64,000 bases of DNA from Viridothelium virens. Its lineage: Eukaryota > Ascomycota > Dothideomycetes > Trypetheliales > Trypetheliaceae. The notes beneath the pieces are model-generated. The model ran no database searches. It saw only the letters and a list, made by a program, of their open reading frames with translations, and was not told the origin of the DNA. Both the position numbers and the translations under genes were made by a program. This document shows positions 1 through 64,000 of the stretch, in pieces (position 1 is the stretch's first letter; each line of letters starts with the position of its first letter). The stretch is from the NCBI GenBank assembly GCA_010094025.1, contig ML991834.1, positions 62,001 to 126,000 of the forward strand, in the 5' to 3' direction.

Positions 1-122
1 ACTTTGGTCCCTCACTCCAATTTAATGCTCATCGAGTTGTAGTAATAGCCAGTAGCATTCATTGGATTAGAGTGCAATCCAATCCTCCTTTGGAGGTCCT
101 CCTCATTCTGTCCCATAACAAT

Positions 123-554
123 TTATTGTGCTCCGAAGAGCGCCAAGTACTGCTCCTTGCGAAACATCCTCGCGCTATCCATAGCATTCGGCTGCCCCAC
201 ATCAGGTTTTCCTCCCCCCTCAAACAGCACCCTCACTACTTCGTCCGATCCCTTGAATACTGCGCCAGCTAAGGGACTTTGCCCGCGGTCATTTAGTGTA
301 TTTGGGTCGGCTCCCTTCTCCAGCAGCATTTTCACAGTTTCTGCGTGTCCATGATACGCCGCTAGCATCAAGAGGGTGTCTCCCTTGGAATTGGTGAGGT
401 TAGGGGGGATTCCTGCGGTAAGGTATTGGAGCAGGTCGGCAGTAGAGCCTGCACGGGCAAAATCGAAAAGTCTGGTAGCTAGATCGAGAGCTTCGGGAGG
501 GAGAGAAGAGGTAGATTGAGGCTGGGGTTCTGATTGTTCGACGGGAAGACCCAT
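123..554 (-). CDS. Small ankyrin-repeat protein
   Basis: This single-exon gene encodes 143 residues. It starts at an ATG (positions 552-554 on the reverse strand) that opens MGLPVEQSE; the reading frame extends further upstream only through non-ATG starts. About three ankyrin repeats are visible: a degenerate one near residues 24-55, a good one with the TLLMLAAYHGHAETVKMLL consensus, and a third (SPLAGAVFKGSDEVVRVLF). The acidic, Pro/Gln-rich N-terminus has no domain. Small stand-alone ankyrin proteins of this size are common in ascomycetes and act as protein-binding scaffolds; the partner cannot be inferred here. The neighbouring CID gene is divergent, with about 440 bp between the two starts. 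Confidence 0.8.
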   Translation of the reverse strand: MGLPVEQSEPQPQSTSSLPPEALDLATRLFDFARAGSTADLLQYLTAGIPPNLTNSKGDTLLMLAAYHGHAETVKMLLEKGADPNTLNDRGQSPLAGAVFKGSDEVVRVLFEGGGKPDVGQPNAMDSARMFRKEQYLALFGAQ

Positions 555-992
555 GATATCTATCGTAGACCTTGTCAGTGAAGACAAAAATCTCCATCTG
601 ATGGTGGAAACTGCTGATAAGCTAATGGTCTTCAAAAGTGACGTCAGGATAGGGAAAGACTTGGTGGACCCTTCGGTACGGAGTACTCCATAGATTACCA
701 AGAGTCTATTGAAAAGATCATGACTACGCGGAGAAAGACTAGGATTCCTATAATCACAGTCAATAATCTAGATGTATGAGATGAGCCTTAATGGAGTCTG
801 CGAGTTCTGGTGCGACCACATATTGGGTAGAGTCAGACTTTCCCTTGGAAAGTTGGAATCCTGCTTAGGTAAGGAACAGCTTTGGAGCGGTAAAACCTCG
901 GCGCTGCCATTGTTTATACGGGGCCTCAGGTCCCCACTTCACTCCTACCTCTCTTTCACCACCACAACTGAGCTCGCTCTTGCACTTTGAAC
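555..992. promoter_or_regulatory. Divergent intergenic region
   Basis: This roughly 440-bp stretch lies between the starts of the ankyrin gene (-) and the CID gene (+) and must hold both promoters. I see no clear TATA box. A pyrimidine-rich run (CTACCTCTCTTTCACC, near 946) just upstream of the CID start is typical of fungal 5' leaders. Confidence 0.4.
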
Positions 993-2646
993 ATGAGTGT
1001 GAAAAAAGCTGCGTTCTCGGCAGCCTTTCTGCGGGCTGATCCCACGCCGGTCGCGAAAGATAGCCTTGCGAGCTTCCACGACGCGCTAGACGAGGTCATC
1101 TCGAAAGGCACCAACACCTCAATCCAGGTTTGACATACCTATAAGCTTTCTGTCCATCATCTTAGTCCGTCATGCTAAACTTTGACGATTCTAGAAGTGC
1201 AAGCTATGGCTGGTGGAAAATGCGGTGCCCTCTGAGGACAGACTGGTCGCCCTTAGAAAGTACCTGACTTCACTCTCCCTCACTGTTACATCACCGGAGC
1301 CCGGCAAAAAGGACCAGAAATCGGCCAAAACACAAACATCGCCTAGAAAGAAGCGACTTCATCTGCTCTACCTGGTAAATGATCTCTTACATCATATGAA
1401 ATGTCACGCGCATCAAGATGACAATTATGTCATGCTCATTGTCATAATGAAGCACCAACTCCCTGAACTCATGAGAGATGCTGCATCATTTGACGCGTCA
1501 AAGAACAAGAAGTTGCACCAGAAGTTACACGACTTAATCACGATATGGGAAGAGAATCAGCACTACCGCAAGGAGTTCTGCAACACACTTCGCGGGATTG
1601 CTGAGAGCGCTGGGAAAGTTTCAGGCGATGCTCAAGCACATGGCGAGGAGACGGCCAATACAATCAACACAACTTCTCAAACTGCAACCAAGAACGTGCC
1701 TTTAGCTCTGCCTTCTACCCATGGCGACCGCACGGCGCATTGGTCTGACCTTCCTGCCGGCTGCATGATGCGACATGTTGCTCCCAATTCTGCAAGACTT
1801 ATTAGACTTCGCGAGATGAGGCAGCTTGAGCTGAACTCAAGAAGTGCAGAGCCGGCAATGGTCGAAGCAGCCAAAACGTCTCTTGCAGAATCTGGCCAGA
1901 CCCGCAATCCGTACTCGCACTATGAAGATCGCATTATCGCTGATATTAATGTCATTGGTCAGTCACCACACCTTAAAGACTCTAGCGAGCCTCGCGTTGG
2001 CAATATTTCCCACGTGTGGACGCCCAAATTTGCTGGAAACACGAAAAGACGTCAACGCGACCGACAGTACAATTACGACGACATCCGAGGCAGGATTACT
2101 GCGAGAGACCCCAACCGCGGTAATCGTAGTCCCAGTCGCAGTGTCGGCCCTTCAAAGCGCCGCCGGCTCTCCTCCTACAGCGGCGACAGTTACTCGCGAT
2201 CTCGCTCAGTCTCACGTAACCGACGATATCACGACGACCGCGACTCCAGCTACTCACGCTCCCGCCCTTCTTCCGGCCACGGATCCTACCACAGTGACCG
2301 TCGCTCAAGTTACGGCCGAAGCCAGACGCGCTCTCGTTCGCCAGCGCCTCGTCGTGGTTCTCGCGATGATCAAACCACGTCCAACCCTGACCCTCGCAAT
2401 CTCTTTCAGTATTTCAACCTGGGAGACCCCCAGCTTGGCCGTGGTTCCAGCCCTGCTGGTCCTCCCGTGGGCGTCGCGATTCCTCCTCCTCCACCTGGTT
2501 GGACATTACCGTGGCCTCCTCCGCCTCCCCCACAAATTACGTTTAATTATCCAGGGGGACCCGGTGATCCAAATGCGCTCGGACGAGGTTGGGGAATGGG
2601 AGGGCAGGGGAGGGGAAGATGGGCCCGAGGTGGGTGGCGTGGGTAA
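993..2646 (+). CDS. CID-domain, SR-rich RNA-processing protein
   Basis: Exons are 993-1127 and 1195-2646 with one 67-bp intron, giving 528 residues. The true start is the ATG at 993 (MSVKKAAFSAAFLRADPTP). The N-terminal 170 residues match a CID (RNA polymerase II CTD-interacting domain), with the landmark helix LHLLYLVNDLLHH and the WEENQHYRKEF segment. The C-terminal half is rich in Arg-Ser dipeptides (about residues 340-440), followed by proline runs (PPPPPGW, PPPPPP) and a Gly/Arg tail. This CID plus RS plus Pro layout resembles CHERP-type splicing and transcript-processing factors, which would place it in the nucleus bound to phosphorylated CTD or to splicing complexes. The exact orthologue is not assigned. 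The 3' end lies in a C-rich to G-rich skew patch (see findings). Confidence 0.85.
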
Positions 2647-5600
2647 GGGGGGGTGGAATGGCCAAAATGGCCAAAATGGGCTCGGGGTACCCTCATTGCA
2701 GTAATTCACGGATACCATCGGGACTTTCTAGACTTGTACTATAATGAATTGCGAATCAATAGATGAAGCCAATGTTGTTTTTCCACCTGGCCATGTGTAA
2801 ACGGAGATGACCTCATCTAGATATCTACGCATGAAGCCCCCAACACCAACGCTACAACATTCTCGTCAAGCCCATGCCGAAACTCCAGAAAAAATTGCCA
2901 TGATCCCCTTGCTGCATATACAATCCCAGTCTAACGTGCACGCCGCAGGAATACCATATGGGGACGCATGCAAGGTTTATTTTCCGAGTCGGACAGGGAT
3001 TGTCTAGCCGACCGGAAGTAAGTCCTGCTTCCCCGGTCAGGCGGAGGTAGGATGTTACGAGGGTTTTGAAGGACAGGGTATCTCGAGCCTAACTAGGTAG
3101 ACGTCTGTCTGTCGATCCGATGCCAAGAGCTATATGTCTGTCGCGAAGATCTCAAGAGAATGTCGAAGTACGTTTGGCCATCATCGAGCGCTTCAGCTCC
3201 AGGTATGCTTGCACCGCTTCCCGGTCTCGGGATGGGACCGTGTTGGACTGTCGGGGCTGAGTGCTCGTATTTCGGAAAGTGGGTGATCGAGGAGGGACTG
3301 TTCGTTGCCAGGACTCGATGGTTGATATTCTTGCGGGCTGAAGGTAGCGGTGATCTTGGGTACGGTTTTCTGAAGCCATACGGGTTGGCGCGCTTGAGGA
3401 AAGACAAGGAGAGGCTGTGGGGATGAGGCTATGAAGGAACAGGATGATTATGTTAATACAAATCAAGAAAGGAGGCAGAATAAGATGGAAGGAGATGACT
3501 GAACAATAAATATGAGGTAGACCAGCTAGGCTTCATTATTAGAAATTGTTGATCACCGCTATTATCTATAAAACTATCGCTACCCGCCAGTTGGGACGGC
3601 CAACTTAGACTTGAAACGCTTATGCAAAGTTGTGCGAGATGGCGTCCTGTCATCTGGGGTCCTGGGCTCGGTAGCCTGATGCGTTACTAGTACTTCAAAG
3701 GTAATGAGAACCCATGTCCGAGGATTGGACGGTAGGTGGTCATGATCTCGGATAATTCTGTATAGCGGGTATTCTCCACGTGTATCGGCATGTGGCCAAT
3801 TCGAGTAAACTTGACGTTGTGAGCGAGGAGTCGGGCCTGATCGCCGAGCCGTCTACAGATATCATTTCTTCTGACTAGGGTCACAAGAACCCTCAGATGG
3901 TAACCATAATCATGCTAGAATGTTTCGATCGAGTGTCAAAGAGGGAGCGGTCAAGACGTCATCTCCGACACAAGTTCAGGGCGGCAGGATTCGGCGACTT
4001 CGATTGGACAGTACCCGAGGTAAAAAGCACAAGGTAAGCACCACGAAAGGACTACCAGAAGTGAGAAGAAGGCGGGATTGCGCCTTGACAAATATTCTGC
4101 ATGAGGGAGGCAGAATTGATGATCCGGAGAATTTCTTAACGTCGCCTCTTCCGCACTTCGTCGTCGCCCGGTTTCCATCGGCGGGAAGTTTTAGCGGGCC
4201 GATATTGAGGAGATTCCAAATCCCACCGACGCCAAACGTCTGACTGTCTTCTCGTTGGATTGAAAGTTTCAGACCCAGCGTCAGCCCTCTAGCTTGAAAG
4301 CCAACGTCAGACCACCATGGCGTTATCACGCGCCTAAACATAGCAATGTGGGGATTTGGAATGTTTGCTTAATCAGAGACGTGTCGGCTCATGCTAAAAC
4401 ATCCTCTTGACTCACAAGCGTATCAATAGGCGGAGCCCTTCTGCCTAAGGCCTATTCGCAGGCGCAGGTCGCATGCGCACTCAAATCCACTCACAGGAAA
4501 GTACAAATTGCTTGCTTAGGGGTTTGGTAGGATTATCTACGTAACGATTACGGTGTGAGAAGATCTGATCAGAGGCGTCGTTCAGAGGCGTCGTCGACTT
4601 TCTTTTCGTGGCTATCATGGAACGTGTTTTCTTATCATTTCTCAAGCCTTCAGCACAAGTATCACGACGAACACTAGGCTTACTGCATACATGCTACCGA
4701 AGAGGAAAACGCTGTCCCGGCAATCCTTCGACGTTAGGCTCTGATGTGGAAGTCCGGCTGATAACACAGTTGAGTTGAAATTGGATCTTCGACTACACAT
4801 GCAAACCCTGTCGTAATACCTGAGAGGATACATTACACGAAGTCAAAGATTGCTAGCTTGCTAGAAGACGCCTTAAACATCTAGAGGCTTTGGAGATCGA
4901 AGAAGGAGTTCCTATCTTTATGAATGACTTAGACTATCTACATAGTCTCCGAAATTGGCGGTCATTTCCCGGCCCGAAGTACGAGTATGATTCGTGTCTC
5001 AAATTTGAACTGACCAGACACTAATTAAGCGCTGTCTTTCCTCCTGCTCAGCTTTCGTTTTGAATGTGACTTGTTAGATGTCTCCACTTTTACAAATCTC
5101 CCTCCTCGTATACCTCCTTTCTCACTTCAAAACTTGATACTCGTGAATCTTTGGCAGACGGTGCGCTGATCCCCATGGAGTCTGAATCGGTGATTCTCAT
5201 TTCCTTTCGATCATCAGATCATGTGTATCCTTCGCACACGAAGCTTTTCGCGCATGAAGGTTGACCGAATCCTCTACTATTTCTGGTAGCGATGCCCTCT
5301 TAAAAGCCGCGTCGTCGTTGATTACTCGACAATGACATGATACAGATACCCTATTGTACATGAGCTCTCCCTCATCAAAACCTACTATCATTTGGTTGTC
5401 GCGATCGGGGATTGCTTTGAATTTCCTAATCAGTACACTTCTACCTGAGATGCCCTCGACCGTCATTCATGAATATGACAAGCAGCTAGCGTGTGGATGA
5501 CCGGGGAAAGTAGGGTGCTCGGAAACAGAGGGCAGTCTGGGTACGAGAATATGTCTCGATAATTGCATTGTGGTCAAAAGACATCTTCACTACAGTTGAT

Positions 5601-6250
5601 TCATTCCGCGAGAAGTTCTTGAAGTAGTCGTTGTCACCCATTCTTAGCGCAGGACCTCAACGCCTCCTTCCTCGGTTTACGTGGTGACGCCACTGAAGAA
5701 GCTTTCTAGCCCGCGGTGGATGCAAGCAGCAATGTTCACAACATCTCGGCAATCAGAATCCAGTGGTTAGGCTCGAAGAATCTCGGTAGGGACACCTGGC
5801 TCAAATACATCTGCTACTTCAGGTACCGCAGGCAAACAAACTAACGAACCAAATCGTCGATATGGTTAAAGACTGTTGAACTACTTACCAAGCTGCGTAC
5901 TTCAAGACTAGAGCTGAGTTCACTCATGACAATTTGAACCCTTTCTATAGCAGCCGGAGAGAGTGCCTGCTCTCCCATGCCATCTTTCGGTGTTGTAATG
6001 GATCGGGTCCCACTAATCTCCATCCTTAGATGTCTAACTCTCATTACCCAGTGTAAATCGAGTATAGTCCCCATAGTACTCTGCGACAACGACTAGATCA
6101 TCGTGAACCGACTGACAAATATCTAGCCACCATCGGACGAAGGGATGGGCTTCTCGTCATTTGATGATACTTGATTGCCCGCGGCATTTTATATCTGGTC
6201 CGTGATAACGAAGTCCACTCGGTCACCGTCGTCGCCTATTAATTTATCCT
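2647..6250. other. Gene-poor region with weak coding fragments
   Basis: I find no supportable gene here. Two overlapping reverse-strand frames at 3093-3466 (75-104 codons) might hold a small protein, but neither is recognisable and I cannot choose between them. A reverse-strand stretch at about 3690-3910 reads as a plausible peptide (VRRNDICRRLGDQARLLAHN) with no start, which looks like a remnant. Frames at 5197-5466 and 5841-6089 (-) are open but unrecognised. A short tandem GAGGCGTCGTTCA-like duplication lies near 4565-4590. The rest shows no repeats or RNA genes that I can see. Confidence 0.4.
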
Positions 6251-7079
6251 TTACGTAATTATACATGGCATTTTCCTGTCTGATTTAGTACTCGTAATAT
6301 CAGTAACACCACTCTGACTCAACACAGGTGTTCGACCCTCCAACTTCAGCATTCCGCAAGGTAGCCTTACCTTGATCTGATTTCTCAAGTTGTAGCAGCG
6401 CCATCCACATGAACCCGTGGCGCTCCTAAATAAAACCAATCTATATTCTTCGCCAGATATTCTAGCCTCCCCGGCTTCAGCTCGCTCCTTAGGTATCTTT
6501 TCCTTGAAATCCCGCCCCATCAGCCCTGCCCACTCGGCCACCGCTCTTTGCGCATCCGCCTTTCCCTTACGCCTCGCTCACTGCGTCCAAATTTTTCCAC
6601 TTGCCTCTGATCTCTCGACTTCTTCGGACCCGAAAGTGGAAAAATCTCTGCAGGCTTCCACGCTCCGTCCCGTACTGGAAGATCCGAGAATGGAGGCCAC
6701 TTCTTGGACGGGTCCTTCTTGAAGTCCTCCTGAGTTGCGGGGTCAAGACATTTTTTGACCAAAGCAGATTAGACCGTTAATGGGAGGATCTGCTGGTCAG
6801 AGATATCGTTTTCTGGAGCAAGAAGTTCGATGCCGGTCATGAGGTGGACAGAACCGTTATCGACCGCAAGAAGGTTATCAAGTTGTTTTTTTCGTTGAAC
6901 AGGAGGCTCTTTCAACAGATCTTCTTGAGAAAATCTTATGACTTGGATTTACAGGGAAATGCCGAAGAGATTAGAAAGGGAAAGAAAATTTAAAGAACAA
7001 ACGAAGTGACTTACATTATCCCTAAAGCGCACGCGGAACAAATTTCATCGTTGGTCAGATCATCGGAGACGCCAGCCAT
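6251..7079 (-). pseudogene. Decayed gene of unknown function
   Basis: Reverse-strand reading starts at an ATG (7077-7079) with MAGVSDDLTNDEICSACALG, followed by a good donor (GTAAGT near 7018). After a likely intron the frame resumes as FSQEDLLKEPPVQRKKQLDN, then SVHLMTGIELLAPENDISDQ. The coding quality (charged, regular, protein-like) continues through WPPFSDLPVRDGAWKPAEIF, but a stop codon separates the two segments. The downstream piece (GLMGRDFKEKIPKER, ISGEEYRLVLFR) lies in another frame. I read this as one gene broken by at least one stop and one frameshift. It is also possible that missed introns explain part of this. The family is not recognised. Confidence 0.45.
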
Positions 7080-7269
7080 TTTATAGGAAGTTTTATTGGA
7101 TCGATGATTCTAATATCGAGCCTCGGCGCAAGTGCTGTTGAACTCAGCTGTGTCGTATACTAGACCCCTTTGAGTTCTGGCTTTGAAGGACTGATCGATA
7201 CCTGCTGGGGGAATAACCATCTCCAAAGCACGAACTACGCTCTTTGTCCGTCGCAACATGGCGTTATCT

Positions 7270-8140
7270 TCATGGGATATCGTTTATTGCCCCTCTTGGT
7301 GGGGCACCGGAGAGTCTGATAGCAAGGGACTTGAGACTCGGTGCAAAGACGTGGAGTGGTTCGTTCAGCCCAAACTGATGGCCAGAAGTTGCTTCAGCAG
7401 GTACTACTCCGTAGCAGTTAGCCCAAATTCCGTAATGAAAGTTGCTTTCATTAATGGTAGAGCCAGTCGCATCGACACCTACCACAAGCGAGCCGACCCG
7501 CGGTACAGGCGCTTGACTTGATGTGAATTGGAACGAAGTAGAATTGCGCGGCTTCTGCCTACTTCGTAACCAACTTGAATACATCCCGGCTCTTAACTTT
7601 TTTAGACTTCTAGCCTTGCCATCAATGTCCCGTCCCCATCGGAAACATGTTTTTCCCAGTACGTAAGATCCTTGGTTGGCTTTCTCTATTTGGTCTTTCC
7701 TCTCAGTCGTGTTCGTTTTGAACTGGCGCGTTGGTGGAGAGCTGCTCCACACTGCCCACTCGGATTTTTCGTATAAACATGCCACCGGTCACATCAATCT
7801 CGGTCAAAACCACATGAATAAACTGCAGAACATCATGCCTTCCAAATTATGACAAGCCAATCAGATCGGCAACCAGAGCCTCCTCGGCACCAAGCAGCTT
7901 CTGAAGGTGCGAAAAGACTTTCCAGCTCCTGCTACTTGGATTATCATCACGTACCGACTCAACGCTATTTATAGCTTGTTGTCCGTCTCGTCCAAAATCG
8001 TCTTGAAGTTTTGGATATCCTCATTACGAGCTCTCGTCAATTGACGGAGATAAGTTCTCTGTCCGAAGCCTGGAGCTGAGCGGCAACAGCTGGCTGCTTT
8101 ACGATTTTCAGTTGAACAACCCGTTGCTGACATTCAAATT
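7270..8140 (-). pseudogene. Degraded coding-like stretch
   Basis: A reverse frame at 7270-7785 stays open for 171 codons without a clear ATG start near its beginning. Upstream, at about 7850-8130, coding-like pieces sit in different frames: an amphipathic piece (LTRARNEDIQNFKTILDE) and SWKVFSHLQKLLGAEEALV. Helical segments of this kind occur in N-terminal domains of fungal STAND or ankyrin proteins, so this may be the wreck of such a gene. That assignment is inference; no motif is intact. Confidence 0.25.
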
Positions 8141-8837
8141 GGTCAGAAGAAGGATTTGATGCAGACCCTTGGACTTTCGAAACGAAAAGGCGCGTTCAAA
8201 TTCGACAGTATGGCAACGTATCGTTGACAGTTACCACATGAACATTGGGTCCAGGGATGCAGTAGTTCATGTACTCGTGTGCAGAGGCCCGGATTCTTCT
8301 CGAGTGCAAGCCAAAATCGCAGGTGCCAAGTCCGCAAGAAGCTCAAGGGCTTAAAATAAAGGAGAAACATTTTGCAATACAAGTAAAATACCATTCTCCA
8401 GTATTCGAAGGTCCTCCACCACTAAACAGAGTCTAACAAGACTCACGAGGACCAGTGAAGCGGGCAAGCTTGCATGCACACATACATACTTGCCATTACC
8501 GGGGCATTTACCTCTCCATCGTCCACTCTCTTCCCCCCCTCCACAGCACTTTCATGGTCCTGCAGGTCTAAGGCAATAACGCGCCCGAACATACTGATAC
8601 ACCCACACGCTGATGACACGCTCCAGGTCTCCTCCTTCGCCAAAGCTGTGTAGCCTGAGCTAGTCACGAGCCAGCCACCAATGCTCGTTGTGGCGCATGG
8701 GATATTCTTTTTTGATCAATCGGTGCAGGATGGCTTGAAGAAGAGCTGTGCATTGATGTGAAAAATCATAGCGAAGCTAGAGAGCCAACAGCCAATCGGA
8801 ATTAACACTCCAGCGGAGTTAAGGGTTTAGTCGAATA
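8141..8837. other. Intergenic, nothing identified
   Basis: Short frames only (for example 8443-8667 on the reverse strand, 74 codons, unrecognised). I see no repeat or RNA signal before the transposable element that follows. Confidence 0.3.
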
Positions 8838-9443
8838 CACCCGGTCTCTGTAGTGGTGCGAATTGACCTAAGTTTACACTCCAGTGCTCCGTCATCCGAT
8901 TCGGGGAAAATATGAGTTTATCCAGACTGAATGAAACTTATCCAAATCGGATGAGAGTTTTCCAGATCGGATAAAAGTTAGTCCGACTGCAAATCCTTTC
9001 CCTCCCTCTTATACTCACATCTTTTTCAACCTTGTCATCTCACCAGTTTTTTATCAATTTTCATCAATCTCTCATCAAATCTTGAGCTGCAGTTGACTGC
9101 AATATCAAAGTGATTACACAAGCTACTCAGCTACTGTGTATTCAAGAAAGACTTAACTTTCATGAAAAATTGATAAAAAAAATGGATGACGAGAGAGGTA
9201 TAGAGTATGATATGGAAGGAAAAAGAATAAGTTGGAAGATTACCTAGGTAAGGATGAAAAGGGGTGCTAGGGTATCGTGTAAGGTTGTGCACAAGCCACA
9301 AGCCATTCAATGCCGTGATTGTGCAGGCACGCTTAGGTAGGTAAGGTACCTTACGAAGGCAGTCCCTCTCTGACTACCTAGGGATTTCAGGATGAGCATG
9401 AATGTAAGCTTAGGCCAATTAGCACCACTAAAGAGACCGGGTG
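8838..9443. mobile_element. Non-autonomous Tc1/mariner-type DNA element (MITE-like)
   Basis: The 606-bp element is bounded by imperfect terminal inverted repeats. The left end begins CACCCGGTCTCTGTAGTGGT and the reverse complement of the right end begins CACCCGGTCTCTTTAGTGGT. Similarity continues inward for about 50 bp with roughly one mismatch in nine. It is flanked by TA dinucleotides (8836-8837 and 9444-9445), the target duplication of the Tc1/mariner (IS630) superfamily, which includes the fungal Fot1/pogo elements. No transposase frame is present, so it must depend on a transposase supplied elsewhere. The interior is A/T-rich with polypyrimidine runs. Repeats and target duplication are seen; the superfamily follows from the TA and TIR pattern. 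Confidence 0.8.
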
Positions 9444-9807
9444 TACTACCCAGCATTAGACAGAGATTCGTAATGAACAGTATTGCATGCACGAACCCGC
9501 GCAAACGCCATAGAGGCACTTGTTAAAAATGTGGCACCACACCCTTCCCAGAGTCATGGTGGCTTATATAGTTCAACAGCACTGAGGTATCAAGCAACAC
9601 AAACGCCCCTTTCGAACTCGCATATGATTCGCGATCTCAAGATCTACCCCGCAGCAGGGTTGGAAGCTCTGTAAGGCTGTACAAGTCAAAGAACGACGAA
9701 GGAGAATGTTCTCAGTGATCCAAATGTCGACAACCGTGCATGCAATAAACGACTACCGACTTATGCTAAGGGGAAGACCCGTGCAGTCCCGTTTTACTCG
9801 ATGAGCA

Positions 9808-12382
9808 ATGGATCCGCTGTCAATAATTGCAAGTAGCCTGGTAGGTGTTTTGGTAGGAGAGAAGTTGGTACAACTGAAACTAATGAGTTTCAGACAATTA
9901 TCACAGCGGTACGGGGAGCCGTTACGGCCGCGAGAATCCTCTATGAGGCCCCAGAGCAGGTTGATTCTCTTCTCAATGATCTCACTGAATGCGAAATCCT
10001 AATAAGAACCGTTGGAACAACTCTACAAGACAAGGCGGCTAGTGAGACGGCCAGTAACCGAATACCTCTCAATGAGCGAGAACGCCTTAGCAACAAGCTA
10101 AAGCGTACCACGGATCTCTCAGAGGAGTTACGCCTCCTGATCAACACCCAAATATCTCGGTCTGGTCTTTCAACAAAGGTGAAACGCACATCATGGGTGG
10201 TCGCCAAGAGAAAGGTTTCAAAACTCAAGCGAAAACTTGAGGGTGTCTGTGAAGGACTTCGGGTGGCTTTAGGCGAGTACAAAACGTATGCATAATGTGA
10301 AATAAATTATCAGCTGCTTTGAGTAACAGACATAATTCAGGTCGCAATTCGAACTTGAACTACAGTACGTTTCTTTGCTTGTTTCCGACCTCAGGTTTGC
10401 ACACAAGCAGTCCATACAGGAGGGAAAGGATGCGACGCAGAGCATAAGCAGGATTCTCGACAATCAACAATCAGATTCGGCCCAGAACCGCTCGAACCAA
10501 GAAGAGACTACTTCCTTAGCTCAAGCAGCAGTCGATCTCTCTACAAAAACCTACGAGAAGGTTGTAAATATCGAGCACCTCCTGTTGACTGACAATCTCA
10601 AACCATCGCCGTCAAGACCGCGCGTTGTGCCCGAGAAAGAACGCCAAATGGATCCTAATGAGGAGCAAAATGTCCCCGGGACGTTGCCTGAAGAACGATA
10701 TGTCGCCAAGTATGAAAGAGTCGCTGTACGGGCTGGACATCGTGCTTCATTCTTTTGCAGAGCCGATTGTCCATGTCTATGTCATACTAAAAGTAACGTG
10801 TATTTCCCTGAAACCCTTCGAAGTCTCCTCGGCCAGTTGTTCGCTGGATACAGTGGTAAGCCAGCCATCGAACGTAAACCATGTTCTCATTCAGACTGTG
10901 TAAGAAAGCGTACACCATCTACGAACGTAACCTATTATTTTCCTAGATGGTGGGTGGCTCAGAAAATGCTCAAGCTTGTGGCGAAAATGACCGCTCTGGG
11001 AGGTCCCCAAATGACTCTTGAATTTCCAAGAATAGTTCCAGCGACGGCTCGCATATTCCGGGAGGCATTAACCGCAGACATAGATTCTGTGAGGGATCTA
11101 TTTTCCGCGGGCTTAGCTTCCCCAGCTGACGTAGATGCAACAACAGGAGCAACGCCACTAGCGGTTCGTTCGTCGATCCACCCTGGAAAGGAATAGCTAA
11201 TTTGGTGCTGCAGTACGCATGCTGGGCGGGCAATGAACAAAGCATCAATTATCTATTGCACAGAGGTGCAAATCGTAATTTTAAGAGCTTTGCTGGATTG
11301 TAAGTAGAGGGACAATTTTGGATGAAAAGTGGTCACTAACAGCTTTGGATAGCTCGCCAATTGAAGAAACGTGGTCACGCCTTTTGACAGATTCAGTCGA
11401 CCCGGTACAACGTTCAGCGCTTGAACGCGTTTGTGACGAAGAAACCTTAGAGACATTTGAGTTTACGGACTTCCATCGTTCCGTCGTTAAACTCAGTCCT
11501 GTGACGATTGAAACAGAGATTCGAGCGCTGCTCCGCTCTTCAGCCAGTATCGACGACACTGATTCTGGCGGCAGGACGGCTTTATCCTGGGCTGCCCAAC
11601 GCGGAGACATCTCAGCTGTCAAAATACTACTAGAGCACGGTGCAGATCCCAACAAGTCACCACCGGACTCAAAGACCCCACTGATCTATGCGACAGGCCT
11701 GACCTCGACGGCAGACTGCGCCAAATCACTTCTGGAATTTGGTGCTAGTGAGAGTGTGCATGACCCTGCTGGACTGACCCCATTAATGTGGAGTTGTTTG
11801 AATAGTAGAGATAACTACTCTAATTTGACACTATTGCTGAACTCAAGCGATCTCGAATTGGTCGACCAGAACAGCCGGACGGCGTTGTTCCACGCTGCAA
11901 GCGCAAATCCGCGTCCAACGCAGATGCTCATAGATAAGGGATGCAACATCAATCATACCGACAATGAGGGATATACCGCGCTACTCATCAGCATCGCCTA
12001 CAACCGCAGTAGAATTCTCAATGTATTGCTGGAAGCTGGTGCGGACTATACGTTAAAAATCCGGTCTGGTCAAGGAACCTTGCATCAAGCGGCGCACTTT
12101 GCGGATCTCCTCTCTCTCCAGGTCTTGCAAGGTGCTAAACTAGTCGGCCTAGATGTTGATGATTGTGACAAAGAAGGATGTAACCCAATTGATATATTAA
12201 AGAGCCGGGTGCCAAGGCCGCCATCCGAGATCGTTGACAAGTTTCATAAATTAGTGGATGACATTGAACGTCATAACAGTGCCATATATGGGAGTAGAGT
12301 AACCAGTAGTACAGAGAGTACATTGGAATGGGAGACCGCTTCAGAGGGGAACATTATTCTCTCTGACTCCGATGAGGAGTAG
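9808..12382 (+). CDS. Ankyrin protein with fungal STAND-type N-terminal domain
   Basis: Five exons can be joined in frame: 9808-9840, 9894-10285, 10341-11163, 11214-11299 and 11353-12382 (787 residues). The start MDPLSIIASSL, followed by a helical region, is typical of the fungal N-terminal domain found in STAND/NLR-like and ankyrin proteins. A central Cys/His cluster (CRADCPCLCH, then CSHSDC) precedes a conserved block ending in IFREALTADIDSVRDLFSAG. Ankyrin repeats follow to about residue 740, including TALSWAAQRGDISAVKILLE and TALLISIAYNRSRILNVLLE. The tail is acidic (SDSDEE). There is no nucleotide-binding motif. Related proteins are abundant and variable in filamentous fungi and are suspected to act in self/non-self or stress recognition; that role is inference. 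Confidence 0.82.
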
Positions 12383-13161
12383 AGTGTCGAGAGTCTAAAG
12401 CCTCAAGTCTGAACTCTCATCCTAATTGTGCTTCAGTACGGTAGATCTGAGATCTCGTTCCAGAGACCCTTTCCACCGCTTGTCTGACTCTCTAGGTTTT
12501 TTTTCCAGCAGATTATGTGACGACTAATATTTGTTATATAGCAAAACAAAAGACGTGCTCTCAATTTTATTGCAATAAGTCTAGAATTTTAGTTTTCAAT
12601 TTCCTAAGAATACTCAACTTTATGAACCAAAATAGAACCCAGTACGCTCTCCTCCCATGTGTGAGTATATTGGTATTATTAATATTCTTACGGGTGACTT
12701 GCAATCCTTCCAGCACCAAATCAGGTTAGCTTTTTTTTTTAAGGTTCAAGGTGCCTACATCCCCGGCTCAGCTTCGAGTACGCCCCCGGTGCCCCCTTTC
12801 TAGCCGCTCCTTTCCCTCATTACCGTTCGTACCATCATTTCGAACAGACACTTTGACATTCCAGTCATGCCTTGTACTGTTTGCGGGGTCTGCTCTTTGT
12901 TGATATCGTCACAGAATGCTTATGTGTGTCACATAAGAACCATTACGCCTTTACGAGCCGTGCTTGCTGCAGGCCTGCTCTGAGACACATACCTCGTGCT
13001 CGGATGCGGTATCCCGCATTCCTTTCGTCACATTAGCATGACTCAGTGCGAATAATGAAACGCAGTTGCTTTCGGAAAGTACCGCTCAAACCCCCAATGT
13101 AAATACCTTATAAACCAGTACCACAGACCATCCCTTTATCTGTGATTTTACTCATCAATAA
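12383..13161. other. AT-rich intergenic region and upstream region of RNase H
   Basis: No gene is supported. The 12490-12740 part is AT-rich with a long T run near 12730. A TATAAA-like sequence lies near 13108, about 50 bp before the open frame of the RNase H gene begins. Confidence 0.35.
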
Positions 13162-13257
13162 TCATTCGGACCACGCATCTTTCTCTCAACTGAGCATTTC
13201 AAATCCACCATAAGTGCCAGTGTATTAACTTCTTCCGCGACACTTCCCGCGCCATTT

Positions 13258-14037
13258 GTGTTGGGCGGTACCGATCGAGAGCTGAACCGAGCTCTTAACG
13301 TCTTCACCCCTGAACTCCCCCGTCTCGATGCTGCCTCGAATTTCACACGCTTCCCTCCTCCAAGCGCAGAAGATACTCCCGAGACTCTATTTGCGGCGAG
13401 AATTCCCAGAGATGCTACAATTCCAGCACCACGCCTCACCCGCATCTCGAACCCTCGCGAATTCCTGATTTATACTGACGGATCTTGCATGCGAAATGGT
13501 GCAGACGACGCCGCTGGAGGATGTGCTTTCGTCTTTCGTCCAGAGACTTCAATCTCTACGATTCCTCCCCGCACCTCCTCCGGCCACGATCCTCGCGCTA
13601 TGAACCTCCATACCCGCGGCGTATGTAGGTTCCGCCTCGAAGCCCATGGACCGAATGGCGAAGCCGCCGAGCGGACTAGCAACCGGGCCGAGCTACGTGC
13701 AACGATCGCTGCTCTTCAATTTCGATTTTGGACGGGTGAGGGGTTTCAGCGTCTCATCATCGCCACTGACTCGTCCTATGTGGTTGGAGGCTGCACTGAA
13801 TGGGTCAGGAAATGGCAGCAGAACGGGTGGAATACAGCAGCTGGGAAGCCAGTAAGAAACCGGGACCTGTGGGAGGAGATCATCAAGGAAATGGATAGTT
13901 GGAGTGAGAGGGGCATGGAAGTGCAGTTTTGGCTTATACCTAGGAGCTTAAACTCTGTGGCTGATAGCCTGGCCAAAGAGGCTGCGGGTCTTCCTGCTCA
14001 GGAGAATTGGAATAGGATATACGGTGTGGCCTGCTGA
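13258..14037 (+). CDS. Ribonuclease H domain protein
   Basis: The frame encodes about 259 residues ending in an RNase HI fold. The conserved acidic residues are visible: Asp in FLIYTDGSCMRNG, Glu in TSNRAELRATIAAL, Asp in LIIATDSSYVVGG, and Asp in NSVADSLAKEAAG. The segment KWQQNGWNTAAGKPVRNRDL is the usual RNase H substrate-handle region. RNase H removes the RNA strand of RNA-DNA hybrids. Fungal genomes carry several such host proteins in addition to the canonical enzyme, and nothing around this one suggests a retroelement. The start is uncertain: the frame is open from about 13162, but the first 96 codons contain no ATG before the domain, so a short upstream exon (for example ATGAAACGC near 13056) is likely. 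Confidence 0.75.
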   Translation: MLGGTDRELNRALNVFTPELPRLDAASNFTRFPPPSAEDTPETLFAARIPRDATIPAPRLTRISNPREFLIYTDGSCMRNGADDAAGGCAFVFRPETSISTIPPRTSSGHDPRAMNLHTRGVCRFRLEAHGPNGEAAERTSNRAELRATIAALQFRFWTGEGFQRLIIATDSSYVVGGCTEWVRKWQQNGWNTAAGKPVRNRDLWEEIIKEMDSWSERGMEVQFWLIPRSLNSVADSLAKEAAGLPAQENWNRIYGVAC

Positions 14038-14796
14038 ACGTAAGAGAGTCTCATGGATTGGTTTCGTCACATCTCACCTGAGATACAAGACGTCTGTTTT
14101 CATGGAGATTTTTTAATGGCGCCAGTCCTCAAGAAAATAGGGAAAATAGATTCCTAAAGACTTGACAATGCGGCGACCGCAACCGTCCCGAGAGTGATTC
14201 ACAAGTGCAGCTCGGAGTATTGAGGGTAATCGGAGACTGTTGGAGGTATATTCCGCCTACAATATTTCAGTGATTCCAGACCAGTCCTCACTTGAACCAT
14301 CTTGAATTTAACAAATTCATATTCGTAAGGAGCTTGGTAGTACATGATGACTGTTCCTGCGACTCGTACGTTGCCATAGAGGCGAATAAATGAAAATCCA
14401 CATTCGCTGCATCGAGCGCTCACTATTGCCCATTTCTTGGGAACCAGGCAAGTGACCGGTCCATGTTCGGAAAGCTTCCCCCTGATGCGAAGCCAATAAG
14501 CTCGGTTATACTTACGCTTTAAATACACGCTTTGCCCTACTCAGCGGCGCACTTGCTGGAATAGAGCAACACGTGATAACACTATCCGTCGAGCTGAATC
14601 TTGGGGTTGAGATGAGATCCTTGGCTCACTGAACCAAAGCTCATGGTGAGCTTAGGAGTTGAAAAGACTGTAGGAAAACGTCAAAGACCAAGTCGTTCGG
14701 TTTTCTTATCTCAAGAAGCTCCAGATCTTCATTAAGCTTCGATCCTATTGTGGACCGTATTGTCCGATCTTCCCGTCCCAGCGCACAGAATCAATT
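14038..14796. other. Intergenic, nothing identified
   Basis: This stretch lies between the RNase H and SDR genes. A reverse frame at 14199-14528 (109 codons) is not recognisable and I do not call it. Confidence 0.3.
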
Positions 14797-15887
14797 ATGG
14801 CGCAATTTCGTATCGATGGTTTTACTGTCATTATTGGGGTATTCTCTTGGTGCTATGTGTCATGGCCGCTTGCTAACTCATAGTTCCTTTGTCGTTGTAA
14901 AGGGCACTGGTGGTATTGGAAAGGAAACTGGCTTCACGTTTGCCGAATCCGGGGTCAAAGGGATCCTATTCGCAGACGTTGATGGCGTCGCTTCGGCAAA
15001 CGTCGCTGAAGAAAGCAAGCAGATAGCTACGAATTCGAAATACAAGGCTTTGAGCACCAAGATCGACATTGCGGATGCCCAGTCAGTGCAGGAGATGGTC
15101 GATTTAGCTGTCAAGGAGTTCGGCAGGATCGATTATTGTATCAACGCTGCTGGAGTAAGTATAAAAGACGCGTTCATCTTTTCCCGGCATCCCTCAGTCC
15201 ATCCACACACAGTATTCCCTACAAGTTCCAAACATCCGCCTGACCCCGACTGGCTCCATGCTGAGAATACCACCCTTTGTTAGGTCGATGTTGCAGAGTA
15301 CATTCCAGCTACAGAGACATCTGAAGTAGATTACGACCGGGTTATGGATATCAACGCGAAAGGCGCCTTCCTAGTCGGTCGTGCGGTGGCCAAGATCATG
15401 AAAGAGCAGGATCCAATCTCAATCACGCTGCCTCGCCACGGAGCTCGGAACTTGGGCCGTGGCTCCATCGTCAACGTTGCGTCAGCAATGTCCTATGGCG
15501 TTGTTCCGGCAAAGCTCCCATATGCAACTTCGAAGCATGCGCTTCTTGGGATTACTCGGGCCTTAGGTACGTGCAGCTATCTTCATCCACTGCTAGGCAG
15601 TAATGCTAACTTGAGCTGTTTGTGAAGCAATGGACTTGAAAGGCTTCGGTATTCGCGTCAATCAAGTCAGTCCCATCTGGGTAAAGACACCTATGTTTGA
15701 GGAAGAGTGCAGGCGGGTTCCGTCGATGCCGGAAGTTGTCAACAAAATCGTCCCGACGCAGCGAGCAGTCGCTCCTGACGAAGTAGCTTCGGCGATTCAG
15801 TATCTCTGTGGGCCATCGGCAGTTTTCGTCAACGGATCGGGGCTCCTATTGGATGCAGGATTGCTATTGGGCCCAACTTTTGCGTGA
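14797..15887 (+). CDS. Short-chain dehydrogenase/reductase (SDR)
   Basis: Four exons join in frame: 14797-14838, 14903-15154, 15284-15566 and 15628-15887, giving 278 residues. The start MAQFRIDGFTVIIG leads into the NAD(P)-binding glycine motif GTGGIG, which is created across the first intron. Other SDR landmarks are CINAAG, the catalytic Ser in VNVASAMSYG, the YATSK active-site Tyr and Lys, and the C-terminal VNGSGLLLDAG. This is a classical fungal SDR of normal length. The substrate cannot be told from sequence, and there is no neighbouring biosynthetic gene. The splice sites are all GT-AG. Confidence 0.88.
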
Positions 15888-17376
15888 TGAATAGCCAGAG
15901 CATACCGATAACTTCGAGCTGAACATCTTACTTTCCAAATAGAGTAGTTGCATGCCATGAGGTTTCTTTGGCAAGTCTGGACACACTTGCTTGAGCTCCT
16001 CCAAGAGCATAGATGTTGCAACGCGATCATAAGGAAGCCCACCATGACATCTGCGATCAATCACAACGTAGGTATAGACTATTGATAGAAATGAGCTAGC
16101 CATCTGAGGGTTGGGCATTTTGACCCAACGAAACTCATATACCTCATGCACAGATATTGGAGGTTCACCGATTGGACCATTTTCACCCTGTTAAACTGTG
16201 TGATTGTCTGTGGAGAAGTCAACTCGGATCCGAAAAGCTACTCGAGAAGAGACTGCGCAAGGCAAGAGAATGACTGCTTTTATAAAGTCGGCAAGCAAAT
16301 GGATATTTGCATGAGAGGTTTTCTTTCAAAACGCCCAAAGCTGTAAATACTTCGAGATTGCTATGACTTAGAAGAAATCGACTGGCTTGTTCTGATCTCT
16401 GTTGCTCTTGGGCCGGGTAAGGAGATACTAAATACTCTTGGAGATGGGCAGGATGAGCATTCAATGTTATAAGCGGATCAGTAGCAAGGATTTCACATGT
16501 ACAATCCGCGGTCAAATACTGCAATTTCTGAGCCTGCGAGTCGTCTACCTCCGTACCAAGGGACTGGATACACTTGGCGTAGTAGTAGGTCTTCTTAAGC
16601 CTCACTGTTTCCGGCCCCTGCTGATAGGGACAAGACTCAGGACAACGCTGTCCTATCCTGTCACGCCTGTCCATCATCCAACGGTGTTCTGGCTTTGGCT
16701 ACTCTGTGAGTTGAGTTGAGTTGAAACGTAGGTGATTCTCGAAGAATCCGAGTGTTTGGACAAATCCCTGTCACCCGATCTTGCATACCGCCATGCTGCG
16801 ACAAACTCAAAGGGAGCGGAGGTGCTCTTAGTGCTCTTGGTACTCTTGCTGCTCTTGGTGATCTCACTTGGACCAGCAATCCCTGACGATCCTTGTCCTA
16901 CCAATCCTGTGCCCCACACCACGAAAAACGGTCGGCCAAGGCTAGAACACTGTTACTGTGCTGACACAACGAACATTTCCTGTACTACCCGGAGCTAGAC
17001 CTTAAGAGGCGGCAGCATCAGGCCTTCATTGCCAGCTCAATCCTCCACAGTCGTATCCTCTCAGCTTGTTAAAGATAACAACTCACGTGTTACAGTGCCA
17101 CTCTTCTCCACAAAAATGTCCAGTCTTTTTTCTAGCGCACCGCCGGGTAGACCTCATCCTCAGAGGCCCAATTGATGACAATGTCTGAACGACCATCCTC
17201 TACACGCTTCAAGTGGCGCGCCATTCACACCGATAACCAATAAGCCTGACGACACGCCCATCGAGGCGCCCACATTCATTGTCACCGCAAACCTCATTCA
17301 CCAGCGCTGGCTCCTAGATGAAAAGAACAATCCAACTACACACTGGACAGTCTTGCAGAAGACACCGTCCAGCAAG
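15888..17376. other. Intergenic, nothing identified
   Basis: About 1.5 kb between the SDR and the TRK transporter. A reverse frame at 16219-16677 (152 codons) has a poor protein-like composition and is not called. The stretch just before TRK (17100-17376) is probably its 5' leader and promoter; no clear element is seen. Confidence 0.35.
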
Positions 17377-20258
17377 ATGCCAGTGGAGTTTGGGCCGATG
17401 TTCGCGCCCATCATCGATACAGGGAGATGGGTAAGGAGGCACTGGCCCAATTGGTTCAAATTGGAGCCTTTCGATTTCAGCTTCATAGTCATCCATTGTA
17501 CGTATCCGGAATCTCCAATGGACGACACCCAAACTCCGGCTAATCCGTGACGCGTTTAGATATGTACATGATCGGATGGAGTATAATAGGCTCAATCCTG
17601 ATTTATCCAGTCAAGAACATAAAATACACAGATGCCCTGTTCTTTGCCAGCGGGGCTGCGACACAAAGTGGACTGAATCCGTAAGAAGTCTCTCGGAGCT
17701 CCGGCAAAGCTTGCAGCTGATACCATGCAGTGTTGATGTCAATCGTCTGTCCTTTTATCAGCAGGTTTGTCTCCACTACCAATATGTTTTTTTTGAGAAA
17801 TCGCTGATCATTGTCTTCTTAGTTCGTCATGTACTTCATGGCATGCGTGTGCAACCCTATCTTCATCCACTCCTTTGTCGTATTCGTGCGCTTATACTGG
17901 TTTGAGAAGCGTTTTCGAACCATCGTCGACGAAGCTAAAGAGCAGCGCCGTTCCAAAAGCCGGTCACGGACAAAAAGTGAGGCTCGGGAAGAGACAGGGA
18001 TCGGCATGCCTGAAAAGAGTGTACGAGATAAGAAGATAACTGTAGTCCGAGGTCATCCGGCGAATGGACCAATTCGTGGCAATGATAAGAGTGCGCTGAG
18101 TGAGAACTTCCATGATGCCATAAAGGAGGAGGGATCTTCTAGTTCTAGTGAAGACCGGGCTTTACAGCGGAGGGAAGCAGTGCATCGCCAAAATTCGGAC
18201 CATGTGGAAGACGGTGCCCAAGAACAAGATACTTCAGGGCATCAAAGGGAGATCAAGTTTGCTGATGAAGTGCAACAAGGGGACATCGATGATGATGCAT
18301 CTGACCGCATGCCTCAGGGTATCAACACGGACCAACATATTGCATTCTTGGAGGGCCAGCGAAATCACGACAGCGGTGTATTGCGAATACCGGGACCTCG
18401 AGCCTTCGAACGCGGTGAGATGCCTCGGACGCTGAATGACCATACGCAAGAAGAGCTCCAACCTTCGGCCACCAAGACAGAGGCAGAAGGTGACGATGCT
18501 GTCCAGGACAAAACAGGAGAGGAGGAAATCAATTTCGATGACCACCCTGTAAAGAGAGGCATAACTTTTAACGAACCCGAACACCCTGAGCATCCCCACA
18601 TTGCAGATTTTCCAACCTATAATTCCCATTCCCGTCACCTAACTCTCAGTAGTCTAAGCAAACGACACTCAGGAGACCCTGGCCTATTTTCTGGGCTCCG
18701 TCATCGGACGCGGTCATTTCGTGAGCACAGTAGCATTTCAAAATCCAGAAGTGAAGAGAAAGACCCCATGCCATATCTGAGCTGGGAACCTACGGTTGGG
18801 CGGAACTCTCTTTTCATCGGTCTTACAGAAGAGCAAAGAGAAGAATTGGGCGGGATTGAATACCGAGCGCTCAAGACACTGGCCATCATCCTTGTTATTT
18901 ATTTTGTCGGCTTCCATATCTTCGGTGTCATCTCTCTTCTACCCTGGATCCTACGTAGCGGTACCTGGAGCTCAGTTGTCATTGGAGATGGGGTTGGTCG
19001 CCCATGGTGGTGAGTGTCTTCTTACAATCTGATCTCTTTTCCATGTCCAATACGCTAATCTGTCTACTTGTATATTAGGGGTATCTTCACCTCAGCCTCG
19101 TTTTTCAACGACCTTGGTTTTACACTGACTCCCGATTCCATGGACTCCTTTTCAACAGCGGTCTGGCCTCTCTTGCTCGGCTCTTTCCTCATCGTCATTG
19201 GTAACACCGGCTTTCCCTGCATGTTGCGCTTTGTGATCTGGATAACCTCTTTATTCGTGAGAAAAGATTCGGGACTCTGGGAGGAGCTGAGGTTCCTGCT
19301 CGACCATCCTCGCCGGTGTTTCACTCTGCTCTTCCCTTCGAATGCCACTTGGTGGTTGTTTTGGGTTTTGATACTCCTCAACGGGATTGATCTGGTCTTC
19401 TTCATAATACTGGATCTCGATGACCCAGTCGTCACCGCTGTTAGCCCGGGATTTCGAGTCTTGGATGGACTCTTCCAGGCCGCTAGCACACGAACAGCAG
19501 GATTCTCTGTTGTCAATCTCGCTAATCTCCACCCCGCAATTCAGGTCTCGTACCTTGTTATGATGTATATCTCCGTGTTCCCAATCGCCATTTCGATGCG
19601 CCAAACGAATGTCTATGAGGAAAAATCGCTTGGTATTTACGCAGCACACCAAGAGCCGAGTGCGGATGATGAAGGAAATCACCAGTCTTACCTAAGCGCG
19701 CATTTACGTCACCAATTATCCTTCGATCTTTGGTACGTGTTTCTGGGTCTATTCATCATAGCCATTGTCGAGAGTCCACGCCTAGCAGACCAAAAAGATC
19801 CCAACTTCACGCTCTACAACGTCCTCTTCGAAATTGTGAGCGCCTACGGAACCGTTGGTCTTTCTCTTGGTTATCCCGGTATCAATGCCTCCTTTTCTGC
19901 CGAATTCGGCGTCATCAGCAAGCTCGTGATCATTGCTATGGAAATTCGTGGTCGGCACCGTGGGCTACCTTATGCGCTCGACCGCGCTATCCTTCTTCCT
20001 TCGGAATCCCTGCACAAAAGGGAACAAGAAGCTGAGAAGAGCGCGACAACTCGCAGAAATAGTATGTTGGGCCAAGGTTTGGGTGGTCTGCGGCCAACAG
20101 TGGAGTCTGAAGAGAGGCAGGTTTCGACGTCGAGAGACAGGAGTAATAGTAGGAGTCGAGCCAGCGCGATGACTTCTGGGCCAGATACCCCTGGTTTGAG
20201 TAAACTTATCAGTGGTGCTTTGTCGGCGGGTCCAACGATCGGGAGGAAGTATGATTAG
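17377..20258 (+). CDS. TRK1: TRK-type potassium transporter
   Basis: Five exons join in frame: 17377-17497, 17560-17680, 17731-17764, 17823-19009 and 19079-20258, giving 880 residues. The N-terminal part reads YMYMIGWSIIGSILIYP then FFASGAATQSGLNPVDVN, the first pore loop of TRK transporters. A long hydrophilic cytoplasmic loop (about residues 110-430), rich in charged residues, separates it from the second half, as in yeast Trk1. Later pore segments are FFNDLGFTLTPDSM, ASTRTAGFSVVNL and VSAYGTVGLSLGYPG, ending with SKLVIIAMEIRGRHRGLPYA. It is a plasma-membrane K+ uptake system driven by membrane potential. Length is normal for filamentous ascomycetes. Intron 4 splits the codon of the second Trp in PWW. 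A mild C-to-G skew change lies at the 3' end. Confidence 0.93.
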
Positions 20259-22086
20259 TATCTACATCTCTGGAGGGTAGAAACTGCGTGGCAATGATTC
20301 ATGTTAGCGATATATTGGCAGGGAATTGGAGCTTGTCTAGCGTTCTGTCTGTAAGCACACATGATGCTTGAATCTAGGAATTTAAATACTCAAATGGGAT
20401 GTCTTGTCATACTATTGCCATCCAAAACCCACTCCTCTTTGATAGAGGATATCTCTTCACTGTTGGCGGTCATGCGCGCTGTGCGCATACCGTTGCGAGA
20501 TGGAAATGATTATGTCGAGGATTCCTGCAGAGCACAGTGGTCAAATAGAGGACAGTCTGTATATGAGGCTTTCGCTTCGCCGCCTAAACATTGACTGCTG
20601 AGTATCGGGCAAATTGGGGTGTAAAGACCTTGTAAACGAAGAGTTTGGACTACACTTGACTTGCAATATTGGAGACATAAAGTCAACAAGCAGAATGGAG
20701 GAAACATTTCACACCTAATCTTACATTGAAGATACAATATTAGAAAGGATCATCGCTTTAGATCGCCGAGGCCCACGGCAACCCATTATTGGGTCTCCGC
20801 TAAGTCCATTGATCTTTACGGCAAGAGCTGCAACCTCCTTTGTCGACTACTAGACTTCTTCAGTCCCTATCTTCACACTCAGGAACCTAGTCTTCCAGAA
20901 GCCCTATCAGTCCGTGCTCAGACCCAGTTTGCCCGTCCATAGCAGCCCTCGCGTACTCCATAATGGGCTTTTGTGGAGCGTATCTTGCACTTCATCTCTC
21001 TCCTCCCTGTAGCGGAAGGCAGCATAGAGTCTCATTCTCGTAGTGGCCACCCGTCATTCGGAATAGTAGGCTGTAGTCTTGGGGAGCCTGCTTTCACTGA
21101 AACTTACCCTCTGCGGCAGCCCGCCAGGAAGACTTTCGCAGCCTAAATAATGTATTGTGCAGCTGCGGGTATGTCAACATCAGCAGTCTCGTGACTTTCA
21201 GAATGATCCTCCAGCGCTATGTTCACGTATAAAGTGACCTCTCCAAACACCCATCTGGGTCAGTGGTATTGCACCTCCATTCACCTCCAACGCGCCTTGT
21301 TCTTCCTTCCCTCCTCCGAGTTAGTCACTCACCAATGGCGCACTCACGGCTGGACTTCCTATTACCATTGCATGGACGCTCTCAACTAAATGTGTCCTAA
21401 GCTACCTACTATACGCTACAACAACTCTCTCCTCCATATATTTAAGAAAAGCTGGTGGCCTGTCTACCCTTGTCCCTACCCCAGTCCTCCGGAATGCCGT
21501 CGCTGCTCTCGACAACGACTATGGCTGTCAACGAGACTCAAACCAGCTGCAGAGACGCCGGTGACTTCATGGCGGAAGATATACGTCTCTCAGCCGCCGC
21601 TGACATGGATGCCGTCCGTGCGGATGATATGAGAGATCTGAACGGGCGAATACGAGTCGAAGGAGAACTCTTTCAGTCTTAGGCCCGGGGCTTCTGCGGG
21701 TCTGATGCTAGTGACTTTTGTAGAGTGATTGTAGTGGATTCGGGTTATTGAGATCGAGGGGCGGTAGGGGTGCTTGTGGTGGCAGGATACGCATCTTAGG
21801 AAGTATTGGGCGGAGAAGAAAGACGATGAGCGATTTGTTGAGCCGGAGGCAGCGCTGCGATGGCGGTTCCGGGATCTTTGGAAGGATTTCGTGGGTGGTG
21901 GTGGGAAGGTGCGTTGTAATTAAAAGCTATTTAGACGAAGTTGCGACAAGGCATTCTGGGGGAGTTTCTTGTGTTGATTCTTGTGACTGGAGCGTTCTCG
22001 AATGTCGACAATCTTAGCCTAGCGGTAGGAGAGACTACGTTGCGTGACGTGGATTGTTCTCTTCACCAAGTATGTTTCGCCTCGAA
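20259..22086. other. Intergenic region with one possible small gene
   Basis: About 1.8 kb. Apart from the small frame at 21494-21682 (listed separately) I see no gene, repeat or RNA. Frames at 20361-20594 (+) and 21748-22017 (+) are open but not protein-like. Confidence 0.3.
21494..21682 (+). CDS. Possible small hypothetical protein
   Basis: An ATG at 21494 opens 62 codons beginning MPSLLSTTTMAVNETQTSC. The later part (MAEDIRLSAAADMDAVRADD) is acidic and helical and looks like real coding sequence. A TATATTTAA sequence lies about 55 bp upstream. No homologue is recognised, and it could also be a fragment of a lost gene. Confidence 0.3.
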   Translation: MPSLLSTTTMAVNETQTSCRDAGDFMAEDIRLSAAADMDAVRADDMRDLNGRIRVEGELFQS

Positions 22087-25000
22087 TTAGCCAAAGGTGC
22101 TGGCTCGGCCAAAACCTCCCGAATTCATTGGGTGACCGGGATCTGGTGAGGACGGCAGACTCTGTCTGGGTGTTTCATTCGGTGTTCCATTCTTTCGCAC
22201 TCCAGACTCGAGCTCGGGCTCGGGCTCCTTCTTCTTTGTTGGCTTCTCAATGCCCCACATAGCTCTGATAGAATCTAGCCATTCGCTAACTGGAATGATT
22301 TCTCCGCCAATGCGTTTGCCCCCGACCATCTCTCCGCCAACGCGTACTTGGTCTTTGCCGGTAGCTTTGAATTCATCGACCCAAGACGGAACCTTTAGCC
22401 AGGCATGGTCACGGCTGCACTGAAATTGTGTGAGCGTCCCATCCTGAAGCTTGGCAAAGCAGGCGTCCTCGAATTGGACGTCTGCACAGACCTTGCAAAA
22501 CCACAGACTATCTGCATACTTCAAAGTTTTTCCGCATCCTCCGTCGCAAGAAAATTTGCACGGCTCGTCTTTGGCTTTGTCTGCTTCACCATTTGATCTG
22601 TCATTTACAGCCGCTTTCCAACTGTCAGTCCGAAGAGGCCCCTGCTCCGTTCCAGAGTTTTTGGAGCCGACTTTTGAAGTGGATTCTACATCGTCATATT
22701 TACCGAGATTTGCGGTATATCGGCCACTTGGACCCCAAAGGCTATATCCACTCAACGCATTCAGATCATCTCCGATGTGCATTGAAATGTTAGCAATCTG
22801 GTAATATCCCCAATAATCGTTGTCTGGATCCTCATCGGAGAGAATGTCCAAGCCGTCCCTCATGTCATTGAGGAGCAACTTCTTCGCCAAGTCGTTATTC
22901 CCCGAGAGACTGTAGACTCTCGCGAGCGGAAGTCGAAACACGTCGTTGTTGAACATGCCATCCAGTTTGAAGACAGAGTCTACTGGGCGCGGTGGTCCGC
23001 CATTCTCTTCTGCATTGGCTGCGAGCCTCCGTTTTGCGATCGAAAAATGATGGTTGAAAATACATCCAGCTGCTGTACGGCTGCTCATAGGCAAAAATAC
23101 TGCGTCAAAATTTCGACCGAGCTCATAGCATTCCATCCAATGTGACAAAGCGGTCTCAAGCCTATTGGCAGCGATGCTGTGGCGGGCTGAAACAATTCCG
23201 TGACAGAGCAGTAACTGTCGTAGACTCTCATCTTTTTTTTCACTGCGAGCGTGCTCGAGCACGTCGTCGAGGGCCTTGAACGCCACGTTAGAGACATCGT
23301 CGTCCTTCGCAGTTCGGAATATGGCTTCGAACGATTCAACTGGATCAAACCACGTTGCATACTCAAGATACAGAGAGCCGAGCGGTATGCCGTTCAAATG
23401 AGTGTTCTGATCTTCGATCATCTCTTTGAGGAAATTAAGAGCTTCAAGCTCTTGCGTGGCATGATGATAAGTCTTCAGAAGATCGTTGTGAGATGCGAAC
23501 GATTGGGGCTCAAGTTTTACTGCTTCTCTCAACTTGCCAATGGAATCATCAAAATTACCAAGGTCATTTTGCCACCGAGCTGCGATCCTCAGGTGCTTGG
23601 CGAACTCTTCCGTCTCTTTCTTACTCCTGTCCTTCTCCTCGCGAAAGAATGTCAAGGCAAACTCGATCTCATTAACGGCGGCTTTTCTGTCGCTATCTCC
23701 ATATGCATATGCAGAAGCAAGACCGGCCGAAGTCCGCCAGGACGGATACCCTTGTGTTTTGGCCTTTAGGAAATTTTCCTTTGCGAATTTGTGCAAGTCG
23801 TAGGCTAGATAGGTTGATCCGAGTCGCTCGTACCATAGGCCACTTCGTTCTCGAGTTGGCATCTCCTTCTCGACCCAAGGAATCGCCCGCTGTATCCTTG
23901 CAGCTATTGCAGTTGGTAGGACGTCGTCGGCTTCCATAGCTTGATTCGGTGATTCTGCATCTGGAGCCAAGTCGACTATAGCATTGTCGACACTATCCAT
24001 ATGAGAGTTGTCTACTTCTCCGATACTGCGGCCAGTCGCATCGAGAAATTGATCGATCCATTGAAAGGATATGTTGGTTGGCCAACGAGTATCGAGTAGC
24101 CAGTGACGTGCAATCATTAGTGCAATATCATGTAAAATCAGTTCCGGCTGGGCAGACCTGATATCGTTCAACCACTCGCGATCTGCAAATTTGAGATGTT
24201 TGGTTGAATCGATGTCATTAAGCCAAGCTGCGAACGGCGCCGGATCAGTCCAGCAACCCCATCGCAAGAAATTGTCAGTAAGATCTCTGTCAAGGCGTTC
24301 TGGTCTCTGCAATACGCTAACGAGGTCGCCCACAACCTCCTTCCGTTCTTCGAGTGTAATTGTTCCACTCTGAACTTCGTCCATGAGCTCCGATAAATGA
24401 CCTGGCAAATACTGTACTGCATAACGACCAAGAATATTATCGCCGGTGTTCCGTAATAGAATAGCAAGGCACCTCCTGGTGAGTGTAAGATAGCCGTCGG
24501 CGGGATTTGCATTGATTCTCGACTTTGGATCGTGTTCAGAAGAAGGCGCTCCGAAATCAAATCGATCAAATGTCACTTTCTCGCTTAAGTCCCATAGAAA
24601 CCTTCTCGCTTTTGACATTTTCACATTGTGGAAGGTGATCGACATCGATATTTTAGGATCGTCACTCATTTCTAAATCTCTTCCCTCCTTTGGGCGTTCC
24701 ATGTTTTGGATGAATGATTCCAGACCTTCGTTTCTCATGTAGACAATCTCTTGGCCGTCCTCGTTTGGCTCGATCTTGAGAACACTTGCGTACTTCTCTC
24801 GAATCTTATTACCTAGTTTCTGAAGTGGGGTCTTCGTGGTACGCAGTAGCCCAGCTGCCCGGAGCTCTTCGACCGACATAAAGTTCCAGCCGTAGATAAC
24901 CCAAATGAGAAGTTCATTCAGCTGTTCAATTTCTTGTGCGTTTAGTATCTCATTCAATTCATCAATAACCCTTTCTGATGTCTTGTCTATGTTTTCAAGG

Positions 25001-26751
25001 CTTTTTGGGCTGATAAGTTCTTCGATTGAATTGATATCGGTTTCCGAAGAAGTTTTCACTGCATCAGTGACAATCTCAACAATTTGGTGCACATTGCCAA
25101 AGTTTCCGTTAGCGACTCTTGGGAGTCTATCTCGAATAGTGTTTGCGATTCGTAAGATTGTAGGGTCCTCACTGTTGAGATCTTCATGCCTTCGGATCTC
25201 AGCTTCAATATACCGCCTGATGTCTTGCTCGTTGTGATCTGCTACGTGAATTTTAAATATCGAAGAGGAAGACTCTGGAGGTATGTTCAGAGATTCGCTG
25301 ACATCTTCGCTGGTAGTAACAGCAATTCGAAAGTTGGGCGATTTGATTGCAACAAGAGCCTCGGAAAGTTGCTTTCCTTCGTCGGGTGGCAGCCGGTCCA
25401 CGCCGTCAAAGAAAAGCACGTATACCGCATCTAAGCTGCTCGGTAATTTGGGAGGGGGAAACAACTCCTTGACAAGATCGACCGCCGATATATCTTGGGT
25501 GAAGGACAATGCCTTGGATTTTAAATTCGACTCCAGATACTGCGCGTAAACAACGTCTTGAAGAGCGATCTGAATGACCATCAATTTGAGGGCTAAGATT
25601 GACAGACGGGAGCCTTTGCCGGCACCTTCTCTTGCTGATTTCTCGTTCCTTTCGAAACCATAATTTGCGCATGCCACTCTTCTGTACCCAGGCACGCTGT
25701 TGTCGTGAATGTCCTTTTGCTCATCTAGCATCGCTGACATAAGATGCGACTTCCCCGAGTTACCGTCACCGATCAACATCAACAGCGGATTCGTCTGAGA
25801 TTCAAAATCTCTCCACTTGTTATAGGCCTCAAGCTCTTTTAACCATGCGCCCGTACCCTCCAGGCGGTCCAGCCGTATTGACCTGAACTCTTTATCCGCA
25901 TCTGCATCGCGGTCGGAAGGAATACCAAGTTTGTCGCGGATGCGATCGATCCGCTCAGCAGAGTCTTTGCTCACTGCGGCCTTGATGATTCTAACATCTT
26001 CATGAGTAGCTGCCAGCTCTTCCGCGCTTTCTTCCATCAGCTTTTGACTTGTTTTCATGTTCTGTTTGAGGACCTCCACTCCTTTCTCAGTTTTGAGAGC
26101 ACTCTCCCAGGTCTCCCCGTCACAAATTCGACTTTGATACGCGATTAGCACTTTGAACTCCTCCAATTTGGCAAGGACTCCAGAGTCATTGTTGAAAAGG
26201 CCGACTTTGGTGCCATCTTTAATTCGACCCCATATTGAGCGGTTTAAGTGCTTGATGGAGATCGCACACATATCGACAAAACAGATCATCAGCTTGTGAA
26301 TGCATTTGCGCAAGTCATTGTCAACCTCAGTGAACTGCTCGACTCGGGAGAAAATCTTAAATTGTTTTGAGAATGTGGAGATTTCCCCAAACAAACGTTC
26401 AAGGTCTTCGTGGAATTTCGAAATCTTGGCGGGAATGTCCATCAACATCTTCGCTGCGCTGAAGCAAACGGTCGCAGGACCAAAGACGATGCTAGCACCC
26501 TGGGCTGCTATACCGCCGACAAGCTGAACGAATTCGAGCGCCCCACTGGCTATCGCTTTTAGCCGTTGCCGTTTGATTGAAGTATCGGCCTCCTCAGCAT
26601 CAGAACTTGTATCCAGCACTCCGACTGCTTCGCGCAGGCTCCGGATCTGGGATCTTTTGAGGCTCTTCTCTGTCATTCGCTCGAATCTTGTCTGTGCCTC
26701 GTCCCACATCTGCTGCAAACTCTTCTCATCTTCTCCGTGAAGGCTAGCCAT
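22087..26751 (-). CDS. STAND NTPase, Goodbye-NACHT-TPR architecture
   Basis: A single uninterrupted exon encodes 1554 residues from the ATG at 26749-26751 (MASLHGEDEK). Residues about 20-270 resemble the fungal Goodbye-type N-terminal domain (ALEFVQLVGGIAAQGASIVF, KISKFHEDLERLF). The nucleotide-binding module has a Walker A motif GDGNSGKS at 328-335 and a Walker B-like VYVLFFDGVD at 443-452. The middle and C-terminal parts are helical with TPR-like repeats (YLAYDLHKFAKENFLKAKTQ, NDLGNFDDSIGKLREAVKLE). A Cys/His cluster at 1398-1452 (CDGGCG, FCKVCADVQFEDAC, CSRDH) looks like a ZZ-type zinc finger. Such proteins are fungal NLR-like sensors that oligomerise on ligand binding; several act in heterokaryon incompatibility. 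The ligand is unknown. The frame looks intact. Confidence 0.88.
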   Translation of the reverse strand: MASLHGEDEKSLQQMWDEAQTRFERMTEKSLKRSQIRSLREAVGVLDTSSDAEEADTSIKRQRLKAIASGALEFVQLVGGIAAQGASIVFGPATVCFSAAKMLMDIPAKISKFHEDLERLFGEISTFSKQFKIFSRVEQFTEVDNDLRKCIHKLMICFVDMCAISIKHLNRSIWGRIKDGTKVGLFNNDSGVLAKLEEFKVLIAYQSRICDGETWESALKTEKGVEVLKQNMKTSQKLMEESAEELAATHEDVRIIKAAVSKDSAERIDRIRDKLGIPSDRDADADKEFRSIRLDRLEGTGAWLKELEAYNKWRDFESQTNPLLMLIGDGNSGKSHLMSAMLDEQKDIHDNSVPGYRRVACANYGFERNEKSAREGAGKGSRLSILALKLMVIQIALQDVVYAQYLESNLKSKALSFTQDISAVDLVKELFPPPKLPSSLDAVYVLFFDGVDRLPPDEGKQLSEALVAIKSPNFRIAVTTSEDVSESLNIPPESSSSIFKIHVADHNEQDIRRYIEAEIRRHEDLNSEDPTILRIANTIRDRLPRVANGNFGNVHQIVEIVTDAVKTSSETDINSIEELISPKSLENIDKTSERVIDELNEILNAQEIEQLNELLIWVIYGWNFMSVEELRAAGLLRTTKTPLQKLGNKIREKYASVLKIEPNEDGQEIVYMRNEGLESFIQNMERPKEGRDLEMSDDPKISMSITFHNVKMSKARRFLWDLSEKVTFDRFDFGAPSSEHDPKSRINANPADGYLTLTRRCLAILLRNTGDNILGRYAVQYLPGHLSELMDEVQSGTITLEERKEVVGDLVSVLQRPERLDRDLTDNFLRWGCWTDPAPFAAWLNDIDSTKHLKFADREWLNDIRSAQPELILHDIALMIARHWLLDTRWPTNISFQWIDQFLDATGRSIGEVDNSHMDSVDNAIVDLAPDAESPNQAMEADDVLPTAIAARIQRAIPWVEKEMPTRERSGLWYERLGSTYLAYDLHKFAKENFLKAKTQGYPSWRTSAGLASAYAYGDSDRKAAVNEIEFALTFFREEKDRSKKETEEFAKHLRIAARWQNDLGNFDDSIGKLREAVKLEPQSFASHNDLLKTYHHATQELEALNFLKEMIEDQNTHLNGIPLGSLYLEYATWFDPVESFEAIFRTAKDDDVSNVAFKALDDVLEHARSEKKDESLRQLLLCHGIVSARHSIAANRLETALSHWMECYELGRNFDAVFLPMSSRTAAGCIFNHHFSIAKRRLAANAEENGGPPRPVDSVFKLDGMFNNDVFRLPLARVYSLSGNNDLAKKLLLNDMRDGLDILSDEDPDNDYWGYYQIANISMHIGDDLNALSGYSLWGPSGRYTANLGKYDDVESTSKVGSKNSGTEQGPLRTDSWKAAVNDRSNGEADKAKDEPCKFSCDGGCGKTLKYADSLWFCKVCADVQFEDACFAKLQDGTLTQFQCSRDHAWLKVPSWVDEFKATGKDQVRVGGEMVGGKRIGGEIIPVSEWLDSIRAMWGIEKPTKKKEPEPELESGVRKNGTPNETPRQSLPSSPDPGHPMNSGGFGRASTFG

Positions 26752-27955
26752 GGTCGAACCACGAGAACGAATAGTCAATCGAGCGTTAAGACGGAGTCAG
26801 CGTCTTGGTCAGAGAATGTGTCATTCATGCTGGGTTCGTCTCCGGAATCGAAAAGTGTAGGAGATTCTTATGAAAACGTGCGGCTTAAAGGGCCTGGGCT
26901 GCCCTTGTCGATTCTGCCGTATCATGCTCTTCAGCCCTGACGTATCACGTCTGTGCAGCGTTCATCATTGGCAGCTGCAGTCAGGAGATTTGGTCAGATT
27001 GCCTCGTTGCCTAGTAGCCTCCGCAGAAACCATTTCTCATTAGACCCAAGCGTTCGTCGCAGCGAAGAGCTGCAGGGAGCCCACCATTCCTAAGCACACC
27101 GGTGCGAATCAATCTTCTTCAGCTCAAGCCATACAGCCGCAGCATCCATTGAATTGCTGCAGCCATCCGGAGACATCCTTGTCGAAGCTGCCCATTCGGG
27201 AGGCTCATGCATATTCAATGGCAGACAATGCAGCCTTGCAACGTTTTCAGCTTTGGAAGTAATCTCCTAGCCATGTAGGAACCAGGGAAGAGAGACTGAT
27301 GAAAATGTTGAGGCTTTAGAGGCGAAGACGTGACAGATACGAACTAGCCGCGTCGCAGCCAAATTGCGTCATATGCCCCAACCCGCCAAGCGTTGAAAGC
27401 CCATGTGAACATTGCCAAGAATTTGAAGGGCATCCTCTCGAAAGTAACTCCTATCAAGATGATAAGTATCTTTGAGTTGCATGCAACGTCTCGCCCAAGA
27501 ACTTGAATTACTTTAATTATGCCTTTCTCTGGATGGCTTGGAAAGGCTTATCCTAGTCTCTCCAAAGTAGAAGTTGTACACTCTCTTACAGGTCAGTCCT
27601 TCCGAAGTTCAGTTGTGGCCCAGCCGGAGGGTGCTTACGCAAAGTTAAGTATTGCCGAGTTACAAGGGGCCGCAATTGCTCATTTACTCGATCGCGAGCT
27701 CCCTCATGTTCACGGAGAAAGTCATCTATTTCGTCACAAAGTCAGCTCTTTCGATGCCTCCGACAGGTTCTCAGAATAAGAGACCTCGTTGCGTTGGCAC
27801 ACGATGGATTGACCAGCTTCTGGTGAGGCTATTGAAAAGACAGCTGGATATAATCATGCACTATGACGGAGAACTCCTAAGTAGGAACAAGTAGACCCTC
27901 GCCAATGATCCAATCATCGAATTATTCGACGGCAGGAGTATCTAGTAATTGCAAA
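26752..27955. other. Intergenic, one unrecognised frame
   Basis: This stretch is upstream of the STAND gene. A forward frame at 27519-27779 (86 codons, MPFSGWLGKAYPSLSKVEVV) may be coding but has no recognisable relatives and no clear gene structure. Otherwise nothing is seen. Confidence 0.3.
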
Positions 27956-28352
27956 ATGTCGATGACGAGTGTAGCCGCTCAGGTATGGGTTGCAAGGGTC
28001 AAAGTGTTATACTAATAAGCAGGAATCTAGTTCTGTTCCTTGGCTAGTGGAAGTTCCCGCAGAAGTCGAGGTCAAGATCTTCGATGACTGCAAAGTGCAG
28101 ATTGAGTTTCAATCTCGGATTGGATGTGATGTTTCGACTCCTATTTATGTCTCAATTGCTGTTGAGGACGACCTCACGGTCACAGTAGAGTCCGAACATG
28201 ACTACATCGCTTTCTCGCTTACAGGAAGTCGTGGCATAGGTTTGACTTTGAGTGAAAGACGGGTGCTCTTCGCTAAGTACTCTACTGGGGCGCCCTGCTC
28301 CAGGCTTTTCAGACCGCTCAGAGCTGGCTGGGTAGGAGGACTCCTGGTCTGA
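27956..28352 (+). CDS. Small hypothetical protein with a very short intron
   Basis: Two exons, 27956-27982 and 28023-28352, join in frame to give 118 residues. The start is MSMTSVAAQ; exon 2 continues ESSSVPWLVEVPAEVEVKIF with strongly alternating beta-strand-like sequence (STPIYVSIAVEDDLTVTVES). The intron would be only 40 nt but has a donor GTATGG and a textbook ACTAAT branch-site sequence 6-12 nt before the CAG acceptor. No family is recognised. The composition supports coding; the short intron is the main doubt. Confidence 0.45.
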
Positions 28353-29272
28353 TCTTAGCCAAGATGCTGGTAACGGCTGGGCTTGCCTGGGATGCCTGAC
28401 TTCTCATGCTTGAACATCGTCGTGTAGGATGATTTGGTTGGAGTTGGCCGACTGCCGAATACCAGGGGTCAAACCCTCCAAGTAGAGTACATACGTCTAG
28501 ATCTGCAAGACCGCCTATCGAACATAAAGCTTATACTCATAAGAAACACAGGCGCCCGCATCGACTTCGATTAGACATTCAAGATGCGTTTCAAGGTTGC
28601 GTAGCTGAAGATAGAATGGTCGATGGACTGATGTTCCTGGTTCTGTGGCACAGCCACACTACCTACGATACTCATTCTACAAATAAACATCACAGCCAGG
28701 CGATCATCATCCTTCCAGTGTTTCAGTTTTACACTATCTATGTAAGTGAGCGACCGGCACAGCAGTGAGGCTGCGGTTTGCAAAGCGCTCTTTGCTTGGG
28801 GGAGGCCCCAAAATCATTGCCTGACGGAAGCCTTCACCGATGCCGTTGGTCCTTCGCCTTCCCACAAATGTACTAGATTGTCAAGGCGCCTATTTCATCT
28901 AGAACTGGGCTGTGATTCTGGGAGCAGGCAGTGATGCTGGGGCCTCTCACATGAGTCTTAGGAGGTCGATCTTCTGGAGGCCTCCATTGTGCCACAGCGC
29001 TAATCCTGCGACAATTTACACAGCTCACTGCTGTCAATGCCGCATAGCCTCTGAGGCAGCTATGCGTAGAATGATCCCCTCTGTGATACAAGACTGAGAG
29101 TGTTCGCTGTGCCTTCGCCTCATTCATCCCCAAAGTCTTCTATCGGCCCTCCACAACTCAGACATCCGTACCTACTCATCATCTCTGCTCAAAAGATATA
29201 CATTGAATTCATCGTCGATCTCGCTATATCACGTCAAGCCAGCTCTACTACCAATAGTGACTTCGTTCTACG
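28353..29272. other. Intergenic, nothing identified
   Basis: Only short frames on both strands (for example 28873-29133 on the reverse strand). The last 150 bp before 29273 probably hold the promoter of the membrane-protein gene. Confidence 0.3.
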
Positions 29273-29893
29273 ATGGCGGCCATTAGTTTCATCGGGACTC
29301 TTGTCGCCCGCTTCTTCCAAATCCTTTTCGCCATCGTTGTCCTCGGTCTGTCTGTTACTATGGCAAAATGGCAACGCTTTGGTAGTCCGCCAGCCACGAC
29401 TGAGTACGGCGCTTTCTCCGGTGGATTTGCTTTCCTTGTCGGCCTGCTTGGTATCGTTGCGGTATTCCTCGACGCCATTCCCGCCATCATCGTCGCCGGT
29501 GCAGACGCCCTCGCTGCTATTCTCACACTTGCCGCAGGCATTGTAAGTCATCACCGCCAGTCTGTCTGGTCTGGACCGTGCTATCTTCTTCAAACAATTG
29601 ACCGAGGCTAACCTAAAAATCTTTGACAGGCCTACGTAGTAACGACGAGAGGCGTTAGTTGTGATAGCCTCGACGACACATCTACCAACAGCTTAATCAA
29701 CGGAGGCAGCGTGAATGTAAAAGACAGTCGCCCTATTGCTGGCTATGACACGCAGGACCAGCTTACTGGCCGCTGCAAGAAGGTCGAGGCTGACTATGTC
29801 TTCATGTTCCTCACCTTTGCATTATCGGCAATTCTGGTAGGATTAGGCTTGCTCACGAATGGGCGGCGGAGTGGCAGTAAAGCGATGGTATAA
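29273..29893 (+). CDS. Four-helix membrane protein (MARVEL-like)
   Basis: Two exons, 29273-29542 and 29630-29893, give 177 residues from the ATG at 29273 (MAAISFIGTLVARFFQILFA). Hydrophobic segments lie at about residues 5-28, 45-65, 70-90 and 155-172. The loop before the last helix carries two Cys residues (SCDSLD, GRCKKVEADY). This spacing and the helix pattern are those of fungal MARVEL-domain proteins such as Nce102 relatives, which sit in plasma-membrane or vesicle microdomains. The tail is short and basic (NGRRSGSKAMV). The specific role is not known. Confidence 0.75.
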
Positions 29894-30495
29894 GCTAGCC
29901 AAGATTTAGGTGGTTGGATGCACGGATTCTGCGAAGTTTGCGTGACAATCTTCGGGGTTCGCACCCTACGAGCAGGTGCTCGGCTGGTACCGTCGAATTC
30001 AAATTCATGAATTGTGTCACGACTTCTCTTGTCTCATACTTCTCTTGCGCATTAGAGCCAATATATCTGCTGTCAAATTAGCAGACTGAATCACAAGAAT
30101 CAACTGGGATTTTTTTCATATTATAAACCAGTCCAAGCCAGATCGGGTCTCGTCGTTTCCCTCGAATTTTCCGCAATAACTCTGCCCCTTCACTCTGCAG
30201 ACAGCTTTTACCGACCGGACTCCCCATCTATTACCACGGCAGTTATTGTCCGCCCGGATCATGGGACCGAAGAATAAGTACTGCAGCTTGTAGTGGTATA
30301 CTATTAACACTTTCTCGGGGTCGGGGCTAGGCTGCCCCAAAAGCGCAGCACAAGCCTCGAAGAGAAAAGCCGGGAGCTTGAACAGCTGATGTATTTGTTG
30401 CATACAATGCGTTCTGCACAGTCAAGCTTGGCAATAGCCTGATTAAGAAAATATCCACTCACCTCGTCTTTACGTCTCTCCACAATCTCTGCCTC
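29894..30495. other. Intergenic between convergent genes
   Basis: About 600 bp holding the 3' ends of the MARVEL-like gene (+) and the second SDR (-). A reverse frame at 30116-30403 (95 codons) is not recognised. No terminator-like structure is obvious. Confidence 0.3.
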
Positions 30496-31320
30496 TCACT
30501 CCGGGTACACCATTTTCCTTCCCACGCCGCCGTCCACCACCACCTCCGACCCAGTCACCCATTCCGCCCTCCTCAAGTACTCCACCGCCTCCCTCACATC
30601 CTCCACCATCCCCACCCTTCCCGCCCAGTGCCACTCATGATCCTCCTCTTTCAACTGCCCTGCCTCTTCCCACCCCTTCCCCTCCCTATCACTCGCCTCA
30701 CACTCATCCGCCACACTCACCCACCCCAGCACCACCGCATTGACCCGCACCCCCGTGCCCAACTCCGCCAAACTCGACGCCAACGCATGCGTCAGCCCCA
30801 GCAGACCCGCCTTGCTCGCCGCATACCCCTCACTATGCGGCTCCGACTGGTGCGCGCGAGTCGACGAGATGTTGACAATGCATCCCGCACGAGGTCGCGA
30901 GGGCGACTTCCGCAAAAGCGGGAGACACGCCTGGGACAGCAGCATCGGCGCCGTGAGGTTCGTCGCGAGGGTGTCGTTCCATTGCTGGAGGGTCAGGTCT
31001 TCGATGGTGGGGCCGAGCACGGTGGAGGTGTCGGCGGCGTTGTTGATGAGGACGTCGAGGTGGGAAGAGAAGACGTCGGCGGTGGTGGCTGCGGCGTCCT
31101 GGATGGCGGTGGGGTCGCGGAGGTCGCAGTGGAGGGAGAAGAAGGAGGAGGAGGAGCGGTAGGCGGAGAAAAGGGATTCGGTGTGGGAGAGCTCGGGGAC
31201 GTTGTTATCGAGGGCGATGACGCGGTGGCCTTTTTGGAGGAGGAGCCGGGTCAGGCCGCGGCCGATGCCCCGAGCGGCGCCGGTGATGAGGAAGTTCATT
31301 GAAGGGTCGGAGCCAAGCAT
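30496..31320 (-). CDS. Short-chain dehydrogenase/reductase (second SDR)
   Basis: A single exon encodes 274 residues from the first ATG (MLGSDPSMNFLITG); an internal ATG seven codons later would also fit. The Rossmann glycine motif TGAARGIGRG is at residues 14-23, followed by LINNAAD, the catalytic Ser in NISSTRAHQ, the YAASK active-site Tyr and Lys, and VVVDGGVG at the end. Length and motifs are normal for classical SDRs; the substrate is unknown. Base use is remarkable: the + strand is extremely C-rich over 30500-30900 and G-rich over 30960-31300, so the complementary strand also shows a long open frame (30628-31302) that is only a shadow. Confidence 0.87.
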   Translation of the reverse strand: MLGSDPSMNFLITGAARGIGRGLTRLLLQKGHRVIALDNNVPELSHTESLFSAYRSSSSFFSLHCDLRDPTAIQDAAATTADVFSSHLDVLINNAADTSTVLGPTIEDLTLQQWNDTLATNLTAPMLLSQACLPLLRKSPSRPRAGCIVNISSTRAHQSEPHSEGYAASKAGLLGLTHALASSLAELGTGVRVNAVVLGWVSVADECEASDREGKGWEEAGQLKEEDHEWHWAGRVGMVEDVREAVEYLRRAEWVTGSEVVVDGGVGRKMVYPE

Positions 31321-32350
31321 AGTATTAGGGAGGAAGAGGTTGAAGAGGTGGGTACCTACTAATGCTATTTTCTAGAAAGCAAACTTGAAATTAGACGAAT
31401 GTGGGATTGACACCGGCGTTTAATTGTCAGGTACCTTCGGCACTCGAGGAGAAGTACTTCGGTATATACGTCATTGTTCATAGGATTTAATTGCTGTCCT
31501 ACCTTACCGTACCCTTTGCAGCTCTTCATTACAATATCGCTGTCAGGAGCTTTCACCTTGATGTTTATACCAGTCTGGGTTATCAAAGCGTCAAATTTAT
31601 ATCCTTCGATAAATTGGCCGGATCCTGCGTGCAAAGATTCAGAGCGCTGTTCTATGCACCAGGAGATGACAGACTCCTTCAGCTCATCAATATGGCGTCG
31701 AAAACTGGCATTATACAGCAGGCTCGCCAGCTAGCGGGGCAAGGCTTAATTATGACTTCAACTTGTCTTCAACCATTTCGTTTAAGACCCTCTGGTAGAT
31801 GCTCAGGCACGAACATGTAATCGTACCTATTGGTCGAGCTGCGCTGGATTTCTTTTAAAGCTCCCAGGCTGAATCAGGAAGTGCACAACCTTTTGCTCAG
31901 CACCAATCGCCGATCGATGTTGTTGCCTTACTGTTCAGGACGAAAGATGGTGTGGCAAAAAGCACATTTGACCCGGGCGATGTCCAATCAAAACCATGTC
32001 GGGCGTTTCTCATACCTACCTACTTGCACCTTAGCTGGGCGGTTACGAGGCTCCCGTCTTAAAGCCCATGACACCCTGTTGTATATCGGTGAAAGAGGTC
32101 TCTACCGTCGCGTTGAGTACAGCCCCTCAGAGACTATGTTACCTCGAGAAGACGTCTAATTCGATTGACACTACTTTCATCGTCACCAACGATATCTCGA
32201 CACTCGACTTCACGGCTTCAGCCGAAATAGAAGCAGAGGCAGTGCCATGCTAGAGGTGGCCACGGAAGTACTAGGCGGATATTTCGAGATTTAGCCTCAC
32301 AGGCTCGAGCACAAAGAGAGCACAGAGTCCTACGTTCTGCACCACCGAGT
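31321..32350. other. Intergenic with unrecognised fragments
   Basis: About 1 kb. A reverse frame at 31365-31634 includes a protein-like run (VKAPDSDIVMKSCKGYGKVG), and a forward frame at 31830-32159 has 109 codons. Neither is recognised and both may be remnants. Confidence 0.3.
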
Positions 32351-35300
32351 ATGGACGACCGTTCATCTGCGTCTAATATACCACCGAACATGCTTGATTC
32401 TCGTAAAATTCTCGACCCTAATCACACCGCGGACATAGCCTACGAACATAGTACCGCTTCCGGATTTCCAGGGGAATCTAATTAGCAATCTTTTGACATA
32501 ACACATTCACAAAATGATCTCTTGACGGACTCAGTAAGTCCCCATTTCCTAAGCAATAATCGCTATTAACAATACCTAATAGCTTCAACTTGGTAATGAT
32601 CCGTATGGGAACTCATATCTTTCACCTTTTCCTCCGATCGAGCCTCATCCACAGACCCTTGATCTACCTTCGAAACCAATCTTTTCGTCGTACCAGGCTC
32701 TCCCACAATCAGCGATAAGTTCTAGTGCATTTGTTCCAGGCGGTGATGATGATATTATTTCGCCCGCTAATCATCTTGACATTAAGCATGCACCAACTGA
32801 AAATCTCAGCACCTCATCTGGACGTAGCAAGTTCAGTGTAATGGGAGTTGAATCGCAACAACCGTGGCAATCTTTTCCTCAAATTGCACCGAATCCTATG
32901 GGTGTCTTTGAGAAGTCCTCTTTAAAACGATCACGGTCTAGGGAAACCAGCCCAGAGGCCTTCCAGGGGCGAGGAAAATCGTCCTGTGTTAACAAGAGCG
33001 AGCTCGGCGAGGAAGATCAGCTACTCATGAAGCTCAAAGAAGAAGAGAAACTTTCATGGAATGATATATCTACAAGGTTTCGGTCTGACCTTGAGAAGAG
33101 CTATCGGGTACCCGCACTCCAGATGCGTTACAAGCGTCTGCATGAGCGGACGCGCGCCTGGACCGATACTGATATCAATGCGCTGAGAATGGCCTACGAG
33201 TACTGGGAGAAGAACAAGTTGGATATCATTAGCGACAAGGTGAGATACTCCATTAAAGTCTGTTGCAGCTCCTGAAATCACCCTATAGATGCTCGACTTT
33301 GGAGCCTCCGAACGATGGCCAGCAAAATTATGTGGCAGGAAATTACAAGAAATAGAACCTAGCTACGACCACATGGCCTCCTCTCTCACTACAGATTTCC
33401 GAGAGGATCCTGCTGGAGGTTACATGCCACACTTTCTTCGCATGGATGAACAAAAGGAGAGTATCTCAAATGAGCCGGCCTTTTCAGCTGATAGCTCTTT
33501 TGCTGCCAGTCGACAATACTTCAAATATGATGAGTATCCAGGTCTGCAACTCCTTGGGTTCGATGGATTCTTCTAATCCATCTTACCTACTGAAGGCTTT
33601 GGTTCAGGTGCTGGTGAAGGCCGCTTTACTCCTCATTCTCCGAGTCAGGGCAAAAAGAAATTGTCATCACTAGAACGAGACTTTGCATATTCTGACCAGT
33701 TCTCTGCACCCGGGGCGCTAAAATCAATCGAAGGCGGGCCTCCCAGTCAATCCAAAGACAAAAGAGCGATGATGAGGAAAGCGGCCTCAATGCCGAGCGC
33801 CCCCATCAGACCTGCAAACTTTGGACCAATGAGGAAGCCGGGACCTCGATCAACTGAAGCCACTCACGAGCCTCGACCTCCCATTGGCTCACCCTCTAAG
33901 GTCTCGCTGATGTCGGCAACGATCCAGCCAACCGTACCTGCACATTTTAGCGCTAAGACGAACTCCGGGTACGGATCCACATACATATCTCAAAATCAGC
34001 AGAGAATGAGAGAGATATCTGAAAAAGCATCTCGATTAATGGGCCGAAGAGCCACACCAATGGCCGAGGTATCTCCCAGGAAGCAAGAACTGGTTACTAA
34101 GATTGCAAATAATCTATTTACTTACGTTCGCTCCGAATTTGGCGACCATGAGAGCTTTAGCAGTGCGTGTATTTGCCTCCCTCACTTGTTACGTGGCTTT
34201 GCTCTGCAATCTGGACACGATGCATCGACTGGTTCCCATGGTATCATGGAGTCTCCTCAAAATTTTATCTACAGTCATGCAGGGTGAGTTTATCAGTATC
34301 TTCTTCCGATGCAAATACATGCAAGCATTTGTTCTCCCGGAGAGCCCAAATATCAGACTGCAATCTCTCATGTTTAAGAGTGGCTAAAATAGCCTGTGAG
34401 CAAATAGCATTCCGCCGATGATCAGAATAGCGATGAAGCAGAGAGGGCGTTTGTGATAAGTCATAGTGTCATTTCGTCCAAGTCTTGATCGGAGCAGTTT
34501 GGCAGGAATGCTCAAATCAACTATTTCGAGGACAATCATTCAAAGTTACCTTACGGCGGCTGGGGGGTTCCTCAACTGGTGATTAATACAATGTTACCTC
34601 AGATTAAATGTTATGACCTTATTGGTCCATGTTAACACCGCCTTAACATGGGCCAACATGGTCATAACACTAAAGTCGAAGTAACATTGTATTAATTATC
34701 AGTTGAGGAACGCCCAAGCCGCCGTAAGTAGTTTGTTATTCTCGGTTGATGAACATCGCTCTGAATTATGGTATCCTTGAGTTTGAAGCTAACCGAAGAG
34801 CATTATAGACCGATTACAGAAGCTTTCAAAGAGCTTTGGGCCTCTGAAGAAAATCGTGAACGGGAAATAGGCGACTTAAGTGCTGTATCTTCGCGGAGCC
34901 GAGTCCGTGACTGGTTGCAAGACCACAAAGCATCAGGGGAGGATGCTGAAACTTCGGAAATTAATCGAGTCGGTAGACTTCCCAGCAGCCCGAAGCCTGC
35001 TGTCTCTGAAGAAGATTCTAGTCTTTTTAACGGTCTAATCTCAGATCGAGTAGCCAACCAATGGCTACTCAAAAATTTGCACAAAGAAATCCTCATGGCA
35101 CCAGCAGATCCAGACTTGGTGGGAGATCTACGATGCCGGATATTCGAATTCATTTCAGGAGGTGATGCAAGCAACATTAGCTACATTTCAGCGGCTAGAA
35201 CCTCCCTAGGGTTTCGTCTAGATTGGCACCTACTTGCCTTCGTTCAAGAGCAGAATTATCCAGGGCTCCCACACGAAGCCATTGGGAAGGCGATCACGTT

Positions 35301-37688
35301 GACCGGATCGGTCGACGATGCACAAGCTCTAACCTGCGAGCAATACATGCAGCAGACGTGGCCATCGTCGGGACAGTATGTTCTGAGTTTAGTCAAGGAC
35401 ATCATGCAGCGTGAAGGACGATTCAGTGTACAGTCATTGCCCAACGGTACGAGGCTCATTGGGTCGTATGATCAATCATCGCTCGCCTGCCGGGTCCGTG
35501 GAGACATGCAATCGATAGCAGAGGTTGGTGAGCAACTCGCATGGCTGGCTGCGGCGCTACGCCCATCTCCAAGCCAGTCGGGTGTGTCCCTCTGTACACC
35601 CTCCGTGGGCACTTTTAATAGGGCAAGCGTAAAGCTCTATATGAGCGGGATGCCAATTACCGAGCCAATGTGCAGCATCTATTCTACAATTGAGGAACAT
35701 CAGGATATTTGCAAGATAGAAAACGGGAAATGCTGACATAACATGTTTAAGAATCCCGTAGTGGTAACGGGATTCCCTACACCAAAGAGGTCTGTAGGTA
35801 TCAGAGGCCTAGACGTTCCTCTTGAAATGATGGCAGCACTGATTCAAACCGAACGGATCAATCTTTTCAACGAATCTCTATACCTCAAAGGCTTTTCGAG
35901 CATGTTATCTTTGACAGCACAGGTTGCAGAATTTATAATGTGGCACTTATATTTTCACAATGATGGTAGCCATGTCTCATACCTTGAGGACGACTCCTTC
36001 TGTCAGGACCAACCAAGCACGTCAGACTTGGAAAGATGCCGACATATAGTGGGCTGGCTACCTGAAGCTGAATGCTGTGCCGGTAAGCTCGTCGATAATG
36101 AAAGGATTTTCTCTGACGTTAACTTGCTTCTTTCAATAGGTGCTGCTAATGCTAAATATTCTGTGTTCCCATCCACACTCCCAGAACCCTCTCCGGGTTG
36201 TGTACTGGAAAAGGTTTCCATCAGTGCTGGCAAAATTGTCGCAGGTAGTGGCACAATTGCCCGTGGCACCAGAGATATACCACTTCATGTGTCTCGAACT
36301 GAGCTTGTCCCGAAGCTTCAATGGTTACACGCAAAGTATATGGTATTGTGGGACGAGGCTGACGAACGGGGTTGGCTTGTAAATGGTACCAGCACTTTGC
36401 TCCATCTACTCCGGGCTTCGTTGGAACACAACAGAAGCGATCCATTTCAGTCTGCGTTTCTTTTCCACTCAGAAAATTGGGAAGAGGCGCCTGTCACACA
36501 CACCACTGACTCAGCCATCGGTGTCCTCCTGAATCAATCAAACTTGGAACTAAAGATCTACCCGGAAAGATCGGAAGTGTGGGAAGAGCGTACGCAGAGA
36601 GAAAATGGGGAATGGGAGACTGTCTCAAAGAGAAAGGACAGCTACTACTGCGTTGGCGATCGAGTGAAGAACTGTACAGTGTTTTGGAGAAAACCATTGA
36701 GCATCAAGCGGGAATCAATGGTAAGGCAGGAATCAATTTATCTTTGGATCCCCGGAAACGCCTTGAAGGCTGGGAGTTTTCAGATATAGCAAGATCTCGA
36801 GATCCCTTCTACCCACGTGTAGCAGCGCTCCCTACAGTTGGCAACGGATGGATAAATCTTATCCAAGAAATAAATGCAGTAACGCTCTTCGGACGAGGCT
36901 ATGGCAGCATCATAAAACCTGCAGGCACGAGCACAGTGTGCCCTCTTTGGAGGGATTTGCCTAAGCACAAGTACTACCTCGCTGCCTGTACGACTGATGT
37001 CAAGCAGATAATGGAAGATTATCGAGGCGATCCGCATACAAACCCTCTGAAGCTTACCCGGAATATTGACTGGCAGATACCTGATTGCGTTCTGGACGAA
37101 TGCAGATGCATGTCTACTTATACCATGGACACGGGAAAAGCTACATGTTCATCAGCATTACCAACTATAAGATCTTTACTTCGCCTGAAAAGCTTTGAGT
37201 CAGAGGCAGCAACTGCAGAGCATTCTGAGTACGTACAGGTTCTACTACCCTCGAAGTCCAAACCCCGCAAGTCAAGGACGAACTCGAACTTAAGTCTACC
37301 GAGACTTGACAATCGTGGTGCTTTGATCTTTAGTCACAACGAAGCCCTCTCGTGGTCCAAGAAGGCGCCAGCAGGGTACGAGACCCCAATTACGGATAGT
37401 GGCCTAGGCTCAAGCCTTCATACTTCTCAATCACTCTCTGGTGAAGTTCTGGATCCCGTAGGGAGCTCTGATGTATCTGCTGCTTTAGGCACAGAGTCCT
37501 CAGAAGCAACTACAGAAGAATCATCGTCTCAAAGAAATCCTCAGCAAAGTTCCCAGACATCTGCGTCTCTCAGTGAAGAGCGGTTAAGCAACAGTTCACG
37601 GAGGGACTCTCCAAAAAGACGTAGGGTTGCGAGCCCGGCTGCCCTGCCGTCCGAGCTCAGCTTCGTTAATCATGACCAACTCACTTGA
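32351..37688 (+). pseudogene. Decayed SANT-like plus large uncharacterised fungal domain protein
   Basis: The pieces follow one another on the + strand. The N-terminus MDDRSSASNIPPNMLDSRK (32351) meets a stop before a likely donor at 32529. Exons around 32584-33239, 33289-33541 and 33596-34284 join in frame and encode a SANT/Myb-like module (EEDQLLMKLKEEEKLSWNDI, ALQMRYKRLHERTRAW, WEKNKLDIISDK, DFGASERWPAKLCGRKLQEI). Then follows a Ser/Pro-rich linker and KASRLMGRRATPMAEVSPRK. The second half (34768-37688) belongs to an uncharacterised fungal family that I recognise by NPVVVTGFPTPKR, VNGTSTLLHLLRASLEHN and NAVTLFGRGYGSIIKPAG. It is broken by an in-frame TGA (35734-35736, where a Trp is expected) and by a frame change near 36665. 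A MITE sits at 34554-34724. The function of the family is unknown; it is a host gene in decay. Confidence 0.65.
34554..34724. mobile_element. 171-bp hairpin MITE with TA target duplication
   Basis: The termini are inverted copies: the left end begins CGGCGGCTGGGGGGTTCCTC and the reverse complement of the right end begins CGGCGGCTTGGGCGTTCCTC. TA dinucleotides flank both ends (34552-34553 and 34725-34726). The inverted similarity does not stop at the ends; inner segments (TGTTATGACC and GGTCATAACA, CATGTTAA and TTAACATG) continue it almost to a short central loop, so the whole element can fold into one hairpin. No coding capacity. The size, TA duplication and foldback form indicate a Tc1/mariner-related MITE. 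It lies within the decayed SANT-like gene, in or next to an intron. Confidence 0.8.
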
Positions 37689-38201
37689 TCTATGGGATCC
37701 ACAAATGCTAAAGACAGCTTTAGTTCTGCTGACCGTTCAGCTGAGAGTACAGCGGCTGCAGATGATGATTTATCGAAGGACCGTATCGTAGTACATTAAC
37801 TACATCTCCTCAGAGTACTAAGATCGAGAATGCAGGCATTCTCATAGACTTGGGCTACAATCTTGTCACTCATCTCATGAAATCAAATCATAGCCCCAGT
37901 GTAGTCGACTTAAACTACACAGCCGTAGGTCGGATGTAGAAGAGTAGACATCCAGTCTGGATTATCGAATTCGAAGGCATACATACACCCCACAATAGAA
38001 TACAGTCGGCACAAAAATGCCAGATGTAAAACAAAGCTCAAGAATCCAGAATGCCATGAATCCGACAGAGAAAGGAGAAATTATAAGATGCGAATCTGGC
38101 CTTGCACGACCATTAAAGACCGCTGGCTTTCATCCCCTCCCCTCTGCCCCCATCCTTCCCTTTCCCTCCCTTCCTCCAATTCCACCAGTCGGCCCCGCCT
38201 T
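37689..38201. other. Intergenic, with a possible lost C-terminus
   Basis: After the last stop of the decayed gene the same frame stays open for about 35 codons with Ser-rich sequence (SMGSTNAKDSFSSADRSAES), which may be former C-terminal coding. The rest, up to the 3' end of the glycogen synthase gene, shows nothing else. Confidence 0.35.
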
Positions 38202-40631
38202 TCACGCCACATCCCCATTCACCAACGCCGCGCCCGTCCCCAGCACCACCGGCGTCCCTGTCCCCGTCCCCGTCCCACTACCACTACCCATCGTAGCGCT
38301 CTCGCCCTTGGTCTTCAGCGTCAGCGGAAACGGATACTCATCGGGATCCTCCTCCTCCGGCAGCTTCCAAGCGATGTAGTCCTCGGTGCTGAGGCCCTCG
38401 CGTCCCTCTTGCAGGGAGGCGAAGTCGCCGGGCGTCATCATGCCGGAGCGGTCGCGGGGAGAGCCCGGGGCGGAGAGCGGGCGCGAGACTTTCAGCTCGG
38501 TGCCGTCGAAGAAGCCGGGTTCTTCGGAGGTGTCGGTGTCGAAGGAGGTGGGGTATGCTGGGGTGAATATTAGTCGGAGCATATTTTGGAGGTGATGGGA
38601 AGGGGGGTGGTGAGAGGGGAGGTGCTGCTGTGGGAAATTGGATTGTGGATAGAAAGAACGCACCTCGGCGCAGGGCGAGCTGTCGCGCCTTCACGTACTC
38701 CATGCCCATGCGCTTCCAGTCTAGGAGATCGCTTAGTCGCTCGGTGCGGTTGCGCTGATTGATGCGCTGGCGCTTGCTCTTGCGGGTGAACTCGAACATG
38801 TAGTCGCACAATTGATTGACGCTGTCGTCGACGCCCTTCATGCGGCGATCGACGATGTAGATGCCATAGTCGGCTGCGTTCTCGATTAGCTCCTCCATGT
38901 AACATCCAAAGCCTGATAGATTCGTCGTGATGCTCGGTACGCCCATGACTGTGCACTCGGCAGGTGTGTAGCCCCAGGGCTCGTAGTAGGAGGCGAAGAC
39001 ACCCATGTGGGTGCCGCGTACGAAATCATCGTAGTCCAGGGGGAGCACAGGGTTCGCAGAGTTGAGGAATTCGGGATGAAAGATGACTTTGACGCGGTCA
39101 GAAGGGTGGTTGAAGAGCTGGCACCGCCGGATTTGGTTCAGGATCGGATCATCACTGTCATTGACCATGTTATGCGTAACAATTGGTGGAAGCGTTGTTC
39201 GCTTCATTGCGAAGAGTCGCCGCCGGAGCATGATTTTATCTGTCGACGTGATTAACTCCTTGTCTTCAGGGAGTTCTTGACCCTCGTGCCATGCAAGGCT
39301 TCGCTCGAACAACTTCTTTCCAACATTTTGTTCGACCACGCGCACCGTATCTTGGAGTGATTTGATGACGGCTTGGCCTTTGAGTGCTTCGACTGTAAGG
39401 GACGTGGTTTGCGCTGGCATGATAATGAATGCAACGACAGTCGTATTTGATCCTGCACTCTTCATACGGTGGTTCAAACGCGCCAGAGACTCGATGAACA
39501 TGTCCACACCTTTATTTCGGTATTCGTATCGTCCAGCGGTGAACAAGTAGAGAGTATTTTCCGGATCGAAGTCATTATGGCCGTAGAAGTGTCCTCGGAC
39601 AAAGTCGGCGATGCGCTGTTTGGACTGCTGATGTAGATTTTGAAATTCGTGGGTTGCTGAGAATTTTTTGACATTGAGACCATTAGGTAGGACGCCATCG
39701 GGTTTCCTCTTGAGTAGATGTTCGCTTTCATAGGCCGTAATGTGGGAGACTGTGGTGAAAACGTCGGCAGAGTGTGCTGCTCCGCGCTCAATGCAGTATC
39801 GATGGTAGATGCCACGCTTGCCAGCTTCAGCATCAACATCGAAGTATTGGAGATTGTTATAAAAATCCACCGATCCTGCACAAAGATATCTGCCGAGTAG
39901 GGTGGCATGTGTGGTGAAAATGGTGGTCACATCTATCCGTCGTTTTCTGCAGAGCGGTAGAGCAACGCCAGCAAGCCACTCGTGAAATTGTGCAACAACG
40001 GCTCGTTCCTGTTCGTGATAGACATACTGTACTTCATCAGCTTCGCTCACATATCATTGTAAGTCAGGATAACTTACTTCGCCCAAAAACCATGCAATAA
40101 CGTATCCAAAAACTATAGCCTCATTCGTTTCCCCATCGTCTGGAGGTGAGGGTATGCCAGCAATTGACCAGAGGTCTCCCTTCCACTCGTCTAGCTTATA
40201 GTATGCCGTCTTGGTGTCGAAAAGCAGAACTCGAGGTGCTCCGTCAATGAGCCACCGTCCGTACAATGTTTTGATCCCTCGGTCTCCCATAGACTTTATT
40301 GTCTTGATCAATGCAGGGTCCTTGGGCTGAATTTCTTCCACTTCGACTTGTGCCTACCCACTCAGCATATGAGACCCAAAAGTTCTCTAGAGCGTAACAT
40401 ACAGAAGCGTAATTGAGGGGACCGAGCATGGTGTATCGCGCGCCATACTCGGCAGTGGTGACTTGAGCTTTGGACTTAAGGACTGAGTAGATACCGCCGA
40501 CTGTCCAGCAATCAGTACCAAACCTTCAATTCAAGTATTCAAGTGTTCAACTATTTACCTCGATTTGCGACTTCTGTTGCTACCTCAAAGAGGAGGTGAT
40601 TGCTCACGTCCCTTCGAGGTAAGTCGCCCAT
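38202..40631 (-). CDS. GSY1: Glycogen synthase
   Basis: Five exons on the reverse strand join in frame: 40559-40631, 40403-40500, 40078-40353, 38664-40026 and 38202-38557, giving 721 residues. The start reads [20 protein letters not shown], with [20 protein letters not shown] across the first intron. Other family landmarks are [61 protein letters not shown] and [20 protein letters not shown], the last containing the catalytic EPWGYTPAE region. The enzyme (GT3 family) transfers glucose from UDP-glucose to glycogen in the cytosol. The Ser/Pro-rich C-terminus ([15 protein letters not shown]) matches the phosphoregulated tail of fungal and animal enzymes. Length is normal. The 3' exon is a skew patch. 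Confidence 0.96.
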
Positions 40632-41979
40632 AGCGGCGGCTGATTGAGCTCAAAACAGAAGGCAAGGGTGATTGCACGGCGCAGAGTAAGGAACGGGAAT
40701 TTTCAAAGTTACGTAGAAGAGTGGAATTGCGGGTGGTCCGGAGCCAAGGGGGTTCTTTAGGGGTCTTAGCAGGAGCTGGGATGCTTGTGGGTCTTGGAGG
40801 AGGCAGTGGAGAAAAGGCTGGGGTGGAGTGGGTGGCAGCGTTGCTCTCCCGCCAAGGAATAAGCCGTCTGCAAAAATTTCCAATGGCACAAGACTATCTC
40901 CGCAACGGCTTTTGATCATGTGCAAAGAAATAAGAAGCCATCAAGCATCAATGGAAAGCTTGAGAAGCCTGCGGAGAGCTTGGTGGCTCCATAGTTGATC
41001 CGCAGATCGACCAAGCTGTCGATTGCGGGGTGACGTTTTGCTGTATGACTTCAGAGAGTTCCCCGAGCTTTCGAATCAGAAGAGCATGTTCCCAATTCCT
41101 ACCCTAGTTATCGTATACCTGCTTGGTACACGTTCAGCTTGCAAAAAAAGGTTCTGCTCGACCATCATCAGCTCACTGATGGTCGCCCTGCGCACATCTT
41201 ACGCACATCCTGTACCCCTAACATCCAGCATGTGAAGCCAACCGGGCTCGTGAAAGCTATCAGGTACCTGTCTCTTTGTAACTTCAACCCCGCATTCCTG
41301 CAAAGCTAATCCATGCGCGTCGGTCAAACCGAGCTCGGAGGAAATTAGATTAGCCAATCATTGAGCCTTTGCCCCCACGACAAGGTGGGCCAGATCCAAG
41401 CTGATCTTTTTTAGACAGTACGTCAGATCAAGTGCATCGCAAAAGTATCAAGATTTCAGCTCTACATATTTTATGAGGGCTTGCTATCTTCTATGTTTCT
41501 GAGCAAGGCTACTTGCCCGCCGCGCAGTTGGCACAGGCAATGACACAAGAATCACCTGTACATATGATTGTTAGGGAGCGTTCTGCTATGAATATTGGGC
41601 ATGGGGCACTACTTGTTACTTCTAAATGAAAGTTTCTCAAGTGTTCTCTAGAGCGAATGAATTAATGAATTGTAAGGTACCTTATGAAACACCAAAAACC
41701 CTGAAATGCTTAGTCATTCATTGAACCCTCATGCACCGATCAGACTCGAGTCCTTTAGGCATGAGAAAACGCAGAGTGGGTCACTCCGATCTGTGCTAAA
41801 CGTACAGTGATTCTAAGCCTTCATTTCATGAATCTGCACTGCGTTGGTCAAGATGATACTCGACCGTATATGAATTGGATTTACCGAACCAACCATTCCT
41901 TGCTAACTTCTCGCCGTGTATCACTTTGTTTCTTCGCAGGCTCATCAGAAGCATTGCGCTGAGACAGAATTCTTTCAAG
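40632..41979. other. Divergent intergenic region
   Basis: About 1.35 kb between the glycogen synthase and FAD oxidoreductase starts, so both promoters lie here. Frames present are short and not protein-like. No repeat or RNA gene is seen. Confidence 0.35.
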
Positions 41980-43718
41980 ATGAAAAATGTCCAGCCGTTT
42001 TTCCAGCCGCTCCCGAGGTCTGGCCCAACCTCTATCTTTTCTAGAATCTCTCGAAGAATCCCCGTCGCCCAAAGCTCGCAGTTTTGTATCGTATCACGTC
42101 AGAAAATACATACTTCAAACCCATTCGATGCCCATCATCGGGCCGTTTCCAAAATCTCCTCCGCCGTCCAAGATTTTCACCGCCGTGGCGAGCGCTTTCG
42201 AATCACTCACGGTTCCACAAACTCCACTCGACGATCCAAAAAAGGCAGAAATCTAATCGATACAAGCGAGCTTTCAAATGTATTACACATTGATACGAAA
42301 GCACGAACCGCAATGGTTGAGCCGAATGTGTCCATGGATCGATTAGTCGAAGCGACACTGGAGCACAGTCTGATACCACCAGTAGTAATGGACTTCCCTG
42401 GCATTACTGTAGGAGCTTCGGAGTACTGAAAGAGAAGTCTCTATGGCTAATGAGGGGTAATAGGTGGGCGGTGGCTATGCGGGAACTTCAGGAGAGAGCA
42501 GTTCATTCAAATACGGGTTCTTTGATCGGACACTGAACTCCGTTGAGATGGTCCTTGCTAACGGGGAAGTCCTCAATGCTTTTGATACGGAAAATGCCGA
42601 TTTATTTCATGGTGCGGCCGGTGCTGTGGGAACAATGGGCGTGACGACGCTGGCGGAGCTGAAGCTTGTGAAAGCCAAGAAATACGTACGGACAACGTAT
42701 CATCTCGCTCGTAGCGTCGATGAGGCGATCAGGGTGATTGAGAAGTCAACAAATGACCCGATGCTGGATTTTGTGGATGGTATCGTCTTTTCAAAGGACC
42801 AAGCCGCTGTCATTACTGGCTACATGACCGATGAAAGCACCTCTCGAATCCAATGCTTTAGCGATCCTTGGGATCCGTGGTTCTACATACACGTCCAAGA
42901 CGCCATCTCCAAGCGCCACAGTCCCGTTACCGAAACCATTCCTCTCGCCGAATATCTCTTCCGCTACGATCGCGGCGGCTTCTGGGTCGGCAAATCCGCA
43001 TTCGAGTATTTCCATTTTCCCTTCAATAAATACACCCGCTGGTGGCTCGACGACTTCTTACACACACGGTATTGTCCCCCTCCTCTCTCCGCTTCCTTGA
43101 ATTCCATCGAGATCCCAATTGACACCATCTTTCAGCATGCTCTATACCGCCCTTCACGCCAGCCCCTACGCCCGCCCTTACTTCGTCCAAGACCTCGCCC
43201 TTCCGTTCTCCACAGCCTCATCCTTCATCAACCATGTCGACGAAACCCTCTCCATCTACCCTCTCTGGCTCTGTCCGCTTCGCCAATCTCCACTCCCTAC
43301 CATGCACCCACATCATGCATCCTCACACCCGTCGCCCCTTCTCAACATTGGGGTGTGGGGATGGGGTCCACGTGACCCGCGCGCCTTCGTGGCTGCGAAT
43401 CGGGAGCTGGAGAAGAAGGTCAGGGACCTGGGGGGAATGAAGTGGCTGTATGCGCAGACGTATTATGGGGAGGAGGATTTTTGGGGGATGTTTGATAGGG
43501 AATGGTATGAGGATCTGAGGGAAAAGTATCAAGCAAAGGGGTTGCCGAGTGTGTGGGACAAGGTGCATGTGGATGAGGAGTCGGAGGTCAGAGCGAGAGA
43601 GGGTTGGTGGGCATGGGTGAAGGGACTGTGGCCGGTGCCGGGGGTTTATGGGATTTGGAAGGCGATAAGGAGTGGAAGTTATGTGGAGGCGAGGAGAGCG
43701 AGATGGAGGGGGAAGTGA
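41980..43718 (+). CDS. FAD-linked oxidoreductase, DHCR24/Dwarf1-like
   Basis: Three exons, 41980-42408, 42464-43068 and 43136-43718, join in frame to 538 residues. The start is an ATG (MKNVQPFFQPLPRSGPTSIF); the Arg-rich N-terminus could be a targeting sequence. The FAD_binding_4 domain shows FRITHGSTNSTR, VEPNVSMDRLVEATLEHSLI, MDFPGITVGGGYAGTSGESS (created across intron 1) and NADLFHGAAGAVGTMGVTTL. The C-terminal part has VQDLALPF and YPLWLCPLR, as in delta-24 sterol reductases. Family members reduce sterol side-chain double bonds with FAD and NADPH; in fungi the natural substrate is not established. The last exon carries a C-to-G skew flip near 43390. Confidence 0.88.
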
Positions 43719-44067
43719 AACGAAGTATGGATTTGCGAGGACAGAGTTGCCTGATTGAACCTATTTGCTAGATCTGTGATCTTCAACCCTCTCTGCAGGG
43801 GGCCTGATTTGGGAGAGGTGAGAGAATAGACCGCATTGGAGACTGAGTACCGCTAGAGACTTTCCATAGAGTCTCTCATGGCGTTAGATACTACCGCAGC
43901 GATGCGAACTTCCAATCGAAGACATTTCTCTTCTACTGTGGTAGTAAAAAGAGGCTGCACAGGTCTTTTTGCACCAAAATATCACTAAGCTTTCTAGCTC
44001 TGGGTATACGGACCACTCCAAAACCACTGATCTCCCGTGCCCACACTTCTGGCCCTCAAACAGTCTC
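43719..44067. other. Short convergent intergenic region
   Basis: About 350 bp between the 3' ends of the FAD oxidoreductase (+) and the NIF3-like gene (-). Nothing else is seen. Confidence 0.3.
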
Positions 44068-45542
44068 TCAAAGCTCCGCCTTACTAATCATAATCCCATA
44101 CGGATCGCGATCCACTTCACTCACCTCCACATTCACCTCCTCATCCTCCAACGCCTCCTTCCAATCCTCCGACATCCCCTCCGTTCCCTGCTCCTCCCTC
44201 CTCACCATCGCCCACTCCTCTTCCACCTGCGCCTGCAACTGCCCCCTCAACACACTATGCAAAAACCCCCTCTCCGTATTACTATGAAACAGCGCAATGA
44301 CACTCTGTCCACGCTCAATCGCCGCCAGCGCCTCATGATGGCTCAGCTCCCCCGTAAACAGCAAGTCGACGTCGTCGAGCCCCGCGAATAACGAGCCGCC
44401 GGACCCGGCGCAGATCCCCACGCTCGACACCATCACGGAGTCGAGGCTCGCGCCTTGTGGGATCGCGATCGGGAAGCCTTTCGGGTTGCCGAGTCCTCGT
44501 CCGATGCGCTCGATTAGTGCGAGGAAGGGCTGGGGGCGGGGAAAGCGCACGATGCGGCCCATGCCGGCGCCGGGGTGGGAGGGTAGCGAGAGGGGTTGGA
44601 TGGTGTGGCGGGTGTGGTCGAAGGCGTCGCTGTGAAGGAGGAGGGGTGGTTAGCGAGAAGAGTTTGGATGATGCGGAGTGGGAGAGGGCCTATGGGCTTA
44701 CAGCTTGAGATCTGGCTCTTTGATGTCGGCTTGAGAAGGGTGGTGTTGCAGCATGTAGACTGGGCGTTTTGGTGGTGCAAGTGACATGTCCTCTTGTGTA
44801 TCCGTGCCTTTATCTTTATCTGTGTCTTTATCTGTGTCTTTAGATTTTGTGCCGGCATCTTGAGCCCCGTTCTCCTTGGCGTCTTTATCTTCTTTCTTTT
44901 GCGGCACGCTGACGGGAGTCCCCGTCACGATATCTGCAAGCCAATCCCCAAGACCACCCGGTGCAGCGTCGATCGCAGTATGGGGACAGTATACCTGAGG
45001 TTCGTAAGTCCCAGGCCGAGCGTTCAGCAACGGATTTTCATTCTCGTACACTGATCCCCTCAGCCGCTAATCTCAGTAACGACTGCTGCTGACTATTCGC
45101 TAATGTGAGGGATTTGAGGCCTCTGAAGATGATTGGATCTACGCTTGGAGAGAAATCAGGTCGAGACTCCAAAAGGCATCTCTGGTTGATACGCACGGTA
45201 GGCCACTATGACGGAATCTTGTCGCTCAATGGCTTCGTCTACCACTGCCTTGGTGAGGTCCACGGTGAGGAGAATCGAGTTCATCTGTCTCCGTAGAGGA
45301 TCGAACGGAGCTTCTAGAAGCACTTGACCAGAACTTTAGTGACATGCTTCTCCAAAAAAGTGGACGCGCACTCACGGCCAGTATTATCCCAGCTCTTATC
45401 TGCTAATTGTTCGGGATATCTGTCGAACCGTGTAAGTATATGACTCTTTCGATCGCTGCATCTGGGGGCCGCTTGCTTACAGTTTCCTCATTGCATTGAC
45501 GACCGCCCTTGAGAACGGGGCTGTAGTCGGTTTCGAGGCCAT
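44068..45542 (-). CDS. NIF3-like protein (NGG1-interacting factor 3 family)
   Basis: Six exons on the reverse strand join in frame: 45481-45542, 45376-45419, 45197-45322, 45050-45138, 44702-44994 and 44068-44629, giving 391 residues. The start MASKPTTAPFSRAVVNAMRK is followed by LYPEQLADKSWDNTGLLLEA, the classic NIF3 opening. Metal-site motifs are VAYHPIIFRG, YCPHTAIDAAPGGLGDWLAD, GELSHHEA and HSNTERG. NIF3 proteins are conserved dimetal proteins of unclear biochemistry, linked to GTP cyclohydrolase-like folds. A Lys/Asp-rich low-complexity insert (TKSKDTDKDTDKDKGTDTQE) interrupts the fold after the third motif, longer than in bacterial relatives. The 3' exon is a C-to-G skew patch. Confidence 0.9.
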
Positions 45543-45841
45543 ACTAATGGCACGTCGAGCTGTAGTAGAAAACATACGAAATCTAAAGATCTACGAAGCT
45601 CTAGACCATATCATAGATCTACCCTGTGCTATCCCTGTCAGAGCTTATGATTGGGCATGTTAGCCGGCTCGGCAGACTTGCTAGATTCATCGAAGTTCGA
45701 TTGTAATCTAATCAATCTCCTGATCGGTTTCCTTATTATCAATCAATCTAGATTAGTCGTCCTCCCTCGACCAAATTAAAGCTTCAAGTCCTTTCATTGT
45801 ACGGGATCAATTAGTAGTCCCGCCTTTCCAAGTTTTCAGAC
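45543..45841. promoter_or_regulatory. Shared divergent promoter, NIF3-like and BolA-like genes
   Basis: Only 299 bp separate the two starts, so the pair must share or abut regulatory sequence. A direct pair of AATCAATCT/AATCTAATCAATCT motifs lies near 45705-45750, and a CCAAAT-type box (CCAAATTAAAG) lies near 45770. These are seen in sequence; any regulatory role is inference. Confidence 0.4.
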
Positions 45842-46292
45842 ATGAGCGCACGAACGGACGCCGAAGCCTCCCGGAACCAGGCTGTCACAGGCATAACTCC
45901 AGATACCTTGCGGGTTAAGCTTGTAGAAAAGCTTGAAGCTCAACACGTGCAGATTGAAGATCTATCAGGTATCCCGCCCCAGATCCTTCTCGTTTGCTAC
46001 TCCCTCCTGTAATGTTCGGGTCACGTCCAAGTTTATTCAGCCAATCAGCTTCATTGTCTTTACATCAGTCGCACTTTCATATCCGTATGTAACTAATATC
46101 GTCCTTATAGGTGGCTGCGGCCAAATGTTCGAAGCCATAATAGTGTCGCCACAATTCGCAAAGAAGACCACGCTGGCGAGACATCGGCTTGTGAATGGAA
46201 CCTTGAAGGATGAGATTGCTGCAATTCACGCATGGACACCAAAGTGTTTTACGCCAGAGGAATGGGAAAAGAAGAAAGTTGAAACGTCATGA
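45842..46292 (+). CDS. BOL2: BolA-like protein
   Basis: Two exons, 45842-45968 and 46111-46292, join in frame to 102 residues. The start is [20 protein letters not shown]. The BolA fold is evident: [20 protein letters not shown], then [20 protein letters not shown] and [20 protein letters not shown]. The Cys in GGCGQMF and the His in ARHRLVN are the positions that bind a shared [2Fe-2S] cluster with monothiol glutaredoxin in Fra2/BOL2 proteins. In yeast this cytosolic pair reports iron status to Aft1. Most filamentous ascomycetes lack Aft1 and regulate iron otherwise, so here a role in cluster delivery is more likely. The symbol is by family resemblance; a mitochondrial BolA3 type is less likely as there is no clear presequence. 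Confidence 0.85.
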
Positions 46293-46501
46293 TAAGACAC
46301 CAGCAGGAGGAGCTCTATTTGACATTCGATACTGCATAGCGCCGGCGCAAGATTTCGGTGTCCTTCTAAGCAGAACTCTAGCGAATACGTGTTGAATGCA
46401 AGATTTTTTTCAACGCCAAGCCACCCCAATTGTTGCATGTCTATCCAGAAAAACCACGCCAAATGTATCACATTCACCAAAAATCGCCTGACATTTCATC
46501 A

Positions 46502-48205
46502 TCAATGCATCCCCATATCCGCCTGCGTACTCACCACTCTCTGACACTCCGCCAAAATCTTTGCTTGACGCGCCACATCTCCCAACCTCCCAATGACCTC
46601 CTTATTCCCCTCCACAAACCCCAACAACGCATACGGAATGCCCACCTCCTCACAAAACTCAATCACCAACTTCTGCGCTCTCCGCAAATTATGCCTCGGC
46701 ATGCGCGGAAACAAATGATGCACCGCCTGAAACTGCAAGCCGCCATGAAAGAAATCCAGCCACTCGGGGCAATCGACATCCATAGTGGTGCGCAGCATAC
46801 GCTGGGGGAACGACTCGGCGGGGCCCAAGTCGGACGTGCTCATGGCGAAGTGGCTCAGCGTGATCTGCACATGCACCACCATCGGAATCATATGGCAGAC
46901 CATGAAGAAGGCGAAGCGATCCCAGCCAGTCGGGATGCTGCGGTAGACGGTGAGGTAGCCGAACCACGTCCAGAAGAAGAGCTGCCCTGCGAGCTCCAGC
47001 CAGCGGTGCCAGGCGGCGGGGCCCTTGCGGGGGCCGAGCCCGCGCAGGATGTAGTCCCAGGACAGGAAGTACAGGTTGAAGCGCGCGAAGGTGAGGATCG
47101 GGTAGTACAGGTAGTGCTGGAATTGCAGCATGAAGCGCGCGACGGGGTCGTACGTCATCTCGCGGTCGTAGTAGGTGCTGCGGAGCGAGGAGAAGAAGCG
47201 GTGAGAGATGGCGAAGAAGGGCATGTGCTCGATGTCTGGATCGTGTTCGGGTGAGTTGGTGATGATGTGGTGCACGTTGTGGTTGCGCTTCCACCAGCCT
47301 TCGCTCATGCCGCCGAGGAAGTCGGCGATGATGATCCCGATGATGGTGTCGGTGTGGTAGGAGTGCGTGATGCCCATGTGGCCGGCGTCGTGCGCGGTGA
47401 AGGTGAGTTGGTGCCAGAAGCAGCCGAGGGACATGGCTGAGGGAATGTACCATCCGTGATGGAGGAAGTACAGAAAGAGGGTGAAAAGGAAGGCATAGCG
47501 GATGAGTTCGATGAGATAGGCAGTGTAGTTACATTGATACAGGCCTTCTGCGTGAAGTCGTTCATCAAGGAGATGGTATTTCTGAACAATGTTTTGTTGT
47601 GTGGTAGGATCAAGGGGCGGGTATTTGGCTAAGTCGAAGTCGAGTTCCTTTTGCGTTCTTGCGTCCAGAGATGCAATACCGGCATCCGTACGCTTCTGAT
47701 CGATGCCTTCGTTCGAAGATAGGGAAGTCGCTGATGTTGCTCGACTTGTTGAACGTGTGGCCTCGGTCCTTCGTCGCCTCAGTCTTTGCTCGTCCGATTC
47801 TTCAAAAATATCCTCATCCACCAAGCTCTCTGCACTTGAAGAGCTCTGATCATCAGTATCTAGAGATGGCCATTCAATCGTGTCTTCCTCAAGCTTTTTG
47901 AATTTTCCTCCTTGAATTGGTGGTATGAAGTTCTCCCATCTGCCCTCAATTCGTCCAATCTGGAATTTGTCCATCCGTTGGAGAGCATCGGCGGAATGTA
48001 GTGCGTTGGCTTCGATTGTAGCATCTCTTCCAATTATATGCAGGATAGCTTTGTCACCTCCAGGGTGATATGGTAGCCATGCGTCGACCTTTAGTACCTT
48101 CCCATTCTTGATGATGATTTTCCTTCCATCGGCAATGAGGGTCTCGATTTGTCGACGGGATAGAATTGGGTCATCTCGAGGTTTCCGAGCCGAGATACTA
48201 GCCAT
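46502..48205 (-). CDS. Delta-8 sphingolipid (long-chain base) desaturase
   Basis: A single exon encodes 567 residues (MASISARKPRDDPILSRRQI). An N-terminal cytochrome b5 domain carries the heme motif HPGG (47-50) and a second His near residue 70. After a Ser/Asp/Arg-rich linker (about 105-170) comes a membrane desaturase with the three His boxes HDAGH (272-276), HNVHH (309-313) and QAVHH (493-497, with Gln replacing the first His as in front-end b5-fusion desaturases). This is the standard fungal delta-8 sphingolipid desaturase that modifies the long-chain base of glucosylceramides in the ER. Length is normal. The 3' half is GC-rich with a C-to-G skew flip near 46790. Confidence 0.93.
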   Translation of the reverse strand: MASISARKPRDDPILSRRQIETLIADGRKIIIKNGKVLKVDAWLPYHPGGDKAILHIIGRDATIEANALHSADALQRMDKFQIGRIEGRWENFIPPIQGGKFKKLEEDTIEWPSLDTDDQSSSSAESLVDEDIFEESDEQRLRRRRTEATRSTSRATSATSLSSNEGIDQKRTDAGIASLDARTQKELDFDLAKYPPLDPTTQQNIVQKYHLLDERLHAEGLYQCNYTAYLIELIRYAFLFTLFLYFLHHGWYIPSAMSLGCFWHQLTFTAHDAGHMGITHSYHTDTIIGIIIADFLGGMSEGWWKRNHNVHHIITNSPEHDPDIEHMPFFAISHRFFSSLRSTYYDREMTYDPVARFMLQFQHYLYYPILTFARFNLYFLSWDYILRGLGPRKGPAAWHRWLELAGQLFFWTWFGYLTVYRSIPTGWDRFAFFMVCHMIPMVVHVQITLSHFAMSTSDLGPAESFPQRMLRTTMDVDCPEWLDFFHGGLQFQAVHHLFPRMPRHNLRRAQKLVIEFCEEVGIPYALLGFVEGNKEVIGRLGDVARQAKILAECQRVVSTQADMGMH

Positions 48206-48829
48206 AGTGAATGTATATTGCTCAATTGGTTCGATTGATTGTTATTGCCAATCCATTGAGGTGTGAGAAGGTAAGAGGGAGGAAATGGTGGGTCTTGGAA
48301 GGCAACGGTATTTGAGTTGGATAGCATGTGGGGTCCACACTGTCCGGTCATGTCCCTGCAGTGTTAACGTGGCGCTACCTGACGCTAATCACCTAGCGTC
48401 AGGTGGCTTCTTGAAGGGACCGTGGGGGTTTGGAGCTCCATCTCCATCCCTCCATGCCCGTACAAACAATTTGAGACACCATTCAACCGAACGAGGTAGG
48501 TTTTCGACATTTGAAAGGCTCAGAATCAAACTTGGTGCTCTTGATTCCAAGAGATCCAGAGACGCAGGGTACGAGGCACAACGCCAGCCCTGTCCCACAC
48601 AGTCGGATTTCTTTCGGGTATAAATCGCATCGCGAGATTCAACTTCATTCGTGCAGTTGCACTGCATCTGTCTTGATAGTCTGTTCTACTGCTCATATGT
48701 ATCCTGAACGTCTGAATCTTGAGTCTGAACTCCTCTTCAGTTCAAGATTATCGCCCTTCCATTTCCACCATCTCTCTCACTGCGGAATACCTCATGACAT
48801 AGGGCAATCACCTCAAATATCCTTCAGTC
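48206..48829. promoter_or_regulatory. Divergent intergenic region
   Basis: About 620 bp between the starts of the desaturase (-) and the phosphoribomutase (+). It contains a local inverted repeat CTGACGCTA...TAGCGTCAG at about 48379-48402 that could form a hairpin or a dyad binding site. Its role is unknown. Confidence 0.4.
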
Positions 48830-50638
48830 ATGACTTCTGTCGAAAATCTGGCCAAGGAATGGCTTCGTATTGATCAAGATCCATCCACGAGAGAAGAAAT
48901 CTCTGGGCTCCTCTCCGAAGGTAACCATTCTGAACTCGAAGTCAGACTCAAACACCGCATAACATTTGGCACCGCGGGTCTACGTGCTCGAATGGAGGCA
49001 GGATTCTCTCGCATTAACGCTCTTACAGTCATCCAAACATCGCAAGGATTCGCCTCTTACGTACTAAAGCAGGTCACCAATGCTAAGAGGAGGGGCATTG
49101 TGATCGGATTTGATGGTCGTCACAACAGCGAAAAATTCGCCAAGTTGGCTGCCGCAGCCTTTGCTGCGAAAGGTATCAAGGTTTGGTGGCTTGAGATTTT
49201 GGTACATACTCCTCTGGTACCGTTCGCCATTTCTGAGTTACGTGCAGCCGCAGGCGTCATGATAACTGCAAGCCACAATCCTCCCCAGGACAATGGATAT
49301 AAAGTTTACTGGGAGAATGGGTGTCAAATCGTCTCGCCGCACGATTCCAGAATCACAAAAGCTATATTGGCCAATCTAGAGCCACTCTCATGGAATGATG
49401 CTGTCGAAGAGCAGAGTCTGCTTGTCGAAGCCGTACTATCACAAATGCAAGAGGCCTACTTCAGAGCTATTCATCGGGCCGTCTTTGTAGAAAGAAATCA
49501 GATGCAGCCACAGACTGAACCTATCCGATTCGTCTACACGCCCCTGCACGGCGTTGGACTCCCTTACTTGACCAGAGCCGTTCAGGACCTCAATCTTTCA
49601 GATTCAATGACAGTAGTCTCGCAACAAGCTCATCCAGACCCTGACTTTCCCACCGTCAAATTTCCCAACCCTGAAGAAAAGGGCGCCCTCGATCTCGCCA
49701 TTCAAACCGCAGACGCCAATAATATCGACCTTGTCCTGGCCAACGATCCCGACGCCGACCGCTTCTCCGCCGCGATCAAAGTCTCCTCCATCTGGCACCA
49801 GCTCACAGGCAACCAAATCGGCATCCTCCTCGCCTCCCACATGCTTGAGACCTACACCCACCAACAACACCAAGAAGACCGTCTCAGCGCCAACACCCGA
49901 CCCTCCAGCTCCACGCAACCCCCGAAACTCGTCATGCTCGCCTCCGCCGTCTCCTCCCGCATGCTCTCCGCCATGGCCCACGCCGAGAATTTCCATTTCG
50001 TTGAGACGCTCACCGGCTTCAAGTGGCTCGGCAACGCCGCCCAATACCTCGCTCGTTCAGGCAACTACGACCCGATCTTCGCGTTCGAGGAGGCCATCGG
50101 CTACATGTTCCCCACCGTCGTCGCCGACAAAGACGGCATCGCTGCCGCCGCCATCTTTCTGCGCGCGTGTCTGCGCTGGCGGGCCGACGGGGGTCATTCG
50201 CCGTGGGAGAAGCTGCAGGCGCTATACCAGAAGTATGGCTTCTTTGCGGAGGAGAACTTCTACGTCGTGTCGCCGTCTGTGGAAGTGACGGATGCGGTGT
50301 TTGCGCGCATACGCTCGATGGGTAAGGAGGAGGCGGAGGTAGGGGAATTGGTGTACCCGAAGAGGCTGGGGGAGAACCGTATTGTTCGGTGGCGTGATCT
50401 TACGATCGGATATGACTCTGCGACTGCGGATCGTGTTCCAGAGCTTCCGGTACAGAAGGATGTGCAGATGTTGACGGCTGAGCTGGAAAACGACGTTCGC
50501 TTTACCGTGCGGGCATCAGGGACGGAGCCGAAGGTGAAGGTATATATTGACGCGAAGGCGGAAGATATGGACGGGGCGGAGAGGAAGGCGCGGGTGGTGA
50601 GTGGAGCGGTTCGACAGGAGTGGTTGAAGGGACTATAA
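48830..50638 (+). CDS. PRM15: Phosphoribomutase / phosphoglucomutase-2 family
   Basis: A single exon encodes 602 residues (MTSVENLAKEWLRIDQDPST). Family features are FGTAGLRARMEAG (47-59), the phosphoserine loop TASHNPP with Ser148, the Mg-binding loop DPDADR (306-311), the sugar-binding loop TLTGFKWLGNAA and FAFEEAIGYMF, and RASGTEPKVKVYID near the C-terminus for phosphate binding. These are the hallmarks of yeast Prm15/Pgm3 and mammalian PGM2, which interconvert ribose-1-phosphate and ribose-5-phosphate and link nucleoside salvage to the pentose phosphate pathway. Cytosolic, normal length. The second half shows a very strong C-rich (49680-50130) to G-rich (50160-50640) strand switch. The symbol is by family resemblance. 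Confidence 0.93.
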   Translation: MTSVENLAKEWLRIDQDPSTREEISGLLSEGNHSELEVRLKHRITFGTAGLRARMEAGFSRINALTVIQTSQGFASYVLKQVTNAKRRGIVIGFDGRHNSEKFAKLAAAAFAAKGIKVWWLEILVHTPLVPFAISELRAAAGVMITASHNPPQDNGYKVYWENGCQIVSPHDSRITKAILANLEPLSWNDAVEEQSLLVEAVLSQMQEAYFRAIHRAVFVERNQMQPQTEPIRFVYTPLHGVGLPYLTRAVQDLNLSDSMTVVSQQAHPDPDFPTVKFPNPEEKGALDLAIQTADANNIDLVLANDPDADRFSAAIKVSSIWHQLTGNQIGILLASHMLETYTHQQHQEDRLSANTRPSSSTQPPKLVMLASAVSSRMLSAMAHAENFHFVETLTGFKWLGNAAQYLARSGNYDPIFAFEEAIGYMFPTVVADKDGIAAAAIFLRACLRWRADGGHSPWEKLQALYQKYGFFAEENFYVVSPSVEVTDAVFARIRSMGKEEAEVGELVYPKRLGENRIVRWRDLTIGYDSATADRVPELPVQKDVQMLTAELENDVRFTVRASGTEPKVKVYIDAKAEDMDGAERKARVVSGAVRQEWLKGL

Positions 50639-53148
50639 TGAGCGGATGTTGATTTTCTGAAATTGAGGAGGCATCATGTTCGAATGTGCGTCTTTTCGTA
50701 CATATAAGGAAACGTGCTGGGTCTTGAAATCGTCCACGCTCCCGTTCCACCACTGAGAAGAGATGCAAAGGATCGAGTATGGAATAGTATTAGGATTTAT
50801 TTTTCCTCTGTTGCTTCGTCTAACTACCTACTATGACTAACACGTTCTCGAAAACAAAAAGGAACCGCGATGTGATCTCTGGTACTTATCTCCAACACGC
50901 ACCTTTAATCAAGGCGTCGAAAAAAGATTACAGTGCATCTCACCAAATTTACTACGGAAGTTACAATTCCATTATTCTATATGTTATTAACCACTCTTAT
51001 TGCCTAATTAGGAAAATATGAGGCTGCTTGAATGTTAAGATTATTCTCAGAGATCTCTGCTTTAGGTCTCACCTCTCTAAGTAAGTCTTACCTCTGCATG
51101 GGCCTCTCATCTCTGTGTAAGCCTCTTATTTTTACATAAGTCTCACACCTTTGTATAGGTCTCTCCTATTTACGTAGGTCTCACACTTTTATATAGGTCT
51201 CTGATTGTTACGTGAGTCTCTTGTATTAAGATAATAGACTTACACAGGTACAAGACCTGCGGAGAGATAAAGAGACTTGTATAGAGAGAAGAGACCTGTG
51301 TAGAGATGAGAGACTTAGAAAGAAATGAGAGACTTACACAGAGGTGTGAGATCTGCGTAAAGAAAATAGACCTACGTAAAGATGTGAGACCTACGCAGAG
51401 AGGTGAGACTTATATAGAGATGAGAGACCTGCGTAAAGAGGAGAAATGAGAGACTTACGCAGAAATTAAAGTAGAGATTAGATCAGATTAAAATTAAACT
51501 AAGAATCTCCGATTTTACTGAGGTTCTTCCGCGCGTACAGCTACATAGAGCAGCACCTACAACTCTTTTAAAACCTAAAAAGACTAAATATGGATATTGA
51601 AATAAGACGACAGTAAATTGAATTGCTTCACAACTTCCAAATCAGGCAGTAAAGGGGGTGAAAAACATAGAAAGCATGAAAGTTGTAGGTTTACTAGTAA
51701 ATTTGGTGAGGTGTGTGATATTGACGCTACCGTACGGAGTATGTACTCTACTTTAGTGGGAGTTTTGGCGGAGGTGGCGGCTTTGGCGAACCTTGTCAGC
51801 ATTCAGGACTCAGGCTCTCGCTCCCTGTCTCTCCATCTCTAATCTCTTGCATCCAATCAAGGTAGAGCCTCAGATACCGATTAGGTACATCTATGTCTTT
51901 TTCCGTTCCCCGACCCGAGAGGTTATGTAGTATGCAAGCTTGAGCTGGGGCGGTATGGCTTTACGCCACACCTGAGCTACGTATTAGGAGGCGAGACTGA
52001 GATTGGAAAGCCACTAATTTATTGGCTGCCGGGCACAGCAGTTGAATGGATGTAGCGCAATCCACTCTCAGCGCCCAGAAGGCAGGGAGCCAGACCATGG
52101 CTTTTTTCTGGTAAGATTGCGTCAGGCTCGTTCTGATCTCTCTTCTTTTAGTCTATCGGAGCAAGCGGAATTTTGTCGAGCGTCCCGCAGGATGAAAGCG
52201 TACATTGGAGTCCCAATCAACGGTCTGGCTCAAACAAGTACCTCACAGGATTTCAACCTCCAGTCAAGTATTTCTTCCTTGTCGTAGGCGGAACAATATT
52301 TCACGTCTATCGATGGCAAAAGTCGTTCAGTTGAGAGTATAAATGATGGCAGGTCATCGGCATACAAATACGATACATCATAACGAAACTGAAAATGCTG
52401 GAGACCTATTCATTGGTGTTAGGCGATTCTACAAATCCGCCAGACGAGCTAGAGGCCGGTAATCAATCCCAGTGGCTTTCAAACGTCTCTGATGATTTCT
52501 TAGCATTTTCGCGTTTCACGGCCCGGAAGGCTCGTGGAGGACGGCGTGAATTCAAAAATCTGCTGCTGCTGAAGCCAGGCCTCTGCTGTTGCCTTGACGA
52601 ATGTATGTTTCCTTCTACCTGTATTATCGCTTGGTCGGAAGCAAGTCAAGCTAAAATTATCATTGTGCAATGTAGTTTCTCGCACGACTGCAAAGCAGCG
52701 TCAGCTCATAGGATGTGGGTATAGTCTCCTGACACGGCTTGTCTGCAAAATGCGTCTACTAAATTCCTTTTTTTTTGCTACCTCCTTGTTCGGTCAGAGG
52801 GATGTACGCCATAGGATATTGGCTGCATTTGATATAAGACCTTCTTTCAGCCTGATATTACCTCTGCCAATGAGCTACTGTTCTCTCCCCTCTCTCGCTG
52901 CAACATTACAGCCTTGCAAGCCACCAACCGAGTTGTCCGATAACGCGAAAGACGCTGGTTGAATCGAGATTACTGTGAATATTAGACTACCAAGAAAAAG
53001 ATTGTTTTCCAGATTTAGCCTCAGCCTCATGTAGGCTACGAGTTCATTTCGGAATCCTTCGCCCTAGAAGAAAGGACATTCCAGGCCTCTGCTGATTTCA
53101 ATCTTCTCTTAGCCAACATAGAGCTACCGCTGAGATATTCCATCAGCC
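50639..53148. other. AT-rich, gene-poor region
   Basis: About 2.5 kb without a supportable gene. The left half (50820-51600) is markedly AT-rich and contains the palindromic minisatellite listed separately. A forward frame at 52395-52724 (109 codons, MLETYSLVLGDSTNPPDELE) has a plausible start but no recognisable relatives. AT-rich gene-poor islands of this type are often products of repeat-induced point mutation, but I cannot measure dinucleotide indices here. Confidence 0.4.
51065..51475. repeat. Palindromic minisatellite (two opposed arrays of ~20-bp units)
   Basis: The left arm (about 51065-51225) consists of roughly eight degenerate copies of a ~20-bp unit resembling TAAGTCTCACCTCTGTG. 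After a short AT-rich spacer near 51225-51235 the right arm (about 51235-51475) carries about eleven copies of the reverse complement (for example AGAGATGAGAGACCTGCGTA). The two arms are therefore inverted arrays of the same unit and the whole could fold into a long imperfect hairpin. Unit boundaries are approximate because copies differ by substitutions and small indels. Confidence 0.8.
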
Positions 53149-55104
53149 ATGGAGGCCTTCAAATCGTTTACCGCAATACTGACTTCTTTGTCACCACTGC
53201 TAGAGAAACGGCAACAAAAACGCCCTTTACAGTCACTCTACACGCCCGCGCCAAACAGCACGGCTACTAGCGATGTGAGCACCCTACCGAAATCAGGTTC
53301 AGATATGAAGATGTCTCGTAAACGATTCTGGATGAACATATTGATCCTCGGCTCGGCAATAATCCCCTTTGCTGTCCTGGTCTGGTGGATCAAGGATACC
53401 GTACAACGTCGGCCTAATATCTTCGGTGCTAGTTCTATTGGAGGCCGTCTTAGCTACATAGAGGCAAAAGCAATCGACTTTCTATGTAGCGCGGTACTTG
53501 CTCCGCTGATTATGGTGTTGCTCGATTATCTTTGGTTCGAGAATGCCCGTACCTCGGTTGTAAACAGACAGCAAAATGGATACCCACTTGCATCTTTGCT
53601 AGAGGCAAGCAATACATCTTCTGGAGGATTCAACCCTATCAAGTTTTCTACTCTAATGCAAGGTAAAACATGGAGGTTTTTCTTGCTCAGCTTATTAGTT
53701 CTTCTCTCAGGCATAGGCGGTAAAATGTTATCCAACTTCATCGCTTATGAGGCCTTTTCATATCCGGATGCTCAACAAGAGACACTTGAGCGAATGAATG
53801 TTAATTCTTCCAACTTCGACTTTTCGTTTGGTCTAAGCAAAGACGAGGGATCCGGATCCGGGTTTTCCGCTTCGCTGCAATCCAATATCGCTAACCAGGT
53901 AACGGGTCTTCTTACTGGTCTTAGTTTCGAGGATGCTGTTGGAAAGTTAGGCAACGGGAGCGTATACATTGGTACCAACGCGACTGGGAAATCTCTAAAT
54001 GCCATCGATACATCAGTCATTAGCCTTACGAACGTTCCCGGTTACCGTCTATCTATTGACTGCCAGCCGCTTCAACCGGACGACTTTTACACGACACAAA
54101 TGGGTGAACTCTCCTATTATATAACACCTTCATTTACCTCTCCAGACCACTACAATACGATGTATCATGCAGAGATCCCTGGTATTATGGGCATCGCAAA
54201 TCCAATTGCCCATAACGAGTTATACCAGTATGTTGCGTTTTCGCTAGATCATACACGGGCGTATCTTGGTGTGTTTACGAGTTTCAACGACTCTCAAATC
54301 ACATTTCCTTCACCTTTCGGCGAGGTCAAACCAAAAGCGTTTAACATGACGTCTTCTGGCTTCAGCGGGACGAAGATTATTATGACGACCTGGGGTATCG
54401 ACTGCACAATTATGCGCCAGGATGGATTGCTCAATTATACTCGCCAGGGGGCAAAGGGCTGGACCATAACCAAGACCTCTTTTTCGGGTGAGAAAACTGT
54501 ATCACTGTCTTTTCTCTATAATTGGCAAACTGCACTTAACTATCAATCACCTGGGTCGTCAATTCCAGGCATCGGACCCCCACTTGCTCGAACAGCCGGG
54601 ACAATTGACAGTGGGCCCCCACTCAACTGGAGTGTGTTTGCTCTGAACTATCTTTATGCGTCTGGCGAAGTGCAGCGTATGTCGTATGAAGTGGCTTCTA
54701 GCATTTACGCAAACACTTCAGCAGACCATTACAACGTCAGTGCCACAGCTGAGGTCGGTTCTTATCGAATAACTTACATACCATTCATTCTCTTGATGGG
54801 CTTGATTAGTGTTGCCGCTGCAGCTATCATCGTCTACACTCTCGTGCTATATACACGGAATGCACCAAGTACAAAAGCAGTTTACCATCTCGACGTACTG
54901 CGCTTGATGGTTGATAGTGTCTCTGGACTAAATGAAAATATACCTGTGATAACAGACACTGGGGAAGTGGGCGAGAAAGAGTTGAAGGCATGGGCGCAGA
55001 AAGTCCAAGTCATATATTCTGAGGTTGACGAGGGCAATCACTTGATCATGCGATTACGCCCAACAGCGCCCATCCAAAAGGGAGAAGACAAAGCTTCTCT
55101 CTAA
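53149..55104 (+). CDS. Large glycosylated membrane protein, uncharacterised
   Basis: A single exon encodes 651 residues (MEAFKSFTAILTSLSPLLEK). Hydrophobic segments lie at about residues 61-81, 108-130, 176-198 and 542-568. Between the third and fourth lies a region of about 340 residues rich in Ser/Thr/Asn with many N-glycosylation sequons (NSSN, NGSV, NATG, NDSQ, NMTS, NYTR, NWSV, NTSA, NVSA), so it is probably extracytoplasmic. A charged tail of about 80 residues follows the last helix. This layout is shared by uncharacterised fungus-specific membrane proteins; I do not recognise a named domain. Base composition is even, without the skew patch of the core genes. Confidence 0.75.
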   Translation: MEAFKSFTAILTSLSPLLEKRQQKRPLQSLYTPAPNSTATSDVSTLPKSGSDMKMSRKRFWMNILILGSAIIPFAVLVWWIKDTVQRRPNIFGASSIGGRLSYIEAKAIDFLCSAVLAPLIMVLLDYLWFENARTSVVNRQQNGYPLASLLEASNTSSGGFNPIKFSTLMQGKTWRFFLLSLLVLLSGIGGKMLSNFIAYEAFSYPDAQQETLERMNVNSSNFDFSFGLSKDEGSGSGFSASLQSNIANQVTGLLTGLSFEDAVGKLGNGSVYIGTNATGKSLNAIDTSVISLTNVPGYRLSIDCQPLQPDDFYTTQMGELSYYITPSFTSPDHYNTMYHAEIPGIMGIANPIAHNELYQYVAFSLDHTRAYLGVFTSFNDSQITFPSPFGEVKPKAFNMTSSGFSGTKIIMTTWGIDCTIMRQDGLLNYTRQGAKGWTITKTSFSGEKTVSLSFLYNWQTALNYQSPGSSIPGIGPPLARTAGTIDSGPPLNWSVFALNYLYASGEVQRMSYEVASSIYANTSADHYNVSATAEVGSYRITYIPFILLMGLISVAAAAIIVYTLVLYTRNAPSTKAVYHLDVLRLMVDSVSGLNENIPVITDTGEVGEKELKAWAQKVQVIYSEVDEGNHLIMRLRPTAPIQKGEDKASL

Positions 55105-55977
55105 TGATATTCTCCGCCGCGGTTCTTACCTGTGTAGGTTTGGGAACTACTTTTCTACAGGCCCGGTTGCTTCGAGCTCATGGATTCGAGAGACCAACAC
55201 TACGCGTGTCCTCCCAAACCTCAACAACCCTCACAACGGAAACCTGGCTCTTTGGCCTGGTATGGGAACCAGCAATGGCAATCTTATTCAGGGTCTCGCC
55301 ATCTCTACCGTCGGTGTAGTGTGAGCTTCCAATAACGAACAAACGCACCAGCTTCGAGCTTACCTTGAACGCAAATAGATCCCCTTGCCAGTTTACCGCA
55401 CCATGATCTGAGTACAACTGGTGTGTTGTGGCAAGCACGCTGCAAAGTACAGTCATTCGATCTTCTCACGTACCCTTTACTTACTCATCTGTCTCTAGCC
55501 AACCAAGAAGGTGGTGTACCTTTCAAGGCGTCACCAGGTGATCGCGTTACGTATGATTGTGAGTGATCAGCGTGATGGCACGGGGTTTCCACGCCATGCT
55601 AACTTCTCCGCAGACGAATACAACGATGCCACTGCTAGATATGACCAGACGGTCTCAGTAAACGGTAAAGTAATATCAACTCTATCCACAAGTATGTGTT
55701 TTCGCTACGCGATTTCGACTCTGGAATCCACACTGACTGTACTGTAGCAAGTGATCATGCTCAGGGTTGGGGAACCGCTGTGGAGTGCCAGCAGGCAGCC
55801 TGTGGAACCGTCCCGCAGCACCAGTATATTGATAGCATACTGACATTGGACGTTGCCGATCCCAATTACAGTAAAACTCTCGCCCTTAATGATGCTTCGG
55901 GCAGTCTGACAACGGCGGATGCTGGTATAACTTGGATTGTTGCTGACATTACGGTCCAACAGTTCACCTTCACTTAA
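55104..55977 (+). pseudogene. Decayed secreted protein, beta-rich
   Basis: A signal-peptide-like start (MIFSAAVLTCVGLGTTFLQA, 55104) is followed in another frame by NLNNPHNGNLALWPGMGTSN. Further pieces join with good splice sites: introns 55447-55498, 55559-55613 and 55692-55747 link VPFKASPGDRVTYDYEYND, YDQTVSVNGKVISTLST and SDHAQGWGTAVECQQAACGT, ending in VQQFTFT. The chain looks like an extracellular beta-sandwich protein of lectin or glucanase type; I cannot name the family. The frame change after the signal peptide and an in-frame TGA near 55413 suggest decay, though an unusual intron near 55315-55415 could remove the TGA. Its ATG overlaps the stop of the upstream gene by one base, which is odd for two separate fungal genes. 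Confidence 0.5.
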
Positions 55978-56368
55978 GCACGATTAAGGAAGTATTGGAG
56001 GCTTCAGAACAATATGACTTTCTAGTCGATTATGTACATAGTTTTCTGGGTCCTTCGTGTTACAGTATCGATACTACCTATTTCGGCAAGCGGAGCACGG
56101 CTCAATTTAAGGCGGCAGTCACCGGAGACAGAACTACCTTAGAGGCGGTCTCGTCCCTATTCGCTAGGTGTATGTAGCCCTTGGACACTGCTGGACCATC
56201 GAATGTTATCTCTCCTTCCGATTCCATGCCACTTTGGAACGGGATTGATACAACAATCAAGTTTCCCGTAACAGTTCTTAGCTACCACTTTTCCAACGTG
56301 TTAACCCACAGCCGACATGAAAAGCCGCGCTCCAAAATTGAGGGGCCCCCAGCAAGGTGCCATTCTCC
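55978..56368. other. Intergenic
   Basis: This holds a short unrecognised frame (55995-56177) and the left member of a direct-repeat pair (56324-56355). Nothing else is seen. Confidence 0.3.
56324..56355 (+). repeat. Direct repeat, left copy
   Basis: This 32-bp sequence contains CCAAAATTGAGGGGCCCCCA and matches 28 of 32 positions of 58345-58377, with one gap. It ends 13 bp before the stop codon end of the NYN-like gene. The core GGGGCCCC is itself palindromic. Confidence 0.6.
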
Positions 56369-58219
56369 TCACATCTCCAGCAACTCCTCCGCATACGCAT
56401 CCAACTCAATCACCCGAAACTTCCCGGGCCCCCACCCCTCCACCCAGCTTCGCTTCCGCCACGCAGCGCTGATATTCCTGCTCCAGCTCACGAGCTCGAC
56501 CGACCATCCCTTCTTCAACGCCCGCTCAACCTGCCGTAGGAAGCCCTGCGAGTACTCCGCTTCAGCCGCATCGCCCGTCGCAAGCACCATAGTGCTGGGC
56601 GGGGAGTAGTCGATAACAGATTCGCAAATCTTCAGATGCAAAATCTCATCGACGCCTTGCTCGACCCATTTCGCAGCAGTCATAGTCGGGGTTTCCTCCC
56701 CCTCCCCCTCCCCCTCCTCATCATCATCACCATCCTCATCATCATCAGAAGGCAGGTCAGAGGTATGCTGACTCCGCTGCCGCCGGTGCTGCGGCGTGCC
56801 CCTCTGGCCCCTCTGTCCCCCCGGGGATTTCGCCGCCTCGAAGAACTTCTGGCGCGCCGTAAGCTCCTTCGCCTTGTGCACCTTATCCAGCACATTAAGC
56901 TCGTACCCGATACGCGCAGCCTCATCGAAGGCGGGGACGGCAGGCGTGGAGCCGGCGAGGACGCGCTTGGCGACGGGGCGGCGGCGCTCGAGCAGCAGCG
57001 CGAGGCTACCAAATGAAAGATCGACGCGCGGGACGCGTGCGGAGAGCGGAATGCCCCGCGCGCGTTTGAGCTGGTCGTGGAAGCCGATGAAGATGTTGGA
57101 TGCGTCGACGAAGACGTGGATCCCGGCCGGGTCGAAGCTGTGGTTTACGAGCAGCGAGGGAGACACGAGCGTGCGTCGGTCGGCGGGGAAGTCGGCGATT
57201 AGTTTTAGGATGAGCGCCCAGTAGCGGTCTTCGCCTGTGCGGAGGGTGAGTGGTTGGATGGTTGGGCGGCGTGGTGAAACGCGAGGGAGTGACGAGTTTG
57301 GATGGGGGCCACCTGATACTGGAGCTGGATGTAGAATCGATTGAGAGGTCTTAGGCGTTTGAAACCCCGGTTTTGGGAGGGGTTGTTTCCACCTTTGTCG
57401 CAGCTCCTGAGTGAGTTGTTCGATAGCTGATCTTCTATTATTCGCGTGCTGTTGTATAGCGGGTAACTCCGAGCCTAGAATGGCCGAATTGCTCTCGTCT
57501 CCAACGGCAGAGCAAATTCTGGGCACTTGTATTGAAGCCGGTCGGATGCCCTCAGAAGTCGACTCAGTGTTTTTCGCGTCAACAGTTCCATTTGATGTTC
57601 TTGGCCTCAAATTATACCCGTGAGTGGCGACTGGTGTTTGAGGTACAGTATTGAGCAGATGTACACTAGCTTTCTTCGCTGGCGCTCCTTTAGTCGCTCT
57701 TCGTTCAGTCTCGGAGTCTAAATCACTAATTGCTCTGACTCTATTCAGACGCTCAGATTCAGCTCTTTCCTTGCGTCTTTGCTTCTTTCTTCGGTTTCTT
57801 TCTTGCTTAGATGTAGCGGTATAGTTCTTTGAGCCTTCACTTTCTTCCAAAGTCTGCGACGCATCATAGTCATCTGTCAGATCCTTCCATTTCACCTCCT
57901 TCGTAGTATGCCGGTATACTGCCCCGTCAGAGGCATAGTCTTCTCTTCCTGGTAGCCGGGTAAAGTCGAAGGCTTCACCAGCCGAAACGACAGGTGTTGG
58001 AGCATCTTCTGGTGCGCCTAGGTATTCCCAGAGTCTTGAAAAGTTCCCAAGACCCGTCAACGCTTCTGTATTGTCTTTCTGATGACTTGCTACCGCGTTC
58101 TTGGCAGAATCTGGGTGGATTGGTCGCTTCTCTAAGGGCGTAGCATGCGGTGGGTCGGTGGTATTTGACAATGAGTTGACAAGATCAAAGACGTGTGAAA
58201 AATCCCAAGAGCTTGGCAT
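56369..58219 (-). CDS. NYN-like (PIN-fold) domain protein
   Basis: A single exon encodes 616 residues (MPSSWDFSHVFDLVNSLSNT). The N-terminal half is hydrophilic with a basic stretch (QERNRRKKQRRKERAESERL, about residues 140-160) that could bind nucleic acid or serve in nuclear targeting. The C-terminal half begins HVFVDASNIFIGFHDQLK, the opening strand and acidic residue of NYN/PIN-like ribonuclease domains, and later has STMVLATGDAAEAEYSQGFL and the strand WSVELVSWSRNIS. A very acidic run (DDDEDGDDDEEGEGEGEE) is inserted in the domain. NYN proteins are metal-dependent RNases or RNA-binding scaffolds; the RNA target is unknown. Direct repeats flank the gene. Confidence 0.75.
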   Translation of the reverse strand: MPSSWDFSHVFDLVNSLSNTTDPPHATPLEKRPIHPDSAKNAVASHQKDNTEALTGLGNFSRLWEYLGAPEDAPTPVVSAGEAFDFTRLPGREDYASDGAVYRHTTKEVKWKDLTDDYDASQTLEESEGSKNYTATSKQERNRRKKQRRKERAESERLNRVRAISDLDSETERRATKGAPAKKASVHLLNTVPQTPVATHGYNLRPRTSNGTVDAKNTESTSEGIRPASIQVPRICSAVGDESNSAILGSELPAIQQHANNRRSAIEQLTQELRQRWKQPLPKPGFQTPKTSQSILHPAPVSGGPHPNSSLPRVSPRRPTIQPLTLRTGEDRYWALILKLIADFPADRRTLVSPSLLVNHSFDPAGIHVFVDASNIFIGFHDQLKRARGIPLSARVPRVDLSFGSLALLLERRRPVAKRVLAGSTPAVPAFDEAARIGYELNVLDKVHKAKELTARQKFFEAAKSPGGQRGQRGTPQHRRQRSQHTSDLPSDDDEDGDDDEEGEGEGEETPTMTAAKWVEQGVDEILHLKICESVIDYSPPSTMVLATGDAAEAEYSQGFLRQVERALKKGWSVELVSWSRNISAAWRKRSWVEGWGPGKFRVIELDAYAEELLEM

Positions 58220-58810
58220 TGGGGTCGTGAAGTGAGAACATTGGCAAGAGGGTCTTCAAATGAATGACGCAAGCAACAGAGCTGCAGCGGCGACTAAGGT
58301 AAGCGTGGTAAGGTAGGTATACACGCGGATGACATAATTGAACAGCGGCGCACCACAATTGGGGGGCCCCTCAGCAAACAAGACTGGCAGCACTGGTTAT
58401 CCACCTCTTTCAAGGATACAGTTTATTATATAGTAATTGATGGGTTAACTTATGTGTACCGCATTTTTTGTCATCCTTGTGGTATGATACGACAGGGGTG
58501 CGATAGCCCCACGTTGATACGCCACCACCACCGCCACGCTCTCGATCATCTTCATTAAAGTCTTTGAATGCTCAGGCATTTGTGTTTCAATTCGAGTACT
58601 TCGCTCTGACAGATCAGCTGCCAGCAATTATCATTATCATATTACGAATATTTATTCTAGATTCGAAACCCAACTCTTGGCCATAGCCCGATGTATCAAC
58701 CTTGCACGTTACGTGCCAATGTGCAACCCACTTGAAGCCACTCTGTGCTTGACCCACCATCCGATGGGCTTTTGCTTATGTTCTCGATGTCATGCAAAAA
58801 TGGTATAACT
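58220..58810. other. Intergenic
   Basis: About 590 bp upstream of the NYN-like gene and downstream of the secreted-protein gene. It contains the right copy of the direct repeat; no other feature is seen. Confidence 0.3.
58345..58377 (+). repeat. Direct repeat, right copy
   Basis: This 33-bp sequence contains CCACAATTGGGGGGCCCCTC and is the partner of 56324-56355 in the same orientation. It lies about 125 bp upstream of the start of the NYN-like gene. Confidence 0.6.
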
Positions 58811-59695
58811 TCAGGCGGATTGCGTGGTTGATAATGTCTCTCTCACGGGCTCGTCCGTCAACGTGGCCACAGGTGCAGCATTCGGCGTTGTGGCAACGCA
58901 AATGCCATACACGGTATTCGCCTTCAAATCAGTCGACATTCTGTACTGAAGGGTCGTCGAGTCCTTGGTGCAGAAAGTTCCATTATTGGCGCTGCTCGTC
59001 TTCCACTCCGCCCTCTCCCAAGCGTCTTGCACCTTAGACTTGACGACGTTCCAGTCAGAGCTGAGGTCGCTAACGATATTGCGCTTCGATGCTGCGTGAG
59101 ACGACCCTGGATGCTCAGCATCTGAGACTACGGTAGCAGCTGCAGCTCCAATTTTCGACCAGATGTTGCTACCACTTTGCGTGCTTAGGCCTTTCAGCTC
59201 TGATTGGATGCTATTCCAAAGTTTCGTATTGTGCTCCAGTTCGCTGATAGCGCTGGGGAGGTCCGCAGTGATGGAGTCGAATTCAGATTTAGCGTAATCG
59301 AGCACACCACTGGCACCTTGCTTCTGGTAAATGCTGGCAGCAGATGTGATCTTAGCTCCCGCTGCGACGAGCGCCGGTGTGACATTTGCGTAGACGCCCG
59401 GATGCTGACCTGCAAGATGCTGCGCTTTAGAGGCAATCACTGCTATATCTTTTTGAACATCCGACAATAAACCATTTCCTTCAGGAACCTGCGAGGCGAC
59501 ATGCCCAGCAACTGACGTTATGGAGGCCGCGACGGATGCCAGTTGAGGAGGGAGTCCATTTGTTATCGCAGGACCATCCGCCCGTCGAACGATTTCCCGT
59601 CGAACGATTTTCGTGCCCGATTCACCAGGCCGAGCCAACGAGCCGGTAGTAGCCTGTAGCGCAAAAAAGCAGTAGACAAGACTTTTAGTGTGCAT
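58811..59695 (-). CDS. Secreted protein of unknown function
   Basis: A single exon encodes 294 residues. The first 21 residues (MHTKSLVYCFFALQATTGSL) form a good signal peptide. Two dibasic sites (KIVRR, then EIVRR before ADG) follow and look like Kex2-type propeptide cleavage points; a third lies at SKRNIVSD. The mature part is Ala/Ser-rich and helical (LASVAASITSVAGHVASQV, DYAKSEFDSITADLPSAISE) with only two Cys residues in the C-terminal half (GTFCTKDST and YGICVATT), probably one disulfide. No enzyme motif or GPI signal is seen. A role outside the cell or in the wall is inferred from the signal peptide only. Confidence 0.75.
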   Translation of the reverse strand: MHTKSLVYCFFALQATTGSLARPGESGTKIVRREIVRRADGPAITNGLPPQLASVAASITSVAGHVASQVPEGNGLLSDVQKDIAVIASKAQHLAGQHPGVYANVTPALVAAGAKITSAASIYQKQGASGVLDYAKSEFDSITADLPSAISELEHNTKLWNSIQSELKGLSTQSGSNIWSKIGAAAATVVSDAEHPGSSHAASKRNIVSDLSSDWNVVKSKVQDAWERAEWKTSSANNGTFCTKDSTTLQYRMSTDLKANTVYGICVATTPNAAPVATLTDEPVRETLSTTQSA

Positions 59696-60757
59696 TCTGA
59701 GTCTAGAGTATACCTGACCGAGCCAGCGGTTATAATTGAATGTTATTCAAAACCAATCGGTAAAGCTTTCGTGAATAGATCCAGAACTTGATAACAGTAG
59801 GAGATGAAATGAAGATTGTGAAAATGGAAGATCTAAAAAGCCTTACCGGAAGGCTTGACTCAATTCAAGCAATCCAGGAGACAACTTAGGGAGTATATAA
59901 ATTATGCCACAAGTCACGTACGACTTCATAGGATGAAAATGGGAAAGCACGCTAGTAGCAACCAGCAATGCACGCGAAGTGTGACACGTATTAACAATCG
60001 GTCGATACCAGAGATGACGAAGGGGTTATCTGACAAGGTGAAGATCGTAGTGCTGCTGTTAGTAGTAGTACGGAGATGGTAGAAACAACACCAGGTGTAA
60101 CATCGACTGAGTTGGAGTCTATTCGCCCATTCAATCATTCGTGAGTAGACCTGGTCCGATCAGCAGCATTGCTGGGTTATCCAACACGTCCGGGGATATC
60201 AATATATCAAAGGAGGATTCGGCCGGGTATATTAACTGCCTTTTGCTGGACGCATCATCTCTGAACCAGTAGTTCTCCAGATCTCAAAGGGGGTGTGGCC
60301 CGGATTAGGGTACTGGTCTTGGACTTCGGGCGAATCGAGCCGCCCTGGGCCATTCCGTATTCCATCAGATCTCCATTTCAGCAGATTTGCCTTGCGAATA
60401 TGCTGATAGAAACCGTGTATCTTATGTGTTTTGTGGAACATCAAGCTTGGCCCGTCGAGGCAAAGAATTGTACATTTGAGTGTTGGCGAAAATTGCGACG
60501 GAGGCGGGGGCCTTCAATTCTGCCACCTCGTCACTCGTCTCCCTGTCTTTCCTCGGCAATTTAAGTCTCTGAGATTATTTTGTGAAGTCAATACTGAGCA
60601 GTATTTCCTCCCTTTCTGGTCTGAATGTATTTTATCCATAGTACGGCTCTCATGTGTAAAAGCTGGTTTACAGGACTACCAATGTTTCCACTTTCTCCAA
60701 ACGCAAGCAGCTTCCGCGCACAAAAGCAATGATATATACCCAGCCGTTACATCATTA
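59696..60757. other. Divergent intergenic region
   Basis: About 1 kb between the secreted-protein and carrier gene starts. Short frames only. A cluster of GTA/GTAGTA-like trinucleotides lies near 60060. No gene is supported. Confidence 0.3.
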
Positions 60758-62013
60758 ATGGACTTTTGGGCTGGCTACATAAGTGGAGCCGCGGGAATCT
60801 TAATAGGCAATCCACTAGGCATGTCTCGCTGGGCGTTGTGCCCTAGTTCAGCTCGAAGTGGCCCCATTTAACTCTTATCAAGCCTTTTAGATATCATCAA
60901 AACCCGTCTCCAGGCCGGTCATAACCCTTCCCTTCTATCCGCCGATCTATCAGATCGAAAGCATCTAGCCACTAAATCTGGACTTGCCTCGCGAGCCACA
61001 TATGCTTCTCTATTTCGAGGTATCTGTCGCCTTCGTTTCCTCATCCCTGGTCCCCATCCCGTTCAATTGCTTACAGATCCACACCACATCAAAACAGCAA
61101 TGAATGACTGATACCAATTCCCTGTATTCACAGGTGCCGCAGCACCTATCGCAGGTTATGGCGCCCTCAACGGCATACTGTTCTTCTCCTACAACCGCAC
61201 CCTGCATCTTCTGAACTCCGCCCCCACCACTTCGTCCTCCTCTTCACCCACCCCCGACTGGAAAACCTTCCTTGCAGGTGCCATCGGCGGCCTCGCTACC
61301 TTCGTCGTCTCTGCTCCAACCGAACTCGTCAAGTGTCGCGCCCAAACCCACATCCCCCTCAACCCAGGGGCTCCCCAGCCGAACTCCTGGACTATCACGA
61401 AGCAGCTCTGGCGCGAAGGCGGTCGATGGGGTCTTCCTGGACTGTATATCGGCGGCGGGGTGACCAGCGTCCGCGATGCGGTGGGGTATGGCTTCTAGTA
61501 CGTTTTCCCAACTCATACTCTTCAATTCTAATCTCGATCTTTCGCGCGGTTCACAAGCATCGGGTGGATCCTCATGAGGAAAACCACATATTTCATGAGA
61601 TGTTCTAAAAAATTTCAAGCAAATACTGACCTTCTCCTAGCTTTTGGACCTACGACACCCTCACCACTACCCTCCACTCCCCCGCCGAATCCCCACTCCG
61701 AGCTCACCTCATCACCCTATGGTGTGGTGGCCTCGCTGGGTGCGCCACCTGGACGAGCGTCTTTCCGCTCGACGTCGTGAAGACGCGTCTCCAGGCGCAG
61801 GCTACCCAATTATCCACCATATCATCTATCGAGGAGTCCCATGGACAGCCATTGCAACGCCCGAGCGCTTGGGCGGTCGGGCGAGTAGTGTGGCAGCAAG
61901 GAGGCTGGGCGGGGTTTTGGAGAGGGCTTGGGGTGTGCAACGTGCGGGCGTTCGTCGTGAATGCTGTGCAGTGGTCTGTGTATGAGAGCGCGATGCGCAT
62001 GTTAGCGTCGTGA
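60758..62013 (+). CDS. Mitochondrial carrier (SLC25) protein
   Basis: Four exons, 60758-60818, 60891-61019, 61134-61497 and 61641-62013, join in frame to 308 residues. The three signature repeats are present: GNPLDIIKTRLQAG, SAPTELVKCRAQTH and VFPLDVVKTRLQAQ. The first is restored only if the first intron is spliced with a GC donor (GCATGT) and an AG acceptor. Six membrane helices and internal duplication make it a normal-length inner-membrane carrier. The PTELVKCR second repeat is typical of the amino-acid, ornithine and carnitine branch; the substrate remains open. Exons 3 and 4 show the C-rich to G-rich change seen in other core genes. Confidence 0.9.
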
Positions 62014-62515
62014 TTAGTAGATACGGATCTGACTGATCAGTCAGAGAGAAAATTCAGTTTTCATTAGCATTCTGATCTGATGTGTGCTACATGGTGTAGA
62101 CCTCGGTATAAAATTACAGAAAAAGGAAATTTTTTGGTGGACCGCCGCCTGTCCCGAATCCGTGAGAAATTCCATGTAGTGTACCCTATGATGGAGAGCA
62201 ACCGCAGCAAGTGGGGAAACCAGAGAAAAAGATTGGCGCAAAAGGGAGTGCATTCGTCGATCTGAGCTGAGTATGATGTCCAAACGTTCGTAACACTCGA
62301 GAGAAGTCAAGCTAGCGAGAAGAGAAAAGGCATGGACTCCCGTAACTCTAAACTAGGGTCGGGGTTCAGTCTTGAACACTCAGAAGGCAACCGCACATCG
62401 TTGAGGAGAGTCTGGAAGTGAGCTTGAACCAAGGTGAGAGTTCAAACATCCGTCCGTACTCAGGATGGCAGATCGAGTCGAGAGAAGGCCGAAGCCCGAT
62501 TCCTGGTTGTTTTGC
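62014..62515. other. Convergent intergenic region
   Basis: About 500 bp between the 3' ends of the carrier (+) and the RRM protein (-). No gene or repeat is seen. Confidence 0.3.
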
Positions 62516-64000
62516 TCACATGATTTGATCCTGTGTCAAGCCTCCGGTGGCCTCCTGTCCTTCCATGGCGTCTCCATTGCCCTGGTTGGAATAACGAACG
62601 AAGCTTAGGCCGAGTGGACGACCACCATACTGATAACCGGTGAATTTGGCTATTGAGTGTCAGTCAAGGATCGTACATAATGACTGGGTAATGAGGCAGG
62701 GCAAGGCTTACAAATCGCGGTCTCAGAATTGTCCGCACTGTCGAATTCGACAACACCAGTTCCACGAGAGCGTCCATTCTGTTCGTACTGGATTTCGGCC
62801 CGTTCGACTTTACCGATCGTTGTGAACAGTTCCACCAGATCCTCGTTGCTTGTAGACCACGGAAGCTATTCTTGTTAGCTCGATTTGCCATAGGGAGGGC
62901 GATCAATCTTACGTTGCGGACGTAGATTGTCTGGCTACGCTCTCCACCCGAAGTAGCAAAATCGGTGAAAGGATTGGGGGCAGCTGAAGCAGCGCCACCA
63001 GCATCATAACCTCCAGCACCACCGCCCCCGTATCCGCCAGCACCGCCAGCAACACCACCAGCACCACCGCCATGGAATCCACCACGTCCACCACCAAATC
63101 CTCCTCCTCCATATCCACCACGTCCTCCAAACCCACCTCGAGGGCCTCCGTAACCACCACGACCATAGCCGCCACCGAATCCGCCACGTCCGTAACCTCC
63201 TCCACCGAAAGAAGGAGCAGCGAAGCGATCTTCACGAACCTCGAGTGGGCGACCTTGCCATTCATACCCGTTGAACTGCATGATAGCGTTGCGTGCATCT
63301 TCCGGGCTTTCGAAAGCGACAATTCCGGATCCCTTTGGGCGACCGTCCGGAGCGACGTGGACATCGGCGCGGATGACAGAGCCTTGGTGAGCTTGACGTA
63401 AATCAGTTAGATGATCATATTCGAATGCAAATCCTGTCCCTATCCGAGCGTAAAATTCCCCAAGGGTAAAGAAAGCTTACCGGCTTGACGGAAAAGATCC
63501 TTCAGATCTTGCCATCCAACAGTAAATGGTAGCTATACGGAGTTTTAGCCAAAGAGAGTTTTCCCTATTGAACGTTCAGCAGAAAGGAAGCGGGTTATTG
63601 ACGAACGTTTGCGACGTAAATTTGACGTCCACCAGCACCACCAGCACCACCACCGGCAGCACCGTAGCCACCACCGCCTCCTCCGAGTCCGCCGCGACCG
63701 GCACCTCCATCGAATCCGCCGCGGCCCGGCGCGCCTGTGAAGCGAGGTTCGGCTTCTCGGTCCTAGCCAAAGCTTCAGTCACAAAGCCTTCTTGAAGAGG
63801 AGAGGCCTCGCTGTTGAGTGTGAATAATTGAACTTACTTCACGAACGTAGACGAGTCGACCCATCAAGTTTTGATTACTGAGGGTGTTGACCGCCTGTTG
63901 GGCTTGTTCCCTTGTCGCATATTCCACAATACTGGCTTTTGCATTAGCTGCTGAACGTGTGCGCGAGGTGTAGCAATGCTTACCCGCATCCCTACATGTT
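62516..64000 (-). CDS. Three-RRM RGG RNA-binding protein, GBP2/HRB1 type (5' part missing)
   Basis: The gene runs off the right edge. On the reverse strand the exons are 63984-63991, 63838-63931, 63607-63762, 63481-63532, 62913-63391, 62712-62865 and 62516-62649. They encode the end of RRM1 (GCGIVEYATREQAQQAVNTL), a Gly-rich linker, RRM2 (RQIYVANLPFTVGWQDLKDL, GSGIVAFESPEDARNAIMQF), a long RGG/GGY region, and RRM3 (QTIYVRNLPWSTSNEDLVEL, RGTGVVEFDSADNSETAI), ending in GLTQDQIM. This is the layout of yeast Gbp2/Hrb1, which bind spliced mRNA and couple quality control to nuclear export. The 8-nt exon at 63984-63991 restores GCG in the RNP motif. Introns are 47-89 bp. Confidence 0.9.

Follow-up and report, generated by a model that had tools for sequence, protein, structure and literature searches.

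Intragenic C-to-G switches in a fungal genome carry G-rich arms that end at the gene's own 3' end

Switches from C-rich to G-rich sequence are found at bidirectional CpG-island promoters, and GC-biased gene conversion at recombination hotspots gives GC peaks. GC skew (C-skew) around transcription starts is described for plants and some fungi in the available part of one study (PMC555766), and in the available passages on human meiotic breaks the resected, single-stranded strand loses C (PMC7615360). For the intragenic hotspots of Zymoseptoria, the accessible sections report a conversion bias that is extremely weak or absent (PMC5844332), and the "GC skew" of a gerbil paper, in the excerpt available, denotes GC enrichment and not strand skew (PMC7403616). 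No description of C-then-G arms of the kind reported below was found in the literature searched by title and abstract opening, whose coverage leaves out most subscription papers and preprints.

The window analysed here is a stretch of 64,000 bases (62001-126000 of contig C64, which has 178,018 bases) from an assembly of 30.7 Mb in 175 contigs. Our sample consisted of the window, the rest of C64 minus bases 60001-62000 (112,018 bases) and eight 10-kb pieces of other contigs, giving 256,018 bases or about 0.8% of the genome; four CCT chaperonin gene ends were added as an out-of-sample set. Arms were called by a three-state segmentation (background, C-arm, G-arm), which was not given the site positions and whose emission values were picked after the first skew profiles. 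GC peaks were defined as 600 bp at a GC of at least 0.58, with skew compared between the left and right 400 bp. In addition, a template trained on seven sites of the window was run across 192,018 held-out bases, using a C/G-swapped template as control. Gene models are ORFs, Pfam-checked where possible; three stops were corrected by following the frame beyond an intron, and the stop codon serves as a proxy for the terminator in all tests of G-arm ends.

A preliminary description of the window had listed 11 switches, each with C before G on the + strand. The segmentation called ten of them blind (2553, 30848, 38413, 43349, 44436, 46784, 50166, 56926, 61409 and 61862); the one described as mild, at 20030, went uncalled (switch score 0.205, GC 0.488). 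The order was borne out across the 256,018 bases, with 33 C-to-G adjacencies versus two G-to-C. Ten of the 33 modules lie in the window, 16 in the rest of C64 and seven on other contigs, so that 23 lie outside the window, as do both reverse adjacencies. The segmentation called 43 C-arms and 48 G-arms, yielding just the 33 C-to-G pairs, and some arms are solitary. Skew rose at 33 of the 34 GC peaks in the sample (24 of 25 outside the window) and went truly from negative to positive at 25 of the 34. On the held-out bases, template matches outnumbered those of the swapped control by 14 to 1 at threshold 40 and by 7 to 0 at 60, and by 18 to 5 and 15 to 3 at the looser thresholds of 20 and 30, respectively. 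These results confirm that the C-to-G switch pattern is real and recurs beyond the window. Module density is about one per 8-11 kb of sampled sequence; by extrapolation the genome would hold about 3,700 modules based on the 23 outside the window, about 2,700 based on the seven on other contigs, and 2,700-4,000 overall. In the out-of-sample set, two of the four CCT genes have a G-arm ending 40-60 bp before the stop codon: L025, with a C-arm and a G-arm that ends 56 bp before it, and L027, with a 987-bp G-arm that ends 40 bp before it and a C-arm of which only the end is in view. L026 has G-rich blocks and no clear arm pair, and the segmentation found no arms in L024.

The modules of the window, as delimited by segmentation, and one predicted intron are the following.

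2108-2687, + strand: CID-domain gene (Pfam CID); C-arm 2108-2553, G-arm 2553-2687, ending 41 bp past the stop codon, which ends at 2646.
30454-31352, - strand: SDR gene (Pfam adh_short_C2); top-strand C 30454-30848, G 30848-31352; sense G-arm ends 41 bp past the stop.
38119-38687, - strand: glycogen synthase gene (Pfam Glycogen_syn); top-strand C 38119-38413, G 38413-38687.
38558..38663, - strand: predicted last intron of the glycogen synthase gene, in the C-arm; splice pattern, coordinates derived by hand from offsets.
42889-43749, no strand assigned: gene named FAD oxidoreductase in the preliminary description; C 42889-43349, G 43349-43749.
44012-44783, - strand: NIF3-like gene (Pfam DUF34_NIF3); C 44012-44436, G 44436-44783; stop offset +55.
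46507-47528, - strand: cytochrome-b5/fatty-acid desaturase gene (Pfam); C 46507-46784, G 46784-47528; stop offset -6.
49617-50631, + strand: phosphoglucomutase/phosphomannomutase-family gene (Pfam); C 49617-50166, G 50166-50631; stop offset -7.
56345-57385, - strand: 628-codon ORF without Pfam match; C 56345-56926, G 56926-57385; stop offset +23.
60902-61491, + strand: first module of a carrier-like gene; C 60902-61409, G 61409-61491.
61648-61997, + strand: second module of the carrier-like gene; C 61648-61862, G 61862-61997, ending 16 bp before the ORF stop at 62013.

The SDR module spans nearly the whole CDS, whose first ATG is at 31320. For glycogen synthase, frame reading by eye places the true stop at about 38202, and the G-arm ends 82 bp beyond it. 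In the module at 42889..43749, the stop of the + strand ORF 43101-43715 precedes the G-arm end by 31 bp, and neither + strand ORF there has a Pfam match. The G-arm of the first carrier-like module ends at about the end of its ORF (61498), which is probably an exon end; the two ORFs scanned at this locus gave no Pfam match, and the carrier name fits the translation by eye only. Antisense ORFs opposite module genes were rejected as real genes, as nine of nine lacked a Pfam match, and an Rfam scan of the window returned nothing at gathering scores.

Relative to its gene, a module consists of a C-rich arm of about 450 bp (sense strand), then the switch, and then a G-rich arm extending as far as the 3' end of that same gene. 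In three cases the switch looked as if it sat at the stop codon because the ORF ran on past an intron in the wrong frame; the true stop is further downstream. With corrected ends, the switch-to-stop distance is 94-961 bp (median 399) in 26 genes; this set omits the peak gene C64_L 44934, whose end is interrupted by an intron. Judged on ORF ends before intron correction, 24 of 27 switches fall beyond the ORF midpoint and 17 of 27 in the last third, in line with the earlier placement of switches toward the 3' end. A G-arm was called in 23 of the 26 genes, and it ends between -63 and +96 bp from the stop in 22 of these and at -318 bp in the remaining one, a WD40-like gene at C64_R 16641. Switch-to-stop distance and G-arm length correlate closely (Spearman 0.92, 23 genes). 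In an automatic test over all modules, the outer end of the G-arm was at most 100 bp from a sense stop in 25 of 33 (C64_L 44934 being counted by its ORF end, with the true stop, by eye, 96 bp further on), versus 2.6 on average and 10 at most in 2000 shifts; the outer end of the C-arm, which served as control, was near a sense stop in one of 33. By eye, three of the eight unmatched modules fit smaller or overlapped ORFs (stops 43718, 62013 and 11247), two have G-arms ending 151 bp and 318 bp before the stop, and three remain unmatched (61409, C64_R 1562 and C64_R 40319).

The G-arm boundary is also visible in the skew itself, which is 0.52 in the last 30 coding bp and then 0.42, 0.26, 0.20, 0.10 and 0.06 in five successive 30-bp bins. 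At 400-500 bp from the switch, DNA that is still coding has a skew of 0.49 and a GC of 0.59, versus 0.14 and 0.45 for DNA past the stop. When genes were grouped into far, middle and near stops, the G-arm stretched with the gene end and the C-arm stayed at about 400-450 bp, being somewhat shorter in the seven genes with the nearest stops. In the segmentation, C-arm length is 188-1040 bp (median 444, 25 of 26 genes), and in the short SDR gene the C-arm extends to the gene start. Arm lengths are weakly correlated with each other (Spearman 0.32, p 0.14, 23 genes), on which ground an RNA 3'-end fold-back was rejected. The closest neighbours, a convergent gene end 198 bp off and a tandem gene 58 bp off, are unaffected over the 450 bp on the side of the module (GC 0.48 and skew -0.07; GC 0.48 and skew -0.18, respectively), which disfavours a break in the 3' intergenic gap that affects both flanks. 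A facing GC of at least 0.54 was found in nine of 24 neighbour genes; eight overlap their own module, and the ninth (L008 8135-9232, 737 bp away) overlaps a lone C-arm.

Outside the peak genes, 32 long ORFs without GC peak show little beyond a slight surplus of G over their final 225 bp. Two of them nevertheless carry arms, a full module in L016 7317-9821 and a lone G-arm ending near the stop in L014 6776-7702, so modules grade into weaker forms. At 48 putative gene starts we observed a weak C excess and no switch. The motif CTCGCGC occurs at the switch in nine of 33 modules, a seeming enrichment that lies within the range of a Markov null (in 200 simulations, the commonest 7-mer was found in a mean of 8.5 and a maximum of 12), and was dropped as a candidate binding motif. 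An RNA hairpin between the arms was rejected likewise: the mean fold z was -0.38 (sd 1.47) against within-arm codon-block shuffles in 26 genes, and there was no mirror complementarity.

Module carriers encode CID, SDR, glycogen synthase, NIF3, desaturase, phosphohexomutase, BCS1, a TPR protein, YEATS, two WD40-like proteins (one below the Pfam cut-off), two MCM proteins, THOC7, a CH-domain (fimbrin-like) protein, GH31, a class-I tRNA synthetase, a histidine kinase, MFAP1, cyclophilin, the 51-kDa complex I subunit, a flavin reductase-like protein and a ubiquitin hydrolase. Twenty of the 32 no-peak ORFs were Pfam-scanned; six had no match, and the others include ankyrin, TrkH (two ORFs), STAND, sugar transporter, HET, AMP-binding reductase, DAO, Kelch, alpha-galactosidase and two DUFs, plus a DEAD-box helicase and Vps54. 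The STAND protein has a fungal Goodbye domain, and the HET domain is on the same contig C64; together they suggest a filamentous ascomycete. The assignment of modules to core genes in the preliminary description therefore stands as a tendency and not as a rule, since the DEAD-box helicase, Vps54 and one CCT gene lack them.

Base composition was profiled around 31 switch centres taken from the 34 GC peaks and picked for a large skew change; the overall skew of this aligned profile is thus partly by construction, which leaves unaffected the split by site class and the agreement between strands, and neither the skew count at GC peaks nor the segmentation is subject to this centre selection. C rises to 0.43 and G falls to 0.15 left of the switch, and to the right G is 0.40 and C 0.18. 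GC is about 0.65 at the switch and returns to near 0.49 beyond 700 bp, a rise of about 15 points, and the A/T skew is small. At two-fold sites up to 400 bp left of the switch, C/(C+T) is 0.84-0.93 in genes of either strand, and G/(A+G) is 0.27-0.35 in three of four bins and 0.54 in the bin adjoining the switch in + strand genes. Right of the switch, G/(A+G) is 0.75-0.85, and C/(C+T) is 0.32-0.40 in three of four bins and 0.60 in the bin adjoining the switch in - strand genes. On either side of the switch, the two-fold sites show the outward strand enriched in G relative to A and in T relative to C. The C-arm is depleted of G and the G-arm of C; the former means that the bias is not a simple AT-to-GC bias, and the two-fold sites show a strand preference that a GC-biased gene conversion hotspot would lack. 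Four-fold sites are 0.51-0.62 C on the C side and 0.50-0.55 G on the G side. To our knowledge, an asymmetry this large, with 0.50-0.62 of four-fold sites being one base and its complement prevailing opposite, is unusual in conserved nuclear genes. Codon positions 1 and 2 are shifted too, and the change is largest at third positions, with a G of 0.55-0.59 at 50-450 bp downstream of the switch.

Two predicted introns follow their C-arms. The glycogen synthase intron in the C-arm (106 nt) has a sense C of 0.44 and G of 0.08, and an MCM-gene intron in a C-arm (55 nt) has 0.53 and 0.05; a third, at a C-arm edge, has 0.37 and 0.13, and one just outside a G-arm has a C of 0.16 and a G of 0.19. Because C-arm introns persist and carry the bias, cDNA-mediated conversion is disfavoured. 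The bias acts on DNA, as seen at synonymous sites, at codon positions 1 and 2 and in the two predicted C-arm introns. Since synonymous sites flip in genes of both strands and these two introns are C-rich and G-poor, codon usage and amino-acid composition offer no explanation; for codon bias this had been claimed at the outset from the strand-independent order. The further claim that the same order on both gene strands excludes transcription-linked skew fails in its logic: since the reverse complement of a C-to-G switch also runs from C to G, the order excludes no sense-strand cause. The symmetric, point-centred process proposed for the window does not fit either, as the G-arm is cut at the gene 3' end at any length and the C-arm is about 450 bp with an outer end that is not at a gene 3' end; we reject a freely symmetric break or origin model on account of the G-arm's gene boundary. 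Overall, the earlier interpretation is partly supported, in that the effect is strong, recurrent and located at the level of DNA.

Several explanations have to be weighed against this anatomy. Positive skew at 3' ends is linked to termination in human, and the G-arm is anchored to the gene end and reaches slightly past the stop. Selection on gene ends, with a G-rich sense arm that would aid RNA polymerase pausing and termination through 3' R-loops and a C-arm that would confine it, would suit this; however, it requires selective pressure at hundreds of silent and intronic positions across thousands of genes, roughly half of the long ORFs sampled have no module, and there is neither extra RNA folding nor mirror complementarity, so that we consider it improbable. 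Short-range replication initiation at the switch would give the right sign, as a leading-strand excess of G and T is the rule for replication skew. Yet the skew does not continue along a fork but stops at the gene end or some 450-700 bp out, and by extrapolation thousands of sites would be needed, nearly all within genes. Replication initiation is already contradicted by the arm anatomy, and we give it the least credence of all. Codon usage, amino-acid composition or translation-linked selection near the stop codon would suit arms that end near stop codons and change most at third positions. Against this, the bias extends beyond codons into the two predicted C-arm introns, the skew fades over about 100 bp past the stop and not in a single step, and in the available part of a 91-species survey the trend is the reverse, with AT-rich codons at the gene end and G-ending ones scarce in eukaryotes (PMC6892556). 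This explanation is very unlikely.

A more serious contender, though still an unlikely one, is that modules mark intragenic meiotic hotspots. Breaks would form at the switch, the outward-growing strands would gain G during D-loop extension through strand-asymmetric repair and conversion bias, and the tract would be stopped at the gene 3' end by chromatin or the chromosome axis. GC does peak at the switch, the extrapolated 2,700-4,000 modules suit a number of hotspots, and the strength of the bias would suit fixation bias. Break machinery is encoded in the genome, which has a SPO11-type domain (TP6A_N match at C75, E 3.4e-13), although the DMC1-model search returned one strong gene, RAD51 by eye, and one weak match. 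In the accessible sections on Zymoseptoria tritici, exons contain 1435 of the 2578 hotspots reported, which shows that hotspots within genes do occur in fungi (PMC5844332). The arms themselves are harder to reconcile with breaks. A model in which distance from the break sets both arms is at odds with a G-arm that tracks the gene end (Spearman 0.92) over distances of 94-961 bp and a C-arm whose outer end follows no gene end; the convergent gene end 198 bp off is unaffected, and G is not favoured in the C-arm, hence no plain AT-to-GC bias is at work. Moreover, resection-type mutagenesis in human shows the opposite sign in the available passages, which counts against the meiotic-break origin suggested earlier in its simple form (PMC7615360).

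The gene-bounded G-arm and the untouched nearest neighbours favour a gene-bounded, outward-polarised process over a simple break or origin model. We infer that a strand-polarised substitution or repair bias works outward from an intragenic point, such that the strand running 5'-to-3' away from this point would gain G (and T over C) on both sides. As its cause we tentatively prefer a start site within the gene that would give rise to divergent transcription or R-loops. The sense RNA would halt at the gene's normal terminator and thereby set the outer edge of the G-arm, and the antisense RNA would be short and unstable, which would limit the C-arm to a few hundred bp. In each arm, mutation or repair would act asymmetrically on the displaced single strand, and biased gene conversion possibly reinforces the bias. 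G over A and T over C is the usual sign for a displaced non-template strand. Two features expected of divergent transcription were observed, namely an outward strand that is G-rich, with T over C, on both sides, and a sense arm that ends at the terminator, for which the stop codon is the proxy. The same footprint at ordinary promoters was not seen at the 48 putative starts, and this is the main objection to the divergent-transcription model. Given this absence and almost no footprint in the 32 no-peak ORFs, general transcription is not the driver, and therefore a special kind of transcript or a germline stage must be assumed. The bias also far exceeds the transcription-linked asymmetries known to us. 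Two switches in one carrier-like gene, the WD40-like exception at -318 bp, the solitary arms and the lack of any switch motif above the Markov level likewise count against divergent transcription.

Whatever its cause, this fungal lineage may harbour an undescribed DNA-level process, a broader reading that we hold with slightly more confidence but still short of even chances: it would start inside genes, work outward with opposite strand polarity, stop at the transcription unit's own 3' end and rewrite the last kb of thousands of core genes. Because the arms stop at gene ends, base composition is linked to transcription units, and if an outward, gene-bounded process is true, the genome holds a readable map of its start points. 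Break sites would be readable from sequence if recombination is the cause, and hidden intragenic initiation would be exposed if transcription is. Either cause would distort codon-usage statistics, phylogenies and gene prediction (through long false antisense ORFs) in the lineage.

The modules resemble each of the closest described systems in part. With the GC skew at transcription starts and CpG-island promoters they share a local strand asymmetry tied to the transcription unit, and divergent transcription there gives C then G; here, however, the switch lies within the coding region toward its 3' end and comes with a GC gain of about 15 points, and no switch is seen at putative starts. Like GC-biased gene conversion hotspots they form GC peaks of about 1 kb that reach amino-acid-changing sites, but they are strand-polarised and bounded by the gene end. 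The bias toward the stop codon in 91 species is likewise a change of composition along the gene, which in the available part of that survey is AT-rich, whereas here G makes up 0.55-0.59 of third positions and the C-arm bias extends into two introns (PMC6892556). Mutation at human meiotic breaks shares the mirror-image asymmetry about a point and differs in having the opposite sign on the resected strand, a kilobase range and, in the passages available, no reported gene boundary (PMC7615360).

The modules, in which a C-rich arm switches to a G-rich arm within a gene, seem to be of graded strength, since a weaker C-to-G switch (score 0.28, GC 0.55) in the RNase H gene is missing from the calls of the three-state segmentation. 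The features considered here are:

Window 13162-14034, + strand: RNase H gene, weaker C-to-G switch at 13668
Window 30382-31299: long open frame antisense to a module gene
Window 50751-51750: AT-rich stretch directly downstream of the phosphohexomutase gene
Window 60902-61997: two C-to-G modules in one carrier-like gene
L008 463-1923 (contig C64 126463-127923): G-C-G block
L002 3380-4456 (another locus of this genome): long open frame antisense to a module gene

Another C-to-G switch (window 21605; score 0.38, GC 0.52), which is accompanied by no GC peak and assigned to no gene, lies shortly past the STAND ORF on its 3' side. The minimum of the GC profile is found in the AT-rich stretch (0.376-0.386 in 500-bp windows).

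Each of the two probable exons of the carrier-like gene holds one module, and the first G-rich arm ends approximately at the exon end, not the gene end. This raises the question of whether exon limits bound some modules. One of the two G-to-C adjacencies falls at the G-C-G block, whose top strand is G-rich over about 1 kb. The block is situated upstream of a minus-strand SR/RRM-like ORF and is possibly a non-coding leader with a C-rich sense strand.

In a single search with the DMC1 model, the top matches were two pieces at the same place (contig C27, locus L023), which by eye read as RAD51. Because the sole further match was weak (E 1.1e-8), the genome may lack DMC1.

Long open frames of more than 300 codons, such as the two listed above, run antisense to module genes and gave no Pfam match. 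They are probably a side effect of arm composition and could mislead gene finders.
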